A stretch of 62,514 nt of DNA, taken from Lutibacter sp. Its GTDB lineage: Bacteria; Bacteroidota; Bacteroidia; Flavobacteriales; Flavobacteriaceae. The stretch is from the NCBI GenBank assembly GCA_030694935.1, contig JAUYUA010000055.1, positions 1 to 62,514 on the forward strand. The letters are read 5' to 3'. Positions 1-62,514 of the stretch are shown piece by piece. The notes below the pieces were generated by a model. The model saw only the letters and a program-made list of their open reading frames with translations. It was not told the origin of the DNA and did not search any database. The position numbers and the translations under genes are program-made. Positions within the stretch are counted from its first letter, which is position 1. Every line of letters begins with the position of its first letter.

Positions 1-1
1 G

Positions 2-79
2 TCAACGGGTCGTAGAGGAACTCGAGCACCTGATAAGAAAGGAGATGCTCCAAAAACGAAAACCAAACAGAAAATATGA
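2..79 (+). CDS. C-terminal tail of a gene that begins before the window
   Basis: An open frame runs from the window edge to TGA at 77-79 and gives 25 residues rich in Arg, Lys and Thr, including the segment RRGTRAPDKKGD. It looks like the disordered basic tail of a protein. In flavobacteria ilvN often precedes ilvC, but I cannot recognise ilvN from this tail, so the identity is open. Confidence 0.35.
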   Translation, partial: STGRRGTRAPDKKGDAPKTKTKQKI

Positions 80-142
80 CAGGAAAACCAAACAAGGAAG
101 GTATAGAAAATATAAATAAATATGTAAAGTTAGCGCCATTAG

Positions 143-155
143 CCCCCAAAGGGGG
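143..155. repeat. short palindrome CCCCC-AAA-GGGGG
   Basis: A 5-bp C/G stem with a three-base loop, embedded in TTAGCCCCCAAAGGGGGAAA. A near-identical copy with loop GAA lies at 12343-12355. It belongs to a dispersed palindromic repeat type common between genes in Bacteroidetes. Confidence 0.6.
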
Positions 156-198
156 AAAGAACGTTAAGAAAATGTGTGGAATACATTTTTAGCGATTG

Positions 199-217
199 GG
201 CCAGCCGGAGCGTTGGC
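199..217. repeat. imperfect GC-rich hairpin
   Basis: GGCCAGCCGGAGCGTTGGC can fold with GCCA/TGGC and GC/GC pairs around a CGGA loop with a two-base bulge. It stands in an AT-rich gap between the upstream gene and ilvC. Function unknown. Confidence 0.35.
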
Positions 218-250
218 ATTAAAAGCTAATTTTTCTTTATAAATTCATAA

Positions 251-286
251 CAAACTCCCTTTCCTTAGGAAAGGGTTGGGGATAGG
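251..286. repeat. dispersed palindromic element, copy A
   Basis: The element starts CAAACTCCCTTTCC, has a short loop, and continues GGAAAGGGTTGGGGATAGG. Its core CCCTTTCC-TTA-GGAAAGGG is a perfect inverted repeat. A second copy with the same outer sequence but a different, longer middle is at 3236-3282. It lies about 50 bases before ilvC. Confidence 0.65.
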
Positions 287-336
287 AAAAAAGTGCAACA
301 ATTAACATATAACTAATAACATATAACATATTAAAA

Positions 337-1812
337 ATGGCAAATTATTTCAACTCGCTTCCTTTACGTTTACAATTACAACAATTGGGAATTTGTGAAT
401 TTATGGATTCCTCAGAATTTGAAGACGGCGTAAAAAAACTGGAAGGCAAGAAAATAGTAATCGTTGGTTGTGGCGCTCAAGGGCTTAACCAAGGATTAAA
501 TATGAGAGATTCCGGATTGGATGTTTCATATACTTTGCGTCCGGAAGCAATCAAAGAACAACGACAGTCCTATAAAAATACGGCGGATAACAAATTTAAG
601 GTGGGAACTTATGAAGAAATGATTCCAACAGCCGATTTGGTAATCAACTTAACGCCCGACAAACAGCATACCGGCGTGGTTTCGGCCATTATGCCTTTAA
701 TGAAAAAAGGCGCGATTCTTTCTTATTCCCACGGATTTAATATTGTGGAAGAAGGAATGCAAATCCGCAAAGACATCACGGTAATTATGGTGGCGCCAAA
801 ATCGCCCGGCTCTGAAGTTAGGGAAGAATACAAACGCGGATTTGGGGTGCCGACATTGATTGCGGTGCATCCTGAAAACGACCCTAACGGTGACGGTTTC
901 GAATATGCAAAAGCGTATTGTGCGGCTACGGGCGGACATAAAGCCGGGGTGTTGCATTCCTCTTTTGTGGCTGAGGTAAAATCGGATTTAATGGGTGAAC
1001 AAACCATTTTATGCGGATTGTTGCAAACAGGTTCTATTTTGTCTTTCAATAAAATGACAGAAAAAGGCATTGATCCGGGCTATGCTTCAAAACTGATTCA
1101 GTATGGTTGGGAAGTGATTACAGAAGCTTTAAAATACGGAGGAATCACCAATATGATGGATCGCTTGTCGAATCCGGCGAAAGTTAAGGCATTCAAACTT
1201 TCAGAGGAATTGAAAGATATTATGCGTCCGCTGTTCCAAAAACATATGGACGACATTATGAGCGGTGAGTTTTCTAAAACCATGATGGAAGATTGGTCAA
1301 ATGACGATAAAAATTTATTGAGCTGGAGAGCGGCAACAGGGGAAACTGCCTTCGAAAAAACAGCTGCCGGCAGCATGAAAATTTCAGAGCAAGAGTTTTT
1401 TGACAATGCGGTTTTAATGGTGGCATTTGTGAAATCGGGTGTGGAACTGGCTTTTGAAACCATGACCGAATCCGGCATCAAAGAAGAGTCGGCTTATTAT
1501 GAATCGCTTCACGAAACACCGTTAATTGCCAATACCATTGCACGTAAAAAATTGTTCGAAATGAACAGAATTATTTCAGATACCGCCGAATACGGTTGCT
1601 ATTTATTTGACCACGCCTGCAAACCTTTATTGGCCGATTTTATGAAGAAAATTGATACCGACGTGATCGGCAAAAAATACGGAGAAGGAAAAGACAATGG
1701 GGTTGACAACAAGGAATTGATAGAAATCAATGAAGCCATCAGGTTCCACGCAATTGAATTGGTTGGTTATGATTTACGGGAATCTATGACCGCAATGACC
1801 AAAATTATTTAA
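337..1812 (+). CDS. ilvC: ketol-acid reductoisomerase, long (class II) form
   Basis: IlvC converts acetolactate or acetohydroxybutyrate to the dihydroxy-acid with NADPH and Mg2+, the second common step of valine, leucine and isoleucine synthesis. The 491 residues match the long E. coli type rather than the ~330-residue short form. The Rossmann loop reads [11 protein letters not shown] at about residues 43-53, followed by the cofactor-specificity stretch with [11 protein letters not shown]. The metal-binding helix [17 protein letters not shown] is near residues 214-230, and the second knotted domain fills the C-terminal half. The ATG sits behind an A/T-rich leader, normal for Bacteroidetes. 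No other ilv gene is in the window, so ilvC is probably the last gene of an ilv operon that starts upstream. Confidence 0.96.
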
Positions 1813-1826
1813 GGAATTTGAAATAC

Positions 1827-2115
1827 TCAGTTTAACCGCAATGCTCGCGAAGTAGGCACAATGTTCGCAAAATGTTAAGTTTTTAAAATCTGCACTTTGC
1901 GTTCCTTGCGAAAAAACTTGCGCCCCTTGCGGTTAAAGTGAATAAGTTAAATTTTTTACCGTTGAACTCTTTGAATCTTTGTTTTTTGCTGTGTGAATCT
2001 CTGTGTCATAGCTTATAGTTTCACTAAGTTTCACGGAGAGCCACCAAGTTGCACAAAGAAATATTAGCCATTTGTGAACTTTGTTTAAAACTTTGGCTTT
2101 GCGGTTAAAAAATGA
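1827..2115. repeat. low-complexity region of 'CTTTGCG / CTCTGTG' phrases
   Basis: This gap holds several degenerate phrases of about 12-14 bases: 'CACTTTGCGTTCC', 'CCCCTTGCGGTTAAA', 'CTGTGTGAATCTCTGTG', 'AACTTTGGCTTTGCGG' and, in the other orientation, 'GTTGCACAAAGAAA'. No frame of useful length is open. A shorter run of the same type lies at 11129-11172. Such phrases are frequent between genes in this phylum; no function is known to me. Confidence 0.5.
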
Positions 2116-2260
2116 GTGCTATAGCGCAAAATCATATTTTTTTAGATTGACATTAAAATCAAACAAACCCAATTGTTAAATTTGAACCGTTTAATTTAAA
2201 CTTTTGTTAATTATATAACAAGTTTCTTTTTGCTTACATTTTTTATTTAATTTCGCACCG

Positions 2261-2335
2261 ATGAAAATATACAATTCAAATATTACTGCAAGAATACCCA
2301 GTCGCCTTTCCGGCTTACGCCGCCGTACGCACTAA
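2261..2335 (+). CDS. arginine-rich leader peptide candidate 1 (24 codons)
   Basis: ATG at 2261 opens 24 codons ending at TAA 2333-2335. The second half reads ARIPSRLSGLRRRTH, with five arginine codons, three of them consecutive (CGC CGC CGT) just before the stop. A possible -7 box TAATTTCG (2248-2255, one mismatch to TAnnTTTG) lies directly upstream. The frame ends 232 bases before the first gene of the arginine cluster. The size, Arg run near the stop and position are those of an attenuator leader peptide, which senses charged tRNA-Arg by ribosome stalling. This is inference; no homologue was checked. Confidence 0.5.
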   Translation: MKIYNSNITARIPSRLSGLRRRTH

Positions 2336-2444
2336 TTCTACCCATTAAAAAGCAGTTATTAATTTTCATTTTACAATTACCATTTTGCAAAACTTTTTTA
2401 ACATCACAACATTTTTAAATCTGATTTTATCAATTTCAGACAGC

Positions 2445-2489
2445 ATGCCTGTTCGTGTTATTTCCCGTCGTCGCCCCTTGAGGGCATAA
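2445..2489 (+). CDS. arginine-rich leader peptide candidate 2 (14 codons)
   Basis: ATG at 2445 opens a 14-codon frame, MPVRVISRRRPLRA, ending at TAA 2487-2489. Five of 14 residues are Arg, including CGT CGT CGC in a row. The frame is bracketed by the inverted pair ATGCC (2445-2449) and GGCAT (2483-2487). Its last codons overlap a GCCC/GGGC hairpin, so a ribosome stalled on the Arg run would cover that hairpin. It could be a second sensor, or the real one with the upstream frame incidental. Confidence 0.4.
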   Translation: MPVRVISRRRPLRA

Positions 2490-2497
2490 TTTTATTT
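2473..2497 (+). terminator. possible attenuator hairpin before the arginine cluster
   Basis: GCCC-CTTGA-GGGC (2473-2485) is followed by ATAATTTTATTT. The stem has only four pairs and the U-run is interrupted, so it is a weak terminator by itself. Position and overlap with Arg codons make an attenuator role plausible but unproven. Confidence 0.3.
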
Positions 2498-2567
2498 GAA
2501 AATGATGCGTTCGTTTTCCCCTTTAGAAAAACATAAAATTTCAATCCTAAATTTAATAATTAAGCCA

Positions 2568-3185
2568 ATGAAAATTGTCATCGCTAATGAATCGCATATT
2601 AAATATGCCGAATTAATTTGTGAAACCATAAAAGAATCCGCAAAGGTCAGAGGCACTGGTATTGCTGAAAGAACTCCGGAATACATCATCAAAAAAATAA
2701 GCACCGGCCACGCCGTAATTGCAACCCATGAAAATGAATTTGCCGGTTTTTGCTATATTGAGGTTTGGGACAATAAAGAATTTGTGGTAAATTCCGGACT
2801 TATTGTGCATCCTGATTTCAGAAATCAGGGCTTGGCAAAAGAAATTAAGAAGCGGATTTTAGAACATTCAAAAGAACTGTATCCAAATGCTAAAATTTTT
2901 GGAATTACCACCGGACTTGCCGTCTTGAAAATTAATTACGAATTGGGTTATCAGCCGGTTACATTTTCGGAGTTAACAACAGATGAAGCTTTTTGGGATG
3001 GCTGCAGAACTTGCAAAAATTACGATATTCTAACAAGAACCAATCGAAAAATGTGCTTGTGCACCGGGATGTTGTATGATCCAAATCATGAAAAAAACAC
3101 CAAACAGCATAAGTATGATTCAAAAGTATTGTCACGATTGAAAAAAATTAAACAGGCATTGTTATTAAAAAAAGTTAAAAGTTAA
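2568..3185 (+). CDS. GNAT-family N-acyltransferase heading the arginine cluster
   Basis: A 205-residue GNAT protein. The acyl-CoA binding region reads GLIVHPDFRNQGLAKEIKKRI at about residues 85-105 (Q/R-x-x-G-x-G/A type). The start at 2568 (MKIVIANESH) is preferred over the in-frame ATG at 2496 because the domain begins there and the extra 24 residues lack any pattern. The C-terminal third has a cysteine cluster, CRTC then CLC about 17 residues later, which could bind metal. No argA or argJ is seen in this cluster, so this enzyme is the natural candidate for making N-acylglutamate (succinyl or acetyl). The last three codons lie in a 7-bp repeat array. Confidence 0.75.
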   Translation: MKIVIANESHIKYAELICETIKESAKVRGTGIAERTPEYIIKKISTGHAVIATHENEFAGFCYIEVWDNKEFVVNSGLIVHPDFRNQGLAKEIKKRILEHSKELYPNAKIFGITTGLAVLKINYELGYQPVTFSELTTDEAFWDGCRTCKNYDILTRTNRKMCLCTGMLYDPNHEKNTKQHKYDSKVLSRLKKIKQALLLKKVKS

Positions 3186-3204
3186 AAGTTAAAAGTTAAA
3201 AGTT
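3170..3204. repeat. heptamer array AAAAGTT x5
   Basis: Five exact copies of the 7-mer AAAAGTT. The stop codon of the preceding acyltransferase (3183-3185) is inside the second and third units, so its C-terminal residues come from the array. Four other arrays with 7-bp period but different sequence occur in the window. Confidence 0.85.
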
Positions 3205-3235
3205 ATTTGTTTTAAACATCTTTCTAATTCCAAAT

Positions 3236-3282
3236 CAAACTCCCTTTCTCCCGATATCGGGAAGGAAAGGGTTGGGGATAGG
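3236..3282. repeat. dispersed palindromic element, copy B with nested palindrome
   Basis: Outer sequence identical to the element at 251-286 (CAAACTCCCTTTC ... GAAAGGGTTGGGGATAGG), but the five-base centre is replaced by 16 bases that contain the perfect palindrome TCCCGATATCGGGA (3249-3262). It lies 24 bases before argG. Confidence 0.7.
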
Positions 3283-3306
3283 ACTTAATACAAAAAATAT
3301 AAAATC

Positions 3307-4494
3307 ATGGAAAAAGTAGTGTTGGCATACAGCGGAGGTTTAGACACTTCGTTTTGCGTAAAATATTTAAAAAACGAATTGCATTTAGAAGTGCACAGCG
3401 TACTTGTGAATACGGGCGGATTTTCAGAAAATGAATTGGAATCCGTAGAAAAAAGAGCCTATGAATTGGGGGTTTTTTCCCATACCAATAAAAATATTCT
3501 GGAAGAATTTTACGAAAAAGCCATCAAATATATGGTTTTTGGAAATATCTTAAAAAACAACACCTATCCGCTTTCCGTGAGTGCCGAAAGGGTTTTTCAG
3601 GCCATTGAAGTGGTTGAGTATGCCAAGCAAATTGGGGCAAAATACGTGGCACACGGAAGCACGGGAGCAGGAAACGACCAGGTGCGATTTGACATGATTT
3701 TTCAAATTTTGGCGCCGGAAATTGAAATCATTACCCCAATTAGGGATTTAAAACTGTCTCGTCAGGAAGAAATTGAATTCCTGAAACAACAAGGGGTGGA
3801 ATATTCTTGGGAAAAGGCAAAATATTCCATCAATAAAGGAATTTGGGGAACCAGTGTTGGCGGTGTGGAAACGCTGACTTCCGATAAATCTTTGCCGGAA
3901 AGCGCTTATCCGAGCCAGTTGGAAAAAACGGAACCGGTTGAAGTGACGCTTCATTTTGAAAAAGGGGAATTTGTTGGTTTTAACAATGAATTTGATACAC
4001 CCGTAAATAATATTTTAAAATTAGAGGAAATCGCTTCAAAATATGCCATCGGAAGAGACATCCACGTGGGCGATACCATTATCGGAATCAAAGGAAGGGT
4101 TGGTTTTGAAGCCGCCGCTGCTTTAATTACCATAAAAGCACACCATACGTTGGAAAAACATGTATTGTCCAAATGGCAGCAATATTGGAAGGAACAATTG
4201 GGAAATTGGTATGGAATGTTGTTGCATGAAGGCCAGTATTTTGATCCGGTAATGCGAAATATTGAAGCTTTTTTAACCGATTCGCAACAAACTGTATCCG
4301 GAGAAGTTTTTGTAACTTTAAAACCTTATCATTTCAGTATCAATGGCATTGAGTCCAAACACGATTTAATGAAATCGAAATTTGGGGTGTACGGAGAAAT
4401 CAATAAAGACTGGACCGCCGATGAAGCAAAAGGCTTTATTAAAATAGTGGGCAACGCCACAAAAATTTATCACAGCGTAAATTCAGAATTATGA
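3307..4494 (+). CDS. argG: argininosuccinate synthase
   Basis: ArgG joins citrulline and aspartate with ATP, giving argininosuccinate. The N-terminal ATP-pyrophosphatase loop is AYSGGLDTS (residues 7-15). Conserved citrulline and aspartate contacts are seen in HGSTGAGNDQVRF near residues 116-128 and YSINKGIWGTSVGGVE near 173-188. The length of 395 is typical. It overlaps argC by 4 bases (ATGA), so the two are translationally coupled. Confidence 0.97.
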   Translation: MEKVVLAYSGGLDTSFCVKYLKNELHLEVHSVLVNTGGFSENELESVEKRAYELGVFSHTNKNILEEFYEKAIKYMVFGNILKNNTYPLSVSAERVFQAIEVVEYAKQIGAKYVAHGSTGAGNDQVRFDMIFQILAPEIEIITPIRDLKLSRQEEIEFLKQQGVEYSWEKAKYSINKGIWGTSVGGVETLTSDKSLPESAYPSQLEKTEPVEVTLHFEKGEFVGFNNEFDTPVNNILKLEEIASKYAIGRDIHVGDTIIGIKGRVGFEAAAALITIKAHHTLEKHVLSKWQQYWKEQLGNWYGMLLHEGQYFDPVMRNIEAFLTDSQQTVSGEVFVTLKPYHFSINGIESKHDLMKSKFGVYGEINKDWTADEAKGFIKIVGNATKIYHSVNSEL

Positions 4495-5468
4495 TTAAAG
4501 CAGGTATTGTTGGCGGCGCAGGTTATACCGCAGGCGAATTGATTCGGTTGCTGGTAAACCATTCAAAAGTTGCATTGGATTTTGTGTACAGCACTTCAAA
4601 TGCCGGCAATGCTGTTTATGCGGTTCATCAAGATTTGTTGGGTCAAATTGATTTGAAATTTACCGACAAAGTCAACACCAATGTTGATGTGCTTTTTTTA
4701 TGTTTGGGTCACGGAAATTCAAAAAAGTTTTTGGAACAGCATCAGTTTTCCAAAAACACTAAAATTATCGATTTAAGCAACGATTTCAGATTGAAAAATG
4801 ATGCTGTTTTTCAGGGAAATGAATTTGTGTACGGTTTGCCCGAACTTCAAAAAGACAAGATCAAATCGGCCAATTATATTGCAAATCCGGGCTGTTTTGC
4901 ATCCGCCATTCAACTGGCTTTATTGCCTTTGGCGAAACATCATTTGTTACTTGATTCGGTTCATATCAATGCAACAACTGGTTCAACAGGCGCTGGGGTT
5001 TCACCGGGAGAAACCACGCATTTTAGCTGGAGAGACAATAATTTTTCGATTTACAAAGCATTTACGCACCAGCATTTGGGCGAAATTGGAGAAAGTTTAT
5101 TGCAATTGCAATCTGGTTTTTCAGAGGAATTGTTTTTTATCCCAAACAGGGGAAATTTCAGCAGGGGAATTTTTGCTTCGGTGTATTTAAAGTTTGAAGA
5201 TACGTTGGAAAATGCTTATAAATTGTATGAGGATTTTTATAAAGACGCGCAATTCACCCATATTTCAAAATTGCCCATTCATTTAAAACAAGTGGTGAAC
5301 ACCAACAATTGTTTTATTCATTTGGAAAAACACAATAACACGTTGTTAATCACATCGGTGATCGACAATTTACTGAAAGGAGCCTCAGGGCAGGCCATTC
5401 AAAATATGAATTTGATGCTTGGATTGAATGAATCGGAAGGGTTGAATTTAAAAGCAACCGCATTTTAA
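4491..5468 (+). CDS. argC: N-acylglutamyl-phosphate reductase
   Basis: ArgC reduces N-acyl-glutamyl phosphate to the semialdehyde with NADPH. The nucleotide loop GGAGYTAGE is at residues 8-16 and the catalytic cysteine is C135 in NPGCFASA. The length, 325, is normal. In a pathway using N-succinyl intermediates the substrate would be N-succinylglutamyl phosphate. The start overlaps the argG stop. Confidence 0.96.
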   Translation: MIKAGIVGGAGYTAGELIRLLVNHSKVALDFVYSTSNAGNAVYAVHQDLLGQIDLKFTDKVNTNVDVLFLCLGHGNSKKFLEQHQFSKNTKIIDLSNDFRLKNDAVFQGNEFVYGLPELQKDKIKSANYIANPGCFASAIQLALLPLAKHHLLLDSVHINATTGSTGAGVSPGETTHFSWRDNNFSIYKAFTHQHLGEIGESLLQLQSGFSEELFFIPNRGNFSRGIFASVYLKFEDTLENAYKLYEDFYKDAQFTHISKLPIHLKQVVNTNNCFIHLEKHNNTLLITSVIDNLLKGASGQAIQNMNLMLGLNESEGLNLKATAF

Positions 5469-5490
5469 AAGATATAAATAGAAATAGGAA

Positions 5491-6285
5491 ATGAAAATAG
5501 CAATCATCGGCGCAGGAAATTTAGGGTATTCCATCGCAATCGGAATTTTAACGCAAAAAGATTTCAAGGTAAAGAATTTGTATCTGACGAAACGAGACAC
5601 ATCTTCATTATTTTCCTGGGAAAAACTGCCGAATGTTAAAATTTCTACGGAAAACAAAAAGGCCGTTAGATCTTCGGATATCATCATTATTGCTGTGCAG
5701 CCAAAACAGTTGCAAACGGTGCTGGAAGAAATAAAAGAGGTTGTAAATCCGAAGAAACACACCATTATTTCAACGGTAACCGGACGAAAAATTGAAGAGA
5801 TTGAAAGTATTTTAGGTGCCGATTTGGCAATCATCAGAGCGATGCCAAATACCGCAATTTCGGTTGGGAAATCGATGACTTGCATCAGCGGAAACCAGAA
5901 AGGAATGGAAAATATTGAATTGGCCAAAACCATTTTTAATTCATTGGGAAAAACACTTTGCATTGAAGAAAAACTCATGCAATCCGCCACCGTGATTTGC
6001 GCCAGCGGCATCGCATTTTGGATGCGGTTGATCAGGGCAACTTCGCAAGGCGCGATTCAGTTGGGTTTTGATGCCAAAGAAGCGCAGGAATTGGCGATGC
6101 ATACCTGTTTGGGCGCGGCAAGTTTGTTGATACAATCGGGCAACCATCCCGAGCAGGAAATAGACCGAGTGACCACGCCAAGCGGCTGTACCATTGAAGG
6201 TTTGAATGAAATGGAACACCAAGGGCTGAGTTCATCTTTGATAAAAGGTTTGATCACTTCCTTTGAAAAAATAAATCAGATTTAA
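5491..6285 (+). CDS. proC: pyrroline-5-carboxylate reductase
   Basis: ProC makes proline from pyrroline-5-carboxylate. Rossmann motif IGAGNLGYSIAIG at residues 5-17, and the signature near the C-terminus reads VTTPSGCTIEGLNEMEHQGL, close to the family pattern TPGGTTIAGL with Cys in place of one Thr. Length 264. It sits between argC and argD, 22 bases after argC, so proline and arginine synthesis share one transcript here. Confidence 0.95.
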   Translation: MKIAIIGAGNLGYSIAIGILTQKDFKVKNLYLTKRDTSSLFSWEKLPNVKISTENKKAVRSSDIIIIAVQPKQLQTVLEEIKEVVNPKKHTIISTVTGRKIEEIESILGADLAIIRAMPNTAISVGKSMTCISGNQKGMENIELAKTIFNSLGKTLCIEEKLMQSATVICASGIAFWMRLIRATSQGAIQLGFDAKEAQELAMHTCLGAASLLIQSGNHPEQEIDRVTTPSGCTIEGLNEMEHQGLSSSLIKGLITSFEKINQI

Positions 6286-6295
6286 AACATAAAAA

Positions 6296-7423
6296 ATGGA
6301 ATTATTTGATGTTTATCCGCTCTACAACGTAACGCCAGTAAAGGCGGAAGGCGTTTATGTTTGGGATGAAAACAATACAAAATATTTGGATTTTTACGGC
6401 GGGCACGGCGTTATTTCTATCGGACATTCGCATCCTGAATATGTAAAATCTTTATCGGAACAACTGACTAAAATCGGATTTTATTCAAATTCAATTGTCA
6501 ATCCGCTTCAACAGGAATTGGCCCATAAATTGGGAAAATTATCGGGTTGTGAAAATTACAATTTGTTTTTGTGCAATTCTGGCGCCGAAGCGAACGAAAA
6601 TGCGCTAAAACTGGCTTCATTTGAAACCGGAAAAAGCAGGATAATCGCCTTTAAAAATGCGTTTCACGGAAGAACATCCGCAGCGGTGGTGGTAACGGAC
6701 AATGCATCGATAAACGCTCCCATAAATTTGCAGCAAAAAGTGACTTTTTTGCCGTTAAATGCTATTGAGTTGGTGATTCACGAAATTGGAAAAGGCGATG
6801 TGGCTGCTGTAATTATTGAGGGAATTCAGGGTGTTGGCGGTTTGGATGAAGGAACTGCCGCGTTTTTTCAGGAAGTTCAGAAAGAATGCAATGAGAATGG
6901 CGTGTTGCTGATTTTGGATGAGGTTCAGTCGGGTTATGGCAGAAGCGGAAAATTTTTCGCTTTTCAACACCACCATATTCAGCCTGATGTGATCACCACA
7001 GCAAAAGGAATGGGCAACGGATTTCCAATCGGCGGGGTGTTGATTTCCGATAAATACAAAGCCAAATACGGCATGTTGGGCACCACGTTTGGAGGAAATC
7101 ATTTGGCTTGCGCGGCTGGAATTGCAGTGCTTGACATTATTGAAAAAGAGAAATTGATGGACAATGTGAATGAAGTTTTCCAATATTTTTCTAAAGAAAT
7201 TAAAACGGTTCCCCAAATTAAAAAAGTAAAAGGAAAAGGATTGATGCTGGGCGTGGAATTTGATTTTGAAGTGGGCGAATTGCGAAAAAAACTCATTTTC
7301 GACAAACATATTTTTACCGGTGGATCAAACAATAAAAATCTGCTCAGAATTTTACCGCCTTTAAGTGCCAAAAAAGAGCATATCGATATTTTTATAAACG
7401 CCTTGAAAGAAATTTTAATCTGA
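6296..7423 (+). CDS. argD: N-acylornithine aminotransferase
   Basis: PLP enzyme of fold type I, class III aminotransferases. The glycine-rich phosphate loop is NSGAEANENALK (94-105), the aspartate that holds the pyridine nitrogen is in LILDEVQSGYGR, and the PLP lysine is K237 in TTAKGMGNG. It transfers an amino group from glutamate to N-acylglutamate semialdehyde. Length 375. Stop and the proA start overlap by one base (TGATG). Confidence 0.93.
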   Translation: MELFDVYPLYNVTPVKAEGVYVWDENNTKYLDFYGGHGVISIGHSHPEYVKSLSEQLTKIGFYSNSIVNPLQQELAHKLGKLSGCENYNLFLCNSGAEANENALKLASFETGKSRIIAFKNAFHGRTSAAVVVTDNASINAPINLQQKVTFLPLNAIELVIHEIGKGDVAAVIIEGIQGVGGLDEGTAAFFQEVQKECNENGVLLILDEVQSGYGRSGKFFAFQHHHIQPDVITTAKGMGNGFPIGGVLISDKYKAKYGMLGTTFGGNHLACAAGIAVLDIIEKEKLMDNVNEVFQYFSKEIKTVPQIKKVKGKGLMLGVEFDFEVGELRKKLIFDKHIFTGGSNNKNLLRILPPLSAKKEHIDIFINALKEILI

Positions 7424-8619
7424 TGAACATTGCATTGACTTCACAACAAAAAAACGCCGTTTTGCTTTCGATGGCAGCATTGATTGAAGGTGAAAAATCG
7501 GCTTTGCTGGAGGCCAATAAAACGGACGTAAATAATTATACGGGCGATGATTTGGCGATGTCCGACCGTTTAAAAGTGGATGAAGCAAAAATTAAGGAAA
7601 TGATTTTGTCGCTACAGCAATTGGTTGCCGATGTGGATCCGGTTGGGAAAGAATTGTATCATTTCACACACGAAAACGGATTGAAAATCACCAACAAAAC
7701 GGCGCCATTCGGAACGGTTTTGATTATTTATGAATCCAGGCCGGATGTTACTGTTGAAGCGGCCGGAATTGCCTTTAAATCGGGAAATAAAATCTTTTTG
7801 AAAGGCGGAAAAGAGTCGGTAAATTCAAATTTATTGATTGTGGATTTGTGGCACAAGGCCTTGGCAGAAAGCAATATTTCAGGCGATTGGTTTGAATATT
7901 TAAATTATAACAGAACAGAAACGCAGGCGTTTTTGCAACATCCAATCCAAAAAGTGGATTTGATTGTGCCGCGCGGCGGTGAAAATTTAATCGCCTTTGT
8001 GAAACAATACGCCACTTGTCCGGTGATTGTGAGCGGTCGCGGCAATAATTTTATGTATGTGGACAAGGAAGCTGATGCGGAAATTGCGCTAAAAGTAATT
8101 CTCAACGCAAAAACCACAAAAATATCAGCTTGCAACGCGGCCGACAAAGTGTTGATCAATTCAAATTTGCCCAATAAAGAAATATTCATTAAAAAACTGA
8201 TTGTTGCATTAATGGAATTCAATGTTAAAATTTTAGGCGATGATGCATTGTCAACTTATAAAAATGTTGCTGCTTTTACAGATGAATCCGTTTGGTTTGA
8301 AGAATTTTTGGATTATAAAATTGTTTTGGGAAGCGTAAATTCATCCGAAGAAGCCATTGAAAAAATCAACAAATACGGAGGCGGACATTCTGCGGTGATC
8401 ATTACCAAAAACAGTGAAACCGCCCAAATATTTATGGAATCGGTTGATTCGGCGGCGGTTTACCAAAATGCGTCGACGCGTTTTACGGATGGCGGACAGT
8501 TTGGATTGGGCGGGGAATTGGCGATAAGCACCGATAAACTGCATCACAGAGGTCCGATGGGACTGCAACATTTAGTGACTAACAAGTGGTATATATACGG
8601 AAATGGGCAAATTAGGTAA
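7423..8619 (+). CDS. proA: glutamate-5-semialdehyde dehydrogenase
   Basis: ProA reduces glutamyl-5-phosphate to the semialdehyde in proline synthesis. It belongs to the aldehyde dehydrogenase superfamily: catalytic cysteine C237 in TTKISACNAADK, coenzyme region GTVLIIYESRPDVT near residues 97-110, and the family pattern VDLIVPRGGENL near 178-190. The 398 residues are close to the usual 415. The end overlaps proB by 17 bases. Confidence 0.95.
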   Translation: MNIALTSQQKNAVLLSMAALIEGEKSALLEANKTDVNNYTGDDLAMSDRLKVDEAKIKEMILSLQQLVADVDPVGKELYHFTHENGLKITNKTAPFGTVLIIYESRPDVTVEAAGIAFKSGNKIFLKGGKESVNSNLLIVDLWHKALAESNISGDWFEYLNYNRTETQAFLQHPIQKVDLIVPRGGENLIAFVKQYATCPVIVSGRGNNFMYVDKEADAEIALKVILNAKTTKISACNAADKVLINSNLPNKEIFIKKLIVALMEFNVKILGDDALSTYKNVAAFTDESVWFEEFLDYKIVLGSVNSSEEAIEKINKYGGGHSAVIITKNSETAQIFMESVDSAAVYQNASTRFTDGGQFGLGGELAISTDKLHHRGPMGLQHLVTNKWYIYGNGQIR

Positions 8620-9379
8620 AAAAAGAATATTGTTGAAAATCGGCACAAATGTGCTGACCAAAGAGAGCGACAACATCTCCAGAGGCAAAATGGAAGATAT
8701 TGCAAAACAAATTGCCCGTTTACAGGACGATTATGAATTTGTGATTGTGAGTTCCGGCGCCATTGCGGTGGCCAAACAGTTTGTGAAACTGGAAAGCAAC
8801 GGAAAAAAAATAAACGTAAAACAGGCGTTGGCATCTATCGGACAGCCGCATTTAATGCGAATTTACCAGGAATGTTTCAGGGAATTAGGATTGCTTACTT
8901 CCCAATGTTTGCTGTCGTATTCCGATTTTGAAAAAGAACAATCTAAAATAAATATTGTGAATACCATCAATGTGTTGGTTGAAAACAATTACATTCCCAT
9001 TATCAATGAAAATGACACGGTTGCCACTGATGAAATAAAATTTGGCGACAACGATAAATTGTCGGCTTTAACGGCGGCATTGTTACAAGCTGATTTATTG
9101 ATAATAGCCACCAACACCCATGGGATTTACACGAAAGAATCGATGCAAAACCATCACGAAAAAACAATTTTGGAAACTTCCGACATTCAATCGCTGAAAA
9201 ACGAAGCTGAAAAAACCATTTCATCGGGAGGAACAGGCGGAATGATTTCAAAAATTGAGGCCGCGGAAATCGCCCAAAATGCCAATATTGAAACGTGGAT
9301 TCTCAATGGATTAAATGATAATTTTATGATTGATGCCATTCAAAATAAATCTGTTTTCACAAAAATCACTTTAAAATGA
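8603..9379 (+). CDS. proB: glutamate 5-kinase, without PUA domain
   Basis: ProB phosphorylates glutamate. The amino-acid-kinase fold is complete: LKIGTNVLTKES (phosphate loop), VSSGAIAVAKQF, ENDTVATDEIKFGDNDKLSA (substrate and ATP site) and SSGGTGGMISKIEAA. At 258 residues it lacks the C-terminal PUA domain of the ~370-residue E. coli enzyme; such short forms are known in other bacteria. It starts inside the end of proA and ends 4 bases into argF'. Confidence 0.95.
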   Translation: MGKLGKKRILLKIGTNVLTKESDNISRGKMEDIAKQIARLQDDYEFVIVSSGAIAVAKQFVKLESNGKKINVKQALASIGQPHLMRIYQECFRELGLLTSQCLLSYSDFEKEQSKINIVNTINVLVENNYIPIINENDTVATDEIKFGDNDKLSALTAALLQADLLIIATNTHGIYTKESMQNHHEKTILETSDIQSLKNEAEKTISSGGTGGMISKIEAAEIAQNANIETWILNGLNDNFMIDAIQNKSVFTKITLK

Positions 9380-10326
9380 TACATTTTACCAACATAAACG
9401 ATCTTGGGAATCTGCAAAAAGCGGTTCAGGAAGCGCTAGAAATCAAGAAAAATCCGATGCAAAACAAAGCTTTAGGCGAAGGAAAAACGATTTGTATGTT
9501 GTTCTTCAACAATAGTTTGCGCACGCGTTTAAGCACCCAAAAAGCAGCACAAAATTTGGGAATGAATGTGATAGTGATGAATTTTGGCAGCGAAGGCTGG
9601 GAGTTGGAATATGAAGATGGCGCCGTAATGAACGGTTCAAAATCGGAACACGTAAAAGAAGCGGCCAAAGTGATTGCGCAATATTGCGATATTGTGGCCA
9701 TCAGAGCTTTTGCATCACTTACAGATAAAGAAAAAGATCAGGCGGAAATTGTGATCAGCAGCTTTAAAAAATACGCCGGAATTCCGGTGGTGAATATGGA
9801 AAGCGCTACCGGACATCCGTTGCAGGCTTTGGCCGATGCCATTACGATGGAAGAATTTAAAACAGCCCACAAACCAAAAGTGGTCTTGTCCTGGGCGCCG
9901 CATCCAAAAGCGTTGCCGCACGCCGTGGCAAATTCTTTTGTGGAAATGATGCAGTTGCAGGATGCTGATTTTGTGATTACGCATCCCGAAGGTTATGAGC
10001 TGGATCCTGATATCACCAAAAATTCGACCATAGAACACAATCAGGAAAAAGCATTTGAAAATGCCGATTTTGTGTATGTAAAAAACTGGAGTTCTTTTAA
10101 AGATTACGGAAGGGTTATGAATTCCGACAGCGCGTGGACAATTACTGCAGAAAAAATGCAACTGACGAACAACGCTAAATTTATGCATTGTTTGCCGGTA
10201 AGAAGAAACGTTATTGTCACCGATGAGGTTATTGATTCCGAAAATTCTATTGTGATTCAACAGGCGAATAACAGAACATATTCAGCGCAAATTGTGTTGA
10301 AGAAAATATTGGAAAGTCATGGATAA
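9376..10326 (+). CDS. argF': N-succinylornithine carbamoyltransferase (predicted specificity)
   Basis: A 316-residue transcarbamylase of the Bacteroidetes ArgF' type. The carbamoyl phosphate motif is SLRTRLSTQ (47-55) instead of the STRTR of ordinary OTCases, and HCLPVRRN is present near the C-terminus. Residue 90, which separates succinyl-specific (Pro in B. fragilis) from acetyl-specific (Glu in Xanthomonas) enzymes, is Ser here (GSKSEH). A Ser at this site was reported to give succinyl specificity in an engineered enzyme, so N-succinylornithine is the predicted substrate. It overlaps proB by 4 and argB by 8 bases. Confidence 0.92.
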   Translation: MIHFTNINDLGNLQKAVQEALEIKKNPMQNKALGEGKTICMLFFNNSLRTRLSTQKAAQNLGMNVIVMNFGSEGWELEYEDGAVMNGSKSEHVKEAAKVIAQYCDIVAIRAFASLTDKEKDQAEIVISSFKKYAGIPVVNMESATGHPLQALADAITMEEFKTAHKPKVVLSWAPHPKALPHAVANSFVEMMQLQDADFVITHPEGYELDPDITKNSTIEHNQEKAFENADFVYVKNWSSFKDYGRVMNSDSAWTITAEKMQLTNNAKFMHCLPVRRNVIVTDEVIDSENSIVIQQANNRTYSAQIVLKKILESHG

Positions 10327-11113
10327 GCAATTGTTGAAAATTGTGAAAATTGGCGGAAACATCATCAATGATGAAGTGGCCCTAATTTCATTTTTAAAAG
10401 ATTTTGCTGCATTGGACGCTCCAAAAATTCTGGTTCACGGAGGCGGAAAAAGGGCCAATGAAATTTCTGAAGCAATGGGTTTACAGCCAAAAATGGTTGC
10501 AGGAAGAAGGGTGACCGATGAAGCGACTATGGAAGTGGTGACCATGGTGTATGCCGGATTACTGAACAAAAAAATTACGGCGCAATTACAAAAAATGAAC
10601 TGCAATGCTTTGGGTTTGTCGGGCGCCGATGCCAATTGCATTTTGGCGCACAAAAGAATCGTCTCGGAGGTTGATTACGGATTTGCAGGCGATGTGGATG
10701 CGATTAATTCCGGATTTATAAAGGTATTGTTGCAAAATAAGATAACACCTGTTTTTTGCGCGATTACGCACGACAAGAACGGACAGTTATTAAACACTAA
10801 TGCCGATACGATTGCTTCTGAAATGGCCATTGCGATGAGCGATTTTTATGAAGTTGAGCTAAATTATGTTTTTGAATTGAAAGGTGTATTGGAAAACATT
10901 GCCAATAAAAATTCGGTCATTCAACATATTAATTTAAATAAATATGAACAATTAATTGAAGAAGGGATTATTTCAGAAGGAATGATTCCCAAGCTTCACA
11001 ATTGTTTTAACGCATTAAAAAAAGGGGTGAAAAAAGTGAACATTGGCGATGCTTCGCTCATTAAAAAACACAATAATTTGTTTACATCATTAACAATTGA
11101 TAATTTAAGTTGA
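10319..11113 (+). CDS. argB: N-acylglutamate kinase
   Basis: Amino-acid kinase, 264 residues, that phosphorylates N-acylglutamate. Motifs: VKIGGNIINDE at the N-terminus, VHGGGKRANEI at about residues 39-49, and LNTNADTIASEMA near 159-171. In this pathway the substrate should be N-succinylglutamate, matching the neighbouring ArgF'. It starts within the last codons of argF'. Confidence 0.92.
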   Translation: MDKQLLKIVKIGGNIINDEVALISFLKDFAALDAPKILVHGGGKRANEISEAMGLQPKMVAGRRVTDEATMEVVTMVYAGLLNKKITAQLQKMNCNALGLSGADANCILAHKRIVSEVDYGFAGDVDAINSGFIKVLLQNKITPVFCAITHDKNGQLLNTNADTIASEMAIAMSDFYEVELNYVFELKGVLENIANKNSVIQHINLNKYEQLIEEGIISEGMIPKLHNCFNALKKGVKKVNIGDASLIKKHNNLFTSLTIDNLS

Positions 11114-11128
11114 ATTATTATAAATATA

Positions 11129-11172
11129 TTTCTTTGTGCAACTCTGTGATTCTTTGTGAACCTTTGTGTAAT
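11129..11172. repeat. degenerate 'CTTTGTG' phrase repeat
   Basis: Four phrases TTTCTTTGTGCAAC, TCTGTGATTC, TTTGTGAACC, TTTGTGTAAT in a row between argB and argE'. Same type as at 1827-2115. No coding potential. Confidence 0.45.
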
Positions 11173-11277
11173 AGTTAAGAAGTTGATTTTTAAGAAGATA
11201 AGATTCAATTAAAAGTTTAATTCTCTAATAAACGGTTATTTTAAAGCATAATTAAAAAAGTAAGAAACTAAAAATAA

Positions 11278-12342
11278 ATGATCAACAAACTAACAAAGGA
11301 AGCAATAGCACTGCTTAAAAATTTAATTGCAACGCAGTCTTTTTCTGGAGAGGAAAATGAAACGGCGCAGTTAATTATGCAGTGGTTTTCCAATCACAAC
11401 ATCAATTTTGAAAGTGACAAACACAATGTTTGGGCAAAAAATAAGTATTTCGATGCTTCCAAAAAAACGATCTTGTTAAACTCGCATCACGACACCGTAA
11501 AACCGAATAAAGGGTACACAAAAGATCCTTATAATCCTGAAGTTTCCGACGGAAAACTGTACGGATTGGGAAGCAACGATGCCGGTGGTAGTTTGGTTTC
11601 GCTGTTGGCGACTTTTACCTATTTTTATGAAAGAAGCGATTTAAATTACAATGTGGTGATGGTGGCTTCTGCTGAAGAGGAAAGTTCGGGGATGAACGGA
11701 TTGAACAGTATGTTGCAAATTATTCCGCCCATCGATTTTGCCATTATAGGCGAACCAACCTTAATGCACTTGGCCATTGCCGAAAAAGGTTTGTTGGTTT
11801 TGGATTGCGAAGCGAAAGGAACATCAGGTCACGCGGCGCATGGAATTGGCGACAATGCGATTTATAAAGCGATTGAAGATGTTCATTGGTTTCAAAATTT
11901 TGAATTTCCAAGGGAATCGGAAATGCTGGGAAAGGTAAAAATGACCGTAACGCAAATCAATGCCGGGAATCAGCACAACGTCATTCCGGCGACGTGTAAT
12001 TTTGTGGTTGATGTAAGGGTTACCGATGCTTACAGCAATCAGGAAGTGTTGGAAATTGTACAAGCGCATGTGACATGTGACGTAAAAGCAAGGTCGTTGC
12101 GGTTGAATTCATCTTCAATTCCAAAAGACCATCCCATTGTTGAAGCCGGAATTAAATTGGGCAGAAAAACCTACGGTTCGCCAACATTGTCGGACCAAGC
12201 GGTATTAAGTTGTCCGTCCTTGAAATTAGGTCCGGGCGACAGTTTTCGTTCACATACCGCCGATGAATTTATTTATGTGAATGAAATTGAAGAAGGGATT
12301 GCGTTGTATATCAAAATATTAAATGAAATTTTGGCCCCCTAA
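11278..12342 (+). CDS. argE': M20-family deacylase of N-acylcitrulline
   Basis: Zinc-dependent M20 peptidase-family deacylase, 354 residues. Metal ligands are visible in NSHHDTV, GSNDAGGS, the general-base pair EE in ASAEEES, and GEP further on; the lid domain follows. In pathways with ArgF' the acyl group is removed after carbamoylation, so the likely reaction is N-succinylcitrulline to citrulline plus succinate. The last codon and stop lie in a palindromic repeat (CCCCC/GGGGG), so the C-terminus LAP is partly repeat-derived. Confidence 0.88.
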   Translation: MINKLTKEAIALLKNLIATQSFSGEENETAQLIMQWFSNHNINFESDKHNVWAKNKYFDASKKTILLNSHHDTVKPNKGYTKDPYNPEVSDGKLYGLGSNDAGGSLVSLLATFTYFYERSDLNYNVVMVASAEEESSGMNGLNSMLQIIPPIDFAIIGEPTLMHLAIAEKGLLVLDCEAKGTSGHAAHGIGDNAIYKAIEDVHWFQNFEFPRESEMLGKVKMTVTQINAGNQHNVIPATCNFVVDVRVTDAYSNQEVLEIVQAHVTCDVKARSLRLNSSSIPKDHPIVEAGIKLGRKTYGSPTLSDQAVLSCPSLKLGPGDSFRSHTADEFIYVNEIEEGIALYIKILNEILAP

Positions 12343-12355
12343 CCCCCGAAGGGGG
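12343..12355. repeat. palindrome CCCCC-GAA-GGGGG overlapping the end of argE'
   Basis: The TAA of argE' (12340-12342) directly precedes the stem, in the phrase CCCCCTAACCCCCGAAGGGG. A second copy is at 143-155. It may act as a transcript-stabilising or weak terminator hairpin within the operon. Confidence 0.6.
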
Positions 12356-12402
12356 AACAATTAAGAGTTAAAATAATAATTCAATAATTAAAAAATAAAG
12401 CC

Positions 12403-13680
12403 ATGAAACTTTGGAATAAAGGATTTTCAACCGATAAAAAAATAGATTTGTTCACCGTTGGAAACGACAGGGAACTCGATTTAATTTTGGCAAAATATGA
12501 TGTGATCGGGAATATTGCCCACGCAAAAATGCTGCATAAAATTGGATTGTTAACGGATGATGAAATTGCTGATTTAGAGATTGAGTTGAAAAATATTTTA
12601 AAAACTATTGAAGAAGGAAATTTCATTATTGAAGATTCTTTTGAAGATGTGCATTCTAAAATAGAGTTCTTACTTACTGAAAAATTGGGTGATACCGGCA
12701 AAAAAATTCATACGGCGCGATCAAGAAACGACCAGGTTTTGGTGGATGTCCATTTGTTTGTTAAAGATGCATTAAAGGAAATAAATGAAGGGGTTGATGA
12801 ACTTTTCGACTTGTTGATTACTTTGGCCGAACAGCATAAAAACGTGTTGTTGCCAGGTTATACGCATTTGCAAATCGCTATGCCTTCTTCTTTCGGATTG
12901 TGGTTTTCAGCCTATGCCGAAACTTTGATAGACGATATTTACTTTTTGAAAGCCGCGTACAAAGTGGCCGACCAAAATCCGCTGGGTTCTGCAGCAGGTT
13001 ATGGAAGTTCTTTTCCTATCGACAGGGATTATACCACAAAATTGTTACACTTTGAGACCTTGAAATTCAATTCCGTAGCTGCACAAATGGGTCGGGGAAA
13101 ATTGGAAAAATCGACGGCTTTTGCCATGAGTTCGGTGGCAGGAACCTTGTCGAAAATGAGTATGGATATTTGTTTGTACATGAACCAGAATTTTGGTTTT
13201 ATCTCTTTTCCGGATGAATTGACCACAGGTTCGAGCATTATGCCGCACAAAAAAAATCCGGATGTTTTTGAATTGATCCGGGGAAAATGCAACAAACTTC
13301 AGGCCTTGCCTTATGAGTTTACATTGATCACAAACAATTTGCCAAGCGGTTATCACCGCGATCTGCAATTGCTGAAAGAAGGATTGATTCCGTCGTTTTC
13401 AACCTTAAAATCGTGCTTGGAAATGCTTACCTATTCGTTGAAAAACATTCAGGTAAAACAGGGAATTGTTGAAGACGAAAAATACAAATATTTATTTAGT
13501 GTTGAGGAAGTTAATAAGCTGGTTCAAAGCGGAATTCCTTTTAGGGACGCTTATAAAATTGTGGGGAAAAGCATTGATGAAGGCACTTTTAATCCAGACA
13601 AAAAAGTGGTGCATTCGCACAAAGGAAGTCTGGGAAATTTATGCTTGGATGAAATTGTAAATAAGAAAAACAAGGCTTAG
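12403..13680 (+). CDS. argH: argininosuccinate lyase
   Basis: ArgH splits argininosuccinate into arginine and fumarate. The fumarase/aspartase superfamily signature GSSIMPHKKNPD is at about residues 280-291, and HTARSRNDQV and TAGYTHLQ-like GYTHLQIAMP are also present. At 425 residues it is slightly shorter than the usual ~455 at the C-terminal end. It is the last gene of the arginine cluster and converges with the rluA-type gene. Confidence 0.95.
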   Translation: MKLWNKGFSTDKKIDLFTVGNDRELDLILAKYDVIGNIAHAKMLHKIGLLTDDEIADLEIELKNILKTIEEGNFIIEDSFEDVHSKIEFLLTEKLGDTGKKIHTARSRNDQVLVDVHLFVKDALKEINEGVDELFDLLITLAEQHKNVLLPGYTHLQIAMPSSFGLWFSAYAETLIDDIYFLKAAYKVADQNPLGSAAGYGSSFPIDRDYTTKLLHFETLKFNSVAAQMGRGKLEKSTAFAMSSVAGTLSKMSMDICLYMNQNFGFISFPDELTTGSSIMPHKKNPDVFELIRGKCNKLQALPYEFTLITNNLPSGYHRDLQLLKEGLIPSFSTLKSCLEMLTYSLKNIQVKQGIVEDEKYKYLFSVEEVNKLVQSGIPFRDAYKIVGKSIDEGTFNPDKKVVHSHKGSLGNLCLDEIVNKKNKA

Positions 13681-13698
13681 ATTTAATCAATAACTCAA

Positions 13699-13733
13699 AA
13701 TCATCAATCGTTCATCGTCAATCGTACATTGAA
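13699..13733. repeat. heptamer array AATCGTN x5 at the end of the rluA-type gene
   Basis: Units AATCATC, AATCGTT, CATCGTC, AATCGTA, CATTGAA in exact 7-bp register. The minus-strand stop of the pseudouridine synthase (13718-13720) is inside the array, so its C-terminal SMYD is array-derived. The same heptamer family recurs at 22917-22944. Confidence 0.7.
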
Positions 13734-14413
13734 CATGCGTCCCAAATTGGATCTTTTGGAGGGTTTGCAATAATGGAAATATTTTCATTGGAAACTGGAT
13801 GGATGAATTCAATTTTATGTGCGTGCAGATGGATGCTCGCATCTTTATTGCTGCGGTCAAAACCATATTTTAAATCGCCTTTTATGGGTGAACCGATTGC
13901 GGAGAGCTGGCACCTGATTTGGTGGTGGCGACCCGTTTCCAAATCTATTTCCAACAAGTGGTAATTATCCAGTGATTTTAATACTTTGTAATGAAGAACG
14001 GCTTTTTTGCTGCCTTCAATTTCGGTGTTGTAAGAAGTGGATTTGTTGTTTTTCGGATTCTTGATTAAGTAGCTTATTAGGGTATCTTCTTCTTTGGCCG
14101 GTTTGTTTTTCACCACAGCCCAATACGTTTTATTCACTTTTTTATCGCGCAACATTTTATTGAAACGCTCCAATGCTTTGGAAGTTTTGGCAAAAACAAC
14201 AATGCCTGTGGTTGGCCGGTCGAGGCGATGCACGGTGCCCAAAAAAACGGCGCCCGGTTTGTTGTATTTTTCTTTGATAAAGGATTTTACAACGTCGCTT
14301 AAAGGTTCATCTCCGGTTTTATCGCCCTGAACAATGTCGCCCGATCGCTTGTTGACAATGATAAAGTGGTTGTCTTCAAACAGAATTTGCAGGTTATTTT
14401 TGGTTGAAGCCAT
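13718..14413 (-). CDS. RluA-family pseudouridine synthase
   Basis: 231 residues. The catalytic motif HRLDRPTTGIVVFAKT (H-R-L-D-x-x-T-S/T-G) is at about residues 61-76, with the active aspartate within it, and LETGRHHQIRCQLSAIGSPIKGD is the second RluA signature. There is no S4 domain, so it resembles the RluC/RluD-like short forms that modify 23S rRNA or tRNA; the exact target cannot be told. It follows engB by two bases, as part of a three-gene minus-strand unit. Confidence 0.9.
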   Translation of the reverse strand: MASTKNNLQILFEDNHFIIVNKRSGDIVQGDKTGDEPLSDVVKSFIKEKYNKPGAVFLGTVHRLDRPTTGIVVFAKTSKALERFNKMLRDKKVNKTYWAVVKNKPAKEEDTLISYLIKNPKNNKSTSYNTEIEGSKKAVLHYKVLKSLDNYHLLEIDLETGRHHQIRCQLSAIGSPIKGDLKYGFDRSNKDASIHLHAHKIEFIHPVSNENISIIANPPKDPIWDACSMYD

Positions 14414-14415
14414 TT

Positions 14416-15027
14416 TTAGGATTGTGCGGCTACTTGCTGATTTAGTTCGTCGATAAAATTGAGCAATTCATCTTTTCCGGTGGTGTCAACTGCAGAAGTC
14501 ACAAAATGTGGCGGCATACTTTCCCAATTGGATTTGGTCATCACTTTTTTGTAAACCTGAATGTTTCTGTTCAATTCGGAAAGTTTTAACTTGTCGGCTT
14601 TGGTGAAAACAATATAAAACGGAACGCTGTTTTCGCCCAAAAACTCCATAAATTCCAAATCTATTTTTTGAGGTTCTAACCTTGAATCTATCAGCACAAA
14701 AGTGCAGATCAATTGTTGGCGAAGCAATAAATAATCTTTGATAAACTCCTGAAATGTTTGTCGTTTGGATTTTGAAACTTGTGCATAACCGTAGCCTGGC
14801 AAATCGACCAAAAACCAATTTTCGTTAATTTTGAAGTGGTTGATAAGTTGGGTTTTCCCCGGTTTCCCTGATGTTTTTGCCAATTTGGTTCTTCCGGTAA
14901 TCATATTAATCAAAGAAGATTTTCCAACATTTGACCGCCCGATGAATGCATATTCCGGAAGCTGTTCTTTTGGGCATTTGGAGACGTCGGTATTGCTGGT
15001 TACAAAATCAGCAGTTTTAATTTTCAT
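14416..15027 (-). CDS. engB: ribosome biogenesis GTPase EngB/YsxC/YihA
   Basis: Small GTPase needed for 50S subunit assembly. G1 is GRSNVGKSS, G3 DLPGYGYAQV, and G4 TKADK, in the expected order across 203 residues. It starts 3 bases after the alpha/beta hydrolase stop and ends 2 bases before the pseudouridine synthase, so the three genes form one unit. Confidence 0.95.
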   Translation of the reverse strand: MKIKTADFVTSNTDVSKCPKEQLPEYAFIGRSNVGKSSLINMITGRTKLAKTSGKPGKTQLINHFKINENWFLVDLPGYGYAQVSKSKRQTFQEFIKDYLLLRQQLICTFVLIDSRLEPQKIDLEFMEFLGENSVPFYIVFTKADKLKLSELNRNIQVYKKVMTKSNWESMPPHFVTSAVDTTGKDELLNFIDELNQQVAAQS

Positions 15028-15030
15028 AGC

Positions 15031-15795
15031 TTATAGGTTCCTTTCTTTTAGCCAGCTTTCAAGAATTGCATTAAACTCTTCCGGGTGTTCCATCATAGGC
15101 GCGTGGCCACATTTATCAATCCAAAACAAGTTGGCGTCGGGCATTAATTTTTGAAAATCTATGGCGACTTCAGGCGGAGTCACCAAATCGTTTTTTCCCC
15201 AAATAATACAGGCAGGAATATTCATTTTGGGCAAATCTTTTGCCATATTATGCCGAATGGCGCTTTTTGCGATGGCCAAAGTTTTGATAACCCTGACCCG
15301 ATCATTTACCGATGCGTAAATTTCATCAACAACCTCTTTTGTTGCAATTGCAGGGTCGTAAAAAACTTCTTCAGTTTTGGCTTTTATATATTCGTAATTT
15401 CCTCTTTTTGGAAAGGTGTCACCCATTGATTTTTCGTACAAACCAGAGCTTCCCGCCAAAACAAGTGCGGCAACATTATCGGGGTTTAACTTTGTGAAAT
15501 ACAACCCAATATGTCCGCCCAAAGAGTTCCCAAGCAATATGGCTTTGTCAATTTTTTTATACGCCATAAAATCTTTCAAAAACTTCGATAAGTTTTTAAC
15601 ATTGGTTTTCAAAAGCGGCAAATTATAAATTGGCAATTCAGGTATAATCACTTTATATCCTTTTTCAGAAAAATAATTCAAAACACCGTCAAAATTACTT
15701 AACGCCCCCATAAGTCCGTGAAGTACGATTATTGGTTGCCCTTCACCGGCTTCAACATAGCTATACTTGCCATCTGTGATAAGTTTACTGCTCAT
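15031..15795 (-). CDS. alpha/beta hydrolase
   Basis: 254 residues with oxyanion motif HGLMGALSNFDG, nucleophile elbow GNSLGGH, acid WGKNDLVTPP and catalytic histidine in CGHAPMMEHPEEF. This is the complete triad of the esterase/haloalkane dehalogenase-like class. Substrate unknown. It is the first gene of the unit with engB and the rluA-type gene. Confidence 0.9.
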   Translation of the reverse strand: MSSKLITDGKYSYVEAGEGQPIIVLHGLMGALSNFDGVLNYFSEKGYKVIIPELPIYNLPLLKTNVKNLSKFLKDFMAYKKIDKAILLGNSLGGHIGLYFTKLNPDNVAALVLAGSSGLYEKSMGDTFPKRGNYEYIKAKTEEVFYDPAIATKEVVDEIYASVNDRVRVIKTLAIAKSAIRHNMAKDLPKMNIPACIIWGKNDLVTPPEVAIDFQKLMPDANLFWIDKCGHAPMMEHPEEFNAILESWLKERNL

Positions 15796-15822
15796 TTAAA
15801 TATTCGTTTTTATACCTATTCG

Positions 15823-15830
15823 CAAAGGTA
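15823..15830 (-). promoter_or_regulatory. promoter -7 box TACCTTTG for the hydrolase-engB-rluA unit
   Basis: On the minus strand TACCTTTG matches the Bacteroidetes consensus TAnnTTTG exactly, 28 bases upstream of the hydrolase ATG. No clear TTG is seen at the -33 spacing. Confidence 0.6.
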
Positions 15831-15911
15831 ACTTTTTTTTCGAAAATACAGGTTTTTTTAAAGGCACGCAAATAAAATAGTAGGGCCTTGAATTCCAAAA
15901 AAGTAGCTAAT

Positions 15912-15969
15912 AAATGTGTGAAAGTGTTAAAAGTTATCAACAAAGTGGATAATTGTGGTAAATTGTGGG
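15912..15969 (+). promoter_or_regulatory. MraZ-type operator: GTGG repeats with 10-bp period
   Basis: GTGGA, GTGGT and GTGGG begin at 15945, 15955 and 15965, exactly 10 bp apart, with weaker upstream units (AAAGTGTT at 15921, ATGTGTGA at 15914). MraZ autoregulates its operon by binding direct repeats of about this form and spacing just upstream of its promoter. The array ends 11 bases before the -7 box. Confidence 0.65.
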
Positions 15970-15979
15970 AAAAAATTTA

Positions 15980-15987
15980 TATTTTTG
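15980..15987 (+). promoter_or_regulatory. promoter -7 box TATTTTTG of the division cluster
   Basis: Exact match to TAnnTTTG, 15 bases before the mraZ ATG at 16002. It implies a start of transcription near 15993 and argues against the upstream in-frame ATG at 15888. Confidence 0.6.
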
Positions 15988-16001
15988 AATACACTCAAAT
16001 T

Positions 16002-16478
16002 ATGATGATAAATTTAATTGGAACATACGAAGCTAAGGCTGATGCGAAAGGAAGGTTGCTGCTTTCCAACGCATTAAAGAAACAGCTTATGCCAATGTTG
16101 CAGGAAGGTTTTGTGATAAAACGATCCGTTTTTCAGCCATGTTTAGAGCTGTATCCGATGTCTGAGTGGAATGCGATGATGGCAAAAGTGAATACCTTAA
16201 ACAGGTTTGTGAAAAAAAACAATGATTTCATCCGTCGTTTTACTGCGGGCGTAAAAATTGTGGAGTTAGACAGTTTGGGAAGATTATTGATTCCTAAGGA
16301 TTTGCAGATTTTCGCAGAAATCGACAAAAATGTGGTGCTTTCTTCTGCAGTGAACATTGTTGAAATTTGGGACAAAGACAAGTACGAAAAAGCGATTGAT
16401 GATGCAACGGTAGATTTTGCAGATTTGGCTGAAAGTGTGATGGGTAACGTAAATGAAAATGGAGATGGAATATCATAA
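16002..16478 (+). CDS. mraZ: MraZ transcriptional regulator
   Basis: MraZ is a DNA-binding repressor at the head of division and cell wall clusters. Two AbrB-like SpoVT domains are seen: the first with GTYEAKADAKGRLLLSNALKKQ, the second with AGVKIVELDSLGRLLIPKDL. The start is placed at 16002 (an adjacent ATG at 16005 is equally good) because the in-frame extension to 15888 would cover the promoter and operator. The end overlaps the rsmH start. Confidence 0.93.
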   Translation: MMINLIGTYEAKADAKGRLLLSNALKKQLMPMLQEGFVIKRSVFQPCLELYPMSEWNAMMAKVNTLNRFVKKNNDFIRRFTAGVKIVELDSLGRLLIPKDLQIFAEIDKNVVLSSAVNIVEIWDKDKYEKAIDDATVDFADLAESVMGNVNENGDGIS

Positions 16479-17361
16479 TCCGGTATTGTTAAAAGAAAGT
16501 GTGGATGGTTTAAATATCAAGCCAGACGGCGTATATGTTGATGTTACGTTTGGTGGCGGAGGCCATTCAAGAGAGATATTGAGCAGAATGAATGAGCACG
16601 GAAAACTTTTTGCTTTTGATCAGGATGAAGATGCCCAAGGCAATGCGATTGATGACCCGAGATTTACGTTGATTCCGCAGAACTTCAGATTTATTAAAAG
16701 GTATTTGCGGTTTTACGGTATTAAAAAAGTGGATGGTATTTTGGCTGATTTAGGCGTGTCTTCGCATCAATTTGATGAAGCGGAACGCGGATTTTCAACC
16801 CGCTTTGATGCCGATTTAGATATGAGAATGAACCAATCAGGTGCCTTGTCGGCTTTTGAGGTCATCAATAAATATGAGGAGGAAAAATTGACCAATGTCC
16901 TTTTCAATTATAGCGAATTGCGCAATGCAAAAGATATTGCCAGAAGAATTGTTGAAAAACGATCAGAAGAAAAAATTAAAACAAGTTTTCAGTTAAAGGA
17001 AGTTTTGGCTGCATTTGTGCCAAAATCACAGGAACATAAAGTGTTGGCCCAAATTTTTCAGGGAATTAGAATTGAGGTGAATCAGGAAATTGAAGCATTG
17101 AAAGAATTTTTATTGCAAGTGCCCGAATTGCTGAATGAAGGCGGAAGATTGAGCGTGCTGTCGTATCATTCTTTGGAAGATAGGTTGGTAAAAAGGTTTA
17201 TCCGAAGCGGACTTTTTGAAGGTGAACCGGTTAAGGATTATTTTGGAAATGTTACGGTTCCTTTAAAAAAAGTGGGGCAAATGGTGGTTCCGTCATTTCA
17301 GGAAATTAAGAAGAACAGCAGGGCAAGAAGCGCAAAATTAAGAATCGCAACTTTAGCATAA
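16453..17361 (+). CDS. rsmH: 16S rRNA m4C1402 N4-methyltransferase
   Basis: RsmH (MraW) methylates C1402 in the ribosomal P site. The SAM loop DVTFGGGGHSREIL is near residues 29-42, with the signature LADLGVSSHQFDEAERGFS further on and SYHSLEDRLVKRF near the end. Three ATGs are possible, 16453, 16459 and 16465; the last gives MEYHNPVLLKE, the usual family start. All overlap mraZ. Confidence 0.95.
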   Translation: MKMEMEYHNPVLLKESVDGLNIKPDGVYVDVTFGGGGHSREILSRMNEHGKLFAFDQDEDAQGNAIDDPRFTLIPQNFRFIKRYLRFYGIKKVDGILADLGVSSHQFDEAERGFSTRFDADLDMRMNQSGALSAFEVINKYEEEKLTNVLFNYSELRNAKDIARRIVEKRSEEKIKTSFQLKEVLAAFVPKSQEHKVLAQIFQGIRIEVNQEIEALKEFLLQVPELLNEGGRLSVLSYHSLEDRLVKRFIRSGLFEGEPVKDYFGNVTVPLKKVGQMVVPSFQEIKKNSRARSAKLRIATLA

Positions 17362-17694
17362 ATGACAAAAATATCAAATAGCGTTTACGATTTATTAAAA
17401 GGAAAATTTTTAGTGCAAGAGGATTCCTTTAAAAATTGGCGCTTCATTTTTTTTATAGTCGCCTTGGTGCTGTTGATGATTGCAAGCGGACACAGTTCAG
17501 ACAAAAAAGTAATGGAAATTGCGCAGCTGAACAAAGATATTAAAGAATTAAGAGCAGAATTTGTTGATACACGATCAATTTCAATGAAAATGAAACTGGA
17601 ATCGACCATAAAAAATAAGGTATTGAATTACGGATTAAAACCAAGTGAAAATCCGCCACAAATAATTAAAGTAACCGCAAAAAAAGTAAATTAA
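17362..17694 (+). CDS. ftsL: FtsL-like cell division protein
   Basis: 110 residues: a short cytoplasmic tail, one membrane span at about residues 28-46 (FIFFIVALVLLMIAS), then a periplasmic coiled coil with leucine-type heptads (IAQLNKDIKELRAEFVDTRS). This architecture and the position between rsmH and ftsI are those of FtsL, which bridges FtsQ/B and the FtsWI synthase. Sequence identity in this family is low, so the call relies on context. It starts immediately after the rsmH stop. Confidence 0.82.
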   Translation: MTKISNSVYDLLKGKFLVQEDSFKNWRFIFFIVALVLLMIASGHSSDKKVMEIAQLNKDIKELRAEFVDTRSISMKMKLESTIKNKVLNYGLKPSENPPQIIKVTAKKVN

Positions 17695-17696
17695 AA

Positions 17697-19682
17697 TTGG
17701 CTGCAACAAAAAAAGGCATATTAAATAAACTCTATGTAGTATTTGTGTTTATCACACTTTTTTTGGCGGCTATTATTCTGAAGCTCACCGATATTCAATT
17801 TGCCGATGGCGAAAAGTACAGGGATATGTCGGAGCATCTCACTATAAAAAACGACACTATTTTCGCAAATCGAGGCAATGTTTTTTCTGCAGATGGCAGC
17901 TTGCTGGCAACTTCCATGTCGCAGTATGAAATTAGGATGGACGCTTATACGGTTGAGGCTGAAGAATTTGAAGCCAATATCAGAAATCTTTCTGTGGAGC
18001 TGTCAAAAATGTTGGGAAAACCGGCAAATGAATGGGAAAATAAAATAAGAAAAGCGCGAACAAACAAAAACAGGTACCTATTTATCGCCCGAAAATTGGG
18101 CTATACCGAGTACATGAAAATAAAAAGTTTTCCAATTTTTAAATTGGGAATGTATAAAGGCGGATTTATTGCCGAGCAGTCAACCGTTAGGGCACATCCG
18201 TTAGGAAAAGTTGCTGAAAGAACCATTGGGTATGATGATTACAGAGGCGCACCAGGAATTGAAGGAGCTTATCGCGATTATTTAAATGGAAAATTCGGAT
18301 GGCGTTTGAAGCAAAAAATAGCCAAAGGCCAGTGGAAACCAATTAACGACAACAATGAAAAGGAACCGGTTGACGGAAAAGATATTGTCACTACTATTGA
18401 CATAAATATACAAGATATTGCACACCATTCTTTATTGAGACAGTTAGAATTTTATGAAGCCGATCACGGTTGCGTGGTGGTTATGGAAACCAAAACCGGA
18501 GAAATAAAAGCAATTTCCAACTTGGGGAAAAACGCAAGTGGAGCCTATTATGAACGATTGAATTATGCTGTTGGCGAATCAAATGAACCAGGATCTGCAT
18601 TTAAAGTGATGGCGATGGTGGTTGCATTGGAAGCAAAAGCGATTGATACCAGCACAATGGTTGATACTGGAGGCGGAAGATACATTATTCATGGAAGAGC
18701 AATAAACGACTCAAGAAAAGGCGGTTATGGAAAAATATCAGCTGCTCGTGCACTTGAAGTTTCTTCAAATATTGGGTTTGCAAGATTAATTAATGAAAAT
18801 TTCGGAAAAACCCCGGAAAAATTTATCAATTCTTTAAAAGGAATGCATTTAAACGAGCAATTAGGATTGCCTATAAAAGGTGAAGGAACTCCCGAGATTC
18901 CTGGGCCAGGCGATAAAAAATGGAGTAAGAATGCTTTGCCGTCGATTGCTTATGGTTACAATATCAGCCTTACGCCATTACAAATATTGACATTTTACAA
19001 TGCCATCGCAAATGACGGCGAAATGGTAAAGCCAAGGTTTATAAAAGAAATTCGTTCCTGGGACAAACAACATTTGGAATCTTTTGATAAAGAGGTTATT
19101 GATCCGGCAATTTGTTCAAAAGAAACGATTGATAAAATGCAGGAAATGCTTAAAAATGTGGTGGTACACGGAACCGGAAGAAAATTATATGCCGAAAATT
19201 TTTCTATGGCCGGTAAAACAGGAACTGCAAGAACCGAATATTGGATGGATGATTGGGAAACAAACAGACGTTATATTTCCTCATTTACTGGATATTTTCC
19301 TGCCGAGAACCCGAAGTATTCATGCATTGTGGTCATTCATAAACCAAAAGCGCAAACTGGGTATTATGGTGCCGATGTTTCGGGTCCAGTTTTTAAGGAT
19401 ATCGCCCAAAAAATTTATTTATCAAAGTCGGTAATCAATAACATTGAAAATAAAACACCAAATTTCAAAAGTATAGAAAACGACTATAACACTTATTTTA
19501 CCATCGCCAATAAGGAAATTGACACCATTCCAAATGTAAAAGGGATGGCAGGGATGGATGCGATTTCCATTCTTGAAAATTTAGGGTTAAAAGTGAGTTA
19601 TATGGGAAAAGGAAAAGTTACTGAGCAATCGTTGCTTGCCGGCGGAAAAATAATCAAAGGATCAACCATCATTTTAAATTAA
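17697..19682 (+). CDS. ftsI: septal transpeptidase PBP3 with PASTA domain
   Basis: FtsI cross-links septal peptidoglycan. Order: one N-terminal membrane span (VVFVFITLFLAAIILKL), dimerisation domain, and the transpeptidase with SxxK motif SAFK in EPGSAFKVMAM, SSN in VSSNIGFA and KTG in AGKTGTAR. A single PASTA domain closes the protein (IPNVKGMAGMDAISILENLG to the end). 661 residues. The start is TTG, two bases after ftsL; no ATG gives a complete membrane anchor. Confidence 0.94.
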   Translation: MAATKKGILNKLYVVFVFITLFLAAIILKLTDIQFADGEKYRDMSEHLTIKNDTIFANRGNVFSADGSLLATSMSQYEIRMDAYTVEAEEFEANIRNLSVELSKMLGKPANEWENKIRKARTNKNRYLFIARKLGYTEYMKIKSFPIFKLGMYKGGFIAEQSTVRAHPLGKVAERTIGYDDYRGAPGIEGAYRDYLNGKFGWRLKQKIAKGQWKPINDNNEKEPVDGKDIVTTIDINIQDIAHHSLLRQLEFYEADHGCVVVMETKTGEIKAISNLGKNASGAYYERLNYAVGESNEPGSAFKVMAMVVALEAKAIDTSTMVDTGGGRYIIHGRAINDSRKGGYGKISAARALEVSSNIGFARLINENFGKTPEKFINSLKGMHLNEQLGLPIKGEGTPEIPGPGDKKWSKNALPSIAYGYNISLTPLQILTFYNAIANDGEMVKPRFIKEIRSWDKQHLESFDKEVIDPAICSKETIDKMQEMLKNVVVHGTGRKLYAENFSMAGKTGTARTEYWMDDWETNRRYISSFTGYFPAENPKYSCIVVIHKPKAQTGYYGADVSGPVFKDIAQKIYLSKSVINNIENKTPNFKSIENDYNTYFTIANKEIDTIPNVKGMAGMDAISILENLGLKVSYMGKGKVTEQSLLAGGKIIKGSTIILN

Positions 19683-19687
19683 ATTAT

Positions 19688-21151
19688 TTGAAATCAGTCA
19701 AAGACATATTAAATAAAGTTGTGGTTAACGCAATACAAGGCAGCACCGAGACAAGGGTGAACGCCATTGTATTTGATTCCAGAAATGTGCAAAAAAATTG
19801 CCTGTTCGCAGCGCAAAAAGGCTTGCTGTTTGACGGTCATCAATTTATTGATAAAGCTATCGAATTGGGCGCAGTTGCCATACTTTGCGAAGAATTGCCT
19901 GAGAATTTGGATAAAAACATCACCTATATTCAGGTTGAAGATTCAAATAGCGCTCTGGCATTGATTGCATCAAACTTTTATGGCAATCCGTCTTCAAAAT
20001 TAAAATTAATAGGAATTACGGGCACCAACGGAAAAACCACTGTTGCCACGTTGTTATATAAATTATTCCAAAATGCCGGTTATAAAACGGGACTGTTATC
20101 AACCGTAAAAATTTTGGTGGATACCAAACAATATGAAGCTACGCACACCACGCCAAATTCTGTGGCCATAAATTTCTATTTGAATGAAATGGTGGAGTTG
20201 GGTGTAGATTACTGTTTTATGGAAGTGAGTTCTCACGGAATTCATCAGAAAAGAACGGAAGGATTGCAATTTGCCGGTGGCGTATTTACCAATTTAACGC
20301 ATGACCATTTAGATTATCATAAAACATTTGCGGAATACAGAGACGTAAAAAAATTATTTTTTGATCGATTGCCAAAAACAGCTTTTGCCTTGGTAAATAT
20401 CGATGATAAAAACGGTGCGGTGATGTTTCAAAACACCGAAGCAAAAAAACAGTCGTACGCCTTAAAAACGATGGCCGATTTTAAGGCTAAAATCATAGAA
20501 AACCAGTTTTCGGGCTTGGTGCTCAATATCAATAACAATGAAGTTTACACCAAATTAATTGGCCGATTTAATGCTTATAATTTGCTGGCTGTTTATGGTG
20601 TTTCTGTCCTTTTGGGATTGGATTCGGATGAAGCTTTGCGGCATTTAAGCGAGTTGGAAAACGTAACAGGAAGGTTTCAGTATTTCATTTCTAAAGGCGG
20701 CGTAACGGCTATTGTGGACTATGCGCATACGCCAGATGCTTTAAAAAACGTGTTGGAAACCATCAATGAAATAAGAACCGGAAACGAACAAGTAATTACC
20801 GTTGTGGGATGCGGTGGCAATAGAGACAAAGCGAAACGTCCTGTTATGGGACGAATCGCCTCTCAATTAAGCACACAGGTAGTGGTGACTTCCGACAATC
20901 CTAGGAATGAAAACCCGCAAACAATTATTGAAGAAATAGAAGCTGGCATTGAGCCTCAAAATTTAAGAAAATCACTGTCCATTTTGGATAGGGAACAAGC
21001 CATAAAAGCGGCTTCAAAACTGGCTAAAAAAGGCGATATCATTTTAATTGCCGGAAAGGGCCATGAAACGTATCAGGAAATAAACGGAAAACGTTCGCAT
21101 TTCGATGATTATGAGCAAATTACAAATCAGTTAAACCTCATAGAGAGCTAA
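19688..21151 (+). CDS. murE: UDP-MurNAc-tripeptide synthetase
   Basis: Mur ligase that adds the third residue of the peptide stem. ATP loop GITGTNGKTTVATLLY, middle-domain motif FMEVSSHGIHQKR, and C-terminal DYAHTPDALKNVL, GCGGNRDKAKRP and SDNPRNENPQTII. The sequence DNPR is the motif associated with meso-diaminopimelate as substrate, which fits Gram-negative peptidoglycan. 487 residues. Starts with TTG, five bases after ftsI. Confidence 0.95.
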   Translation: MKSVKDILNKVVVNAIQGSTETRVNAIVFDSRNVQKNCLFAAQKGLLFDGHQFIDKAIELGAVAILCEELPENLDKNITYIQVEDSNSALALIASNFYGNPSSKLKLIGITGTNGKTTVATLLYKLFQNAGYKTGLLSTVKILVDTKQYEATHTTPNSVAINFYLNEMVELGVDYCFMEVSSHGIHQKRTEGLQFAGGVFTNLTHDHLDYHKTFAEYRDVKKLFFDRLPKTAFALVNIDDKNGAVMFQNTEAKKQSYALKTMADFKAKIIENQFSGLVLNINNNEVYTKLIGRFNAYNLLAVYGVSVLLGLDSDEALRHLSELENVTGRFQYFISKGGVTAIVDYAHTPDALKNVLETINEIRTGNEQVITVVGCGGNRDKAKRPVMGRIASQLSTQVVVTSDNPRNENPQTIIEEIEAGIEPQNLRKSLSILDREQAIKAASKLAKKGDIILIAGKGHETYQEINGKRSHFDDYEQITNQLNLIES

Positions 21152-21154
21152 ATT

Positions 21155-22381
21155 ATGTTATATTATTTATTCGAATATCTAGATAAATATTACGATTTAA
21201 CCGGCGCAGGGTTATTTAAGTATATCTCGTTTCGTTCAGCAATTGCATTTATTATTTCGTTGCTGTTTTCTATGATTTACGGAAAAAAAATCATCAATTA
21301 TTTGCAATTGAAGCAAGTGGGCGAATCGGTCAGAGATTTGGGGTTGGAAGGCCAGGTTGAAAAAGCGGGAACGCCAACCATGGGAGGAATCATCATTATT
21401 TTGGCAACCCTTATTCCTGTATTGCTGTTTGCTCAAATAGACAATGTGTATATTGTTTTGTTGGTGGTTACCACGTTGTGGATGGGAACTATAGGCTTTT
21501 TGGATGATTATATTAAAATATTCAAACAAAATAAAGCCGGGTTAAAAGGCCGCTTCAAAATTTTAGGTCAGATCACTTTGGGGATTTTTGTGGGCGCGAT
21601 GCTTTATTTTCATCCTAGCGTTACGATGAAAGAAAAATTGCCGACAAAGTTTCAATATACCACAGAGTCGGGAATTCAAGTGCTTTTTGCAGATTCTAAA
21701 AAATCGACAAAAACAACCATTCCGTTTGTGAAAAATAACGAATTGGATTATGCTTCGGCCTTTGCTTTTTTAGGAAAAGGCTATAAAAAATACGCCTGGA
21801 TCATTTTTATTCCGATTGTCATATTTATCATCACCGCAGTGTCAAACGGTGCAAATTTAACAGATGGAATTGACGGATTGGCAGCGGGCTCTTCGGCCAT
21901 TATTGTGCTGACGCTCGGGATTTTTGCATGGGTTTCAGGAAATATCATTTTCGCGAATTACCTAGACGTCATGTACATTCCAAATTCTGGAGAAATGACC
22001 ATTTTTATCGCAGCTTTTGTAGGAGCTTTAATCGGATTTTTATGGTACAACACCTATCCTGCCCAGGTTTTTATGGGCGATACGGGAAGTTTGACCATAG
22101 GCGCTGTAATTGCTGTTTTGGCTATTGCCGTGCGTAAAGAATTGCTCATCCCTATTTTAGCGGGCATCTTTTTGGTGGAGAATTTATCGGTAGTGATGCA
22201 GGTTAGTTATTTTAAATATACCAAAAAGAGATTTGGAGAAGGAAAACGCATATTTAAAATGGCTCCATTGCACCATCATTATCAAAAATCAGGTTATCAC
22301 GAAAGCAAAATTGTGACAAGATTTTGGATTGTGGGTATTATGTTGGCCGTGTTGGCAATTGTTACTTTAAAGTTAAGATAA
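21155..22381 (+). CDS. mraY: phospho-MurNAc-pentapeptide translocase
   Basis: MraY makes lipid I at the membrane. Catalytic motifs [22 protein letters not shown] and MGDTGSL appear in order among about ten membrane spans, and the [11 protein letters not shown] loop is present. At 408 residues it is ~45 longer than the E. coli enzyme, because of an extra loop at about residues 155-200 typical of the phylum. In most clusters murD follows directly; here a repeat-flanked S23 gene intervenes. Confidence 0.95.
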
Positions 22382-22384
22382 TTA

Positions 22385-22419
22385 GATTTTAGATTTATGA
22401 TTTACGATTTACGATTTTA
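22385..22419. repeat. heptamer array GATTTAN x5 (left flank of the S23 gene)
   Basis: Units GATTTTA, GATTTAT, GATTTAC, GATTTAC, GATTTTA in exact 7-bp register, beginning three bases after the mraY stop. On the opposite strand it reads AAATCGTAAATCGTAAATC, which is the same family as the right-hand array at 22917-22944 but in inverted orientation. Confidence 0.75.
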
Positions 22420-22434
22420 AAATTAATAAATGCT

Positions 22435-22542
22435 ATGAAACGAGCATAACAAATTTTGATACACGGAGGAATGATTAATAGCGAACCTGCCTGTCCGGCA
22501 GGCAGGCAGCATCGGTACCAATAAAAAATAAAAGATAAACAG
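22435..22542 (+). repeat. 'MKRAITNFD' element, copy 1 (before the S23 gene)
   Basis: 108 bases. Starts ATGAAACGAGC, continues ATAACAAATTTTGATACAC, then AATGATTAATAGCGAA, a 21-base palindrome (22486-22506, arms CCTGCCTG/CAGGCAGG), and ends CATCGGTACCAATAAAAAAT...AAACAG directly at the ATG of the S23 gene. One base is missing compared with other copies (GAGCATAAC versus GAGCCATAAC), which closes the small frame after four codons. Confidence 0.8.
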
Positions 22543-22902
22543 ATGAAAGAGGTTATAAAGGAAAAGACACAAAAGTTTGCGATTGCTTGTTGGAGGCTTT
22601 GTGCTAAATATGATAAAGGACGTGAATATGATGCGTTCTGTAGACAATTGATTAGATGTTCAAGTTCAGTGGGTGCTAATTACCGTGCAGCTTGTAGGGC
22701 AAAATCTACAGCCGATTTTATAAATAAATTAAAAATAGTTGAAGAAGAAACTGATGAGGCGATGTATTTCTTGGAAATTTTGAATGAAATAGATAATAAG
22801 CATCAGGATGAAATAAAAATATTATATGCTGAAGCAAACGAATTATTGTCAATTGTGGTGGCATCAATAAAAACATTAAAAAATAGAGAAGATAAGAGAT
22901 AA
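22543..22902 (+). CDS. S23 / four-helix-bundle protein
   Basis: 119 residues, all helical, of the 23S rRNA intervening-sequence protein family (also related in fold to Avd of diversity-generating retroelements). Typical family phrases: FAIACWRLCAKYD, FCRQLIRCSSSVGANYRAACRAKS, FINKLKIVEEETDEAMYFLEIL. In Leptospira the family is encoded in 23S rRNA insertions; free-standing bacterial copies have no established role. It breaks the conserved mraY-murD order, is preceded by a repeat element and flanked by inverted heptamer arrays, which points to insertion as a cassette. Its stop overlaps the murD start (TAATG). Confidence 0.85.
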   Translation: MKEVIKEKTQKFAIACWRLCAKYDKGREYDAFCRQLIRCSSSVGANYRAACRAKSTADFINKLKIVEEETDEAMYFLEILNEIDNKHQDEIKILYAEANELLSIVVASIKTLKNREDKR

Positions 22903-24272
22903 TGGAAGGCAAGGAAAATCGTCAATCGTCAATCGTCAATCGTAAATTAGTTGTTCTTGGAGCTGGCGAAAGCGGCGTTGGAACCGCCATTTTGGGGAAA
23001 CAAAAAGGCTTTGAGGTTTTTGTTTCTGATAAAGGAATCATTGCTGAAAAATATAAAAAAGTTCTTTTAAATAATGACATTTTATTTGAGGATGGAAATC
23101 ATACTGAATCTAAAATATTGGAGGCTGATTTGGTGATGAAAAGTCCTGGAATTCCGGATAAAGTGGCCTTGGTAAAACAATTGAAAAGCAAAGGGATTCC
23201 CGTGATTTCTGAAATTGAGTTTGCTTCAAAATATACAAACGGCGTTATTGTTGGTATCACCGGATCAAACGGAAAAACCACCACAACCATGTTGGTGAAC
23301 CATATTTTGAAGAAGGCAAATTTAAATGTTGGAATGGGAGGAAATATCGGCGAAAGTTTTGCGCAACAGGTGGCTGAAAATAACTACGATATCCACGTGT
23401 TGGAATTGAGCAGTTTTCAGCTGGACGGGATCGTAGATTTTGCGCCGCACATTGCCATCATTACAAATATTTCTCCTGATCATTTGGACAGATACGATTA
23501 CAAGTTTGAAAACTATATCCATTCAAAATTCAGAATTACCGAAAATCAGACCGAAAATGATTTTTTGATTTATGATGCTGATGATAAAGTGATTTTAGAA
23601 TGGTTAAAAAATAACAATACAAAAGCCTGTTTACTGCCTTTTTCAATAGAAAAAGAGTTGGAACAAGGCGTTTTTTTGAAAAACGACAACATCATCATAA
23701 ACTATAAAAAAGAAGATACACTAATGAACATTTCAACTTTAGCCTTAAAAGGAAAACACAATTTAAAAAATGCAATGGCAGCTTCTATGGCAACTTCGTT
23801 GCTTAAAGTTAGAAAAGATACCATTCGTGAGAGTCTGGAAGATTTTGAAGGCGCAGAACACCGATTGGAATTTGTGCTAAAAATTAACGGCGTGCAATAC
23901 ATCAACGATTCGAAAGCAACAAATGTTAACGCAACATTTTATGCATTGGACAGCGTAAAAACGCCAACGGTTTGGATTGTAGGCGGTGTGGATAAAGGAA
24001 ATGATTATTTGGATTTAATGCCTATGGTCAGGGAAAAAGTGAAGGCCATAATTTGTTTGGGATTGGACAATCAAAAGATAATGCAAACTTTTGGCAATGT
24101 GGTTGATTTAATTGTTGAAACTGCAGGAGCTGAAGAAGCGGTAAAAGTGGCTTACAAAATTGCCGAAAAAGGAGATACCGTGTTGTTGTCTCCGGCTTGC
24201 GCAAGTTTTGATTTGTTTGAAAATTACGAAGACAGGGGAAATAAATTTAAAGAAGCCGTTCGAGGATTGTAG
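22902..24272 (+). CDS. murD: UDP-MurNAc-L-alanine:D-glutamate ligase
   Basis: MurD adds D-glutamate to UDP-MurNAc-Ala. The ATP loop is GITGSNGKTTTTMLV, with LELSSFQLDG, NISPDHLDRY and C-terminal INDSKATNVNATFYAL and SPACASFDLFENYEDRG. 456 residues. The first ~13 residues (MEGKENRQSSIVN) are encoded by a 7-bp repeat array and are not family-like; the domain proper starts at KLVVLGAGESG. The true start could be this ATG, coupled to the S23 stop. Confidence 0.94.
   Translation: MEGKENRQSSIVNRKLVVLGAGESGVGTAILGKQKGFEVFVSDKGIIAEKYKKVLLNNDILFEDGNHTESKILEADLVMKSPGIPDKVALVKQLKSKGIPVISEIEFASKYTNGVIVGITGSNGKTTTTMLVNHILKKANLNVGMGGNIGESFAQQVAENNYDIHVLELSSFQLDGIVDFAPHIAIITNISPDHLDRYDYKFENYIHSKFRITENQTENDFLIYDADDKVILEWLKNNNTKACLLPFSIEKELEQGVFLKNDNIIINYKKEDTLMNISTLALKGKHNLKNAMAASMATSLLKVRKDTIRESLEDFEGAEHRLEFVLKINGVQYINDSKATNVNATFYALDSVKTPTVWIVGGVDKGNDYLDLMPMVREKVKAIICLGLDNQKIMQTFGNVVDLIVETAGAEEAVKVAYKIAEKGDTVLLSPACASFDLFENYEDRGNKFKEAVRGL
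22917..22944. repeat. heptamer array AATCGTC x4 inside the murD start
   Basis: AATCGTC, AATCGTC, AATCGTC, AATCGTA in exact register. It is read as codons (R-Q-S-S-I-V-N-R) of murD in the present start choice. Inverted partner of the array at 22385-22419. Confidence 0.75.
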
Positions 24273-24359
24273 ATGAAACGAGCCATAACAAATTTTGATA
24301 CACAGCAGAATGATTAATGGCGACTGCATCTGTACCAATAAAAAATAAATAATAAACAG
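24273..24359 (+). repeat. 'MKRAITNFD' element, copy 2 (tandem, first)
   Basis: 87 bases; its ATG directly follows the murD stop TAG. Small frame MKRAITNFDTQQND, stop TAA. No central palindrome: GGCGAC is joined directly to TGCATCTGTACC. Ends AAATAATAAACAG, then copy 3 begins. Confidence 0.82.
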
Positions 24360-24450
24360 ATGAAACGAGCAATAACAAATTTTGATACACAATAAAATGA
24401 TTAGTGGCGAAATTGCCCGCGGCAAGCAATAAAAATTAAAATAAGAAACA
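24360..24450 (+). repeat. 'MKRAITNFD' element, copy 3 (tandem, second, before ftsW)
   Basis: 91 bases. Small frame MKRAITNFDTQ, stop TAA earlier than in the others. The central slot holds TTGCC-CGC-GGCAA, a palindrome different from copies 1 and 4, and the TGTACC segment is lost. Ends AAGAAACA at the GTG start of ftsW. Confidence 0.78.
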
Positions 24451-25641
24451 GTGAAAAACATTCTTAAAAATATAGAAGGAGATAAAGCGATATGGGCAAT
24501 TGTGACCGTTATGGCAATTTTGTCATTTTTGCCTGTTTACAGCACAAGCACCAATTTGGTTTATGGAACCAATGTAGGCACACCTTTCTATTATTTATTT
24601 AAGCACGTAATTTTGTTATTTCTGGGATTCTTAATTATTTACGGCGTTCATAAAATTCCGTTTAGATATTTTAGCGGCGGCTCGGTATTAATGTTGCCTT
24701 TGGTCATTTTGTTATTAATTTATACCCTTTCACAGGGAACTACTATTGGTGGTTCAAACGCCAGCAGGTGGATTGAAATTCCGTTTATAGGCGTTGGTTT
24801 TCAAACATCTACATTGGCTGTTTTGGTGCTGATGATTTATGTTTCCCGATATTTAGCGCGAAAAAAAGAGAGCGAAATATCTTTCAAAGATAGTGTTTTA
24901 CAGTTATGGCTGCCAATAGCCATTACATTGGCATTAATTTTACCGGCAAATTTTTCAACCACTGCAATCGCTTTTTTAATGATTTTGATGCTCTGTTTTA
25001 TTGGTGGTTATCCAATAAAATATTTATTGGGTGTTGTGGGCGTTGGTGTGGTGTTTTTGGCATTATTTGTATTGACTGCCAAAGCGCTTCCTGGTGTTTT
25101 TCCTAACAGGGTTGACACTTGGATTAGCAGGGTTGAAAATTTTTCAAATCCGAGTGCTGAAGAAGGCTATCAGGTCGAAAAAGCAAAAATTGCCATCGCA
25201 ACTGGCGGTTTGCAGGGCCGAGGTCCGGGAAAAAGCATCCAAAAAAACTTTTTGCCACAATCTTCCTCCGATTTTATTTTCGCCATTATTGTTGAAGAAT
25301 ACGGATTTTTGGGTGCTTTAGGGGTTATTTTGATGTATTTTATTTTGCTGTTTCGCATTGTGATTGCAGCAAAAAAAGCACGAAGTATTTTTGCCACGCT
25401 TATTATTATTGGCGTTGGCTTGCCTATTATTTTTCAAGCACTTATAAATATGGCTGTGGCCGTTAATTTGATGCCGGTGACCGGACAAACATTGCCGTTA
25501 ATAAGCAGTGGTGGAACTTCTATTTGGATGACTTGTTTTGCGATAGGCATCATTTTAAGCGTTACCGCCGAAAAAGAAATAAACCCAGATATCGCCAGTG
25601 AAGATAACCCTTTAACAGTACTACATGAAGCAATCGGTTAA
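24451..25641 (+). CDS. ftsW: septal peptidoglycan polymerase FtsW (SEDS)
   Basis: FtsW polymerises lipid II together with FtsI. Around ten membrane spans. SEDS motifs: [23 protein letters not shown] and [21 protein letters not shown] near the end. 396 residues. GTG start immediately after repeat copy 3. The end overlaps murG by 17 bases. Confidence 0.93.
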
Positions 25642-26722
25642 CATCATATTAAGCGGAGGCGGCACTGGCGGGCATATTTACCCGGCAATCGCTATTGCCA
25701 ATGAATTAAAACTAAGATATCCTGAAGCAAATTTTTTATTTGTTGGCGCAAAGGATAAAATGGAAATGGAGAAAATTCCGGAAGCGGGATATGCTATTAA
25801 AGGATTGTGGATTTCAGGAATTCAACGACAGTTTATATTAAAAAATTTCTCATTTCCTTTTAAATTGGTGAGCAGCTTGTCGACAGCATACAGCATTATC
25901 AAAGAATTTAAACCGGATATAGTAATTGGCACCGGCGGTTTTGCCAGCGGACCAACATTATTTGTTGCAAGCAACCGAAAAATAAAAACATTGATTCAGG
26001 AACAAAATTCCTATCCGGGAATCACCAATAAATTATTGGCGAAAAGGGTCGATAAAATTTGTGTGGCTTATGATGGATTGGAGCGTTTTTTTCCTTCAAA
26101 CAAAATTGTAAAAACAGGAAATCCGGTACGTCAGGATTTGCTTGAAATAGCAGGTAAAGGTGAAGAAGCCAAAAAGTTTTTCAATCTTAACAGCGATAAG
26201 AAAACACTATTAATTCTTGGCGGAAGTTTAGGCGCCAGAGCCATTAATAATTTGATTGAAAAACACATTGATTGGCTGGTTTCCAAAAACTTGCAGGTGA
26301 TATGGCAAACCGGGAAATTGTATTATGAAGAATTTAAAAAATACGACCGTTTAGAAGGCGTTCAAACACACGCTTTTTTGAACAAAATGGATTTAACCTA
26401 TGCCGCTGCCGATTTTATTATAAGTCGTGCCGGTGCCGGTTCAATTTCAGAATTGTGCATTGTTGGGAAACCGGTAATTTTTATTCCTTCGCCAAATGTG
26501 GCTGAAGACCATCAGACTAAAAATGCCTTGGCGGTGGTGAATAGCAATGCGGCTTTAATGTTGAAAGAATCGGAATTGGATAAGTTTCAATCCAATGTAA
26601 TAGCGCTGTTGGAGAACGAAGAATTGCAGCAAACTTTAGGTAAAAACATCAAAAAACTGGCATTGCCAAATGCCACAAAAGACATCGTTGAAGAAATTGT
26701 AAAATTAATAAACAGATCATAA
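25625..26722 (+). CDS. murG: lipid II synthase (GlcNAc transferase)
   Basis: MurG adds GlcNAc to lipid I at the inner face of the membrane. The glycine-rich loop [19 protein letters not shown] (residues 11-29), [10 protein letters not shown] and [12 protein letters not shown], and [10 protein letters not shown] in the UDP-GlcNAc site identify it. 365 residues, GT28 family. Confidence 0.96.
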
Positions 26723-26724
26723 AA

Positions 26725-28071
26725 TTGAATTTAGAGCGCATACATAATGTTTATTTTGTTGGTATCGGAGGCATCGGTATGAGCGCTCTTGCGAATTATT
26801 TTAAAAGCAATGGCAAAAATGTTGCAGGTTACGATCGCGTCTCAACAAAAATTACCGAGTCCCTTCAACACATGGGAATTGCCGTTCATTATGAAGATGC
26901 TGTTGATTTAATTCCTTCTGAATTTAAAAACAGCCAAGAAACCATTGTGGTTTACACGCCTGCAATTCCGAAGAATAATTTGGAATTAAACCATTTGTGG
27001 GAAAATCATTTTACGGTTTTAAAGCGCTCCGAAGTATTGGGCTTAATTACGAAAAGCACTTTTTGTTTGGCAGTTGCCGGCACACACGGAAAAACAACAA
27101 CGTCTACTATTTTAGGACATATTTTAAAAGAAGCCGGGGTAAATGCCACGTCTTTTTTAGGCGGAATTTCAGAAAATTACAAGTCCAATTTAATTTTGGG
27201 CGGTGATGAAATATCAGTAGTGGAAGCGGATGAATTTGACAGATCGTTTTTAAAATTATCGCCAAATATTGCCTGTATCACTTCTATGGATGCCGATCAT
27301 TTGGATATTTATGGAGAAAAGGCTGAACTGGAAAAATCATTTATGGATTTTGCCGATAAAGTATCACAAACATTAATCATAAGAAAAGGATTGCCGTTAA
27401 AAGGCCTGACATATGGCATTGAAGAAAATGCCGATTATGATGCGAAAAATTTAAAAGTTGAAGAAGGCGCTTACATTTTTGATGTGAAAACACCAACAGA
27501 AATTATAGAAAACATAAAGATTAACCTGCCGGGTAAACACAATGTGCTAAATGCGGTGGCGGCTTTGGCAATGGCCAATATTTTTGGGGTTTCACTCCAG
27601 GTCATTGCTGAAGCTTTACTAACTTTTAAGGGAATTGAACGACGATTTTCTTACAAAATTAAAACGGAAAATTTGGTGCTGATTGATGATTATGCACACC
27701 ATCCTACCGAAATTAATGCGGTGGTGGATTCGGTTCGGGAAATGTATCCCACAAAAAAAATAGCGGGAATTTTTCAACCGCATTTATACAGCAGAACAAG
27801 AGATTTTATAGATGATTTTGCAGCTAGTTTATCGCGCTTTGATGCGTTGATTTTGTTGGATATTTATCCGGCAAGGGAATTGCCTGTTGAAGGGGTGACA
27901 TCGGCTTGGTTGTTGGATAAAATCACTATTGAAGAAAAACAGATTTCTTCAAAAAAGAATTTGGTAAAAAATGTATTAAGCCTTGATTCACAAGTGATTG
28001 TAATGATTGGTGCAGGTGATATTGGTGAGCAGGTTGAAGTAATTAAAAATGCACTGAACCATGAAAATTAA
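26725..28071 (+). CDS. murC: UDP-MurNAc:L-alanine ligase
   Basis: First Mur ligase. N-terminal GIGGIGMSALANYF, ATP loop VAGTHGKTTTSTIL, VEADEFDRSFL, and DDYAHHPTEINAV in the C-terminal domain. 448 residues. TTG start two bases after murG; the next ATG would remove the nucleotide motif. Overlaps ftsQ by 11 bases. Confidence 0.95.
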   Translation: MNLERIHNVYFVGIGGIGMSALANYFKSNGKNVAGYDRVSTKITESLQHMGIAVHYEDAVDLIPSEFKNSQETIVVYTPAIPKNNLELNHLWENHFTVLKRSEVLGLITKSTFCLAVAGTHGKTTTSTILGHILKEAGVNATSFLGGISENYKSNLILGGDEISVVEADEFDRSFLKLSPNIACITSMDADHLDIYGEKAELEKSFMDFADKVSQTLIIRKGLPLKGLTYGIEENADYDAKNLKVEEGAYIFDVKTPTEIIENIKINLPGKHNVLNAVAALAMANIFGVSLQVIAEALLTFKGIERRFSYKIKTENLVLIDDYAHHPTEINAVVDSVREMYPTKKIAGIFQPHLYSRTRDFIDDFAASLSRFDALILLDIYPARELPVEGVTSAWLLDKITIEEKQISSKKNLVKNVLSLDSQVIVMIGAGDIGEQVEVIKNALNHEN

Positions 28072-28801
28072 TTGGAATTACGTCATTGGCGTTTTATTGG
28101 TTTCGTTGGTGATATTTTTATATGTTTTTTCAAACATCAAAAACAGCGCTCAAAAAGTAGCCGATATTTCCATAGAATTTGAGCAGGGAGACAACCTTTA
28201 TATGGACTACCAAATGGTTAATAAATTGTTAATACAAAATGGCGGAAGTGCTAAGAATCTAACTAAATCTGTTATAGATTTACATAATTTGGAAGCAAAT
28301 GTGCGATCACACCCCATGGTAGAAAGCGTATCGGTTTATTTAACGGTTGACGGTTTTCTCAAAACTAAAATTAAACAGCGTACCCCAATAGCGAGAGTGG
28401 TGGATAATAATGAAAGTTATTATATTGACAGACAGGCAAAAATCATGCCTTTGTCCGACAATTTTTCAGCGAGGGTTTTGCTTATTTCAGGTGACGTAAA
28501 GGAGGAGAATAATGATGAAATTCATGAATTGGTAACCGCAATTTTAAATGATGAATTTTTAAAAGAACAGATAATTGCAATAGAAAAAACAACAAAAAAC
28601 GAATATGTTTTGGACACAAGGGTAGGTGATCAGAAAATAATTTTAGGGAAAATTGAGAATTTGGATCAGAAATTTAAAAATCTGGGCGCATTTTATATAA
28701 AAACAATGGCCGACAGTACAATTTATAAGTATGATTCAATTAATTTAAAATACAACAAGCAAGTTGTAGCCACTAATAAAGCAGATTATGGAAAACGATG
28801 A
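28061..28801 (+). CDS. ftsQ: cell division protein FtsQ
   Basis: 246 residues: a short cytoplasmic tail, one membrane span at about residues 7-24 (VIGVLLVSLVIFLYVFS), a POTRA-like region and the beta domain with TPIARVVDNNESYYIDRQAKIMPL. Bacteroidetes FtsQ is poorly conserved; the place between murC and ftsA supports it. Overlaps ftsA by 14 bases. Confidence 0.88.
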   Translation: MKINWNYVIGVLLVSLVIFLYVFSNIKNSAQKVADISIEFEQGDNLYMDYQMVNKLLIQNGGSAKNLTKSVIDLHNLEANVRSHPMVESVSVYLTVDGFLKTKIKQRTPIARVVDNNESYYIDRQAKIMPLSDNFSARVLLISGDVKEENNDEIHELVTAILNDEFLKEQIIAIEKTTKNEYVLDTRVGDQKIILGKIENLDQKFKNLGAFYIKTMADSTIYKYDSINLKYNKQVVATNKADYGKR

Positions 28802-30128
28802 TATTTCGGTAGGATTGGATATAGGAACAACCAAAATTGTTGCTATGATTGGTCGCAGAAATGAGTATGGGAAAATTGAGTTGTTAGGGATTGGCAGAGC
28901 CAAAAGTTTAGGCGTTCACCGTGGTGTGGTCAATAATATTACACAAACAATACAGTCAATTCAAAAGGCTGTGGATGAAGCAATTGCGGTGTCTGGGATT
29001 CAAATTACTGAAACTGTTGTGGGCATTGCCGGGCAACATATCAGAAGTTTGCAACACAGCGATTATATCACAAGGCCAAATTCTGAAGAAGTGATTAGCG
29101 AGGAGGATTTGGAAAAATTGGAAAAACAGGTTTATAAATTGGTGATGCTTCCGGGTGAAGAAATTATACATGTGCTTCCGCAGGAATTTAAAGTAGATGG
29201 ACAAGGAGAAATTACGCAGCCGGTTGGAATGTATGGAGGCAGACTTGAAGCCAACTTTCATGTGGTTGTTGGACAAATTTCTTCCATCAGAAATGTTGGA
29301 AGATGCATTAAAAGTGCGGGATTAAATTTAGCAGGAATTACCTTAGAACCTTTGGCATCGGCAGAAGCCGTTTTAAGTGCCGAGGAAAAGGAAGCCGGAG
29401 TGGCATTGATTGACATAGGAGGCGGAACTACTGATTTGGCGATTTTTAAAAACGGAATTATTCGTCATACTGCCGTAATTCCTTTTGGGGGAAACGTAAT
29501 TACCGAAGACATAAAAGAAGGCTGTTCCATTATTGAAAAACAGGCTGAATTGCTGAAGGTAAAATTTGGATCGGCTTGGCCAGGCGACAATAAGGACAAT
29601 GAAATTGTTTCAATTCCGGGTTTACGAGGCAGAGACCCTAAAGAAATTACCCTTAAAAATCTGTCTAAAATTATCAATGCAAGGGTTATTGAAATTATTG
29701 AACAAGTGTTCCTGGAGATTAAAAACTACGGACATGAAGAGTCAAAGAAAAAATTAATTGCCGGAATCGTTTTAACAGGAGGCGGCGCAGAGTTAAAACA
29801 CATCAAACAACTGGTTGAATATGTAACCGGAATGGATACCAGAATTGGCTATCCAAATGAAAATTTAGCGGGAGATTCAGATGAAAGTTTGTCGAGCCCA
29901 CAATATGCAACGGCAGTCGGGCTTTTGATGAACGGTTTAAATAAAATTGAAAAAGCGAAAAAAGCCAAAATGGCCCAACATCATTTTCAGGAAAAACCAA
30001 AAACCGAAGAAGCCAAAGAAGAAGTTAAAAAAGAGACAATTATCGCAGAAGAATTCAAAGAACCTAAAAAATCCATATTTGAAAAATGGGGAGATAAATT
30101 TAGGGACTTTTTAGACAATGCCGAGTAA
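28788..30128 (+). CDS. ftsA: cell division protein FtsA
   Basis: Actin-like membrane anchor for FtsZ. VGLDIGTTKIVAMIGR (phosphate 1), DIGGGTTDLAIFKNG (phosphate 2) and GIVLTGGGAELKHI (adenosine) are all present. 446 residues, with a Lys/Glu-rich linker and a C-terminal helix SIFEKWGDKFRDFLDN, the amphipathic membrane-targeting helix. Confidence 0.96.
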   Translation: MENDDISVGLDIGTTKIVAMIGRRNEYGKIELLGIGRAKSLGVHRGVVNNITQTIQSIQKAVDEAIAVSGIQITETVVGIAGQHIRSLQHSDYITRPNSEEVISEEDLEKLEKQVYKLVMLPGEEIIHVLPQEFKVDGQGEITQPVGMYGGRLEANFHVVVGQISSIRNVGRCIKSAGLNLAGITLEPLASAEAVLSAEEKEAGVALIDIGGGTTDLAIFKNGIIRHTAVIPFGGNVITEDIKEGCSIIEKQAELLKVKFGSAWPGDNKDNEIVSIPGLRGRDPKEITLKNLSKIINARVIEIIEQVFLEIKNYGHEESKKKLIAGIVLTGGGAELKHIKQLVEYVTGMDTRIGYPNENLAGDSDESLSSPQYATAVGLLMNGLNKIEKAKKAKMAQHHFQEKPKTEEAKEEVKKETIIAEEFKEPKKSIFEKWGDKFRDFLDNAE

Positions 30129-30170
30129 TTAAAAAAATATAATCATAGAATAATCCAATAAATATATATT

Positions 30171-32084
30171 ATGAGCAGTTCAGACTTTAGCAACATTTCA
30201 TTTGATTTACCAAAAAATCAGTCCAACGTTATAAAAGTTATTGGAGTTGGCGGCGGAGGCAGCAACGCCGTAAACCATATGTATTTACAAGGAATTGACG
30301 GTGTTGATTTCGTGATTTGTAATACTGACGCACAGGCATTGCAAAACAGTCCAATCCCAACAAAAATTCAATTGGGCGTTTCATTAACCGAAGGTTTGGG
30401 CGCAGGCGCAAACCCGGAAGTTGGTGAACAGGCGGCCATGGAAAGTATTCAGGAAATTAAACAAATGTTATCGTCCAATTCAAAAATGGTGTTTATCACT
30501 GTTGGGATGGGCGGCGGAACAGGAACCGGTGCTGCGCCGGTAATTGCCAGAGTTTCCAGGGAGTTGGATTTGCTGACCATTGGTATTGTAACTATTCCTT
30601 TCGGTTTTGAAGGCAAAATGCGTAACGACCAAGCCTATAAAGGGATTGAAAAATTGCGTGGATATGTTGATTCCTTAGTGGTTATTAACAACAACAAATT
30701 GAGAGAAGTGTACGGGAATCTTGGTTTTAAAGCCGGATTTTCAAAAGCTGATGAAGTGTTGTCCACTGCAGCTCGAGGAATAGCCGAAGTAATTACGCAC
30801 CATTACACGCAAAACATCGATTTAAGAGATGCTAAAACCGTACTTTCAAATAGCGGAACTGCCATTATGGGATCTGCAAGCGCCTCCGGTGAAAACAGGT
30901 CCGAAATTGCGATTTCTAAAGCGTTGGATTCACCTTTGCTTAACGACAACAAAATTACAGGCGCCAAAAATGTGCTATTGTTAATTGTTTCTGGATCCGA
31001 AGAAATTACGATTGATGAAATAGGTGAAATCAACGACTATATTCAGGCTGAAGCCAAGTCTAACGTGAATATTATTATGGGTGTTGGCGAAGATGAATCC
31101 TTAGGCGATGCCATTTCCGTAACCATTGTAGCTACAGGTTTTAATAAAGACCAACAACATGAAATTTCAAATACTGAAGCAAAAAAAATAATTCATACGC
31201 TTAACGACGAGCAAGAGGCTACGTTTGATTTTTTTGAAAATAAAAATAGAGATTATCCAATCAAACAAACCAATCATAAAATTATAGATATTCCCCAAGT
31301 TGAGGACAAAATAATTTATGATTTAGGTGAAGAATTGGAAGAAGAGGAAGAAGACTTTAAGATTATTTCAACCACAGAATTTATCAAAAACATTGACGTG
31401 GTTTATGAAGAAATTGCGCATAACAACACCTATAATGATTTTATAATTACGTCCTTCACGCAGCCAATAGAGGAACCTGTTCTTCAGGTTGAAGAAGAAA
31501 AACAAATTTCATTTACGTTCGATTTGCCGCTTTCAGAATTTAAAAATAAACCAAAAGTTGAAGCGCAAAAAACCAATATCAACGCCATTGAAGTGAACGA
31601 CCATCAACATGTAAGCGTTATCAAAAAAGTGGAGGAGGATATTTATTTCACTTTGGAAGATTATGCCGAACTGGAAGACAATTTAACAAAAGCTGCCAAA
31701 CCTGTTGTTAAAGAGGTGAAGTCATACGTTGAAGATGAGATGAATTTCACCCTGAGCTCAAAGGCTGAAATAGATGTAAAAGAGTATGAAGTGGTTGATT
31801 ACAAAGAGGTTTCTCCGCTAGATTTGACCATCGCCGAATTGCAGCAAAGAGCTGCTGACAGAAGAGAGAAGATGAAAAATTTTAATTACAAGTTCAGCAA
31901 TAAATTAAGCAAAAATATTGATGAAATGGATAAAGAACCAGCTTATAAAAGAATGGGAATTGAATTGGACCAACCCAATCATTCTTCCGACTTTTATCAG
32001 TCCAGGACCACTTTACAAATTGATGACACCGATGCGATTCAATTTCGTTCAAACAACTCTTTTCTGCATGACAATGTAGACTAA
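30171..32084 (+). CDS. ftsZ: cell division protein FtsZ with long C-terminal extension
   Basis: Tubulin-like GTPase. GVGGGGSNAVNHM at about 23-35, GGGTGTGAAPVIA near 107-119, and the T7 loop GSASASGENRSEIAISKAL. The globular domain ends around residue 330; the remaining ~300 residues are an acidic Glu/Lys-rich tail, far longer than in E. coli (383 in total) but usual in Bacteroidetes. The C-terminal peptide (NNSFLHDNVD) does not look like the proteobacterial FtsA/ZipA-binding peptide. Confidence 0.96.
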   Translation: MSSSDFSNISFDLPKNQSNVIKVIGVGGGGSNAVNHMYLQGIDGVDFVICNTDAQALQNSPIPTKIQLGVSLTEGLGAGANPEVGEQAAMESIQEIKQMLSSNSKMVFITVGMGGGTGTGAAPVIARVSRELDLLTIGIVTIPFGFEGKMRNDQAYKGIEKLRGYVDSLVVINNNKLREVYGNLGFKAGFSKADEVLSTAARGIAEVITHHYTQNIDLRDAKTVLSNSGTAIMGSASASGENRSEIAISKALDSPLLNDNKITGAKNVLLLIVSGSEEITIDEIGEINDYIQAEAKSNVNIIMGVGEDESLGDAISVTIVATGFNKDQQHEISNTEAKKIIHTLNDEQEATFDFFENKNRDYPIKQTNHKIIDIPQVEDKIIYDLGEELEEEEEDFKIISTTEFIKNIDVVYEEIAHNNTYNDFIITSFTQPIEEPVLQVEEEKQISFTFDLPLSEFKNKPKVEAQKTNINAIEVNDHQHVSVIKKVEEDIYFTLEDYAELEDNLTKAAKPVVKEVKSYVEDEMNFTLSSKAEIDVKEYEVVDYKEVSPLDLTIAELQQRAADRREKMKNFNYKFSNKLSKNIDEMDKEPAYKRMGIELDQPNHSSDFYQSRTTLQIDDTDAIQFRSNNSFLHDNVD

Positions 32085-32129
32085 AATGTAGCCCAAAGAC
32101 AAAAAACTTAGATTATTTACTAAGTTTTT

Positions 32130-32178
32130 AACTCGAAAATCTTCTTGTAATAATGAGGATTTTCGAGTTCTTTTTTTT
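32130..32178 (+). terminator. intrinsic terminator after ftsZ
   Basis: A 12-bp stem AACTCGAAAATC (32130-32141) / GATTTTCGAGTT (32158-32169) followed by C and eight T. It closes the division cluster. The next promoter starts at its last T. Confidence 0.85.
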
Positions 32179-32185
32179 TATCTTT
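32178..32185 (+). promoter_or_regulatory. promoter -7 box TATCTTTG
   Basis: Exact TAnnTTTG directly after the ftsZ terminator, 22 bases before the GatB/Yqey ATG at 32207. Confidence 0.6.
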
Positions 32186-32206
32186 GCCCAATAAAATGAA
32201 ACGATT

Positions 32207-32656
32207 ATGAGTTTACAAGAAAAGATCATGGATAAGATGAAAGAGGCGATGAAAACCAAAGACAAAGTTGCTTTAGAATCGTTAAGAGCCATTAAATCGG
32301 AATTGTTATTGATCCAAACAAAAAGTGCCGCTTCGTCAGCATTGACTGAAGATGATGAAATAAAACTGCTTCAAAAATTGGTAAAACAAAGAAAGGACAG
32401 CGCCGCAATTTATAAAGAACAAGGAAGAAATGATTTGGCCGAGCCTGAATTGGCGCAAGTTGAAGTGATCTCCCAGTTTTTACCGGTGCAAATGAGTGAA
32501 GAGGAAGTGAAAAATGCCGTGGCTGAAATTATAAAATCAGTGGGCGCCACTTCCATGAAAGATATGGGAAATGTGATGGCGGAAGCTTCAAAACAACTGG
32601 CAGGCAAAACCGACGGAAAATCAATTTCCACCGCAGTAAAACAATTATTGGGATAA
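32207..32656 (+). CDS. GatB/Yqey domain protein
   Basis: 149 residues, matching the whole of the Yqey-type tail domain of GatB: KEAMKTKDKVALESLRAIKSELL at the N-terminus and LLQKLVKQRKDSAAIYKEQGR, ISQFLPVQMSEEEV and MGNVMAEASKQLAGKTDGKSIS. The family is thought to bind tRNA; function of the stand-alone form is not settled. A tRNA-Arg region follows. Confidence 0.92.
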   Translation: MSLQEKIMDKMKEAMKTKDKVALESLRAIKSELLLIQTKSAASSALTEDDEIKLLQKLVKQRKDSAAIYKEQGRNDLAEPELAQVEVISQFLPVQMSEEEVKNAVAEIIKSVGATSMKDMGNVMAEASKQLAGKTDGKSISTAVKQLLG

Positions 32657-32662
32657 AATAAA

Positions 32663-32750
32663 GGCCTCGTGGCGCAAACCTCCACAGGCGGTCAGGCTGA
32701 ATAGCGCACTGGACCTGCTAGCCGCAGGATGGTTTCGGCTCTCAAGGTTG
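32663..32750 (+). pseudogene. broken partial copy of tRNA-Arg with two 19-base inserts
   Basis: Three segments, 32663-32677, 32697-32713 and 32733-32741, are identical to the first 41 bases of the intact tRNA-Arg at 32774. They are separated by two GC-rich inserts of 19 bases each, at 32678-32696 (in the D loop) and 32714-32732 (before the anticodon loop; it contains CCTGC-TAGCC-GCAGG). After base 41 similarity ends, so the T arm and 3' acceptor strand are missing. It cannot fold as a tRNA. Confidence 0.75.
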
Positions 32751-32773
32751 ACTTAATATAAAAAAAGAATAAT

Positions 32774-32847
32774 GGCCTCGTGGCGCAACTGAATAGCGCA
32801 CTGGATTTCGGCTCCAGCGGTTGCAGGTTTGAATCCTGCCGGGGTCA
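32774..32847 (+). tRNA. tRNA-Arg (anticodon TCG)
   Basis: 74 bases. Acceptor GGCCTCG/CGGGGTC with G-T wobbles, D stem GCGC/GCGC, anticodon stem CTGGA/TCCAG around loop TTTCGGC (anticodon TCG, reads CGA and probably other CGN codons), T stem GCAGG/CCTGC with loop TTTGAAT. Discriminator A; CCA not encoded. Confidence 0.93.
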
Positions 32848-32862
32848 CGAATAAATCAACAA

Positions 32863-32916
32863 AAAGTTGAAAACAAAGCAAGCTAAAAATAAAAGCTTGC
32901 TTTTGTTTTTTAGGTT
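32863..32916 (+). terminator. terminator after tRNA-Arg
   Basis: AAAACAAAGCAAGCT (32871-32885) pairs with AGCTTGCTTTTGTTTT (32894-32909) with one bulge and is followed by a T-run. The descending arm is also the start of the 97-bp tandem repeat. Confidence 0.6.
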
Positions 32917-33177
32917 GCTGCGTTTTCTTTTGTTGATTTTCAAAGCGGAGCTTTGTCAGGATCATTGCAGATAATCCTGCCTAAAATAAAAGCTTGCTTT
33001 TGTTTTTTAGGTTGCTGCGTTTTCTTTTGTTGATTTTCAAAGCGGAGCTTTGTCAGGATCATCGCAGATAACCCTGCCAATTTAGTTAAGCTTGCTTTAT
33101 TTTTTTAGGTTGCTGCGTTTTCTTTTGTTGATTTTCAAAGCGGAGCTTTGTCAGGATCATCGCAGATAATCCTTCAG
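32890..33177. repeat. 97-98 bp tandem repeat, three units
   Basis: Units begin near 32892, 32989 and 33088 (AAGCTTGCTTT). Each has TTTTTTAGGTTGCTGCGTTT, then CTTTTGTTGATTTTCAAAGC with the hairpin CAAAGC-GGA-GCTTTG, then GTCAGGATCAT(T/C)GCAGATAA. Units 1 and 2 are nearly identical; unit 3 differs in its first 20 bases. They fill the gap between tRNA-Arg and trkA; no real gene lies in them. Confidence 0.88.
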
Positions 33178-33196
33178 AAAGACAATGCTTGTTTTT

Positions 33197-33889
33197 TTAA
33201 TTGAATTTTTTCTTCAACAACATTTGAATGTCTTTATTTGCGCCATAAACCACTAAAACATCATCTTTTTCCAGCAAAAGATCGGCACCTGCAACACCCT
33301 GAACTTTACTTTCCTTAATGCTGCCACCAATACTGCTTTTAATTTGAGCGCTTTTGATAGTGGTTAACACCAAAAGATTGTATTTTTTTCTGATGCCAAC
33401 TTCAGTGATTGTTTTTCCTTCATATTCGGGCGGTAAATTTATTTCCACAATACTGTAATCATCACTCAATTCAAAAGAATTTACAACACCGGCCAAACAC
33501 AATTTTTTAGCCCATCGTTCAGCAGTTTCTTCTTCTGGATGCACAATTTCATCCACGCCAATGGCCATTAATACTTTTTCGTGCAATGGGTTAATTGCCC
33601 TGCTTATCAATCTTTTAACGTCTAAATTTTTCAGCAAAGCAGTTACCATAATATTTGCGCCTTGGTCTTCACCAATGGCAACTACTACAACATCGGTGTC
33701 TTTTAAAGGCAATCCGGAAACCGTAAATTCATCGGTGGCATCCATGCAAATAGTATGCGAAACCTTTTCTTTTAGGCCATCCACTTTATTCATCCGGGTA
33801 TCAATACCAATAACTTCGTTTCCTTGCAAGGTTAACTTTTCAGCAAGGGAAGCGCCAAAATTTCCAAGTCCTATGATTATAAATTTCAT
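33197..33889 (-). CDS. TrkA/KtrA-type potassium channel regulator
   Basis: 230 residues: an RCK N domain with Rossmann loop IIGLGNFGASLAEKL (4-18) and acid VIGIDTRM, then an RCK C domain from about residue 140. It is the cytoplasmic nucleotide-binding ring that gates a TrkH/KtrB pore. The pore gene lies 15 bases upstream on the same strand. Confidence 0.92.
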   Translation of the reverse strand: MKFIIIGLGNFGASLAEKLTLQGNEVIGIDTRMNKVDGLKEKVSHTICMDATDEFTVSGLPLKDTDVVVVAIGEDQGANIMVTALLKNLDVKRLISRAINPLHEKVLMAIGVDEIVHPEEETAERWAKKLCLAGVVNSFELSDDYSIVEINLPPEYEGKTITEVGIRKKYNLLVLTTIKSAQIKSSIGGSIKESKVQGVAGADLLLEKDDVLVVYGANKDIQMLLKKKFN

Positions 33890-33904
33890 GTTTATTCTTT
33901 TTAG

Positions 33905-35674
33905 TTAATTGATGGTGATTTCTTCTGTTGGATAACGATAATTTTTATGTTTAATTTTTTTGATAACGGCTATTAAAATGGAGAGCATGCTTACCCTTCC
34001 TATAAACATGATCAGAATAATGACAAACTTGCTTGCTTCACTTAAACTTGCCGTAATGCCAATACTTAAACCTACGGTGCTGTAAGCCGAAAAACATTCA
34101 AAAGCGATGCTTTTCAAATCCTTGTCACTATCAAAAATTGAAATTGCAATAATGCCAGTGCCAATAACCGCCAATGACAGTGATATAACGGCAAATGCAC
34201 GTCTTACTGAAATGTCGGAAATTTCTCGTCTGTATACTTCAATTCTGGTTTTTCCTCTGGCCAAGCTCCAAAAATTAAGGGTAGCAATAGCAAAGGTGCT
34301 TGTTTTAATACCGCCACCTGTTGAAGCTGGCGAAGCACCAATCCACATTAAAAGAAAAATCAACATTATGGTGGAAAAATTTAAAGCGGTCATATCTACC
34401 GTATTAAATCCAGCGGTTCTTGGTGTTGTCGCCCCAAACAATGCCGTCACAAACTTACCAATTCCGTGATGTTGGGCAAGTGAATTGTTATATTCACTTA
34501 TATAAATTAAAACGGTTCCAATAACGGTTAAAGAGAGTGTTGTAATTAGGGTAATTCTGCTATTTAAGCTTAAAATCCAAGGCTTATGATTTTTTTTTAT
34601 TTTTGAAAAATGCGTAAAATTATTGACAATCCAATATTTTGAATATTTTAGAATGTTAACTACAATTGGAAATCCAAGTCCGCCAATTACAAGCAATATT
34701 ATGATATAGGATTGTAATGCATAATTAAATCTAAATCCACTTTCATAAAGGCTGTTGGGCAGCGTAGAAAAACCCGCATTGCAAAAAGCGGATACAGAAT
34801 GGAAAACCGCAAAAAAAACGCGTTCAAAAAAAGTGGGAAGCAAAGCATTATTTAGACTGGTGTAAATCAACAATCCGCCAATAATTTCAATGGAAAAGGT
34901 AATGACAAGAATTCTTTTTAAGGTTGAAAAAACATCGCTTAACTTTTGTGAATTTGTTAAATCGCTTAAAACCAACTGATTTTCATAATTTGAGCCGCCT
35001 TTAAAGAAATAGCTAAAATAGCTGGCAAAGGTAAGTATCCCAATTCCTCCCACTTGAATCAGCAGCAAAATAATGGTTTGGCCAAATTGCGTAAAAAAAC
35101 TTCCTGTGTCAACAACAATCAATCCGGTAACACATACAGCGCTGGTAGAAGTGAATAGCGCGTCTAAGTAGGAAATTTCGGAGTAAGTTGCATTGGGCAA
35201 CATCAATAAAAAAGTTCCAACTAATATGATGCCAATAAAACTGGCGATAAATAATTGCGCCGGATTTAATAAAGTGCGTTTATAATTTATTTTTTGTTCG
35301 GCAAATTCTCTAATTAAAGTTAACAGGATGGCGAATTTTAACCAATTGTCATTGTACAAAAAAGATAAGTGTCGATGCGCTTCCTGTGAAAAAAAATGTA
35401 TAAATATGATGAAAAGAATAATTAATAAACTGACAGCATCAAATATAAAAACTTTGTCCTTGATGTTTTTTTTGAGTGTGATGTATCTGATCGCTGTTGC
35501 TAGAATGCCCAAGGCTAAAACAACGAAATAATAACCGTTTATGAATTCTTGAATGGGATTGGATTGGTCATAACCAAAGTCGGTTATTAAAATGAATAGG
35601 CCTATTAGGCTTGATAAAAAAGTAATTTGGAAAAACGTTTTAAAATTTAAAATTTGCTTTAGTATAGCGATCAC
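33905..35674 (-). CDS. TrkH/KtrB-type potassium uptake pore
   Basis: Membrane protein of ~589 residues with four M1-P-M2 repeats, e.g. FTSTSAVCVTGLIVVDTGSFFTQFGQ, HSVSAFCNAGFSTLPNSLY, GATTPRTAGFNTVDM and ECFSAYSTVGLSIGITAS, each holding a filter Gly. The N-terminal ~120 residues add about four spans. An upstream in-frame TTG at 35707 coincides with the promoter -7 box, so the GTG at 35674 is the better start. Confidence 0.9.
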   Translation of the reverse strand: MIAILKQILNFKTFFQITFLSSLIGLFILITDFGYDQSNPIQEFINGYYFVVLALGILATAIRYITLKKNIKDKVFIFDAVSLLIILFIIFIHFFSQEAHRHLSFLYNDNWLKFAILLTLIREFAEQKINYKRTLLNPAQLFIASFIGIILVGTFLLMLPNATYSEISYLDALFTSTSAVCVTGLIVVDTGSFFTQFGQTIILLLIQVGGIGILTFASYFSYFFKGGSNYENQLVLSDLTNSQKLSDVFSTLKRILVITFSIEIIGGLLIYTSLNNALLPTFFERVFFAVFHSVSAFCNAGFSTLPNSLYESGFRFNYALQSYIIILLVIGGLGFPIVVNILKYSKYWIVNNFTHFSKIKKNHKPWILSLNSRITLITTLSLTVIGTVLIYISEYNNSLAQHHGIGKFVTALFGATTPRTAGFNTVDMTALNFSTIMLIFLLMWIGASPASTGGGIKTSTFAIATLNFWSLARGKTRIEVYRREISDISVRRAFAVISLSLAVIGTGIIAISIFDSDKDLKSIAFECFSAYSTVGLSIGITASLSEASKFVIILIMFIGRVSMLSILIAVIKKIKHKNYRYPTEEITIN

Positions 35675-35704
35675 TTTTAGGAGATTTTTTAAAAATTTAA
35701 AACA

Positions 35705-35712
35705 CAAAATTA
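35705..35712 (-). promoter_or_regulatory. promoter -7 box TAATTTTG for trkH-trkA
   Basis: Exact TAnnTTTG on the minus strand, about 31 bases upstream of the GTG start. It would overlap a TTG start codon at 35707, which excludes that one. Confidence 0.55.
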
Positions 35713-35877
35713 GAATAAATTAGGGTACAATCAGGTTTTTTCTGTTAATATTGAATATTAGGACTTTAATTCTTTAGTAAATTTCCTTTTAATCGATTAA
35801 AAATAAGAAAAACGAACCTATATCAAAAGTTTCCATAATTTAAACTCTTGTAACCGTGAAATAAAAAGTTATAGAAA

Positions 35878-36537
35878 TTATCCTATCGCCAATTTTTTAA
35901 GGTTACTGATTGTTTTCAAAGGATTTTTACTTTTAAAAATAAAATTTCCTGCAACAAAAGCGTCAACGCCGGCATTGGAAAGTTTTTCTATATTTTCATC
36001 GGTTACGCCGCCATCAACTTCAATAAGCGCATTGGAACTGGAAAATTCAATCAATGCTTTTAGCTGTTCCACTTTTTTGTAAGTGTTTTCAATAAAACTT
36101 TGTCCGCCAAAACCCGGATTTACGCTCATCAGCAACACCAAATCCAAATCGGTGATAATATCTTCCAAAACCGCAATTGGCGTGTGCGGATTCAAAGAAA
36201 CGCCGGCTTTCATTCCTAGCGCTTTTATGGCTTGAACAGTTCTGTGTAAATGTGGACAAGCCTCATAATGAACCGTTAAAATATCGGCGCCAACATTTTT
36301 AAAATCTTCAATAAAACGGTCTGGATCAACAATCATTAGATGCACATCCATCGTTTTTTTGGCGTGTTTTTTTATCGCTTTTATAACGGGCATTCCAAAT
36401 GAAATGTTTGGGACAAAAACGCCGTCCATCACATCAATATGAAACCAGTCCGCTTCACTTTTGTTGATCATTTCAATATCGCGTTGTAAATTGCCAAAAT
36501 CTGCGGCCAAAAGGGAAGGAGCAATAAATTTGTTCAT
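35878..36537 (-). CDS. rpe: ribulose-phosphate 3-epimerase
   Basis: TIM barrel epimerase of the pentose phosphate pathway. N-terminal APSLLAADFGNL, HIDVMDGVFVPNISFG, VHLMIVDPDRF, MSVNPGFGGQSFI and EVDGGVTDENI hold the metal and phosphate ligands. 219 residues from ATG at 36537. A TTG eight codons upstream lies in the -7 box and is rejected. Confidence 0.95.
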   Translation of the reverse strand: MNKFIAPSLLAADFGNLQRDIEMINKSEADWFHIDVMDGVFVPNISFGMPVIKAIKKHAKKTMDVHLMIVDPDRFIEDFKNVGADILTVHYEACPHLHRTVQAIKALGMKAGVSLNPHTPIAVLEDIITDLDLVLLMSVNPGFGGQSFIENTYKKVEQLKALIEFSSSNALIEVDGGVTDENIEKLSNAGVDAFVAGNFIFKSKNPLKTISNLKKLAIG

Positions 36538-36558
36538 TTTTTCTGATTGTTGTTTGTG

Positions 36559-36566
36559 CAAAAGTA
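36559..36566 (-). promoter_or_regulatory. promoter -7 box TACTTTTG for rpe
   Basis: Exact consensus on the minus strand, 21 bases from the rpe ATG, directly downstream of the rpoD terminator. Confidence 0.6.
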
Positions 36567-36584
36567 GGTTTTATAAAGCAAAAA

Positions 36585-36623
36585 AAGAAAAACGCTTCAA
36601 ATTTTTGAAGCGTTTTTCTTTTT
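36585..36623 (-). terminator. terminator between rpoD and rpe
   Basis: Near-perfect stem AAAAACGCTTCAAA / TTTTTGAAGCGTTTTT with A-runs and T-runs on both sides, so it can work in either direction; here it ends rpoD transcripts. Confidence 0.85.
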
Positions 36624-36656
36624 AAGGCAATCCGTAAGTTTTAAAACCAAGGAATT

Positions 36657-37520
36657 TTATCCTAAATAGGTTTTTAAAATTTTACTTCTTGAAGTATGTT
36701 TTAATCTTCTGATGGCTTTTTCTTTAATTTGACGAACACGTTCGCGTGTTAAATCGAAAGTTTCACCAATTTCTTCAAGTGTCATTGGGTGCGTGTCGCC
36801 CAAACCGAAATACAACTGAACAACATCCGCTTCTCTTGGCGTTAAAGTTTCCAAAGCGCGTTCAATTTCAACTTTTAAAGATTCGTGAAGCAACGCTTTA
36901 TCCGGATTTGGAGATTCGCCAGTATTTAAAACATCATACAAGTTAGAGTCTTCACCTTCAATTAAAGGCGCATCCATCGATACGTGACGGCCCGAATTTT
37001 TCATCGATTCTTTTACGTCATTAACGGTCATATCTAATTTTTTTGCAATTTCTTCGGCAGATGGCGGTCTTTCATTTTCCTGCTCTAAAAACGCATACAT
37101 TTTGTTAATTTTATTGATCGAGCCAATTTTGTTCAAAGGCAAACGCACAATTCTCGATTGCTCAGCCAAAGCCTGTAAAATCGATTGACGAATCCACCAA
37201 ACCGCATAAGAAATAAATTTAAATCCACGAGTTTCATCAAAACGTTTCGCCGCTTTAATCAATCCCAAATTTCCTTCATTAATTAAATCGGGTAATGTCA
37301 ATCCCTGATTTTGGTATTGTTTCGCCACAGATACCACAAAACGCAAGTTAGCTTTGGTTAATTTCTCCAAAGCCATTTGGTCGCCGGCTCTAATTTTCTG
37401 CGCCAATTCCACCTCTTGTTCAGCGGTAATTAAATCTACTTTTCCAATTTCCTGTAAGTACTTGTCTAAAGATGCGGTTTCTCTGTTGGTAACCTGTTTC
37501 GTTATTTTAAGCTGTCTCAT
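36657..37520 (-). CDS. rpoD: primary sigma factor RpoD/SigA
   Basis: 287 residues with regions 1.2 ([23 protein letters not shown]), 2 ([38 protein letters not shown]...[16 protein letters not shown]), 3 and 4 ([16 protein letters not shown]...[26 protein letters not shown]). Region 1.1 and the non-conserved insert of E. coli sigma-70 are absent, the standard form in Bacteroidetes, whose promoters are TAnnTTTG. Confidence 0.96.
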
Positions 37521-37862
37521 GTAGTAGCGAATAATTTTTTAGTTAATATATAAGGTCTATAGTATTATACGTTGGATTCTTAAAAATGTTACAAAATAAA
37601 TCACAAACAATTTTATTTGTTTCAAAAACAACGCAATTTATAGCAATATTTTGGGCGTTTCCCGCCAACTGGCGGGCCAAGCTTTTCGTTCCAATCTTTA
37701 TTTCTTTGCCAAAAAGGCAAAGAAATAAAGTATTTCCACTTCAATCTTTAACGCGGCTTGATTTACAATCTGAGATTTAAAATTTTGAATGTTTAATTTT
37801 TAACTTTCAATTATTGGCAATAAAAAACTTATATTTGATTTTTAAAAATTGCATAAAAGAAA
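37521..37862. other. 342-base gap without genes
   Basis: It holds the upstream region of rpoD (first ~130 bases), the palindromic element at 37651-37757 and an AT-rich stretch before the glycosyltransferase gene. I see no frame with protein-like composition. Confidence 0.6.
37651..37757. repeat. dispersed element with two palindromes
   Basis: Begins TTGGGCGTTT and ends ATTTCCACTTCAATCTTTAACGCGGC, phrases I know from widespread intergenic elements of Bacteroidetes. Two perfect inverted repeats: CCCGCCA-AC-TGGCGGG (37661-37676) and a 15-bp-arm hairpin CTTTATTTCTTTGCC / GGCAAAGAAATAAAG (37696-37730). Confidence 0.7.
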
Positions 37863-38600
37863 ATGATTATCAAAAAACTTTCCATTATAATGCCAGCTTA
37901 TAATGAAGCGGCAACCATTCATAGAATTTTAGATAAAATAAAGGATGTTGAATTACTAAATGGCATTGGCAAAGAACTCATTATTGTAAATGATTGTTCA
38001 ACCGATGATACTAAAGGTACGATATATAGATATATTGAAAATAATCCTGAGTTTCAAATACTGTATTTTGAACATGAAATTAATAAAGGAAAAGGTGCTG
38101 CATTACATACGGGAATAAGTTTGGCAACTGGTGAGTTTCTAATTATTCAAGATGCTGATTTAGAATATGATCCCCAAGAATATAATGATTTACTAAAACC
38201 GGTCATAAGTGGTTTTGCTGATATTGTGTATGGCTCTCGATTTATTGGCGGTAAACCACACAGAATTCTATTTTTTTGGCATACTTTAGGAAATAGGTTC
38301 CTTACATTTTTATCAAATATGTTTACCAATTTGAATTTATCTGATATGGAAACTTGTTACAAAATGTTTAGAACCGACCTTCTTCAAGGGTTAAAACTAC
38401 AAGAAAAAAGATTTGGATTTGAGCCCGAAGTAACTGCTAAAGTTTCTAAAATCAAAGATATAAGAATTTATGAAGTTGGAATTAGTTATTATGGAAGAAC
38501 CTATGAAGAAGGTAAAAAAATAGGTTGGAAAGACGGATTTAGAGCAATTTACTGTATTATAAAATATAACTTACTAAGCAAAAAACATAGGGTAATATGA
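37863..38600 (+). CDS. family 2 glycosyltransferase, dolichyl-phosphate-mannose-synthase-like
   Basis: 245 residues of the GT2/DPM1-like fold: [39 protein letters not shown] and the metal motif QDADLEYDP. No membrane segments after the catalytic domain. Likely makes a polyprenyl-linked sugar used by the GT-C-type membrane enzyme two genes on. AT-rich compared with the genes on either side. Overlaps the next gene by 4 bases. Confidence 0.88.
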
Positions 38601-39088
38601 TTGACAGTAAAAAAAGATTGGAAAAATTTCTTCAAAGTTATCGTTTTAGTAAAGTTAAAAAGTATCTTCTTGGTGATGTATTAGATTTTGGAGGAAATGA
38701 AGGAGAATTAAAAATATTTGTCAAAGGAGATTATACAATTGTAAATTATGATCATACACCAATGTTTGACAAAACATTTGACACAATAGTTATGTTGGCT
38801 GTATTAGAACATATTGAAGTAGCTGAAGTTTCGGGAATTTTTAGAAAATTTAAATATTGTTTGAGAAATGATGGCACTATTTTTTTGACAACGCCTACAC
38901 CAGCCGCAAAACCTGTTTTGGAAGTACTAGCGTTTTTGGGAATTTTGGATAAAGAAAATATTGAAGAGCACAAACATTATTGGAATAAAAAAGACTTGTA
39001 TAACCTAGCTCAAGATATTGGTTTTAAAATTACAGATTATAAGAAATTTCAATTCGGGTTTAATCAATATGTTGTGTTAAAACATTAA
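38597..39088 (+). CDS. class I SAM-dependent methyltransferase (small)
   Basis: 163 residues. Motif I is [12 protein letters not shown], followed by the acidic loop YDHTP and a motif IV-like [14 protein letters not shown], as in the methyltransferase-11 group. The N-terminal cap is short. Substrate unknown; the neighbours suggest a lipid, sugar or quinone-like acceptor. Confidence 0.75.
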
Positions 39089-39106
39089 TTAAATACAGAT
39101 CCAGTA

Positions 39107-40519
39107 ATGATGAAAAAAGTATATTTAGTACTCTTATTAGCTGGTATAGTTTTAAGAATATTTTCCCATTTTATTGTGCCTAATTTTAATGTAGATGAAA
39201 TCTCCTTAGGAAATAGTATAAAATATTCTAATTATATTGATTTGCTTTATCCTTTGACATCATTACAAAGTGCACCTCCTTTATACCTATTAATACAAAA
39301 ATTTATTATTTCGGTTTTACCATTTAGTTTTTGGATGAACATCAAAATTTTAAGTTTTATTTCATCAATTTTGGGTGTTTTATTTTTTTATTTTATTATC
39401 AAGAAATATCAATTTAAAAGTATATTCCTGTTATTATTCATTATAATTTTATTTAACCCATTTATAGTTTATAATTCATTAACAGTTAAACAATATACAA
39501 TTGACTTAACTGGAATTATTTTATTGATTTACCTTTTTAAATCTAATTGGTTTTTACGCTATGGATGGATTTACTTTATTGTGTGGTGTTTAATTTCAAA
39601 TGTTGGATTATTTGCTTGTGCAGGGTATTTGATTTATACATTTTTTATTCATAAGAGTTACGTAAATTATAAATCAATAATAATATATTTTAAAAATAAT
39701 ATTTTAATCTTTTTATCCCCATTTCCATATTTAATATATTTTTTTTGGTATATGAATCAAAATGGAGCTGCTGAACAAAAATCGTTCATGGTTAATTATT
39801 GGGCAAATTCATTTATTCCATTAAATGGAGGGTTTTTTAAATATATTATTTATACTGTTCACGGTTTATGGGTTTATTTATTAAATGCATTTGAAATATG
39901 GGGTATATTATTAATGTTGTTAATGGTTCCATTTTTTGTTTATATAAAAAAGAAGGATCTGCTTTTTAAACAAGAAATATTCTTGCTTTTTTCAATCTTA
40001 ATGGTACATTTGATATTGAATATTTTTCATTTATATCCATTCTCGGATAGATTATATCTTTATTTAGCACCTCTTTTTGTCTTGATTTTAGGATCTTCAA
40101 TATCCGAATTATTTGAAATTAAAAAGATAAAAAAGTATTTTTCAGTATTTATAATTACTATTTCTATGATAACATTATTTCTCTATTCCCTTTATACACC
40201 TTATAGTGACAATGATGTTGCTAATTTATATAACAAACTAAATGAGTTAGGAACCAAAACAATATATGTAACAGAAAAATCAATGGACTGCATACAGAGT
40301 TTTGATGAATTCACAGATAATGAATTTAAACAAGGTTATACATTTGAAATAATTGACTCAAAACTTGAAAAATCCGAATACCTAATCTCTAGAGTTTCAA
40401 AAAAAATAAAATTAAACGTCACTTCACCTGAGGAAGAAATTGTTCAAAAACTGATAAATCAAAAAAAGATAATAAAAATTAATAGTGTAAATGGTTATAA
40501 TATCTTTCAAATAAGATAA
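39107..40519 (+). CDS. multi-span membrane protein, probable GT-C glycosyltransferase
   Basis: 470 residues with about ten hydrophobic spans, then a soluble tail of ~110 residues. The first loop has the acidic NVDEISLG and, a little later, SAPPLYLLIQK; this D-E plus PPLY layout is typical of GT39/ArnT-like enzymes that use polyprenyl-phosphate sugars. No closer identity. Very rich in A+T, Phe, Ile and Tyr. Confidence 0.65.
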   Translation: MMKKVYLVLLLAGIVLRIFSHFIVPNFNVDEISLGNSIKYSNYIDLLYPLTSLQSAPPLYLLIQKFIISVLPFSFWMNIKILSFISSILGVLFFYFIIKKYQFKSIFLLLFIIILFNPFIVYNSLTVKQYTIDLTGIILLIYLFKSNWFLRYGWIYFIVWCLISNVGLFACAGYLIYTFFIHKSYVNYKSIIIYFKNNILIFLSPFPYLIYFFWYMNQNGAAEQKSFMVNYWANSFIPLNGGFFKYIIYTVHGLWVYLLNAFEIWGILLMLLMVPFFVYIKKKDLLFKQEIFLLFSILMVHLILNIFHLYPFSDRLYLYLAPLFVLILGSSISELFEIKKIKKYFSVFIITISMITLFLYSLYTPYSDNDVANLYNKLNELGTKTIYVTEKSMDCIQSFDEFTDNEFKQGYTFEIIDSKLEKSEYLISRVSKKIKLNVTSPEEEIVQKLINQKKIIKINSVNGYNIFQIR

Positions 40520-40574
40520 ATTTTAATTTCGTTTTAACAAACAATCAGAATCTATTTCCTATTCCCTTTTTCAA

Positions 40575-40727
40575 TCAAACTCCCGTCTTCGGTCTTCCGT
40601 CTTCGGACTTCCCAACTTTCCCTATCAAACTCCCGTCTTCCGTCTTCGGTCTTCGGCCTTCGGACTTCCCAACTTTTTCTTCAAACTTCCGTCTTCGGTC
40701 TTCGGTCTTCCCTACTTCCCAACTTTC
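40575..40727. repeat. array of three units with internal heptamers (GTCTTCG/GTCTTCC)
   Basis: Three units TCAAAC(T/-)(C/T)CCG ... CTTCCCAACTTT (40575-40619, 40624-40676, 40681-40727), each built from 7-mers such as GTCTTCG, GTCTTCC, GACTTCC in register. The last unit supplies the C-terminal codons KVGK-stop of the minus-strand gene that ends at 40712. Confidence 0.85.
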
Positions 40728-41146
40728 AATTTCTGATAATAAAACGCAGGCAATAAAATAAACACAAACAAAGGCTGTATCAAAAACCTTCGAACGTAAA
40801 AAGTCAACAAATAATTTTGTGTATCATTAAATTTTAAGAGGATAAAAAGCATCAAACTCAAAACCACAAAAACCAGCATATAAAATTTGATCGAAAAATA
40901 AAGCGCTTTTATATCATAAAAAACCAAATAAATAATGACCAATGAAATAACGGTGTTTAGCGAATATCTATAAAATATATTCAAAAAATAAACGGAAAAA
41001 TTCAGTTCGGGAATAGAAGCGTTTAAATAATCATGTTTAAAATAATCCAAAAGCGGATCATAAAAATAAGGCTGTACCACTGCCCGAATTAAAATCAGCA
41101 TTAGAAACAGCAACATAATTAATCCTATTCGAACTGATTTCCTCAT
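40712..41146 (-). CDS. exosortase F-associated membrane protein
   Basis: 144 residues from ATG at 41146, which overlaps the xrtF stop by 4 bases (ATGA). About four to five membrane spans (IGLIMLLFLMLILIRAVVQPYF near the start, then NTVISLVIIYLVF, MLVFVVLSLMLFILL, FVFILLPAF). It corresponds to the small protein that always accompanies XrtF in flavobacteria; function unknown. Confidence 0.8.
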   Translation of the reverse strand: MRKSVRIGLIMLLFLMLILIRAVVQPYFYDPLLDYFKHDYLNASIPELNFSVYFLNIFYRYSLNTVISLVIIYLVFYDIKALYFSIKFYMLVFVVLSLMLFILLKFNDTQNYLLTFYVRRFLIQPLFVFILLPAFYYQKLKVGK

Positions 41147-41679
41147 TTTTTTAAAGTTGAAAAATTCCGAATCCAAACAAACCAAAGCAAAAAGGTAATT
41201 CCGTAGATAATGGCCGGAAACACAATTTCATGCAAAACATGTTGGTATTGCGGATATTCATAAAGCGCCACCGAAATAATCGCAATCCGCACAATGTTTG
41301 TGAAATAAATAAGCAAACTTCCAAACAAGATATATAAAACGGTTGTTTTAAATTTCCCTGCAAATGCAACAATAAAAGCAATAAATAAGATAATGATGCT
41401 AATGGCATTACAGCCTTCAACGATAAAAGCCGTAAATTTGCCGTTTATGAATAATTTAACCGACACTGTTTCCGTATCCTGTACTATTTCAGTTGGATAA
41501 CCAAAAATGTTTAATAAATATTTTGTTTGTTGGGCAACAGTTTTGGTGATTGGTGCGCACGCAAATGGCGATGTTTCGTTTTGTGTTCTTTCCAAATAAA
41601 AGGAATACAACAAAAACAACAGCAAATAAGTGCCAAAAAATTTAATTAAAAATAATACTACCGTTTTATTGCCTTTCAC
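41143..41679 (-). CDS. xrtF: exosortase F
   Basis: 178-residue membrane enzyme of the exosortase/archaeosortase family, which cuts C-terminal sorting tails and transfers the protein to a new acceptor. The triad is visible: C90 in VEGCNA, R131 in NIVRIA, H150 in LHEIVFP, each at the edge of a membrane span. No gene with an obvious sorting tail or exopolysaccharide cluster is near it; the AT-rich glycan genes at 37863-40519 are the closest candidates. Confidence 0.88.
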   Translation of the reverse strand: MKGNKTVVLFLIKFFGTYLLLFLLYSFYLERTQNETSPFACAPITKTVAQQTKYLLNIFGYPTEIVQDTETVSVKLFINGKFTAFIVEGCNAISIIILFIAFIVAFAGKFKTTVLYILFGSLLIYFTNIVRIAIISVALYEYPQYQHVLHEIVFPAIIYGITFLLWFVWIRNFSTLKK

Positions 41680-41700
41680 AAAAAAAGAATTTTAATTTTG
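41669..41700 (+). promoter_or_regulatory. promoter TTG-N21-TAATTTTG for the GAF protein
   Basis: -33 TTG at 41669-41671 and exact -7 TAATTTTG at 41693-41700, 20 bases before the ATG. Confidence 0.65.
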
Positions 41701-41719
41701 CATAAAATTACAAATTAAT

Positions 41720-42169
41720 ATGAATATTCCTCAATTAAAAGAAACAGTGACCGCCATTGCCGAAAGCAATCAATCGGTTTCAGAAAAAAGACAGGCAATT
41801 TGCGATTATTTAAAACACGAAATTGACTATTACCATTGGGTGGGTTTTTATTTCAAAAACGGCGATAAAGCCGAATTAAAATTGGCCGAATTTGCCGGCG
41901 AACCAACCGAACACACCATCATTCCGTTTGGAAAAGGAATATGCGGACAAGTGGCCATCAGCAATAAAAATTTCGTGGTTCCGGATGTAACTGCCCAAGA
42001 CAATTATATTTCCTGCGGATTTAAAGTGAAAAGCGAAATTGTGATTCCCGTTTTTGTGAATGGCGAAAACATAGGTCAAATTGACATTGATTCTCACATC
42101 ACAAATCCTTTTTCTGAAGCCGATGAGCAGTTTCTGGAATTTGTGTGCGAAAAAGTTGCCCAATTTTAA
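41720..42169 (+). CDS. GAF-domain protein, free methionine-(R)-sulfoxide reductase-like
   Basis: 149 residues, a single GAF domain of the fRMsr group: WVGFYFKNGDKAEL, IPFGKGICGQVA, VPDVTAQDNYISC, SEIVIPVFVNGENIGQIDIDSH. Two of the three cysteines of the E. coli enzyme are present (in KGICG and YISCG); the third, before IPFGKG, is replaced by Thr/Ile. It may still reduce free Met-R-sulfoxide with another reductant. Confidence 0.82.
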   Translation: MNIPQLKETVTAIAESNQSVSEKRQAICDYLKHEIDYYHWVGFYFKNGDKAELKLAEFAGEPTEHTIIPFGKGICGQVAISNKNFVVPDVTAQDNYISCGFKVKSEIVIPVFVNGENIGQIDIDSHITNPFSEADEQFLEFVCEKVAQF

Positions 42170-42195
42170 TCAATAACCTCAAAAAATATTTTTAG

Positions 42196-42357
42196 ATGTT
42201 AAATAAATCCCCAAAAAGTACTTTTAAAAAAATGCGTTTATTTGATAAAATTTCTTTTTTAAATAAACTTTTCAGCAAAAAAAACGAAAAAAACACTCCT
42301 CAGGACTATAACGAAATGGTCTCAAAATTTCACCAAAAAATTAAAAGGAGTTCATAA
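42196..42357 (+). CDS. small basic protein, 53 residues, unknown
   Basis: ATG at 42196 to TAA 42355-42357. The peptide starts MLNKSPKSTFKKMRLFDKIS and is rich in Lys, Asn, Phe and Ser, with an amphipathic first half and an acidic-basic second half. It lies 26 bases after the GAF gene on the same strand, before the purH promoter. Codon use resembles neighbours. I do not recognise it; Met13 is an alternative start. Confidence 0.45.
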   Translation: MLNKSPKSTFKKMRLFDKISFLNKLFSKKNEKNTPQDYNEMVSKFHQKIKRSS

Positions 42358-42377
42358 AATTTTATGAGTAATTTGTG

Positions 42378-42408
42378 TTGTTTAGACTATTGATAATTAG
42401 TAGCTTTG
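42378..42408 (+). promoter_or_regulatory. promoter TTG-N20-TAGCTTTG for purH
   Basis: -33 TTG (42378-42380) and exact -7 box (42401-42408) lie 23 bases before the ATG at 42432, which supports that start over the in-frame ATG at 42375. Confidence 0.7.
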
Positions 42409-42431
42409 CCGAACAATCACAAAGACAACTT

Positions 42432-43958
42432 ATGGGTACTGCAAAAAAAGCAAAATCGGCACTGATTTCAGTTTTTCACAAAGACGGTTTGGCTCCAATC
42501 ATACAAAAATTAAACGACCTAAACATTACAATTTATTCTACGGGAGGCACCGAAAAATTTATTAAAGATTTGGGAGTTAACGCAATACCTGTTGAGGATT
42601 TAACATTGTATCCATCAATTTTAGGCGGCAGGGTTAAAACATTGCACCCAAAAGTTTTCGGCGGAATTTTATCAAGAAGAGAAAATGAAAATGATATTTC
42701 GCAGTTGGCGCAATATGAAATACCGGAAATTGACATTGTAATTGTCGATTTGTATCCGTTTGAAAAAACAGTTGCGAGCAGTGCTTCAGAAGAAGATATT
42801 ATCGAAAAAATTGATATAGGCGGAATTTCATTGATAAGAGCCGCGGCAAAAAACTTTAATGATGTAATTTGCGTTTCAGCACTTGATCAATATGATGCGT
42901 TTTTAGGAATACTTTCAGCATCAAATGGCGAAACAACTTTAGCGCAACGCAAAAATTTTGCGGCAAAAGCATTTGCGGTTTCCAGCCATTACGACAGTGC
43001 CATTTTTAACTATTTAAATGAGGGCGAATTGGCATTCCGTCAAAGTTTTGATCAAGTTTCCGTTTTGCGTTACGGCGAAAACCCGCACCAAAAAGGTTAC
43101 TTCTTTGGAGATTTAAACGAACTTTTCGACATACTTCACGGAAAAGAACTTTCCTACAACAATTTATTGGATGTTGATGCGGCCATCAATTTAATGGGCG
43201 AGTTTAAAAATGATGCGCCAACATTTGCCATTTTAAAACACAACAACGCCTGTGGCGTTGCGCAAAGAGCCACGTTGAAACAAGCGTATTTGGATGCTTT
43301 AGCCGCCGATCCAACTTCTGCATTTGGAGGCGTATTAATTTCAAATAAATTGGTTGATTTGGAAACTGCACAGGAAATTCACGAACTTTTTTGTGAAGTG
43401 GTGATTGCACCTGGATACGATAAAGAAGCATTGGAACTTTTAAAAGGCAAAAAAAATAGAATTATTCTTGTCCAAAAAGCTATTGAATTACCAAACTCGC
43501 AATACAGAACTGCCTTAAATGGCGTTCTTTTTCAAGATAAAAACAACAAAACAGATAATTTGGACGTTGTAGAGTTTGTGACCTTAGAAAAACCAACAGA
43601 CAGAGAACTGGAAGATTTACTTTTTGCCTCAAAAATTTGTAAACATACCAAGTCAAATACCATTGTATTTGCCAAAAACAAACAACTTTTTGCAAGCGGA
43701 ACCGGACAAACAAGTCGGGTAGATGCTTTAGAGCAAGCGATTGTAAAAGCCAAACATTTCAATTTCGATTTAAATGGCGCAGTGATGGCGAGTGATGCTT
43801 TTTTCCCTTTTCCCGATTGCGTGGAGATCGCAGATAAAGCTGGAATTACGGCTGTAATTCAGCCAGGTGGTTCAATTAAGGACCAATTATCGATTGATTA
43901 TTGCAATAATCACAAAATGTCCATGATATTTACGGGCACACGTCATTTCAAACACTAA
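42432..43958 (+). CDS. purH: AICAR formyltransferase / IMP cyclohydrolase
   Basis: Bifunctional last enzyme of purine synthesis. N-terminal MGS-like cyclohydrolase: ALISVFHKDGL, YSTGGTEKFIKD, GRVKTLHPKVFGGILSRR. C-terminal transformylase: RYGENPHQKGYF, ILKHNNACGVAQ, SDAFFPFPDCVEIADKAGI and QPGGSIKD near the end. 508 residues from ATG 42432. Confidence 0.97.
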   Translation: MGTAKKAKSALISVFHKDGLAPIIQKLNDLNITIYSTGGTEKFIKDLGVNAIPVEDLTLYPSILGGRVKTLHPKVFGGILSRRENENDISQLAQYEIPEIDIVIVDLYPFEKTVASSASEEDIIEKIDIGGISLIRAAAKNFNDVICVSALDQYDAFLGILSASNGETTLAQRKNFAAKAFAVSSHYDSAIFNYLNEGELAFRQSFDQVSVLRYGENPHQKGYFFGDLNELFDILHGKELSYNNLLDVDAAINLMGEFKNDAPTFAILKHNNACGVAQRATLKQAYLDALAADPTSAFGGVLISNKLVDLETAQEIHELFCEVVIAPGYDKEALELLKGKKNRIILVQKAIELPNSQYRTALNGVLFQDKNNKTDNLDVVEFVTLEKPTDRELEDLLFASKICKHTKSNTIVFAKNKQLFASGTGQTSRVDALEQAIVKAKHFNFDLNGAVMASDAFFPFPDCVEIADKAGITAVIQPGGSIKDQLSIDYCNNHKMSMIFTGTRHFKH

Positions 43959-43964
43959 TTTAAG

Positions 43965-43972
43965 TAACTTTG
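43965..43972 (+). promoter_or_regulatory. promoter -7 box TAACTTTG for mreB
   Basis: Exact TAnnTTTG, 33 bases before the mreB ATG and 6 bases after the purH stop. No clear -33 TTG. Confidence 0.55.
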
Positions 43973-44005
43973 TAGGATTTCAAATTTAATAAACATTAAA
44001 AAAAT

Positions 44006-45034
44006 ATGGGTTTTTTCGACTTTATGACTGAGGACATTGCAATTGATTTAGGCACTGCCAATACGCTTATTATTCATGAGGGCAAAGTGGTTGTCGACGA
44101 ACCTTCAATTGTTGCAAGAGACAGAAGCAGTGGGAAAATTATTGCGACTGGTAAAAAAGCCAGTTTAATGCAAGGTAAAACCCATGAAAACATTAAAACC
44201 ATTCGACCTTTAAAAGATGGCGTAATCGCCGATTTCGAAGCTTCGGAACAAATGATAAAAGAGTTCATAAAAAATATACCAAGCATTAAAAAACGCTTTT
44301 TTGCACCTTCATTGCGTATGGTTATTTGTATTCCTTCAGGAATTACAGAAGTTGAAAAACGTGCAGTAATTGACTCTGCAGAACACATGAACGCCAAAGA
44401 AATATTTTTAATTCATGAACCAATGGCTGCATCCATTGGTATTGGCATTGACATTATGCAGCCAAAAGGAAATATGATTATTGATATAGGAGGAGGAACA
44501 ACGGAAATTGCAGTAATCGCTTTGGGAGGTATTGTTTGTGATAAATCCATTAAAGTTGCCGGTGATGTTTTTACCAACGACATTTCTTATTATATGAGAA
44601 CACAACATAATTTATATGTTGGGGAACGCACTGCTGAAAGAATAAAAATTCAGGTTGGCGCCGCTACGGAAGATTTAGAAGTTCCGCCGGAAGATATGCT
44701 TGTTCAAGGGCGTGATTTATTGAGCGGAAAACCAAAACAAGTTCAGGTTTCTTATAGAGAAATTGCAAAAGCATTGGACAAATCTATTTTGCGAATTGAA
44801 GATGCCGTGATGGAAACATTGTCAAAAACACCACCCGAATTGGCAGCCGACATTTACAATACCGGAATTTATTTGGCCGGAGGAGGATCAATGCTTCGCG
44901 GGTTGGACAAACGTTTGTCGAGAAAAACAGATTTACCGGTGTACATTGCTGAAGACCCTTTAAGAGCCGTAGTTAGAGGTACAGGAATTGCATTGAAAGA
45001 TCTTGAAAAATATAAAAATGTATTAATGAAATAG
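44006..45034 (+). CDS. mreB: rod-shape actin homologue MreB
   Basis: 342 residues. Phosphate 1 AIDLGTANTLI, connect 1 and phosphate 2 MIIDIGGGTTEIAVIALGG, adenosine GIYLAGGGSMLRGL. Directs side-wall synthesis with MreC, MreD, PBP2 and RodA, all encoded next in order. Confidence 0.97.
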   Translation: MGFFDFMTEDIAIDLGTANTLIIHEGKVVVDEPSIVARDRSSGKIIATGKKASLMQGKTHENIKTIRPLKDGVIADFEASEQMIKEFIKNIPSIKKRFFAPSLRMVICIPSGITEVEKRAVIDSAEHMNAKEIFLIHEPMAASIGIGIDIMQPKGNMIIDIGGGTTEIAVIALGGIVCDKSIKVAGDVFTNDISYYMRTQHNLYVGERTAERIKIQVGAATEDLEVPPEDMLVQGRDLLSGKPKQVQVSYREIAKALDKSILRIEDAVMETLSKTPPELAADIYNTGIYLAGGGSMLRGLDKRLSRKTDLPVYIAEDPLRAVVRGTGIALKDLEKYKNVLMK

Positions 45035-45054
45035 GTTAATTTTCTATTGTTTAT

Positions 45055-45885
45055 ATGCGGCAAATCATTTATTTTATTAAAAAATTCAGATACTTTCTGC
45101 TGTTTATAGTTTTAGAAACGTTGGCTTTTATTGTGATTGTTCAAGACCGATCTTATCATCAAAGTAAATTTGTCAATTCCGCCAACGCCATTACCGGCGG
45201 TTTTTATAATAAAGCAAACTCCGTAAGTGCATTTTTTCATTTAAAAAAGGACAATCAACTTTTAAGTGAAGAAAATGCGCGTTTAAAAAACCTGTTGGAT
45301 GCAAAAGAAAATAAGTTTGATTTAGACAGTTTCACCGTTAAAGACACCTCCCAGTATTTTCAAAAATATGACTATTCAGTGGCGAAAGTCATCAATAATA
45401 ATTTCACCAAAAGGAATAATTTTTTAACGATAAACAAAGGCGCTAAATATGGATTGGCTCCTGATTTGGGAGTTATAAACAGCAAAGGAATTATTGGCGT
45501 CATAAAAAATGTATCTTCAAATTACGCAAATGTGCTCTCTATACTAAATACCAATTCAAAAATTAATGTGCGCCTAAAAAACAGCAATCATTTTGGTACC
45601 TTGGTTTGGGATGGGAAAGATTATAACATCACACAAATAATAGATATTCCAAGGCAAGCGTTGGTTAAAGCAGGCGACACCATTATTACCGGAGGAAAAT
45701 CGGCGATTTTTCCTGAGGGCATTGCAGTTGGCGTAGTAAAAGATTTTAAATATGAACAAAACAAATATCAAATCATTAATGTTATGTTATTTAATGATAT
45801 GAGCGCTATTGGTGAAGTTCAGATTGTTAAAAATCTTCACAAGGATGAACAAATAATTCTTGAACAAAGCGTTGTAAATGAATAA
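45055..45885 (+). CDS. mreC: rod-shape protein MreC
   Basis: 276 residues: a membrane span at 12-29 (YFLLFIVLETLAFIVIVQ), a coiled coil with KKDNQLLSEENARLKNLLDAK and two beta domains (FLTINKGAKYGLAPDLGVINSKGIIGVIKNVSSNYANVLSIL). Periplasmic scaffold of the elongasome. Overlaps mreD by 8 bases. Confidence 0.94.
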   Translation: MRQIIYFIKKFRYFLLFIVLETLAFIVIVQDRSYHQSKFVNSANAITGGFYNKANSVSAFFHLKKDNQLLSEENARLKNLLDAKENKFDLDSFTVKDTSQYFQKYDYSVAKVINNNFTKRNNFLTINKGAKYGLAPDLGVINSKGIIGVIKNVSSNYANVLSILNTNSKINVRLKNSNHFGTLVWDGKDYNITQIIDIPRQALVKAGDTIITGGKSAIFPEGIAVGVVKDFKYEQNKYQIINVMLFNDMSAIGEVQIVKNLHKDEQIILEQSVVNE

Positions 45886-46384
45886 TATAGCATTAAATAA
45901 CGCCATTCGATTTATAGGGCTTTTGTTTTTACAGGTATTTATTTTAAACCATGTAAATATATTCGGATATATAAATCCGATGGTTTATATTGCTTGGGTA
46001 TTTTTATATCCTGTTAGAAAAACAAGGAGTTTATTTTTGATTCTGAGTTTTTTGTTGGGAATTTCAATAGACTTTTTTTCCGATTCTGGAGGTATAAATG
46101 CTTTCGCCATCACATTTATTGCCTATTTTAGGCTTCCTATATTAATGGCTGTTTTAAGAAAATCGGATCTTGATTATGGGCAATTCAATTTAAAAACACT
46201 ATCGGCCAATAAAATTATTTTATTTATTGCTATCTTAACTTTTATCCATCATTTCATCGTTTTTAGCGTGGAATATTTTAGTTTTAGCGAACTCTTAAAC
46301 ATTGTTTCAAGAACGGTTTTTACAGGGATTTTTACCATACTCATAAGTTTTTTGGGAATTACACTGTTCACCAAAAGGAAATAG
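45878..46384 (+). CDS. mreD: rod-shape protein MreD
   Basis: 168 residues with about five membrane spans, between mreC and mrdA. MreD is weakly conserved; position and topology support the call. Confidence 0.88.
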   Translation: MNNIALNNAIRFIGLLFLQVFILNHVNIFGYINPMVYIAWVFLYPVRKTRSLFLILSFLLGISIDFFSDSGGINAFAITFIAYFRLPILMAVLRKSDLDYGQFNLKTLSANKIILFIAILTFIHHFIVFSVEYFSFSELLNIVSRTVFTGIFTILISFLGITLFTKRK

Positions 46385-46473
46385 ATGAAACACTTTATAC
46401 AAAATATTTTGACATTTAGAAGTATGAATATCAGCATTCCGTTGTACCTTTCAAAATCAATAAAAACAATCAG

Positions 46474-46580
46474 ATGAAACGAGCCATAACAAATTTTGAT
46501 ATACATGAGAATGATTAATGGCGACCTGCCTGCCGGCAGGCAGGCTGCATCTGTACCAATAAAAAATAAAATATAATCAG
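46474..46580 (+). repeat. 'MKRAITNFD' element, copy 4 (before mrdA)
   Basis: 107 bases. Small frame MKRAITNFDIHEND, stop TAA. Central palindrome CCTGCCTGCCGGCAGGCAGG (46525-46544), then CTGCATCTGTACCAATAAAA and the end at the mrdA ATG. AATCAGATGAAACG occurs exactly at both ends (46468-46481 and 46575-46588). The 89 bases between mreD and this copy hold a very degenerate similar stretch (ATGAAACACTTTATACAAAA). Confidence 0.82.
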
Positions 46581-48416
46581 ATGAAACGCACTGGCTTATT
46601 GTCTTTTTTAATTATTTTTATAGGAATCATCTACATTTTAAGGTTGTTTTATTTGCAAGTTTTAGACAATACTTTTAACACCCCAACACTTAACAATTCG
46701 GCAGTTAAAGTGATGTACGACTATCCGGAAAGAGGGTATGTTTTTGACAGAAATGGGATTTTGTTGGTTGCCAACCAACTATCATACGATATAATGGTTA
46801 TTCCCAGAGAAGTAAAACCTATGGACACCATCGCATTTTGCGCACTGCTTAAAATTACAAAAGAAGAATTTATTGAAAAAATTGAAAGGGCTTCACGCTA
46901 TTCCACCAGAATACCTTCTACATTTTTACAGCAAGTTTCAAAAGACGATTATGCGTCCTTGCAAGAAATATTGTATAAGTTTAAAGGATTTTATATTCAA
47001 AAACGTTCATTGCGAGAGTATCCAAAAAATTCTGCGGCAAATGTGTTGGGCTATATCAGTGAAGTAAATGAGGCAATGATCAACAACAATCCAAAATACC
47101 ATTTGGGCGAATTAATTGGTACGGCCGGCGTTGAGAAATCTTATGAAGAGGTGCTGAGAGGAACAAAAGGGGTTAAATTTATTCAGCGTGATCGGTTTAA
47201 TAAAGAAATAGGCTCCTTTAAGAACGGATTGTATGATACGCTTCCAATTTCAGGAAATGACATTACCTTAACCATTGATGCCGTACTTCAGCAATACGGT
47301 GAAGCTTTGATGGCAAATAAACGAGGCGGCATTGTGGCAATTGAACCATCAACAGGTGAAATTTTGGCCATGGTTTCCATGCCAACGTATGATCCAAATT
47401 TAATGGTGGGCAGAGATCGTTCTAAAAATTTTACTAAATTGTACCTCGATAGTGTTAGTAAGCCATTGTTGGATAGAGGCTTACAGGCTCAATATCCGCC
47501 AGGTTCGCCTTTTAAAGTGATATCGGCTTTGGTAGCCTTGCAGGAAAATGTAATCAACACAGGATCTTCCATCCAATGTTTTGGGGGCTATAAATATGGA
47601 TCGGGAAAGGGTTCCTTTATGAGATGTCACTGTGAAACTGGCGGAAGTAGGGTTGACTTAAACGTGGCGATTTACCGTTCCTGCAATAGCTATTTTGCAA
47701 CAGCTTATAGAAAAGTGATAGATAAATTTCCTACGCCAACAGAAGGGGTAAACGTTTGGGGCAAGCACGCGGAAAGTTTTGGTCTGGGAAATTATTTAGA
47801 CAATGATTTGTCTGTTGGGCAAAAAGGAAATATACCGAACGGAAATTTGTACAATAAAATTTATCCTAACGGAAGATGGCGCTCTACTGCAACCATATCT
47901 AATGCAATTGGACAAGGCGAAGTACTAACTACACCAATTCAATTGGCGAATATGACTGCGGCAATTGCAAATGAAGGGTTTTATTATATTCCCCATATTG
48001 CAAAAAAAATTAAAGGGAAACCGTTGGATAAGAAATTTACCACACCCATTTACACCACCATAGACAAAAAGCATTTCAAACCTGTGATAGAAGGTTTGTT
48101 CGATGTATTTGAAAATCCGAGAGGAACAGCAAGAGGATCTCGGGTAGAAGGATTAGAGATAAGCGGTAAAACCGGAACATCAGAAAACCCGCACGGACAA
48201 GACCATTCCATATTTATTGCTTTTGCGCCAAAAGACAATCCGAAAATTGCCATCGCCGTTTTTGTTGAAAATGGTTATTGGGGATCTCGCTGGGCGGGTC
48301 CAATTGCAACGTTAATGATTGAAAAATATTTAACAGGTAAAATTGGAAGGCCATTGGTTGAAGAAAGCATGATGAAAGGAAGTATTCAGGAAGAATATGA
48401 CAAACAATTAAAATAA
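46581..48416 (+). CDS. mrdA: elongation transpeptidase PBP2
   Basis: 611 residues: one membrane span, dimerisation domain (RGYVFDRNGILLVANQLSYDI), and transpeptidase with SxxK SPFK in PPGSPFKVISALVA, SCN in YRSCNSYFATA, KTG in SGKTGTSENPHG. It cross-links side-wall peptidoglycan with RodA, next downstream. Confidence 0.95.
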   Translation: MKRTGLLSFLIIFIGIIYILRLFYLQVLDNTFNTPTLNNSAVKVMYDYPERGYVFDRNGILLVANQLSYDIMVIPREVKPMDTIAFCALLKITKEEFIEKIERASRYSTRIPSTFLQQVSKDDYASLQEILYKFKGFYIQKRSLREYPKNSAANVLGYISEVNEAMINNNPKYHLGELIGTAGVEKSYEEVLRGTKGVKFIQRDRFNKEIGSFKNGLYDTLPISGNDITLTIDAVLQQYGEALMANKRGGIVAIEPSTGEILAMVSMPTYDPNLMVGRDRSKNFTKLYLDSVSKPLLDRGLQAQYPPGSPFKVISALVALQENVINTGSSIQCFGGYKYGSGKGSFMRCHCETGGSRVDLNVAIYRSCNSYFATAYRKVIDKFPTPTEGVNVWGKHAESFGLGNYLDNDLSVGQKGNIPNGNLYNKIYPNGRWRSTATISNAIGQGEVLTTPIQLANMTAAIANEGFYYIPHIAKKIKGKPLDKKFTTPIYTTIDKKHFKPVIEGLFDVFENPRGTARGSRVEGLEISGKTGTSENPHGQDHSIFIAFAPKDNPKIAIAVFVENGYWGSRWAGPIATLMIEKYLTGKIGRPLVEESMMKGSIQEEYDKQLK

Positions 48417-48426
48417 TCCATAAAAG

Positions 48427-49704
48427 TTGAGAAGCAGAAAAGACAATATATTTCTTGGAATTGATTGGATCTTGGTCTTATTTTATTTCGTTTTCATCTT
48501 TTTAGGGTGGATTAATATCTATGCGGCAACCATTAGTGAAAATCAGTTCGATTTACTAAATTTTACAACCGAGTATGGAAAACAACTTATTTGGATAGGG
48601 TTTAGTATTCCAATAATCTTACTTATTTTAATGTTTGAGGCCAAATTTTACGAAAAATACGCAGTTATTATTTATGTGAGTTTTCTGGCATTGCTTGCAG
48701 GACTTTTTGTTTTTGGCAAAAACATAAATGGATCGACCTCATGGTACGCTATAGGAAATTTCAGCCTTCAGCCATCAGAATTTGCAAAAGCCGCAACAGC
48801 ATTGGCAATTGCCAAATTGGTGAGTGATAAAATGTTTAACTTAAAGAAGTTGAGCACGCAAATGCAGGCATTGTTGCTCTTGTTTTTCCCTGCAATTCTA
48901 ATAATTTTACAACCCGATCCCGGTTCGGCATTGGTTTATGGCGCTTTTATTTTTGTATTGTATAGAGAAGGATTGCCATTTTATTACATAACAGTAGGCT
49001 TTATCGCCTTATTTCTTTTTGTGATTACCCTAATTTTAGGCTACCAAGTAACACTCATAAGTTCGCTGGTATTGTTTATTTGTATCCTTCTGTATTTTAT
49101 TTTCTACAGACCAAGGGCTTTTAGAAAAGGATGGATTAAAATAATTGGGATATATCTAATGTCGGCTTTGTTTATTTTTAGTGTCGATTTGGTTTTTAAC
49201 CATGTGTTTAAACAACATCACCGAGATCGATTTAACATCATCCTTGGCAAAACTGTAGATATGAAAGGTGTTGGTTATAACACCAGGCAATCGGTTACCA
49301 CAATTGCTTCAGGAGGTTTTTTTGGCAAAGGATTTTTAGAAGGGGAACGAACACAAGGGAATTTTGTGCCAGCGCAAACAACGGATTATATATTTACGAC
49401 TGTTGGTGAAGAATGGGGATTTGTGGGCAGCGCGTTTGTCATTCTATTATTTATGGCTTTTTTACTTAGAATTATCAATAGGGCAGAACAGCAAAAAGCC
49501 AAATTCAGCCGAATTTATGGGTACAGCATTGTTGCCATATTTTTTATGCATTTTGTTATCAATATAGGAATGGTTATAGGATTGGTTCCGACTATTGGCA
49601 TCCCATTGCCGTTTTTTAGCTATGGAGGATCGGCGCTTTGGGGATTTACAGTGCTGCTTTTTATCTTTATCAGACTCGATGCCAACAAAACGTATGAGTG
49701 GTAG
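48427..49704 (+). CDS. rodA: elongation glycan polymerase RodA (SEDS)
   Basis: 425 residues, about ten spans. SEDS motifs: FSLQPSEFAKAATALAIAKLV, QPDPGSALVY, QTTDYIFTTVGEEWGFVG, and GLVPTIGIPLPFFSYGGSALW. TTG start 10 bases after mrdA; there is no ATG that keeps the first span. Confidence 0.94.
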   Translation: MRSRKDNIFLGIDWILVLFYFVFIFLGWINIYAATISENQFDLLNFTTEYGKQLIWIGFSIPIILLILMFEAKFYEKYAVIIYVSFLALLAGLFVFGKNINGSTSWYAIGNFSLQPSEFAKAATALAIAKLVSDKMFNLKKLSTQMQALLLLFFPAILIILQPDPGSALVYGAFIFVLYREGLPFYYITVGFIALFLFVITLILGYQVTLISSLVLFICILLYFIFYRPRAFRKGWIKIIGIYLMSALFIFSVDLVFNHVFKQHHRDRFNIILGKTVDMKGVGYNTRQSVTTIASGGFFGKGFLEGERTQGNFVPAQTTDYIFTTVGEEWGFVGSAFVILLFMAFLLRIINRAEQQKAKFSRIYGYSIVAIFFMHFVINIGMVIGLVPTIGIPLPFFSYGGSALWGFTVLLFIFIRLDANKTYEW

Positions 49705-49735
49705 GAATTTCTATCAAAATTGAAATTATCCAAAA

Positions 49736-49772
49736 TAAAAAAGCATCCAGAATATGGATGCTTTTTTATTTT
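49736..49772. terminator. bidirectional terminator between rodA and rpsT
   Basis: AAAAAAGCATCC-AGAATAT-GGATGCTTTTTT with A-run and T-run on either side; serves the convergent rodA (+) and rpsT (-). Confidence 0.88.
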
Positions 49773-49786
49773 GTAGTTTAAAAATT

Positions 49787-50038
49787 TTATAATGCAGCAA
49801 CGTGCTTAGCCAATTTAGATTTTAAGTTACCCGCTTTATTTTTGTGGATAACATTCTTTTTAGCTAATTTATCTAGCATTGATACTACTTTTGGAAATAA
49901 CGCTACAGCTTCTTCCTTTTCGGTCGCAGCACGTAAGTTTCTAACAGCATTACGAGTTGTTTTATGCTGATATTTATTTCTTAATTGCTTGGCGCGATTG
50001 CTTCTGATTCTCTTTAATGCTGACTTGTGATTTGCCAT
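49787..50038 (-). CDS. rpsT: 30S ribosomal protein S20
   Basis: 83 residues, [24 protein letters not shown] at the start and helical Lys-rich remainder. It lies 23 bases downstream of tRNA-Glu on the same strand and probably shares its transcript. Confidence 0.96.
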
Positions 50039-50061
50039 TTTTATTTTTTTTAACTTTTTTG

Positions 50062-50133
50062 TAGTCCGTAGGGGAATCGAACCCCTGTTACCAGGATGAA
50101 AACCTGGCGTCCTAACCCCTAGACGAACGGACC
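50062..50133 (-). tRNA. tRNA-Glu (anticodon TTC)
   Basis: 72 bases on the minus strand: acceptor GGTCCGT/ACGGACT, anticodon stem CCAGG/CCTGG with loop TTTTCAT (anticodon TTC), T stem AGGGG/CCCCT with TTCGATT loop. Discriminator A; CCA not encoded. Confidence 0.95.
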
Positions 50134-50175
50134 ATTATGTATTTATTAACAAACGTTATTTTGTCAATGCGGATG

Positions 50176-50204
50176 CAAAAATACAACTATTTTCTACACC
50201 ACAA
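50176..50204 (-). promoter_or_regulatory. promoter TTG-N18-TATTTTTG for tRNA-Glu and rpsT
   Basis: On the minus strand -33 TTG at 50202-50204 and an exact -7 box at 50176-50183, about 43 bases before the tRNA 5' end. Confidence 0.6.
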
Positions 50205-50221
50205 AATATTTTTTAAAAAAA

Positions 50222-51700
50222 TTAGTAAGCTTTTGCAAATAATACTCTTTGAGTCGACTTTTCCCCAGTAAATACGCACTTTCCTTCTTCAATTTTATTA
50301 TTTAAAGGGATGCATCTTATCGTTGCTTTTGTTAAATCTTTAATTTTTTCTTCCGTTTCAGGAGTGCCATCCCAATGCGCTGAAATAAATCCGCCCTTAG
50401 TTTCCAACACTTCTTTAAATTCTTCCAATGAATTGACTTCGGTGATATGTGTTTCTCTGTAATTTAGCGCTTTTTGATATAAATTATCTTGAATTTCTTT
50501 TAGTGTTTTTTCAACGTATTCAACAACAGTGTCTTGGGAAATGTTTTGTTTTTCAAGCGTGTCTCTGCGCGCAATTTCCAAAGTGCCATTTTCTAAATCA
50601 TTTGGGCCCATGGCAATTCTTAAAGGCACACCTTTAAGTTCGTATTCAGCAAATTTCCAGCCTGGTTTGTAGGCAGTTCGGTCGTCGTATTTTACGGAAA
50701 TTCCCTTTTTACGCAATTCGGCAACAATTTCATTAATTTTGACTGAAATGGCGTCTAATTGCTCATCGGTCTTATGAATTGGAATAATTACGACTTGAAT
50801 CGGCGCAAGATTTGGAGGCAATACCAAACCTAAGTCATCGGAATGCGTCATAATTAAAGCGCCTATCAATCGTGTGGAAACACCCCAGGAAGTTGCCCAA
50901 ACGTATTCTTGTTTTCCTTCTTTTGAAGTAAATTTCACATCAAATGCTTTTGCGAAATTTTGGCCTAAAAAGTGAGAAGTTCCTGCTTGCAATGCTTTTC
51001 CGTCTTGCATGAGTCCTTCAATGCAATAGGTTTCCAAGGCGCCGGCAAATCGTTCACTTTCGGTTTTTAAACCTTTTATCACGGGCATTGCCATAAAATT
51101 TTCGGCAAAATTGCCATAAACATCTAAAATCAATTCCGCTTCTTTTATCGCTTCCGTTTCTAAAGCATGCGCAGTATGGCCTTCTTGCCATAAAAATTCT
51201 GCAGTACGCAAAAATAAACGGGTACGCATTTCCCAGCGCACCACATTCGCCCATTGATTGATCAATAGCGGTAAATCACGGTACGACTGAATCCATCCTT
51301 TATAAGTACTCCAAATAATGGCCTCACTTGTAGGTCGCACAATCAATTCTTCTTCCAGTTTGGCATTTGGGTCAACCATCAATTTCCCTGGCTTGTCCGG
51401 ATCGTTTTTTAATCGATAATGTGTCACAACGGCACATTCTTTGGCAAACCCTTCCGCATTCTTCTCTTCAGCTTCAAACATACTTCTAGGGACAAAAAGG
51501 GGGAAGTAGGCGTTTTCGTGTCCAGTTTCCTTAAACATTCTGTCCAATTCTGCTTGCATTTTTTCCCAAATTGCATAGCCGTAAGGTTTGATGACCATGC
51601 AGCCTCTAACGCCCGAGTTTTCTGCTAAATTTGCCTTAACCACAAGTTCATTATACCACTTGGAATAGTCGGTTTCTCTCTTTGTTAAATTCTTGCTCAT
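50222..51700 (-). CDS. proS: prolyl-tRNA synthetase, eukaryote/archaeal-like short type
   Basis: 492 residues. Class II motifs in order: motif 1 [17 protein letters not shown], motif 2 [24 protein letters not shown], motif 3 [16 protein letters not shown]. There is no editing insertion between motifs 2 and 3, which marks the type without the INS domain, plus a C-terminal zinc-like domain ending in AKAY, as in archaeal and eukaryotic ProRS. Start taken as ATG 51700; a TTG at 51706 is less likely. Confidence 0.95.
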
Positions 51701-51805
51701 ATTCAAAAGTTTGGCATAAATATTGCGCCTATTTTAATGAAAATTATTAATTTGGACAAAATTAGTTTTTTTTAAATAGTTCAACAATAAAAACCACAAC
51801 TGATT

Positions 51806-52999
51806 ATGAAAACTTCAATAATAATTAACCGAAAAAACTTACAAATTGGCATTGTATTGGTGTTAATTTTCAGTTTTAATTCTTGTGGCACTTATCAAAG
51901 TGCTTACAATGGTGACGATGACGGCATCTATGCTTCAAATAATCAAACCAGAAATGAAGTGGTAATTGTTGAAAATCAATCTAATTTTGATCAAAATTAT
52001 TTTTCAAAACAGCTGGAAGATCTACAAAATTTAAAACAAGAAGATACTTTTACGGATATTGACGGTTATTATTATGATGACAATGCCGTTCAAGATGATC
52101 AATTATACACAAACTACAATGAGCCTTGGGGTTATGATGGCGATGTTGTAATTAACATTAACAGCGGTTATGGCTATATGAGCCCTAGTTATTATTGGTA
52201 CAACCCATTTTACGAACCTTATTACAATTATTATCCATATTATTACAATCCTTGGAGATTCAACTATTACAATCCATATTATTCTTATGGATACAGCCCT
52301 TACTATTATGGCAATTTCTACAATCCATATTATTCTAATTATTATAACAATTATCCTAACTATTATGACAGATATGAAAGTTATGGAAAAAGAACAAGCC
52401 GAAATACAGGAATTAGGTCTGATAATAATGCGAATTTATCAAATATAAGCAGAAGAAGCAGTACAATAAACAATTCGGCAAGAGGAAATGTCAATACTTC
52501 CAGCAGAAGATCTACCGATGGCAATTTAAACAGAAGCAACAATAACTACAGAAACAATACGATTGACAGACAACCAACAAGATTAAATAATACCATTCAA
52601 AGAGGTTCAAATAATAATACAATACAAAGATCTTCATCAACCAGGAGAAATTCATCATATAATTTTTCGCCGGTCAATGTGAACAGAGCAACATCGGTAA
52701 ATCCAAACCAAAATTCAATAATTAGGGTGAATCCTAATTATTCCGGAAATCAAAATTCCGGCGCCACTCAAAATAACGTAAGAAGAGAAAACACTGCAAA
52801 TAACGTTAGGGCCGAAAATTACACCAATACAGTTAGACGAGAATCTAATACAAATACAAATAATAATTCCTCTAACACAAGAAGTTCCGGAAATGAAAAT
52901 TCTTCTGTAAACAGAAGCTCAAATTCTGAAAGCAGAAGCAGTTCGTCGCAATCATCTTCTTCAAGTTCATCAACAAGAAGCAATTCAAGAAGAGATTAA
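51806..52999 (+). CDS. Tyr/Asn-rich lipoprotein, unknown
   Basis: 397 residues. Lipoprotein signal peptide (IGIVLVLIFSFNSC, lipid Cys at 27). An acidic segment follows, then a block at about 110-190 with many Y, N and P (PYYNYYPYYYNPW, NPYYSYGYSPYYYG) and a Ser/Asn/Arg-rich low-complexity tail. No enzymatic motif. Probably surface-exposed or periplasmic; the tail looks disordered. Its neighbour is a FadL-type porin 33 bases downstream. Confidence 0.75.
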   Translation: MKTSIIINRKNLQIGIVLVLIFSFNSCGTYQSAYNGDDDGIYASNNQTRNEVVIVENQSNFDQNYFSKQLEDLQNLKQEDTFTDIDGYYYDDNAVQDDQLYTNYNEPWGYDGDVVININSGYGYMSPSYYWYNPFYEPYYNYYPYYYNPWRFNYYNPYYSYGYSPYYYGNFYNPYYSNYYNNYPNYYDRYESYGKRTSRNTGIRSDNNANLSNISRRSSTINNSARGNVNTSSRRSTDGNLNRSNNNYRNNTIDRQPTRLNNTIQRGSNNNTIQRSSSTRRNSSYNFSPVNVNRATSVNPNQNSIIRVNPNYSGNQNSGATQNNVRRENTANNVRAENYTNTVRRESNTNTNNNSSNTRSSGNENSSVNRSSNSESRSSSSQSSSSSSSTRSNSRRD

Positions 53000-53032
53000 T
53001 AAAACATTTAGGTTTAAACAATTCGAATAAAT

Positions 53033-54391
53033 ATGAAAAAATTATATATAGCGGCAACATTATTGTGCTTTGGTTATATTTTGAACGCACAAACATTAGG
53101 GTATAATGATTTGGGAGCATTGTTTTCTAAAGAAAATATTAACGGTACCGCACGTTATAATGCAATGAGTGGCGCTTTTGGCGCTTTGGGCGGCGATTTG
53201 TCGGCTATGGAAATAAATCCAGCAGGTGCAGCCGTGTTTTTGAAAAGTGAATTCGCCATTTCATTAAACAACAGAAATACCAAGACAATAGCTGGTTTTT
53301 ATGGTAATAATACCCAATTTGAAAATGATTTCACTAATTTGTCGCAAGTTGGAGGTGTTTTTGTGTTTAGAGGTTATGGAAATAGCTCGGCATGGAGCAA
53401 CATTGCCTTAGGATTTAACTACAGCATTGCCAACGATTTTGAAAATTTATGGATTGCTGAAGGAAATAGCGGTTATTCTACTTTTACAAAAGGATATTAT
53501 GATATTAAGAATAATATTGAAAATGCCCCAGATATTTATACCAATACTGACGGACAATATTTTGAAAATTTTATGGATGGAAAAAACGGTAAATATTCGT
53601 TTACGTTTGCCGCACAGCACAATGATAATTTATATCTTGGTGCTGCAATAAACACCTATGATATTGAGTACTATCAACGTACATTATTAGAAGAATATAA
53701 TTACGATAACAATGAAAATAACTTAGATGCTTCATTACTCCAAGAATTGCATACTTACGGGAATGGAGTTTCTTTTAATTTTGGTGCAATTTTAAAACCT
53801 AATGAAAGCATACGCTTAGGTTTGGCTTACCAATCTCCAGTTTGGTATAATCTAGCTGAAAAGTACGTAGACGAGGATTTGATTTTAACCTACTCAGATG
53901 GAAATAAATTTATTTCATATTTTGATGGTATAAATGATTACAAATTGCGTACACCAAGTAAATTAACAGCAAGTTTTGCCTATATTTTTAGTGGAAACGG
54001 ACTTGTAAGTGTTGATTACAGTTTAAAAAATTACAGCAACGTTAAATTGAGCAATGCCGATTTTATTTCTGAAAACCAAGCGTTTAAGTCCAATATGGAA
54101 AATGTGGGTGAGTTGCGAATTGGAACAGAATGGCGATTTGATAATTTCTCGGTAAGAGGTGGTTATCACTATGAAAACAGCCCGTATAAAAGTTCGGTGA
54201 GTTCTGATAATTTAGAAGGATTCTCATTGGGTGCAGGCTATAAATTTAGAGGTGGAAAATTTGATTTAGCCTACCAAAAATCAGGCAATACCGCCCCTTA
54301 TAATTTTTATCCAGAATACAATAATATTGATGCTGCTGAGTTAGATTTTGACACATCAACCTTTACGGCAACATTGGTGTTGAATCTTTAA
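53033..54391 (+). CDS. OmpP1/FadL-family outer membrane transporter
   Basis: 452 residues with signal peptide (MKKLYIAATLLCFGYILNAQ). The mature N-terminus has NGTARYNAMSGAFGALGGDLSAMEINPAG, the FadL/TodX hatch signature with the NPA-like turn, followed by alternating beta strands up to a terminal aromatic-hydrophobic strand (TFTATLVLNL). Takes up hydrophobic molecules. Confidence 0.9.
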   Translation: MKKLYIAATLLCFGYILNAQTLGYNDLGALFSKENINGTARYNAMSGAFGALGGDLSAMEINPAGAAVFLKSEFAISLNNRNTKTIAGFYGNNTQFENDFTNLSQVGGVFVFRGYGNSSAWSNIALGFNYSIANDFENLWIAEGNSGYSTFTKGYYDIKNNIENAPDIYTNTDGQYFENFMDGKNGKYSFTFAAQHNDNLYLGAAINTYDIEYYQRTLLEEYNYDNNENNLDASLLQELHTYGNGVSFNFGAILKPNESIRLGLAYQSPVWYNLAEKYVDEDLILTYSDGNKFISYFDGINDYKLRTPSKLTASFAYIFSGNGLVSVDYSLKNYSNVKLSNADFISENQAFKSNMENVGELRIGTEWRFDNFSVRGGYHYENSPYKSSVSSDNLEGFSLGAGYKFRGGKFDLAYQKSGNTAPYNFYPEYNNIDAAELDFDTSTFTATLVLNL

Positions 54392-54411
54392 ACAACGAAT
54401 TATAACACAAT

Positions 54412-54441
54412 AAAAACGTCTCAGCCATGAGGCGTTTTTTT
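54412..54441 (+). terminator. terminator after the FadL-type gene
   Basis: AAAAACGTCTCA-GCCA-TGAGGCGTTTTTTT with one G-U pair, followed by T-run. Confidence 0.82.
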
Positions 54442-54473
54442 ATTTTTAACCATTACATGAATTATGTTTTATG

Positions 54474-54481
54474 TATTTTTG
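54474..54481 (+). promoter_or_regulatory. promoter -7 box TATTTTTG for the nifU-ubiE unit
   Basis: Exact TAnnTTTG, 16 bases before the ATG at 54498. Confidence 0.6.
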
Positions 54482-54497
54482 CACAAACTAAAAAAAG

Positions 54498-55388
54498 ATG
54501 AAAAACAGCACTCTTAAAATAGAAAAAACAAACATACCAACGATACTAAAATTTACCTCAAACAACATTTTAGCAAGCGGAAGCCATCAATTCAACAATA
54601 TTGATGAAGCAAAAAATTCGCCTTTGGCGCAGCAATTATTTTATTTGCCATTTGTGAAACGCGTATATATTTCTGCAAATTTTATTGCACTTGAACGATT
54701 TGCGATTGTGGAATGGATTGATGTGCAAGACGAAGTGAAAGAGGAAATTGAAAACTACCTGAACGCAGGTGGTGTTATTGTTACAGAAGAATCTGCACCA
54801 AAAAAAATTCCGGTGGAAGTGTATGCAGAATCAACGCCAAATCCTTCAGTAATGAAGTTTGTTGCCAACATAAAATTGGTGGAAAACGATTTGGAATTTA
54901 AAAACAGTGAAGCAGCTGAAAATGCCCCTTTGGCAACAGAATTATTTAATTTTCCTTTTGTAAAAGAAATATTTATTTCAGAAAATTATGTGTCAGTCAC
55001 AAAAAATAACAATGTTGAGTGGCCTGAAATAACCGTTGAATTAAGAAGCTTTGTCAGACAGTATATTGCAGACGGAAAAACAATTGCTTTGGCTACCGCA
55101 GTTCAACAAAAAGTTTCAGAAGTTTATAACCATGATATTGAATTGGATGATGTATCCAAACAAATTATAGACATTTTAGAGGAATATATAAAGCCTGCTG
55201 TTGCTGCCGATGGCGGAAATATCATGTTTCAGTCTTATTCACCATCTTCAAAAATAGTTAACGTCATATTGCAAGGTGCTTGCAGCGGTTGTCCTTCTTC
55301 AACAATTACCCTGAAAAACGGAATTGAGAATATGTTGAAACAACTTATTCCAGGGAAAATTAACGAAGTTGTAGCGGTTAACCAATAA
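54498..55388 (+). CDS. NifU-family Fe-S scaffold with two Nfu N domains
   Basis: 296 residues: a Nfu N-type domain at about 8-85, a second at 108-190 (both share the pattern [19 protein letters not shown] / [19 protein letters not shown]), then the C-terminal NifU domain with the cluster cysteines C262 and C265 in [10 protein letters not shown]. Delivers Fe-S clusters to target proteins. Stop is five bases from the ubiE start. Confidence 0.9.
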
Positions 55389-55392
55389 ATTG

Positions 55393-56124
55393 ATGATGGC
55401 AGAAAAAGTTACACCTTACAAAGATTCAGATCTTAGCAAAAAAGAACAAGTCACTAAAATGTTTGATGCCATTTCCAATGAATACGACAGTTTAAACCGT
55501 GTTATTTCTTTTGGAATTGATGTAAAATGGCGCAATAAAGTAGTTGACATTGTTAGAAAAACAAATCCGGATTCCATTTTAGACATTGCCACCGGAACAG
55601 GTGATTTGGCTATCAATTTAGCCAAAACAAAGGCTTCAAAAATTGTTGGTTTGGATATTTCTGACGGAATGCTTGAAGTTGGCCGTAAAAAAATTGAAAA
55701 TCTTCATTTAAACAACACCATTGAAATGGTACTTGCCGATTCTGAAAATATGCCTTTTGATGACAATTCATTTGATGCTATAACTGTTGCTTTTGGTGTT
55801 CGTAATTTTGAAAATCTTGAAAAAGGATTGACTGAAATTTACCGAGTTTTAAAAACGGGTGGCATATTTGTGGTTTTGGAAACGTCCATTCCAACCAAAA
55901 CACCTTTCAAACAAGGATATCAGTTTTATGCCAAAAACATGCTGCCTTTAATCGGAAAATTGTTTTCAAAAGACAAAGTTGCCTATCAATATTTGTCGGA
56001 TTCCGCAGCTTCATTTCCTTACGGACAGGCATTCAACAATATTTTGCATAAAATTGGGTTTATAGGTATAGAAAATAAACCGCAAACATTTGGTGTTGCT
56101 TCAATTTATATTGCAAAAAAATAA
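55393..56124 (+). CDS. ubiE: demethylmenaquinone methyltransferase
   Basis: 243 residues. SAM motif [15 protein letters not shown], signature [21 protein letters not shown] and [21 protein letters not shown]. Last step of menaquinone synthesis. ATGs at 55393 and 55396 both possible. Followed by repeat copy 5 and porT. Confidence 0.94.
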
Positions 56125-56127
56125 TAT

Positions 56128-56216
56128 ATGAAACGAGCCATAACAAATTTTGATAAAAACAGAAATATTTAATGGCGAACAGCATCTGTACCAATAAAAA
56201 AATAAAATTTAAACAG
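56128..56216 (+). repeat. 'MKRAITNFD' element, copy 5 (before porT)
   Basis: 89 bases, three bases after the ubiE stop. Small frame MKRAITNFDKNRNI, stop TAA in the same place as copies 2 and 4 in spite of changed codons. No central palindrome. Ends CATCTGTACCAATAAAAAAA...AAACAG at the porT ATG. Confidence 0.82.
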
Positions 56217-56921
56217 ATGAAAAAAGTATTTGTTGTAATTTTTTTGGTCGTCCTTTCAATAAACAATTTGAAAGCCCAAAAAAAAGATATTGTACAATAC
56301 AAGCAAAATTGGGACAAGCAACAGGTGTTTTGGGGATATTTTTTAGGATTGAATATGAAAGATTATAAAATATCTTATAATGGCAAGCTAAATCCTGATG
56401 CTTTTATCGTTTCAACCCCAAGTATGGGTTTTGAAGTTGGCCTTATTGGTGATTTGCGTTTGCACAATAATATTAGTTTAAGACTAGAGCCCGGACTTTC
56501 AAGCAATTCTAAAGAATTGGCTTTTACCCACATTCCCGGAGGAGAAACGGACAGTATCAGAAATGTGAATTCAACTTATTTTAGGGTTCCATTATTGCTG
56601 AAATTTAATACGAACAGGCTCGACAATATGCGGCCTTATGTGATTGGCGGCGTTTCTTACGATTATAATTTTTCCAGCAATCAAGACAATCCCGACGATA
56701 ATTCTGATGGAGAATTCAGAACAAAAAAGAATAATTTTTCTTATGAACTTGGAATTGGTGTAGATTTATACTTGCCATATTTTATTTTTTCGCCTTCCAT
56801 CAGAGGTGTTTTTGCAATTAATGACGAGTTGGTCAGGGACAATAATCCTAATAGTCAATGGACTGGACAAGTTGATTATTTTGGAACAAGAGGCGTTTTT
56901 ATAAAATTTGCTTTTCATTAA
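56217..56921 (+). CDS. porT: type IX secretion protein PorT
   Basis: 234 residues from ATG 56217; an earlier ATG at 56172 would read through the repeat and is rejected. Signal peptide MKKVFVVIFLVVLSINNLKAQ. Outer membrane beta-barrel of the PorT/SprT type (QVFWGYFLGLNMKDYKI, RVPLLLKFNTNRLDNMRPYVIGGVSYDYN). PorT is needed for protein export by the T9SS. The order ubiE-porT is widely kept in flavobacteria. Confidence 0.9.
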   Translation: MKKVFVVIFLVVLSINNLKAQKKDIVQYKQNWDKQQVFWGYFLGLNMKDYKISYNGKLNPDAFIVSTPSMGFEVGLIGDLRLHNNISLRLEPGLSSNSKELAFTHIPGGETDSIRNVNSTYFRVPLLLKFNTNRLDNMRPYVIGGVSYDYNFSSNQDNPDDNSDGEFRTKKNNFSYELGIGVDLYLPYFIFSPSIRGVFAINDELVRDNNPNSQWTGQVDYFGTRGVFIKFAFH

Positions 56922-56924
56922 GCA

Positions 56925-57653
56925 CTAGGTCAATCGCTTAAATTCACTCAATAAAATTGCGGCAGCTGTTGCCACATTTAAACTTTCGGTTTGTTTTAGT
57001 GCGCCAAATCTTGGTATTGAAATGGTATTACTCACTAATTTTAAAATGGAATCGCTAATTCCGTTCGCTTCATTTCCCATCACCAACACTGCATTTTTAG
57101 GCAATTTGCTTTTATACACATTTTCACCTTCCATATCCGCGGCATATTTTGGCAGATTGGATTGTTGCAAATAATCTTCCAATTCTGTATAAATTATTGA
57201 AACTCTGGCCAATGAGCCCATAGACGATTGCACCACTTTTTGGTTATAGCAATCGACCGTGTTGTTAGAGCAAATCAAATGATCCACACCAAACCAATCA
57301 CACAGTCTAATAATAGCGCCTAAATTTCCCGGATCATTAATTTCATCCAAAGCAATAATTAAACCCGATTTTAAGGAAGGTGTTGTTGATGGAATCTTAA
57401 AAAGTGCCAAAACATTGTTTGGCGTTGCCAATGAACTTATTTTTTTTAATTCGGTATCAGAAATTTCAGTGACTTTCTCGAAATTTTTATAGCCGGCAGT
57501 GTCAACACAAAATAACTGTTCCAATTCAAATTTTGAATTTAAAAATTCAGCCACAATTTTAGTGCCTTCAGCAACAAATAAATGATGTGCGGTTCGGTAC
57601 TTTTTTTGATGTAGGCTCGTTATTGTTTTTAACTGATTTTTGCTTAAACTCAT
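56925..57653 (-). CDS. SpoU/TrmH-family RNA 2'-O-methyltransferase
   Basis: 242 residues. N-terminal substrate-binding domain (RTAHHLFVAEGTKIVAEFL) and SpoU domain with the knot motifs LDEINDPGNLGAIIRLCDWFG, VLVMGNEANGI and SIPRFGALKQTESLNVATAAAILL. Target, rRNA or tRNA, cannot be told. Confidence 0.92.
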   Translation of the reverse strand: MSLSKNQLKTITSLHQKKYRTAHHLFVAEGTKIVAEFLNSKFELEQLFCVDTAGYKNFEKVTEISDTELKKISSLATPNNVLALFKIPSTTPSLKSGLIIALDEINDPGNLGAIIRLCDWFGVDHLICSNNTVDCYNQKVVQSSMGSLARVSIIYTELEDYLQQSNLPKYAADMEGENVYKSKLPKNAVLVMGNEANGISDSILKLVSNTISIPRFGALKQTESLNVATAAAILLSEFKRLT

Positions 57654-57700
57654 TAATTTATTTATAAATAATTGTAATTTTTTTAACCGTTGAAAAGTTA

Positions 57701-57708
57701 TACTTTTG
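57701..57708 (+). promoter_or_regulatory. promoter -7 box TACTTTTG for tamL
   Basis: Exact consensus, 24 bases before the TTG at 57732, and downstream of the alternative TTG at 57690. Confidence 0.55.
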
Positions 57709-57731
57709 AAACAAATTTAAACGCTTATTTT

Positions 57732-60209
57732 TTGAAAACCAATATTAAAATATTATTAATTTTCGCAGGTATCATTTTAGGGTTTTCATCTTGCAATTCA
57801 GTGAAATACGTGGGTGAAAATGAATTTCTTCTCACTAAAAACAAAATTGTTGTCAACGACAAGAAAAATGGCAGCGACGCAATAAACGATTATATTGTGC
57901 AACGTCCCAATACATTGGTTCTTGGCGTTGCAATACCATTGCATTTTTATAATTTAGGGAATAAAAATTTTGAAGCCGATTTTGACCAGTGGAAATTAGA
58001 CAGTCCGGGTTGGTATAATTTTACAACAAACGTGTTTTCCGAAAAACAAACGCGAGGTGTTCGAAATTTCAAATATAAAATGCATCAATGGATTTTAAAA
58101 AATGGAGAACCTCCCGTTATTTTAGATTCAAAAAAAACTTCGCAAACCGTTAAAAATTTAACGCAACATTACTACAACGAAGGTTTTTTTAAGGTGAAGG
58201 TAACTTCAGAAGAAAATCAATTAAAAAACAAGAAAGCCACCGTTAATTATTTTGTAAATACCGATAAACCTTATCAATTAGACAGTATCACAACCGTTAT
58301 ACAATCTGCAGTTTTAGATTCTATATACGAAATTCATAAAAAAGAATCAGCTATTGTTGAAGGTAATCAATTTAAGTTGTCATCATTTATTAAAGAACAA
58401 AACAGGTTAACCAATTTATTTAGAAATACTGGAATCTATAGATTTAATAAAAATGCCATAACTTTTGAAGCGGATACTTCAACCACCAATTATAAATCGG
58501 ATGTGGTGCTGTTGATCGACGGCAGCGTTGGATCTGTTCCATTCATCGTTCAGAAAATCCAGAAAGTCAATATTTATACTGATTATTCCTTTACCAACGA
58601 TGCAAATAATACAATTAAGGACAGTCTAAATTATAAAGGGTTTTCATTTTATGCCCAAGAAAAATTAAAATACAATCCGAAATATTTGTTAAATTCTATT
58701 TTTATTGAACCAAACGATCTTTATAAAGATGATGCAAGAGAGCTGACCCGAAAAAACATTAGAGGTCTTCAAAATTTCAGAACGGTTGACATAAAATATG
58801 TGGAATTGGAAAATGATATGTTGGAAGCTTCTATTTATTTATCGCCTTTAAAAAAGTATTCAATTGGGGTTAACACCGAATTGACACATTCTAACATCAG
58901 GCAGCTTGGGATTTCAGGAAAACTTTCATTGCTGGACAGAAATATTTTTAGGGGTGCAGAGTTGTTGAAATTTTCAATTCAAGGATCGTTTTTAGATTCA
59001 AAAGATGCTGCCGAAAAAGGAAAATTATTAAATGCTTGGGAAATAGGTGGCGATATTTCGTTAGAGCTTCCAAGATTTGTGTTTCCTGTTAAATTCGAAA
59101 AATTAATCCCAAAAAGTATGGCGCCAAAAACAATTTTTACTTTGGGAACAAGTCTGCAAAAAAATATTGGACTTGATAAGCAAAAATTCACCGGAATTGT
59201 TGATTATACGTGGGAATCATCAAAAACAAAAAACCATAGTTTTCAGCTTTTGAATGCGCAATTTATCAAAAATTTAAATATTGATTCTTACTTTAGTATT
59301 TATAAATCTGAATTTAATAAAATTAACGAAATCGCAAATACCTATTTTGATCAAAACTTAACAACTGATAATGTAATTGGATTTATTGACAGCAACATTG
59401 ATGAAAATTTTGAGGAAAGTTATCCGACAGAATATAAAATTGTGAGAAACATCAGAAATCGTTACAATATTATTACAGAAGATGTTTTGGTTCCTTTAAT
59501 GGCATATACCTTTACTTATAACAACAGTGAAAATTATAAAGACACCGATTTTTCATTTTTCAGATCGCGATTGGCGGCATCAGGTAATTTAACTTCGTTG
59601 CTGGCAAAAAACAGAGATGCCAACAACGTAAAAACCTTGTTTGGAATCCCAATAGCCCAATATGTCAGGGTCGATTTGGAGTATAAAAAATTCTGGAGTT
59701 TTACAGGGAATAATGTTTTGGTTTTTAGAAGTTTTTTAGGTGTGGCAATACCTTATGGAAATTCTAATACCATTCCTTTTAGCAGAAGCTATTTTATTGG
59801 CGGTCCAAATGATTTACGCGCATGGAAAATTTACGATTTAGGTCCAGGTTCAACCAAAAGCGGACTGGAGTTTAACGTTGGGAACCTAAAGTTTATAAAT
59901 AGTTTAGAGTATAGATTCAATATAGTAAACAGCATTAACGGCGCTTTATTTGTTGATGCGGGCAATATTTGGGACATTTCAAACACTTCAATAACAGAAC
60001 GTGAAGCAAAATTTAACGGGTTTTCTTCGTTAAAAGACATTGCTGTTGGATCGGGTTTTGGACTACGATACGATTTAAGCTTTATTCTATTGCGATTGGA
60101 TTTAGGATTTAAAACTTATGAACCATACCTTCCAGAAGGAGATAAGTGGTTTAAAAATTACAATATGGGACATGCGGTTTATAATTTTGGGATAAGTTAT
60201 CCTTTCTAA
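57732..60209 (+). CDS. tamL: TamL-type BamA-family outer membrane lipoprotein
   Basis: 825 residues from TTG 57732. Lipoprotein signal peptide KTNIKILLIFAGIILGFSSC with lipid Cys, then POTRA-like repeats, then a 16-strand Omp85 barrel with the late motif YFIGGPNDLRAWKIYDLGPGS (the VRGF/RGY-like loop 6 is represented by DLRAW). In Bacteroidetes this lipoprotein form of TamA pairs with TamB. An upstream TTG (57690) would lie before the likely transcription start, and adds residues that spoil the signal peptide. Confidence 0.87.
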   Translation: MKTNIKILLIFAGIILGFSSCNSVKYVGENEFLLTKNKIVVNDKKNGSDAINDYIVQRPNTLVLGVAIPLHFYNLGNKNFEADFDQWKLDSPGWYNFTTNVFSEKQTRGVRNFKYKMHQWILKNGEPPVILDSKKTSQTVKNLTQHYYNEGFFKVKVTSEENQLKNKKATVNYFVNTDKPYQLDSITTVIQSAVLDSIYEIHKKESAIVEGNQFKLSSFIKEQNRLTNLFRNTGIYRFNKNAITFEADTSTTNYKSDVVLLIDGSVGSVPFIVQKIQKVNIYTDYSFTNDANNTIKDSLNYKGFSFYAQEKLKYNPKYLLNSIFIEPNDLYKDDARELTRKNIRGLQNFRTVDIKYVELENDMLEASIYLSPLKKYSIGVNTELTHSNIRQLGISGKLSLLDRNIFRGAELLKFSIQGSFLDSKDAAEKGKLLNAWEIGGDISLELPRFVFPVKFEKLIPKSMAPKTIFTLGTSLQKNIGLDKQKFTGIVDYTWESSKTKNHSFQLLNAQFIKNLNIDSYFSIYKSEFNKINEIANTYFDQNLTTDNVIGFIDSNIDENFEESYPTEYKIVRNIRNRYNIITEDVLVPLMAYTFTYNNSENYKDTDFSFFRSRLAASGNLTSLLAKNRDANNVKTLFGIPIAQYVRVDLEYKKFWSFTGNNVLVFRSFLGVAIPYGNSNTIPFSRSYFIGGPNDLRAWKIYDLGPGSTKSGLEFNVGNLKFINSLEYRFNIVNSINGALFVDAGNIWDISNTSITEREAKFNGFSSLKDIAVGSGFGLRYDLSFILLRLDLGFKTYEPYLPEGDKWFKNYNMGHAVYNFGISYPF

Positions 60210-60279
60210 ATCCGAAATTAAAACTATTTCGTTTTCGTTTTTTTTCTGTTCTTATGATTATTTAAAAGGGATAATTCAT

Positions 60280-60287
60280 TAATTTTG
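60280..60287 (+). promoter_or_regulatory. promoter -7 box TAATTTTG for fbaA
   Basis: Exact TAnnTTTG, 35 bases before the fbaA ATG. Confidence 0.58.
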
Positions 60288-60322
60288 CTGGAATAATTCA
60301 CAATAACTATACACAAAATATT

Positions 60323-61390
60323 ATGGCTCAAACAATTAAACCAGGAGTTGCATCAGGAAAAATGGTACAAGAAATTTTTAAGTTGGCGAAAGCCAAAAAT
60401 TTCGCATTACCTGCAGTAAATGTTATAGGATCAAATACCATTAATGCTGTTTTAGAAACTGCAAAAGAGTTAAAAGCTCCTGTAATTATTCAGTTTTCAA
60501 ATGGCGGCGCTCAATTTAATGCAGGAAAAGGATTGTCTAATGAAAATCAAAAAGCTGCCATCGCAGGCGCTATCGCAGGAGCGAAACATATTCATTTGTT
60601 GGCAACGGCTTATGAAATTCCTGTTATTTTACATACCGATCATTGCTCAAAAGCATTGCTGCCTTGGATTGATGGTATGTTAGATGCCGGAGAACAGTTT
60701 TTTAAAGAAACTGGCGTGCCGCTTTTTAGTTCACATATGATAGATTTATCTGAAGAGCCAATCGAAGAAAATATTGAAATTTGTAAAACATATCTTCAGC
60801 GCATGAGCAAAATGGGGATGACTTTAGAAATTGAACTTGGAATTACCGGAGGTGAAGAAGATGGTGTGGACAATTCTGATGTTGATTCTTCAAAATTATA
60901 TACCCAGCCTGTAGAAGTTGCCTACGCTTATGAAGAACTTAAAAAAGTGAGCGATTGCTTTACCATTGCTGCATCATTTGGTAACGTTCACGGGGTTTAC
61001 AAACCGGGAAATGTGAAGTTAACACCAAAAATATTAGACAATTCCCAAAAATTTATTCAGAATAAATATAAAACAGGCGTAAATCCGGTAGATTTTGTAT
61101 TTCACGGCGGCTCAGGTTCAACCTTAGAAGAAATTAGGGAAGCAATTGGCTACGGCGTAGTTAAAATGAATATTGATACTGATCTTCAATTTGCTTTTAC
61201 TGAAGGAATTAGAGATTATATGGTGAACAATATCGATTATTTAAAAACACAAATAGGAAATCCGGATGGTGATGACCAACCAAATAAAAAGTATTACGAC
61301 CCTAGAAGATGGTTGCGTGAAGGTGAAGTTACTTTTAAAAAGCGTTTAGCCCAAGCTTTTAAAGATTTAAACAACGTTAACACGTTATAG
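60323..61390 (+). CDS. fbaA: class II fructose-bisphosphate aldolase
   Basis: 355 residues, zinc-dependent. LHTDHCSKALLPW carries the metal His and catalytic Asp, EIELGITGGEEDGVDNS the metal loop, FHGGSGSTLEEIREAIGYGVVKMNIDTD the phosphate and metal site. Glycolysis and gluconeogenesis. Confidence 0.97.
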   Translation: MAQTIKPGVASGKMVQEIFKLAKAKNFALPAVNVIGSNTINAVLETAKELKAPVIIQFSNGGAQFNAGKGLSNENQKAAIAGAIAGAKHIHLLATAYEIPVILHTDHCSKALLPWIDGMLDAGEQFFKETGVPLFSSHMIDLSEEPIEENIEICKTYLQRMSKMGMTLEIELGITGGEEDGVDNSDVDSSKLYTQPVEVAYAYEELKKVSDCFTIAASFGNVHGVYKPGNVKLTPKILDNSQKFIQNKYKTGVNPVDFVFHGGSGSTLEEIREAIGYGVVKMNIDTDLQFAFTEGIRDYMVNNIDYLKTQIGNPDGDDQPNKKYYDPRRWLREGEVTFKKRLAQAFKDLNNVNTL

Positions 61391-61417
61391 ATCTTTGATT
61401 TATAATTAAAATTTCAT

Positions 61418-61456
61418 AAAGAGAACATGTTTTTATATGTTCTCTTTATTTTTTTT
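61418..61456 (+). terminator. terminator after fbaA
   Basis: AAAGAGAACATGT/ATATGTTCTCTTT stem with a T-rich loop and eight T after it. Confidence 0.85.
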
Positions 61457-61496
61457 AGTAATTTGCACCACTTATTCTCACTAAAACAACAGAGTT

Positions 61497-62357
61497 ATGT
61501 CATCTTGGTTTAAAAGAAAAGATAAAGGAATTCAAACTCCTACGGAAGAAAAAAAAGATGTGCCCAAAGGCTTGTGGTATAAAACGCCAAGTGGTAAAAT
61601 TGTTGATTCGGCCGAATTGAAACATAATTATTACGTTAGCCCGGAAGACGGCTACCACGTAAGAATAGGCAGCGCTGAGTATTTTGAGATTCTTTTTGAC
61701 AACAATACGTTTAAAGAATTTGACAAGGATATGGTTTCCAAAGATCCGTTAAAATTTTCTGACAGCAGAAAATATACTGACAGGCTGGAAGAAGCTTATG
61801 AAAAAACAAAACTTAAAGATGCAGTAAGAACGGCGGTTGGGAAATCTTTAGGCAAGGATTTGGTGATTGCTGCCATGGATTTTGCTTTTATTGGCGGTTC
61901 AATGGGAAGTGTGGTAGGTGAAAAAATAGCGAGAGCAATTGATTATTCCATAGAAAATAAAGTCCCATTTCTCATCATCTCAAAATCTGGTGGCGCCAGA
62001 ATGCAGGAAGCTTCATTGTCTTTAATGCAACTGGTAAAAACATCGGCAAAATTAGCGCAGCTTTCAGAAGTGAATATTCCTTATATTTCATTGTGTACCG
62101 ATCCAACAACGGGCGGTACAACTGCTTCATACGCAATGCTTGGCGATATTAATATTGCAGAACCAAATGCTTTAATTGCCTTTGCCGGCCCAAGAGTTGT
62201 AAAAGACACCACGGGAAAAGATTTGCCCGAAGGATTCCAACGATCGGAGTTTGTGATGGAACACGGGTTTTTAGACAAAATTGTGGAACGAAAACACTTG
62301 AAAAAGCAAATCAATTTATACATTGATTTAATTCAAAACTTACCTATAAGAAGATAA
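61497..62357 (+). CDS. accD: acetyl-CoA carboxylase carboxyltransferase beta subunit, without zinc ribbon cysteines
   Basis: 286 residues. Crotonase-like core: [78 protein letters not shown]. The N-terminus that in E. coli holds four zinc-binding cysteines (KCDSC...CPKC) reads [18 protein letters not shown]...[12 protein letters not shown] here, with none of the four. The rest of the alignment is intact, so the enzyme probably works without zinc; I believe this is a flavobacterial trait. Confidence 0.94.
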
Positions 62358-62361
62358 AAAA

Positions 62362-62514
62362 AAGGGAGCTGTCAAGAGGCCACTGAAAAAGCTCATCAAA
62401 ATTGAGCAAGATTTATTAAAGCGATTAAGTTTAAAGGTAACTTTGACTTAGTCGCTTTATTATTTTGGTTTCTCAATGTGTTATTTTTGCCAATACCATT
62501 CAAAAATGGCTATA
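62362..62514. mobile_element. possible edge of an insertion sequence
   Basis: Right after accD the sequence GGGAGCTGTCAAGAGGCCAC begins, followed by a long hairpin (AAAGCGATTAAGT...ACTTAGTCGCTTT, 62418-62458). GAGCTGTCAAGA with a nearby CACTGAAAAAG resembles termini of IS1182-like elements, but no transposase fragment can be read with confidence before the window ends. Confidence 0.3.

Follow-up and report, generated by a model that had tools for sequence, protein, structure and literature searches.

A dispersed repeat at start codons in Lutibacter is probably a miniature mobile element of Bacteroidia that inserts at ATGAAA

Why does one short repeat end directly at the start codons of several different genes? 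The window analyzed here is a stretch of 62,514 nt from Lutibacter sp. (contig JAUYUA010000055.1), for which the original prediction described five repeat copies, each placed precisely at a start codon and in sense orientation to it. Alignment bore out the coordinates, the plus strand, and the adjoining starts of all five. Copy 1 (22435..22542, 108 bp, 125.7 bits) abuts the ATGAAA of an S23 gene (PF05635; 22543-22902). Copy 2 (24273..24359, 87 bp) starts right after the murD stop codon and runs up to the ATGAAA with which copy 3 begins (24360). Copy 3 (24360..24450, 91 bp, 73.5 bits), a diverged copy without the CATCTG arm described below, abuts the GTGAAA of ftsW (24451). Copy 4 (46474..46580, 107 bp) abuts the ATGAAA of mrdA (46581), and copy 5 (56128..56216, 89 bp) that of porT, where the word lies at 56217..56222 on the same plus strand and makes up codons 1 and 2. 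The element has the identical word at its left end.

A 27-mer from the left end was found at four places in the window with 0 mismatches, against an expectation of 0.00 in 100 shuffles; copy 1 escapes this search solely through one deleted base. An 18-mer from the right end likewise had four occurrences, three of them exact and one bearing two mismatches, but its chance mean is 0.84, so that the significance is carried by the left end. Copies 1 and 4 are extended in the middle by a CCTGCC..GGCAGG palindrome that is also present outside elements, and the core unit in the window is therefore the 87 to 89 bp seen in copies 2 and 5. The palindrome itself, CCTGCCGGCAGG, was considered as the mobile core and rejected, with 46 pattern matches outside elements in the loci examined and core copies that do without it. 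A further 89-bp insert that resembles the element, beginning ATGAAACAC and ending AATCAG, lies on the plus strand between mreD and copy 4 (46385..46473) and is probably an older, decayed relative of the element. It is present in the window's own genome (G000) and in relatives G001, G004, G005, and G009, and absent from G002, G006, G007, G008, G010, and G011; G012 has a different, longer spacer at this position. Among the loci compared, it had matches at mrdA loci only.

The repeats belong to a dispersed family that is not confined to the window. The five copies are all there, yet far more exist: the genome from which the window comes, a member of the Lutibacter clade, contains 86 matches (E ≤ 0.01). 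Its copy-rich relatives have 132 (G001), at least 150 (G002, where all 150 candidates scored matched), 79 (G004), 54 (G005), and 102 (G009) matches. Seven other genomes of the genus have 0, 0, 1, 3, 1, 3, and 5, one of the zeros coming from an assembly that is 86% complete (G003). Copies in the window's own genome occupy 71 places, 58 of them single, 11 double, and 2 triple. Across all loci, with duplicates removed and 17 places near locus ends left out, tandem arrays broke down into 123 single, 43 double, 11 triple, and 2 quadruple of 179 places; an older tally of 248 places (171, 59, 16, and 2, respectively) includes duplicates from overlapping loci. Relatives of the element were found across Bacteroidia in 32 of 395 genomes from 19 families, where copy counts are lower bounds because 18 or 10 candidates were scored per genome. 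We searched with two covariance models, R1 with 6 base pairs only and R2 with three hand-set helices, and matches to R2 are biased towards that fold for this reason.

Orthologous loci revealed insertion of exact units. Filled and empty orthologues were seen for ftsW, porT, mrdA, and the S23 gene, and in each case the filled site gains one exact unit 5′ of ATGAAA. The murD-ftsW junction is filled in 4 of 12 relatives and empty in 8, the porT site is empty in 9 of 11 relatives and filled in 2, and the mrdA site is filled in 1 of 11. At porT, 96 identical bases precede the site in the filled locus and in its empty counterpart from G005. The S23 gene in G001 has no element, and this gene, tried as a possible carrier, looks like a mere target. 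Further single filled/empty pairs were found beyond these four genes; an automated search for element-free orthologous sites mislabelled many self-matches, and single pairs alone were used. The genes downstream of copies are unrelated (88 Pfam families in 52 proteins, none in more than two proteins), which argues for a mobile element rather than a regulon; a larger duplicated gene family as the source of the copies is not what was seen. The filled and empty sites, the dispersed family, and the unrelated genes together upheld the view that the repeat is mobile or duplicating, and we are confident that it moves with ATGAAA as its target.

Filled sites read ATGAAA-element-ATGAAA, the target word being the same as the element's own left end, and this word is the first explanation of where copies lie. 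The right flank is ATGAA in 305 of 310 copies, a count obtained with a search model that itself contains these columns and after 26 of 336 matches were dropped for want of a usable right end. At all 21 intergenic insertions the sixth base is A, compared with 167 of 382 background ATGAA words. Among 128 separate sites, 97 are gene starts, 21 are intergenic, and 10 are interior (in frames longer than the cut-off); gene-start criteria were relaxed and orthologous sites merged between an earlier tally of 118 of 188 and this one. Background ATGAA words in the same loci number 365 at gene starts, 382 between genes, and 2,851 in gene interiors. Measured against the ATGAA words that lie outside genes, gene starts are thus enriched with an odds ratio of 4.8 (p = 4e-12), and by hand calculation from the site counts about threefold beyond the hexamer ATGAAA. 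Precise placement at start codons therefore held for 97 of the 128 sites, and the predicted sense orientation to the next gene for most cases, since the target word alone dictates it. Random orientation or distance of the copies is not what the family shows. The predicted A at −3, in contrast, is a C, the last four bases being ACAG in 285 of 310 copies; of the claim that the element brings its own translation start region, what stands is that the leader next to the start codon does get replaced.

Most copies keep ATGAAACGAGC or ATGAAATGAGC as their left end irrespective of the right flank, as at loci L052 (GTGAA) and L047 (ATGAT); deviating left ends include ATAAA (12 of 298), GTGAA, TTGAA, and ACGAA. 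A mostly constant left end beside a varying right flank does not favor target-site duplication by an ordinary transposase, while in any single copy a duplicated ATGAA is indistinguishable from an inherited one. A leader peptide read from the left ATG was rejected, because the frame is not kept: of 287 full copies, 138 have the stop at codon 14, 54 already have it at codon 4, and in 53 it comes later.

The copies share a conserved fold of three helices in two hairpins. The first hairpin, which is supported by a predicted fold and by compensatory changes in distant copies, spans 24282..24321 in copy 2 (plus strand), where GCCAT (24282-24286) faces ATGGC (24317-24321) and an inner ATTTTG (24292-24297) faces CAGAAT (24306-24311). 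The second (24327..24362, plus strand) pairs CATCTG (24327-24332), the anti-start arm, with CAG plus ATG (24357-24362), the ATG belonging to the target word. Most copies have this 3′ hairpin, in which CAU-N-UG pairs with CA-N′-AUG, the AUG being supplied by the start codon of the target. At N and N′, 102 of 111 copies have a Watson-Crick pair, and all four kinds occur (C/G 54, G/C 38, A/T 8, T/A 2); this tally is favored by taking as the arm the best-pairing candidate near each junction and was made after 18 of 134 entries lacking a usable junction or arm, perhaps including duplicates from two hit tables, were dropped. In core copies, 94% of the cells of this helix are paired. Within the Lutibacter family, 51 of 170 core copies have CAG where the arm otherwise reads CAT, and in five copies TTCGGGAT stands where the arm would be.

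RNAalifold returned no structure for 171 core copies; stems were afterwards placed manually and their cells tallied. Over the whole fold there were 44 two-sided changes, against 16.5 ± 3.0 in shuffles, and 88.9% of cells were paired, against at most 42.1% when the fold was slid. The number of pairs showing a two-sided change (5, against 4.9) and of further pair types (14, against 16.7) did not exceed shuffles. G-U accounted for 70 cells and A-C for 12 (86 and 36 in shuffles), and the DNA fold z of the core was −2.1 for the top strand and −1.1 for the bottom strand, which suggests that the fold belongs to the sense strand.

A fold that includes the start codon, apparently in the sense strand, is what would be expected of a conserved cis-regulatory RNA leader, spread or kept because it is useful and acting mainly on translation: a hairpin with an A-rich loop would keep the start codon shut until a factor or temperature opened it. 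An ORF of at least 60 codons follows 52 of 60 copies family-wide and 23 of 28 class-wide, and at 112 sites the predicted openness of the AUG itself drops with the element from 0.38 to 0.28. The whole region from −20 to +6 is nevertheless predicted to become more open, not more closed; the downstream genes have no common function, copy number ranges from 0 to 5 up to more than 100 between species of one genus, and copies also occur in arrays and at intergenic ATGAAA words. We regard such a leader as unlikely. The original suggestion that the element may tune expression of the downstream gene is not supported, the fold predictions pulling in both directions. The depletion of A-C pairs and tolerance of G-U pairs, together with the enrichment of start codons among ATGAA words, could reflect spread through RNA, by insertion at AUGAAA in mRNA or by copying through a reverse transcriptase, which would account for both sense orientation and start-codon preference. 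However, the target word suffices for the orientation, and the 21 of 128 sites at intergenic words, whether transcribed or not, lie away from start codons, so that we consider this route very unlikely.

It seems to us quite unlikely that the repeats are a known REP/REPIN for which one of the resident RAYT genes provides mobility in the ordinary manner. The genome has six Y1 matches, several flanked by palindromic repeats, and a REP-like palindrome lies inside many copies; that palindrome, though, is the separate repeat described above, the consensus has no GTAG at the hairpin foot, and the RAYT genes read have other repeats adjoining them. Tandem duplication or recombination of gene leaders, for which the repeated ATGAAA could serve, or a draft-assembly artefact would fit the many copies at contig ends and in arrays. 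It is hardly credible, since assemblies made independently show identical sites with or without the element, the sequence beside a filled site runs on as it does beside the empty one, and carriers include genomes assembled in one to three contigs (e.g., G143, G145, and G100).

The search for an enzyme gave a mixed picture. Y1 genes are present in all six copy-rich Lutibacter genomes and in one of six poor ones, the latter with an internal stop. In the wider sample, 10 of 17 carriers of the element have them, as do 6 of 13 other genomes, and G090 has at least six copies and no Y1 gene. Among the Y1 loci examined, which comprise part of the wider sample's Y1 matches, none is framed by the element. 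L052 alone contains a copy, placed at its GTG start as in any other gene. The six rich genomes have no Y1 orthologue group in common (3 of 25 loci gave no readable protein), no long autonomous version appeared among partial matches away from locus ends, and no cognate transposase was found for the element. The RRXRR domain of IscB had no match in 12 genomes, nor in the control genomes of that search.

Taken together, the data point on balance to a miniature noncoding mobile element of Bacteroidia with a core of about 87 to 95 nt, a guide arm, and an enzyme of the HUH type supplied in trans. The CAU arm would act as a guide that pairs with the target word in single-stranded DNA and thereby recognizes it. 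Guide-target pairing is the rule described for IS200/IS605 ends (PMC6006769); we give the use of such pairing in targeting here about an even chance. A TnpA- or TnpA-REP-like enzyme would cut at the ATGAAA flanking each end. The anatomy of the element is in keeping with a single-strand mechanism of the HUH type, and we propose such an enzyme only tentatively. Tandem arrays would be expected if the left end also serves as a target, and hits inside genes would mostly be purged by selection. A hit gene stays readable because the element stops just 5′ of the start codon and supplies an A-rich leader. Selection alone may explain the start-codon preference beyond the hexamer, and the 3′ hairpin may owe its conservation to translation and not to movement. 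The broadest version, a class-wide self-guided family in which an internal anti-start (CAU) finds start codons by pairing with the target AUG, an enzyme moves the element, and every gene hit receives a new leader with its start codon in a hairpin, is possible but doubtful. If true, the start codon itself would be the rule by which this mobile element chooses its targets, and translation would be rewired as its copies spread. The usual picture of mobile elements is of rather blind landing, filtered by selection afterwards; the present element has as its target word a common gene beginning in these bacteria (ATG AAA), can land where it is least harmful, and can replace the leaders even of essential genes (ftsW and mrdA, for example). 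It also points to a putative mobilizing enzyme, and the filled and empty versions of one gene in sister species make start-codon choice without a Shine-Dalgarno sequence in Bacteroidia directly testable.

We compared the element with known systems. A literature search covering listings and the beginnings of abstracts gave no description of it, a term search of PMC9755519 returned nothing, and no Rfam covariance model matched it in the window or in sets of 7 and 20 loci. Elsewhere in the window there is a match to Rfam Flavo-1. HEARO/IscB elements insert 5′ of ATGA or GTGA. Taking that target as given, the two are alike in lying beside start-like words, whereas the present element contains no gene and the Rfam scans made gave no HEARO match. 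Like MITEs it is small, noncoding, dispersed, and nonautonomous; unlike them it has, by inspection of its ends, no terminal inverted repeats, and in place of a variable target-site duplication the flanking word is nearly always ATGAA(A). With REP/REPIN sequences and their TnpA-REP (RAYT) it shares small size, high copy number in some genomes, a mostly intergenic location, hairpins, and movement in trans, if any. It differs in its fixed orientation and fixed target, mostly start codons, and in a longer unit with two hairpins; its consensus has no GTAG-like foot, the RAYT genes read are flanked by other repeats, and none was seen framed by the element.

Another likeness is to the nonautonomous IS200/IS605 derivatives known as PATEs, which also lack terminal inverted repeats and a variable target duplication, insert beside a fixed short word that forms one element end, and have internal hairpins; their guide-target pairing may have a counterpart here. 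In our element the fixed word occurs without variable duplication, the hairpins are supported, and the arm pairs with the target ATG with covariation at the neighboring pair, but the arrangement differs from the described one, in which the guide lies 5′ of the hairpin foot. We saw neither an autonomous element nor a TnpA or other Y1 transposase gene with these ends in the loci examined, which cover part of the Y1 matches from the wider sample. The element is further set apart from PATEs by its target word, ATGAAA, by the A-rich loop, in place of a hairpin, that lies between the guide arm and that word, and by a sequence and fold that are recognizable across a class.

The original prediction placed five copies of the repeat on the + strand, at 22435-22542, 24273-24359, 24360-24450, 46474-46580 and 56128-56216, and all five were confirmed in the window, adjoining the start codons named for them (those of the S23 gene, the third copy, ftsW, mrdA and porT). 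The left end (27 bases) had four mismatch-free occurrences where chance predicts none; the A-rich right end taken alone was not significant (0.84 expected by chance with 3 mismatches allowed). The A proposed at −3 proved to be a C, with 285 of 310 copies ending in ACAG.

Comparison with relatives revealed filled and empty forms of the same sites. Between murD and ftsW, 4 of 12 relatives carried a unit; in the remaining 8, the murD stop abutted or overlapped the ftsW start. The porT site was empty in 9 of 11 relatives and filled in 2, and the 96 bases 5′ of it were identical in the window and the empty genome G005. The mrdA site was filled in 1 of 11 relatives, G001 carried the S23 gene without the element, and more filled/empty pairs were found elsewhere. 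The S23 gene (23S rRNA intervening sequence protein; 22543-22902) lies between mraY and murD, as it does in G001; none of the other relatives read showed it there. CCCCTTCGGGGG-type palindromes lie within the 5′ extension of murD in two relatives, G004 and G009, and G002 has a closely similar form (loci L108, L109, and L112).

The right flank was ATGAA in 305 of 310 copies, with A as the sixth base in 296 of these 305, although the covariance model, R1, includes right-flank columns and slightly favors copies with ATGAA(A). After removing 12 of 187 sites that adjoined another element and merging orthologous sites, we retained 128 separate sites: 97 at gene starts, 21 intergenic, and 10 in gene interiors. 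Background ATGAA words in ~0.9 Mb of loci numbered 365, 382, and 2,851, respectively, giving an odds ratio of 4.8 for start versus intergenic positions (P = 4e-12). ATGAAA was present at 21/21 intergenic sites versus 167/382 background words, and the sixth base was A at 89/94 gene-start sites versus 249/365. Upstream bases carried little signal except G at −1 (0.40 of 147 sites versus 0.17 of 203 words), part of which may come from unrecognized neighboring elements. It is very likely that the element is mobile and targets ATGAAA.

A pattern search of the window's own genome (3.22-Mb draft) found 51 places; with R1, there were 90 matches at a cutoff of E ≤ 10, whereas at E ≤ 0.01, 86 matches filled 71 places (58 single, 11 double, 2 triple). 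Across all loci, with duplicates removed, 179 places comprised 123 single, 43 double, 11 triple, and 2 quadruple arrays. Composites with a second element family, ATGAAACGCC...AGCAA, recurred with ATAAA as the joint (L162, L197, L213, L200, and L249). Among 12 other genomes of the genus, five were copy rich (132, at least 150, 79, 54, and 102 R1 matches) and seven copy poor (0, 0, 1, 3, 1, 3, and 5); outside the genus, eight genomes were searched, of which six had no match and two had 14 and 2. A further genome of the genus, G067, had at least 5 copies. Named records with the left end were mostly Lutibacter metagenome assemblies among the matches listed. No match was found in viral contigs (exact-pattern search) or in phages and plasmids (blastn, 178-base query).

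Matches occurred in 28 of 199 Flavobacteriaceae genomes at E ≤ 1e-6 and in 32 of 395 Bacteroidia genomes at E ≤ 1e-5 (25 of 197 genera; 19 families, counted by hand from labels). In the family-wide sample (60 copies, 21 genomes), ATGAA lay on the right in 59 and opened an ORF of ≥60 codons in 52; the 52 downstream proteins held 88 Pfam families, each in at most 2 proteins. Among 28 class-wide loci read, all had ATGAA and 23 such an ORF.

Folded as RNA, the core had a z score of −4.5, compared with −2.8 and −4.9 for two longer forms; as DNA, it had −2.1 on the top strand and −1.1 on the bottom. Across 48 copies, 88.9% of cells in three helices were paired (slid versions, ≤42.1%), and there were 44 two-sided changes versus 16.5 ± 3.0 in shuffles; the numbers of pairs with two-sided change and of pair types did not exceed shuffles. 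A-C cells (12 versus 36 in shuffles) were depleted more than G-U cells (70 versus 86), which suggests a fold in the sense strand, an indicative result since related sequences are not independent. The 3′ hairpin pairs CAU-N-UG with CA-N′-AUG, and all six pairs formed in 100 of 116 junctions. N/N′ in 111 copies was C/G in 54, G/C in 38, A/T in 8, T/A in 2, and other in 9; one copy, L397, had two pairs changed together (CATACG with CGTATG). At 112 gene-start sites, predicted openness rose from 0.52 to 0.69 over −20 to +6 and fell from 0.38 to 0.28 at the AUG itself. In F. johnsoniae, A at −3 and structure near the start are described as mattering (PMC6847099). Upstream of a sigma-70 factor gene, the window also contains a Flavo-1 RNA (Rfam RF01705; 37671-37762, − strand, 55.9 bits), which the element models did not match.

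Y1 (HUH-type) transposase genes were present in all six copy-rich Lutibacter genomes and in one of six copy-poor ones, there interrupted by an internal stop. A wider sample weakened the link, with Y1 genes in 10 of 17 element carriers and 6 of 13 others. Because, in addition, we found no Y1 orthologue common to the six copy-rich genomes and no element-framed gene among those examined, the possibility that such an enzyme moves the element in trans rests on anatomy: a fixed target word forming one end, internal hairpins, and guide-target pairing of the kind described for IS200/IS605 (PMC6006769). We regard it as tentative, somewhat short of an even chance. Several Y1/RAYT genes lie beside palindromic repeats of their own (L048, L049, L051, L052, and L053); one of these genes, at L052, has the start-codon element at its GTG start. 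At L050 (G000:C7), a Y1_Tnp domain match and palindromes fall within an open frame of 702 codons which, judged from its sequence, may be a restriction-modification or methylase gene.

The repeats represent a genuine family of miniature mobile elements that target start codons. We found no published description of this element in the literature searched, and, as far as that literature goes, the target rule and anti-start hairpin are new. The kind itself, small non-autonomous elements, is known.
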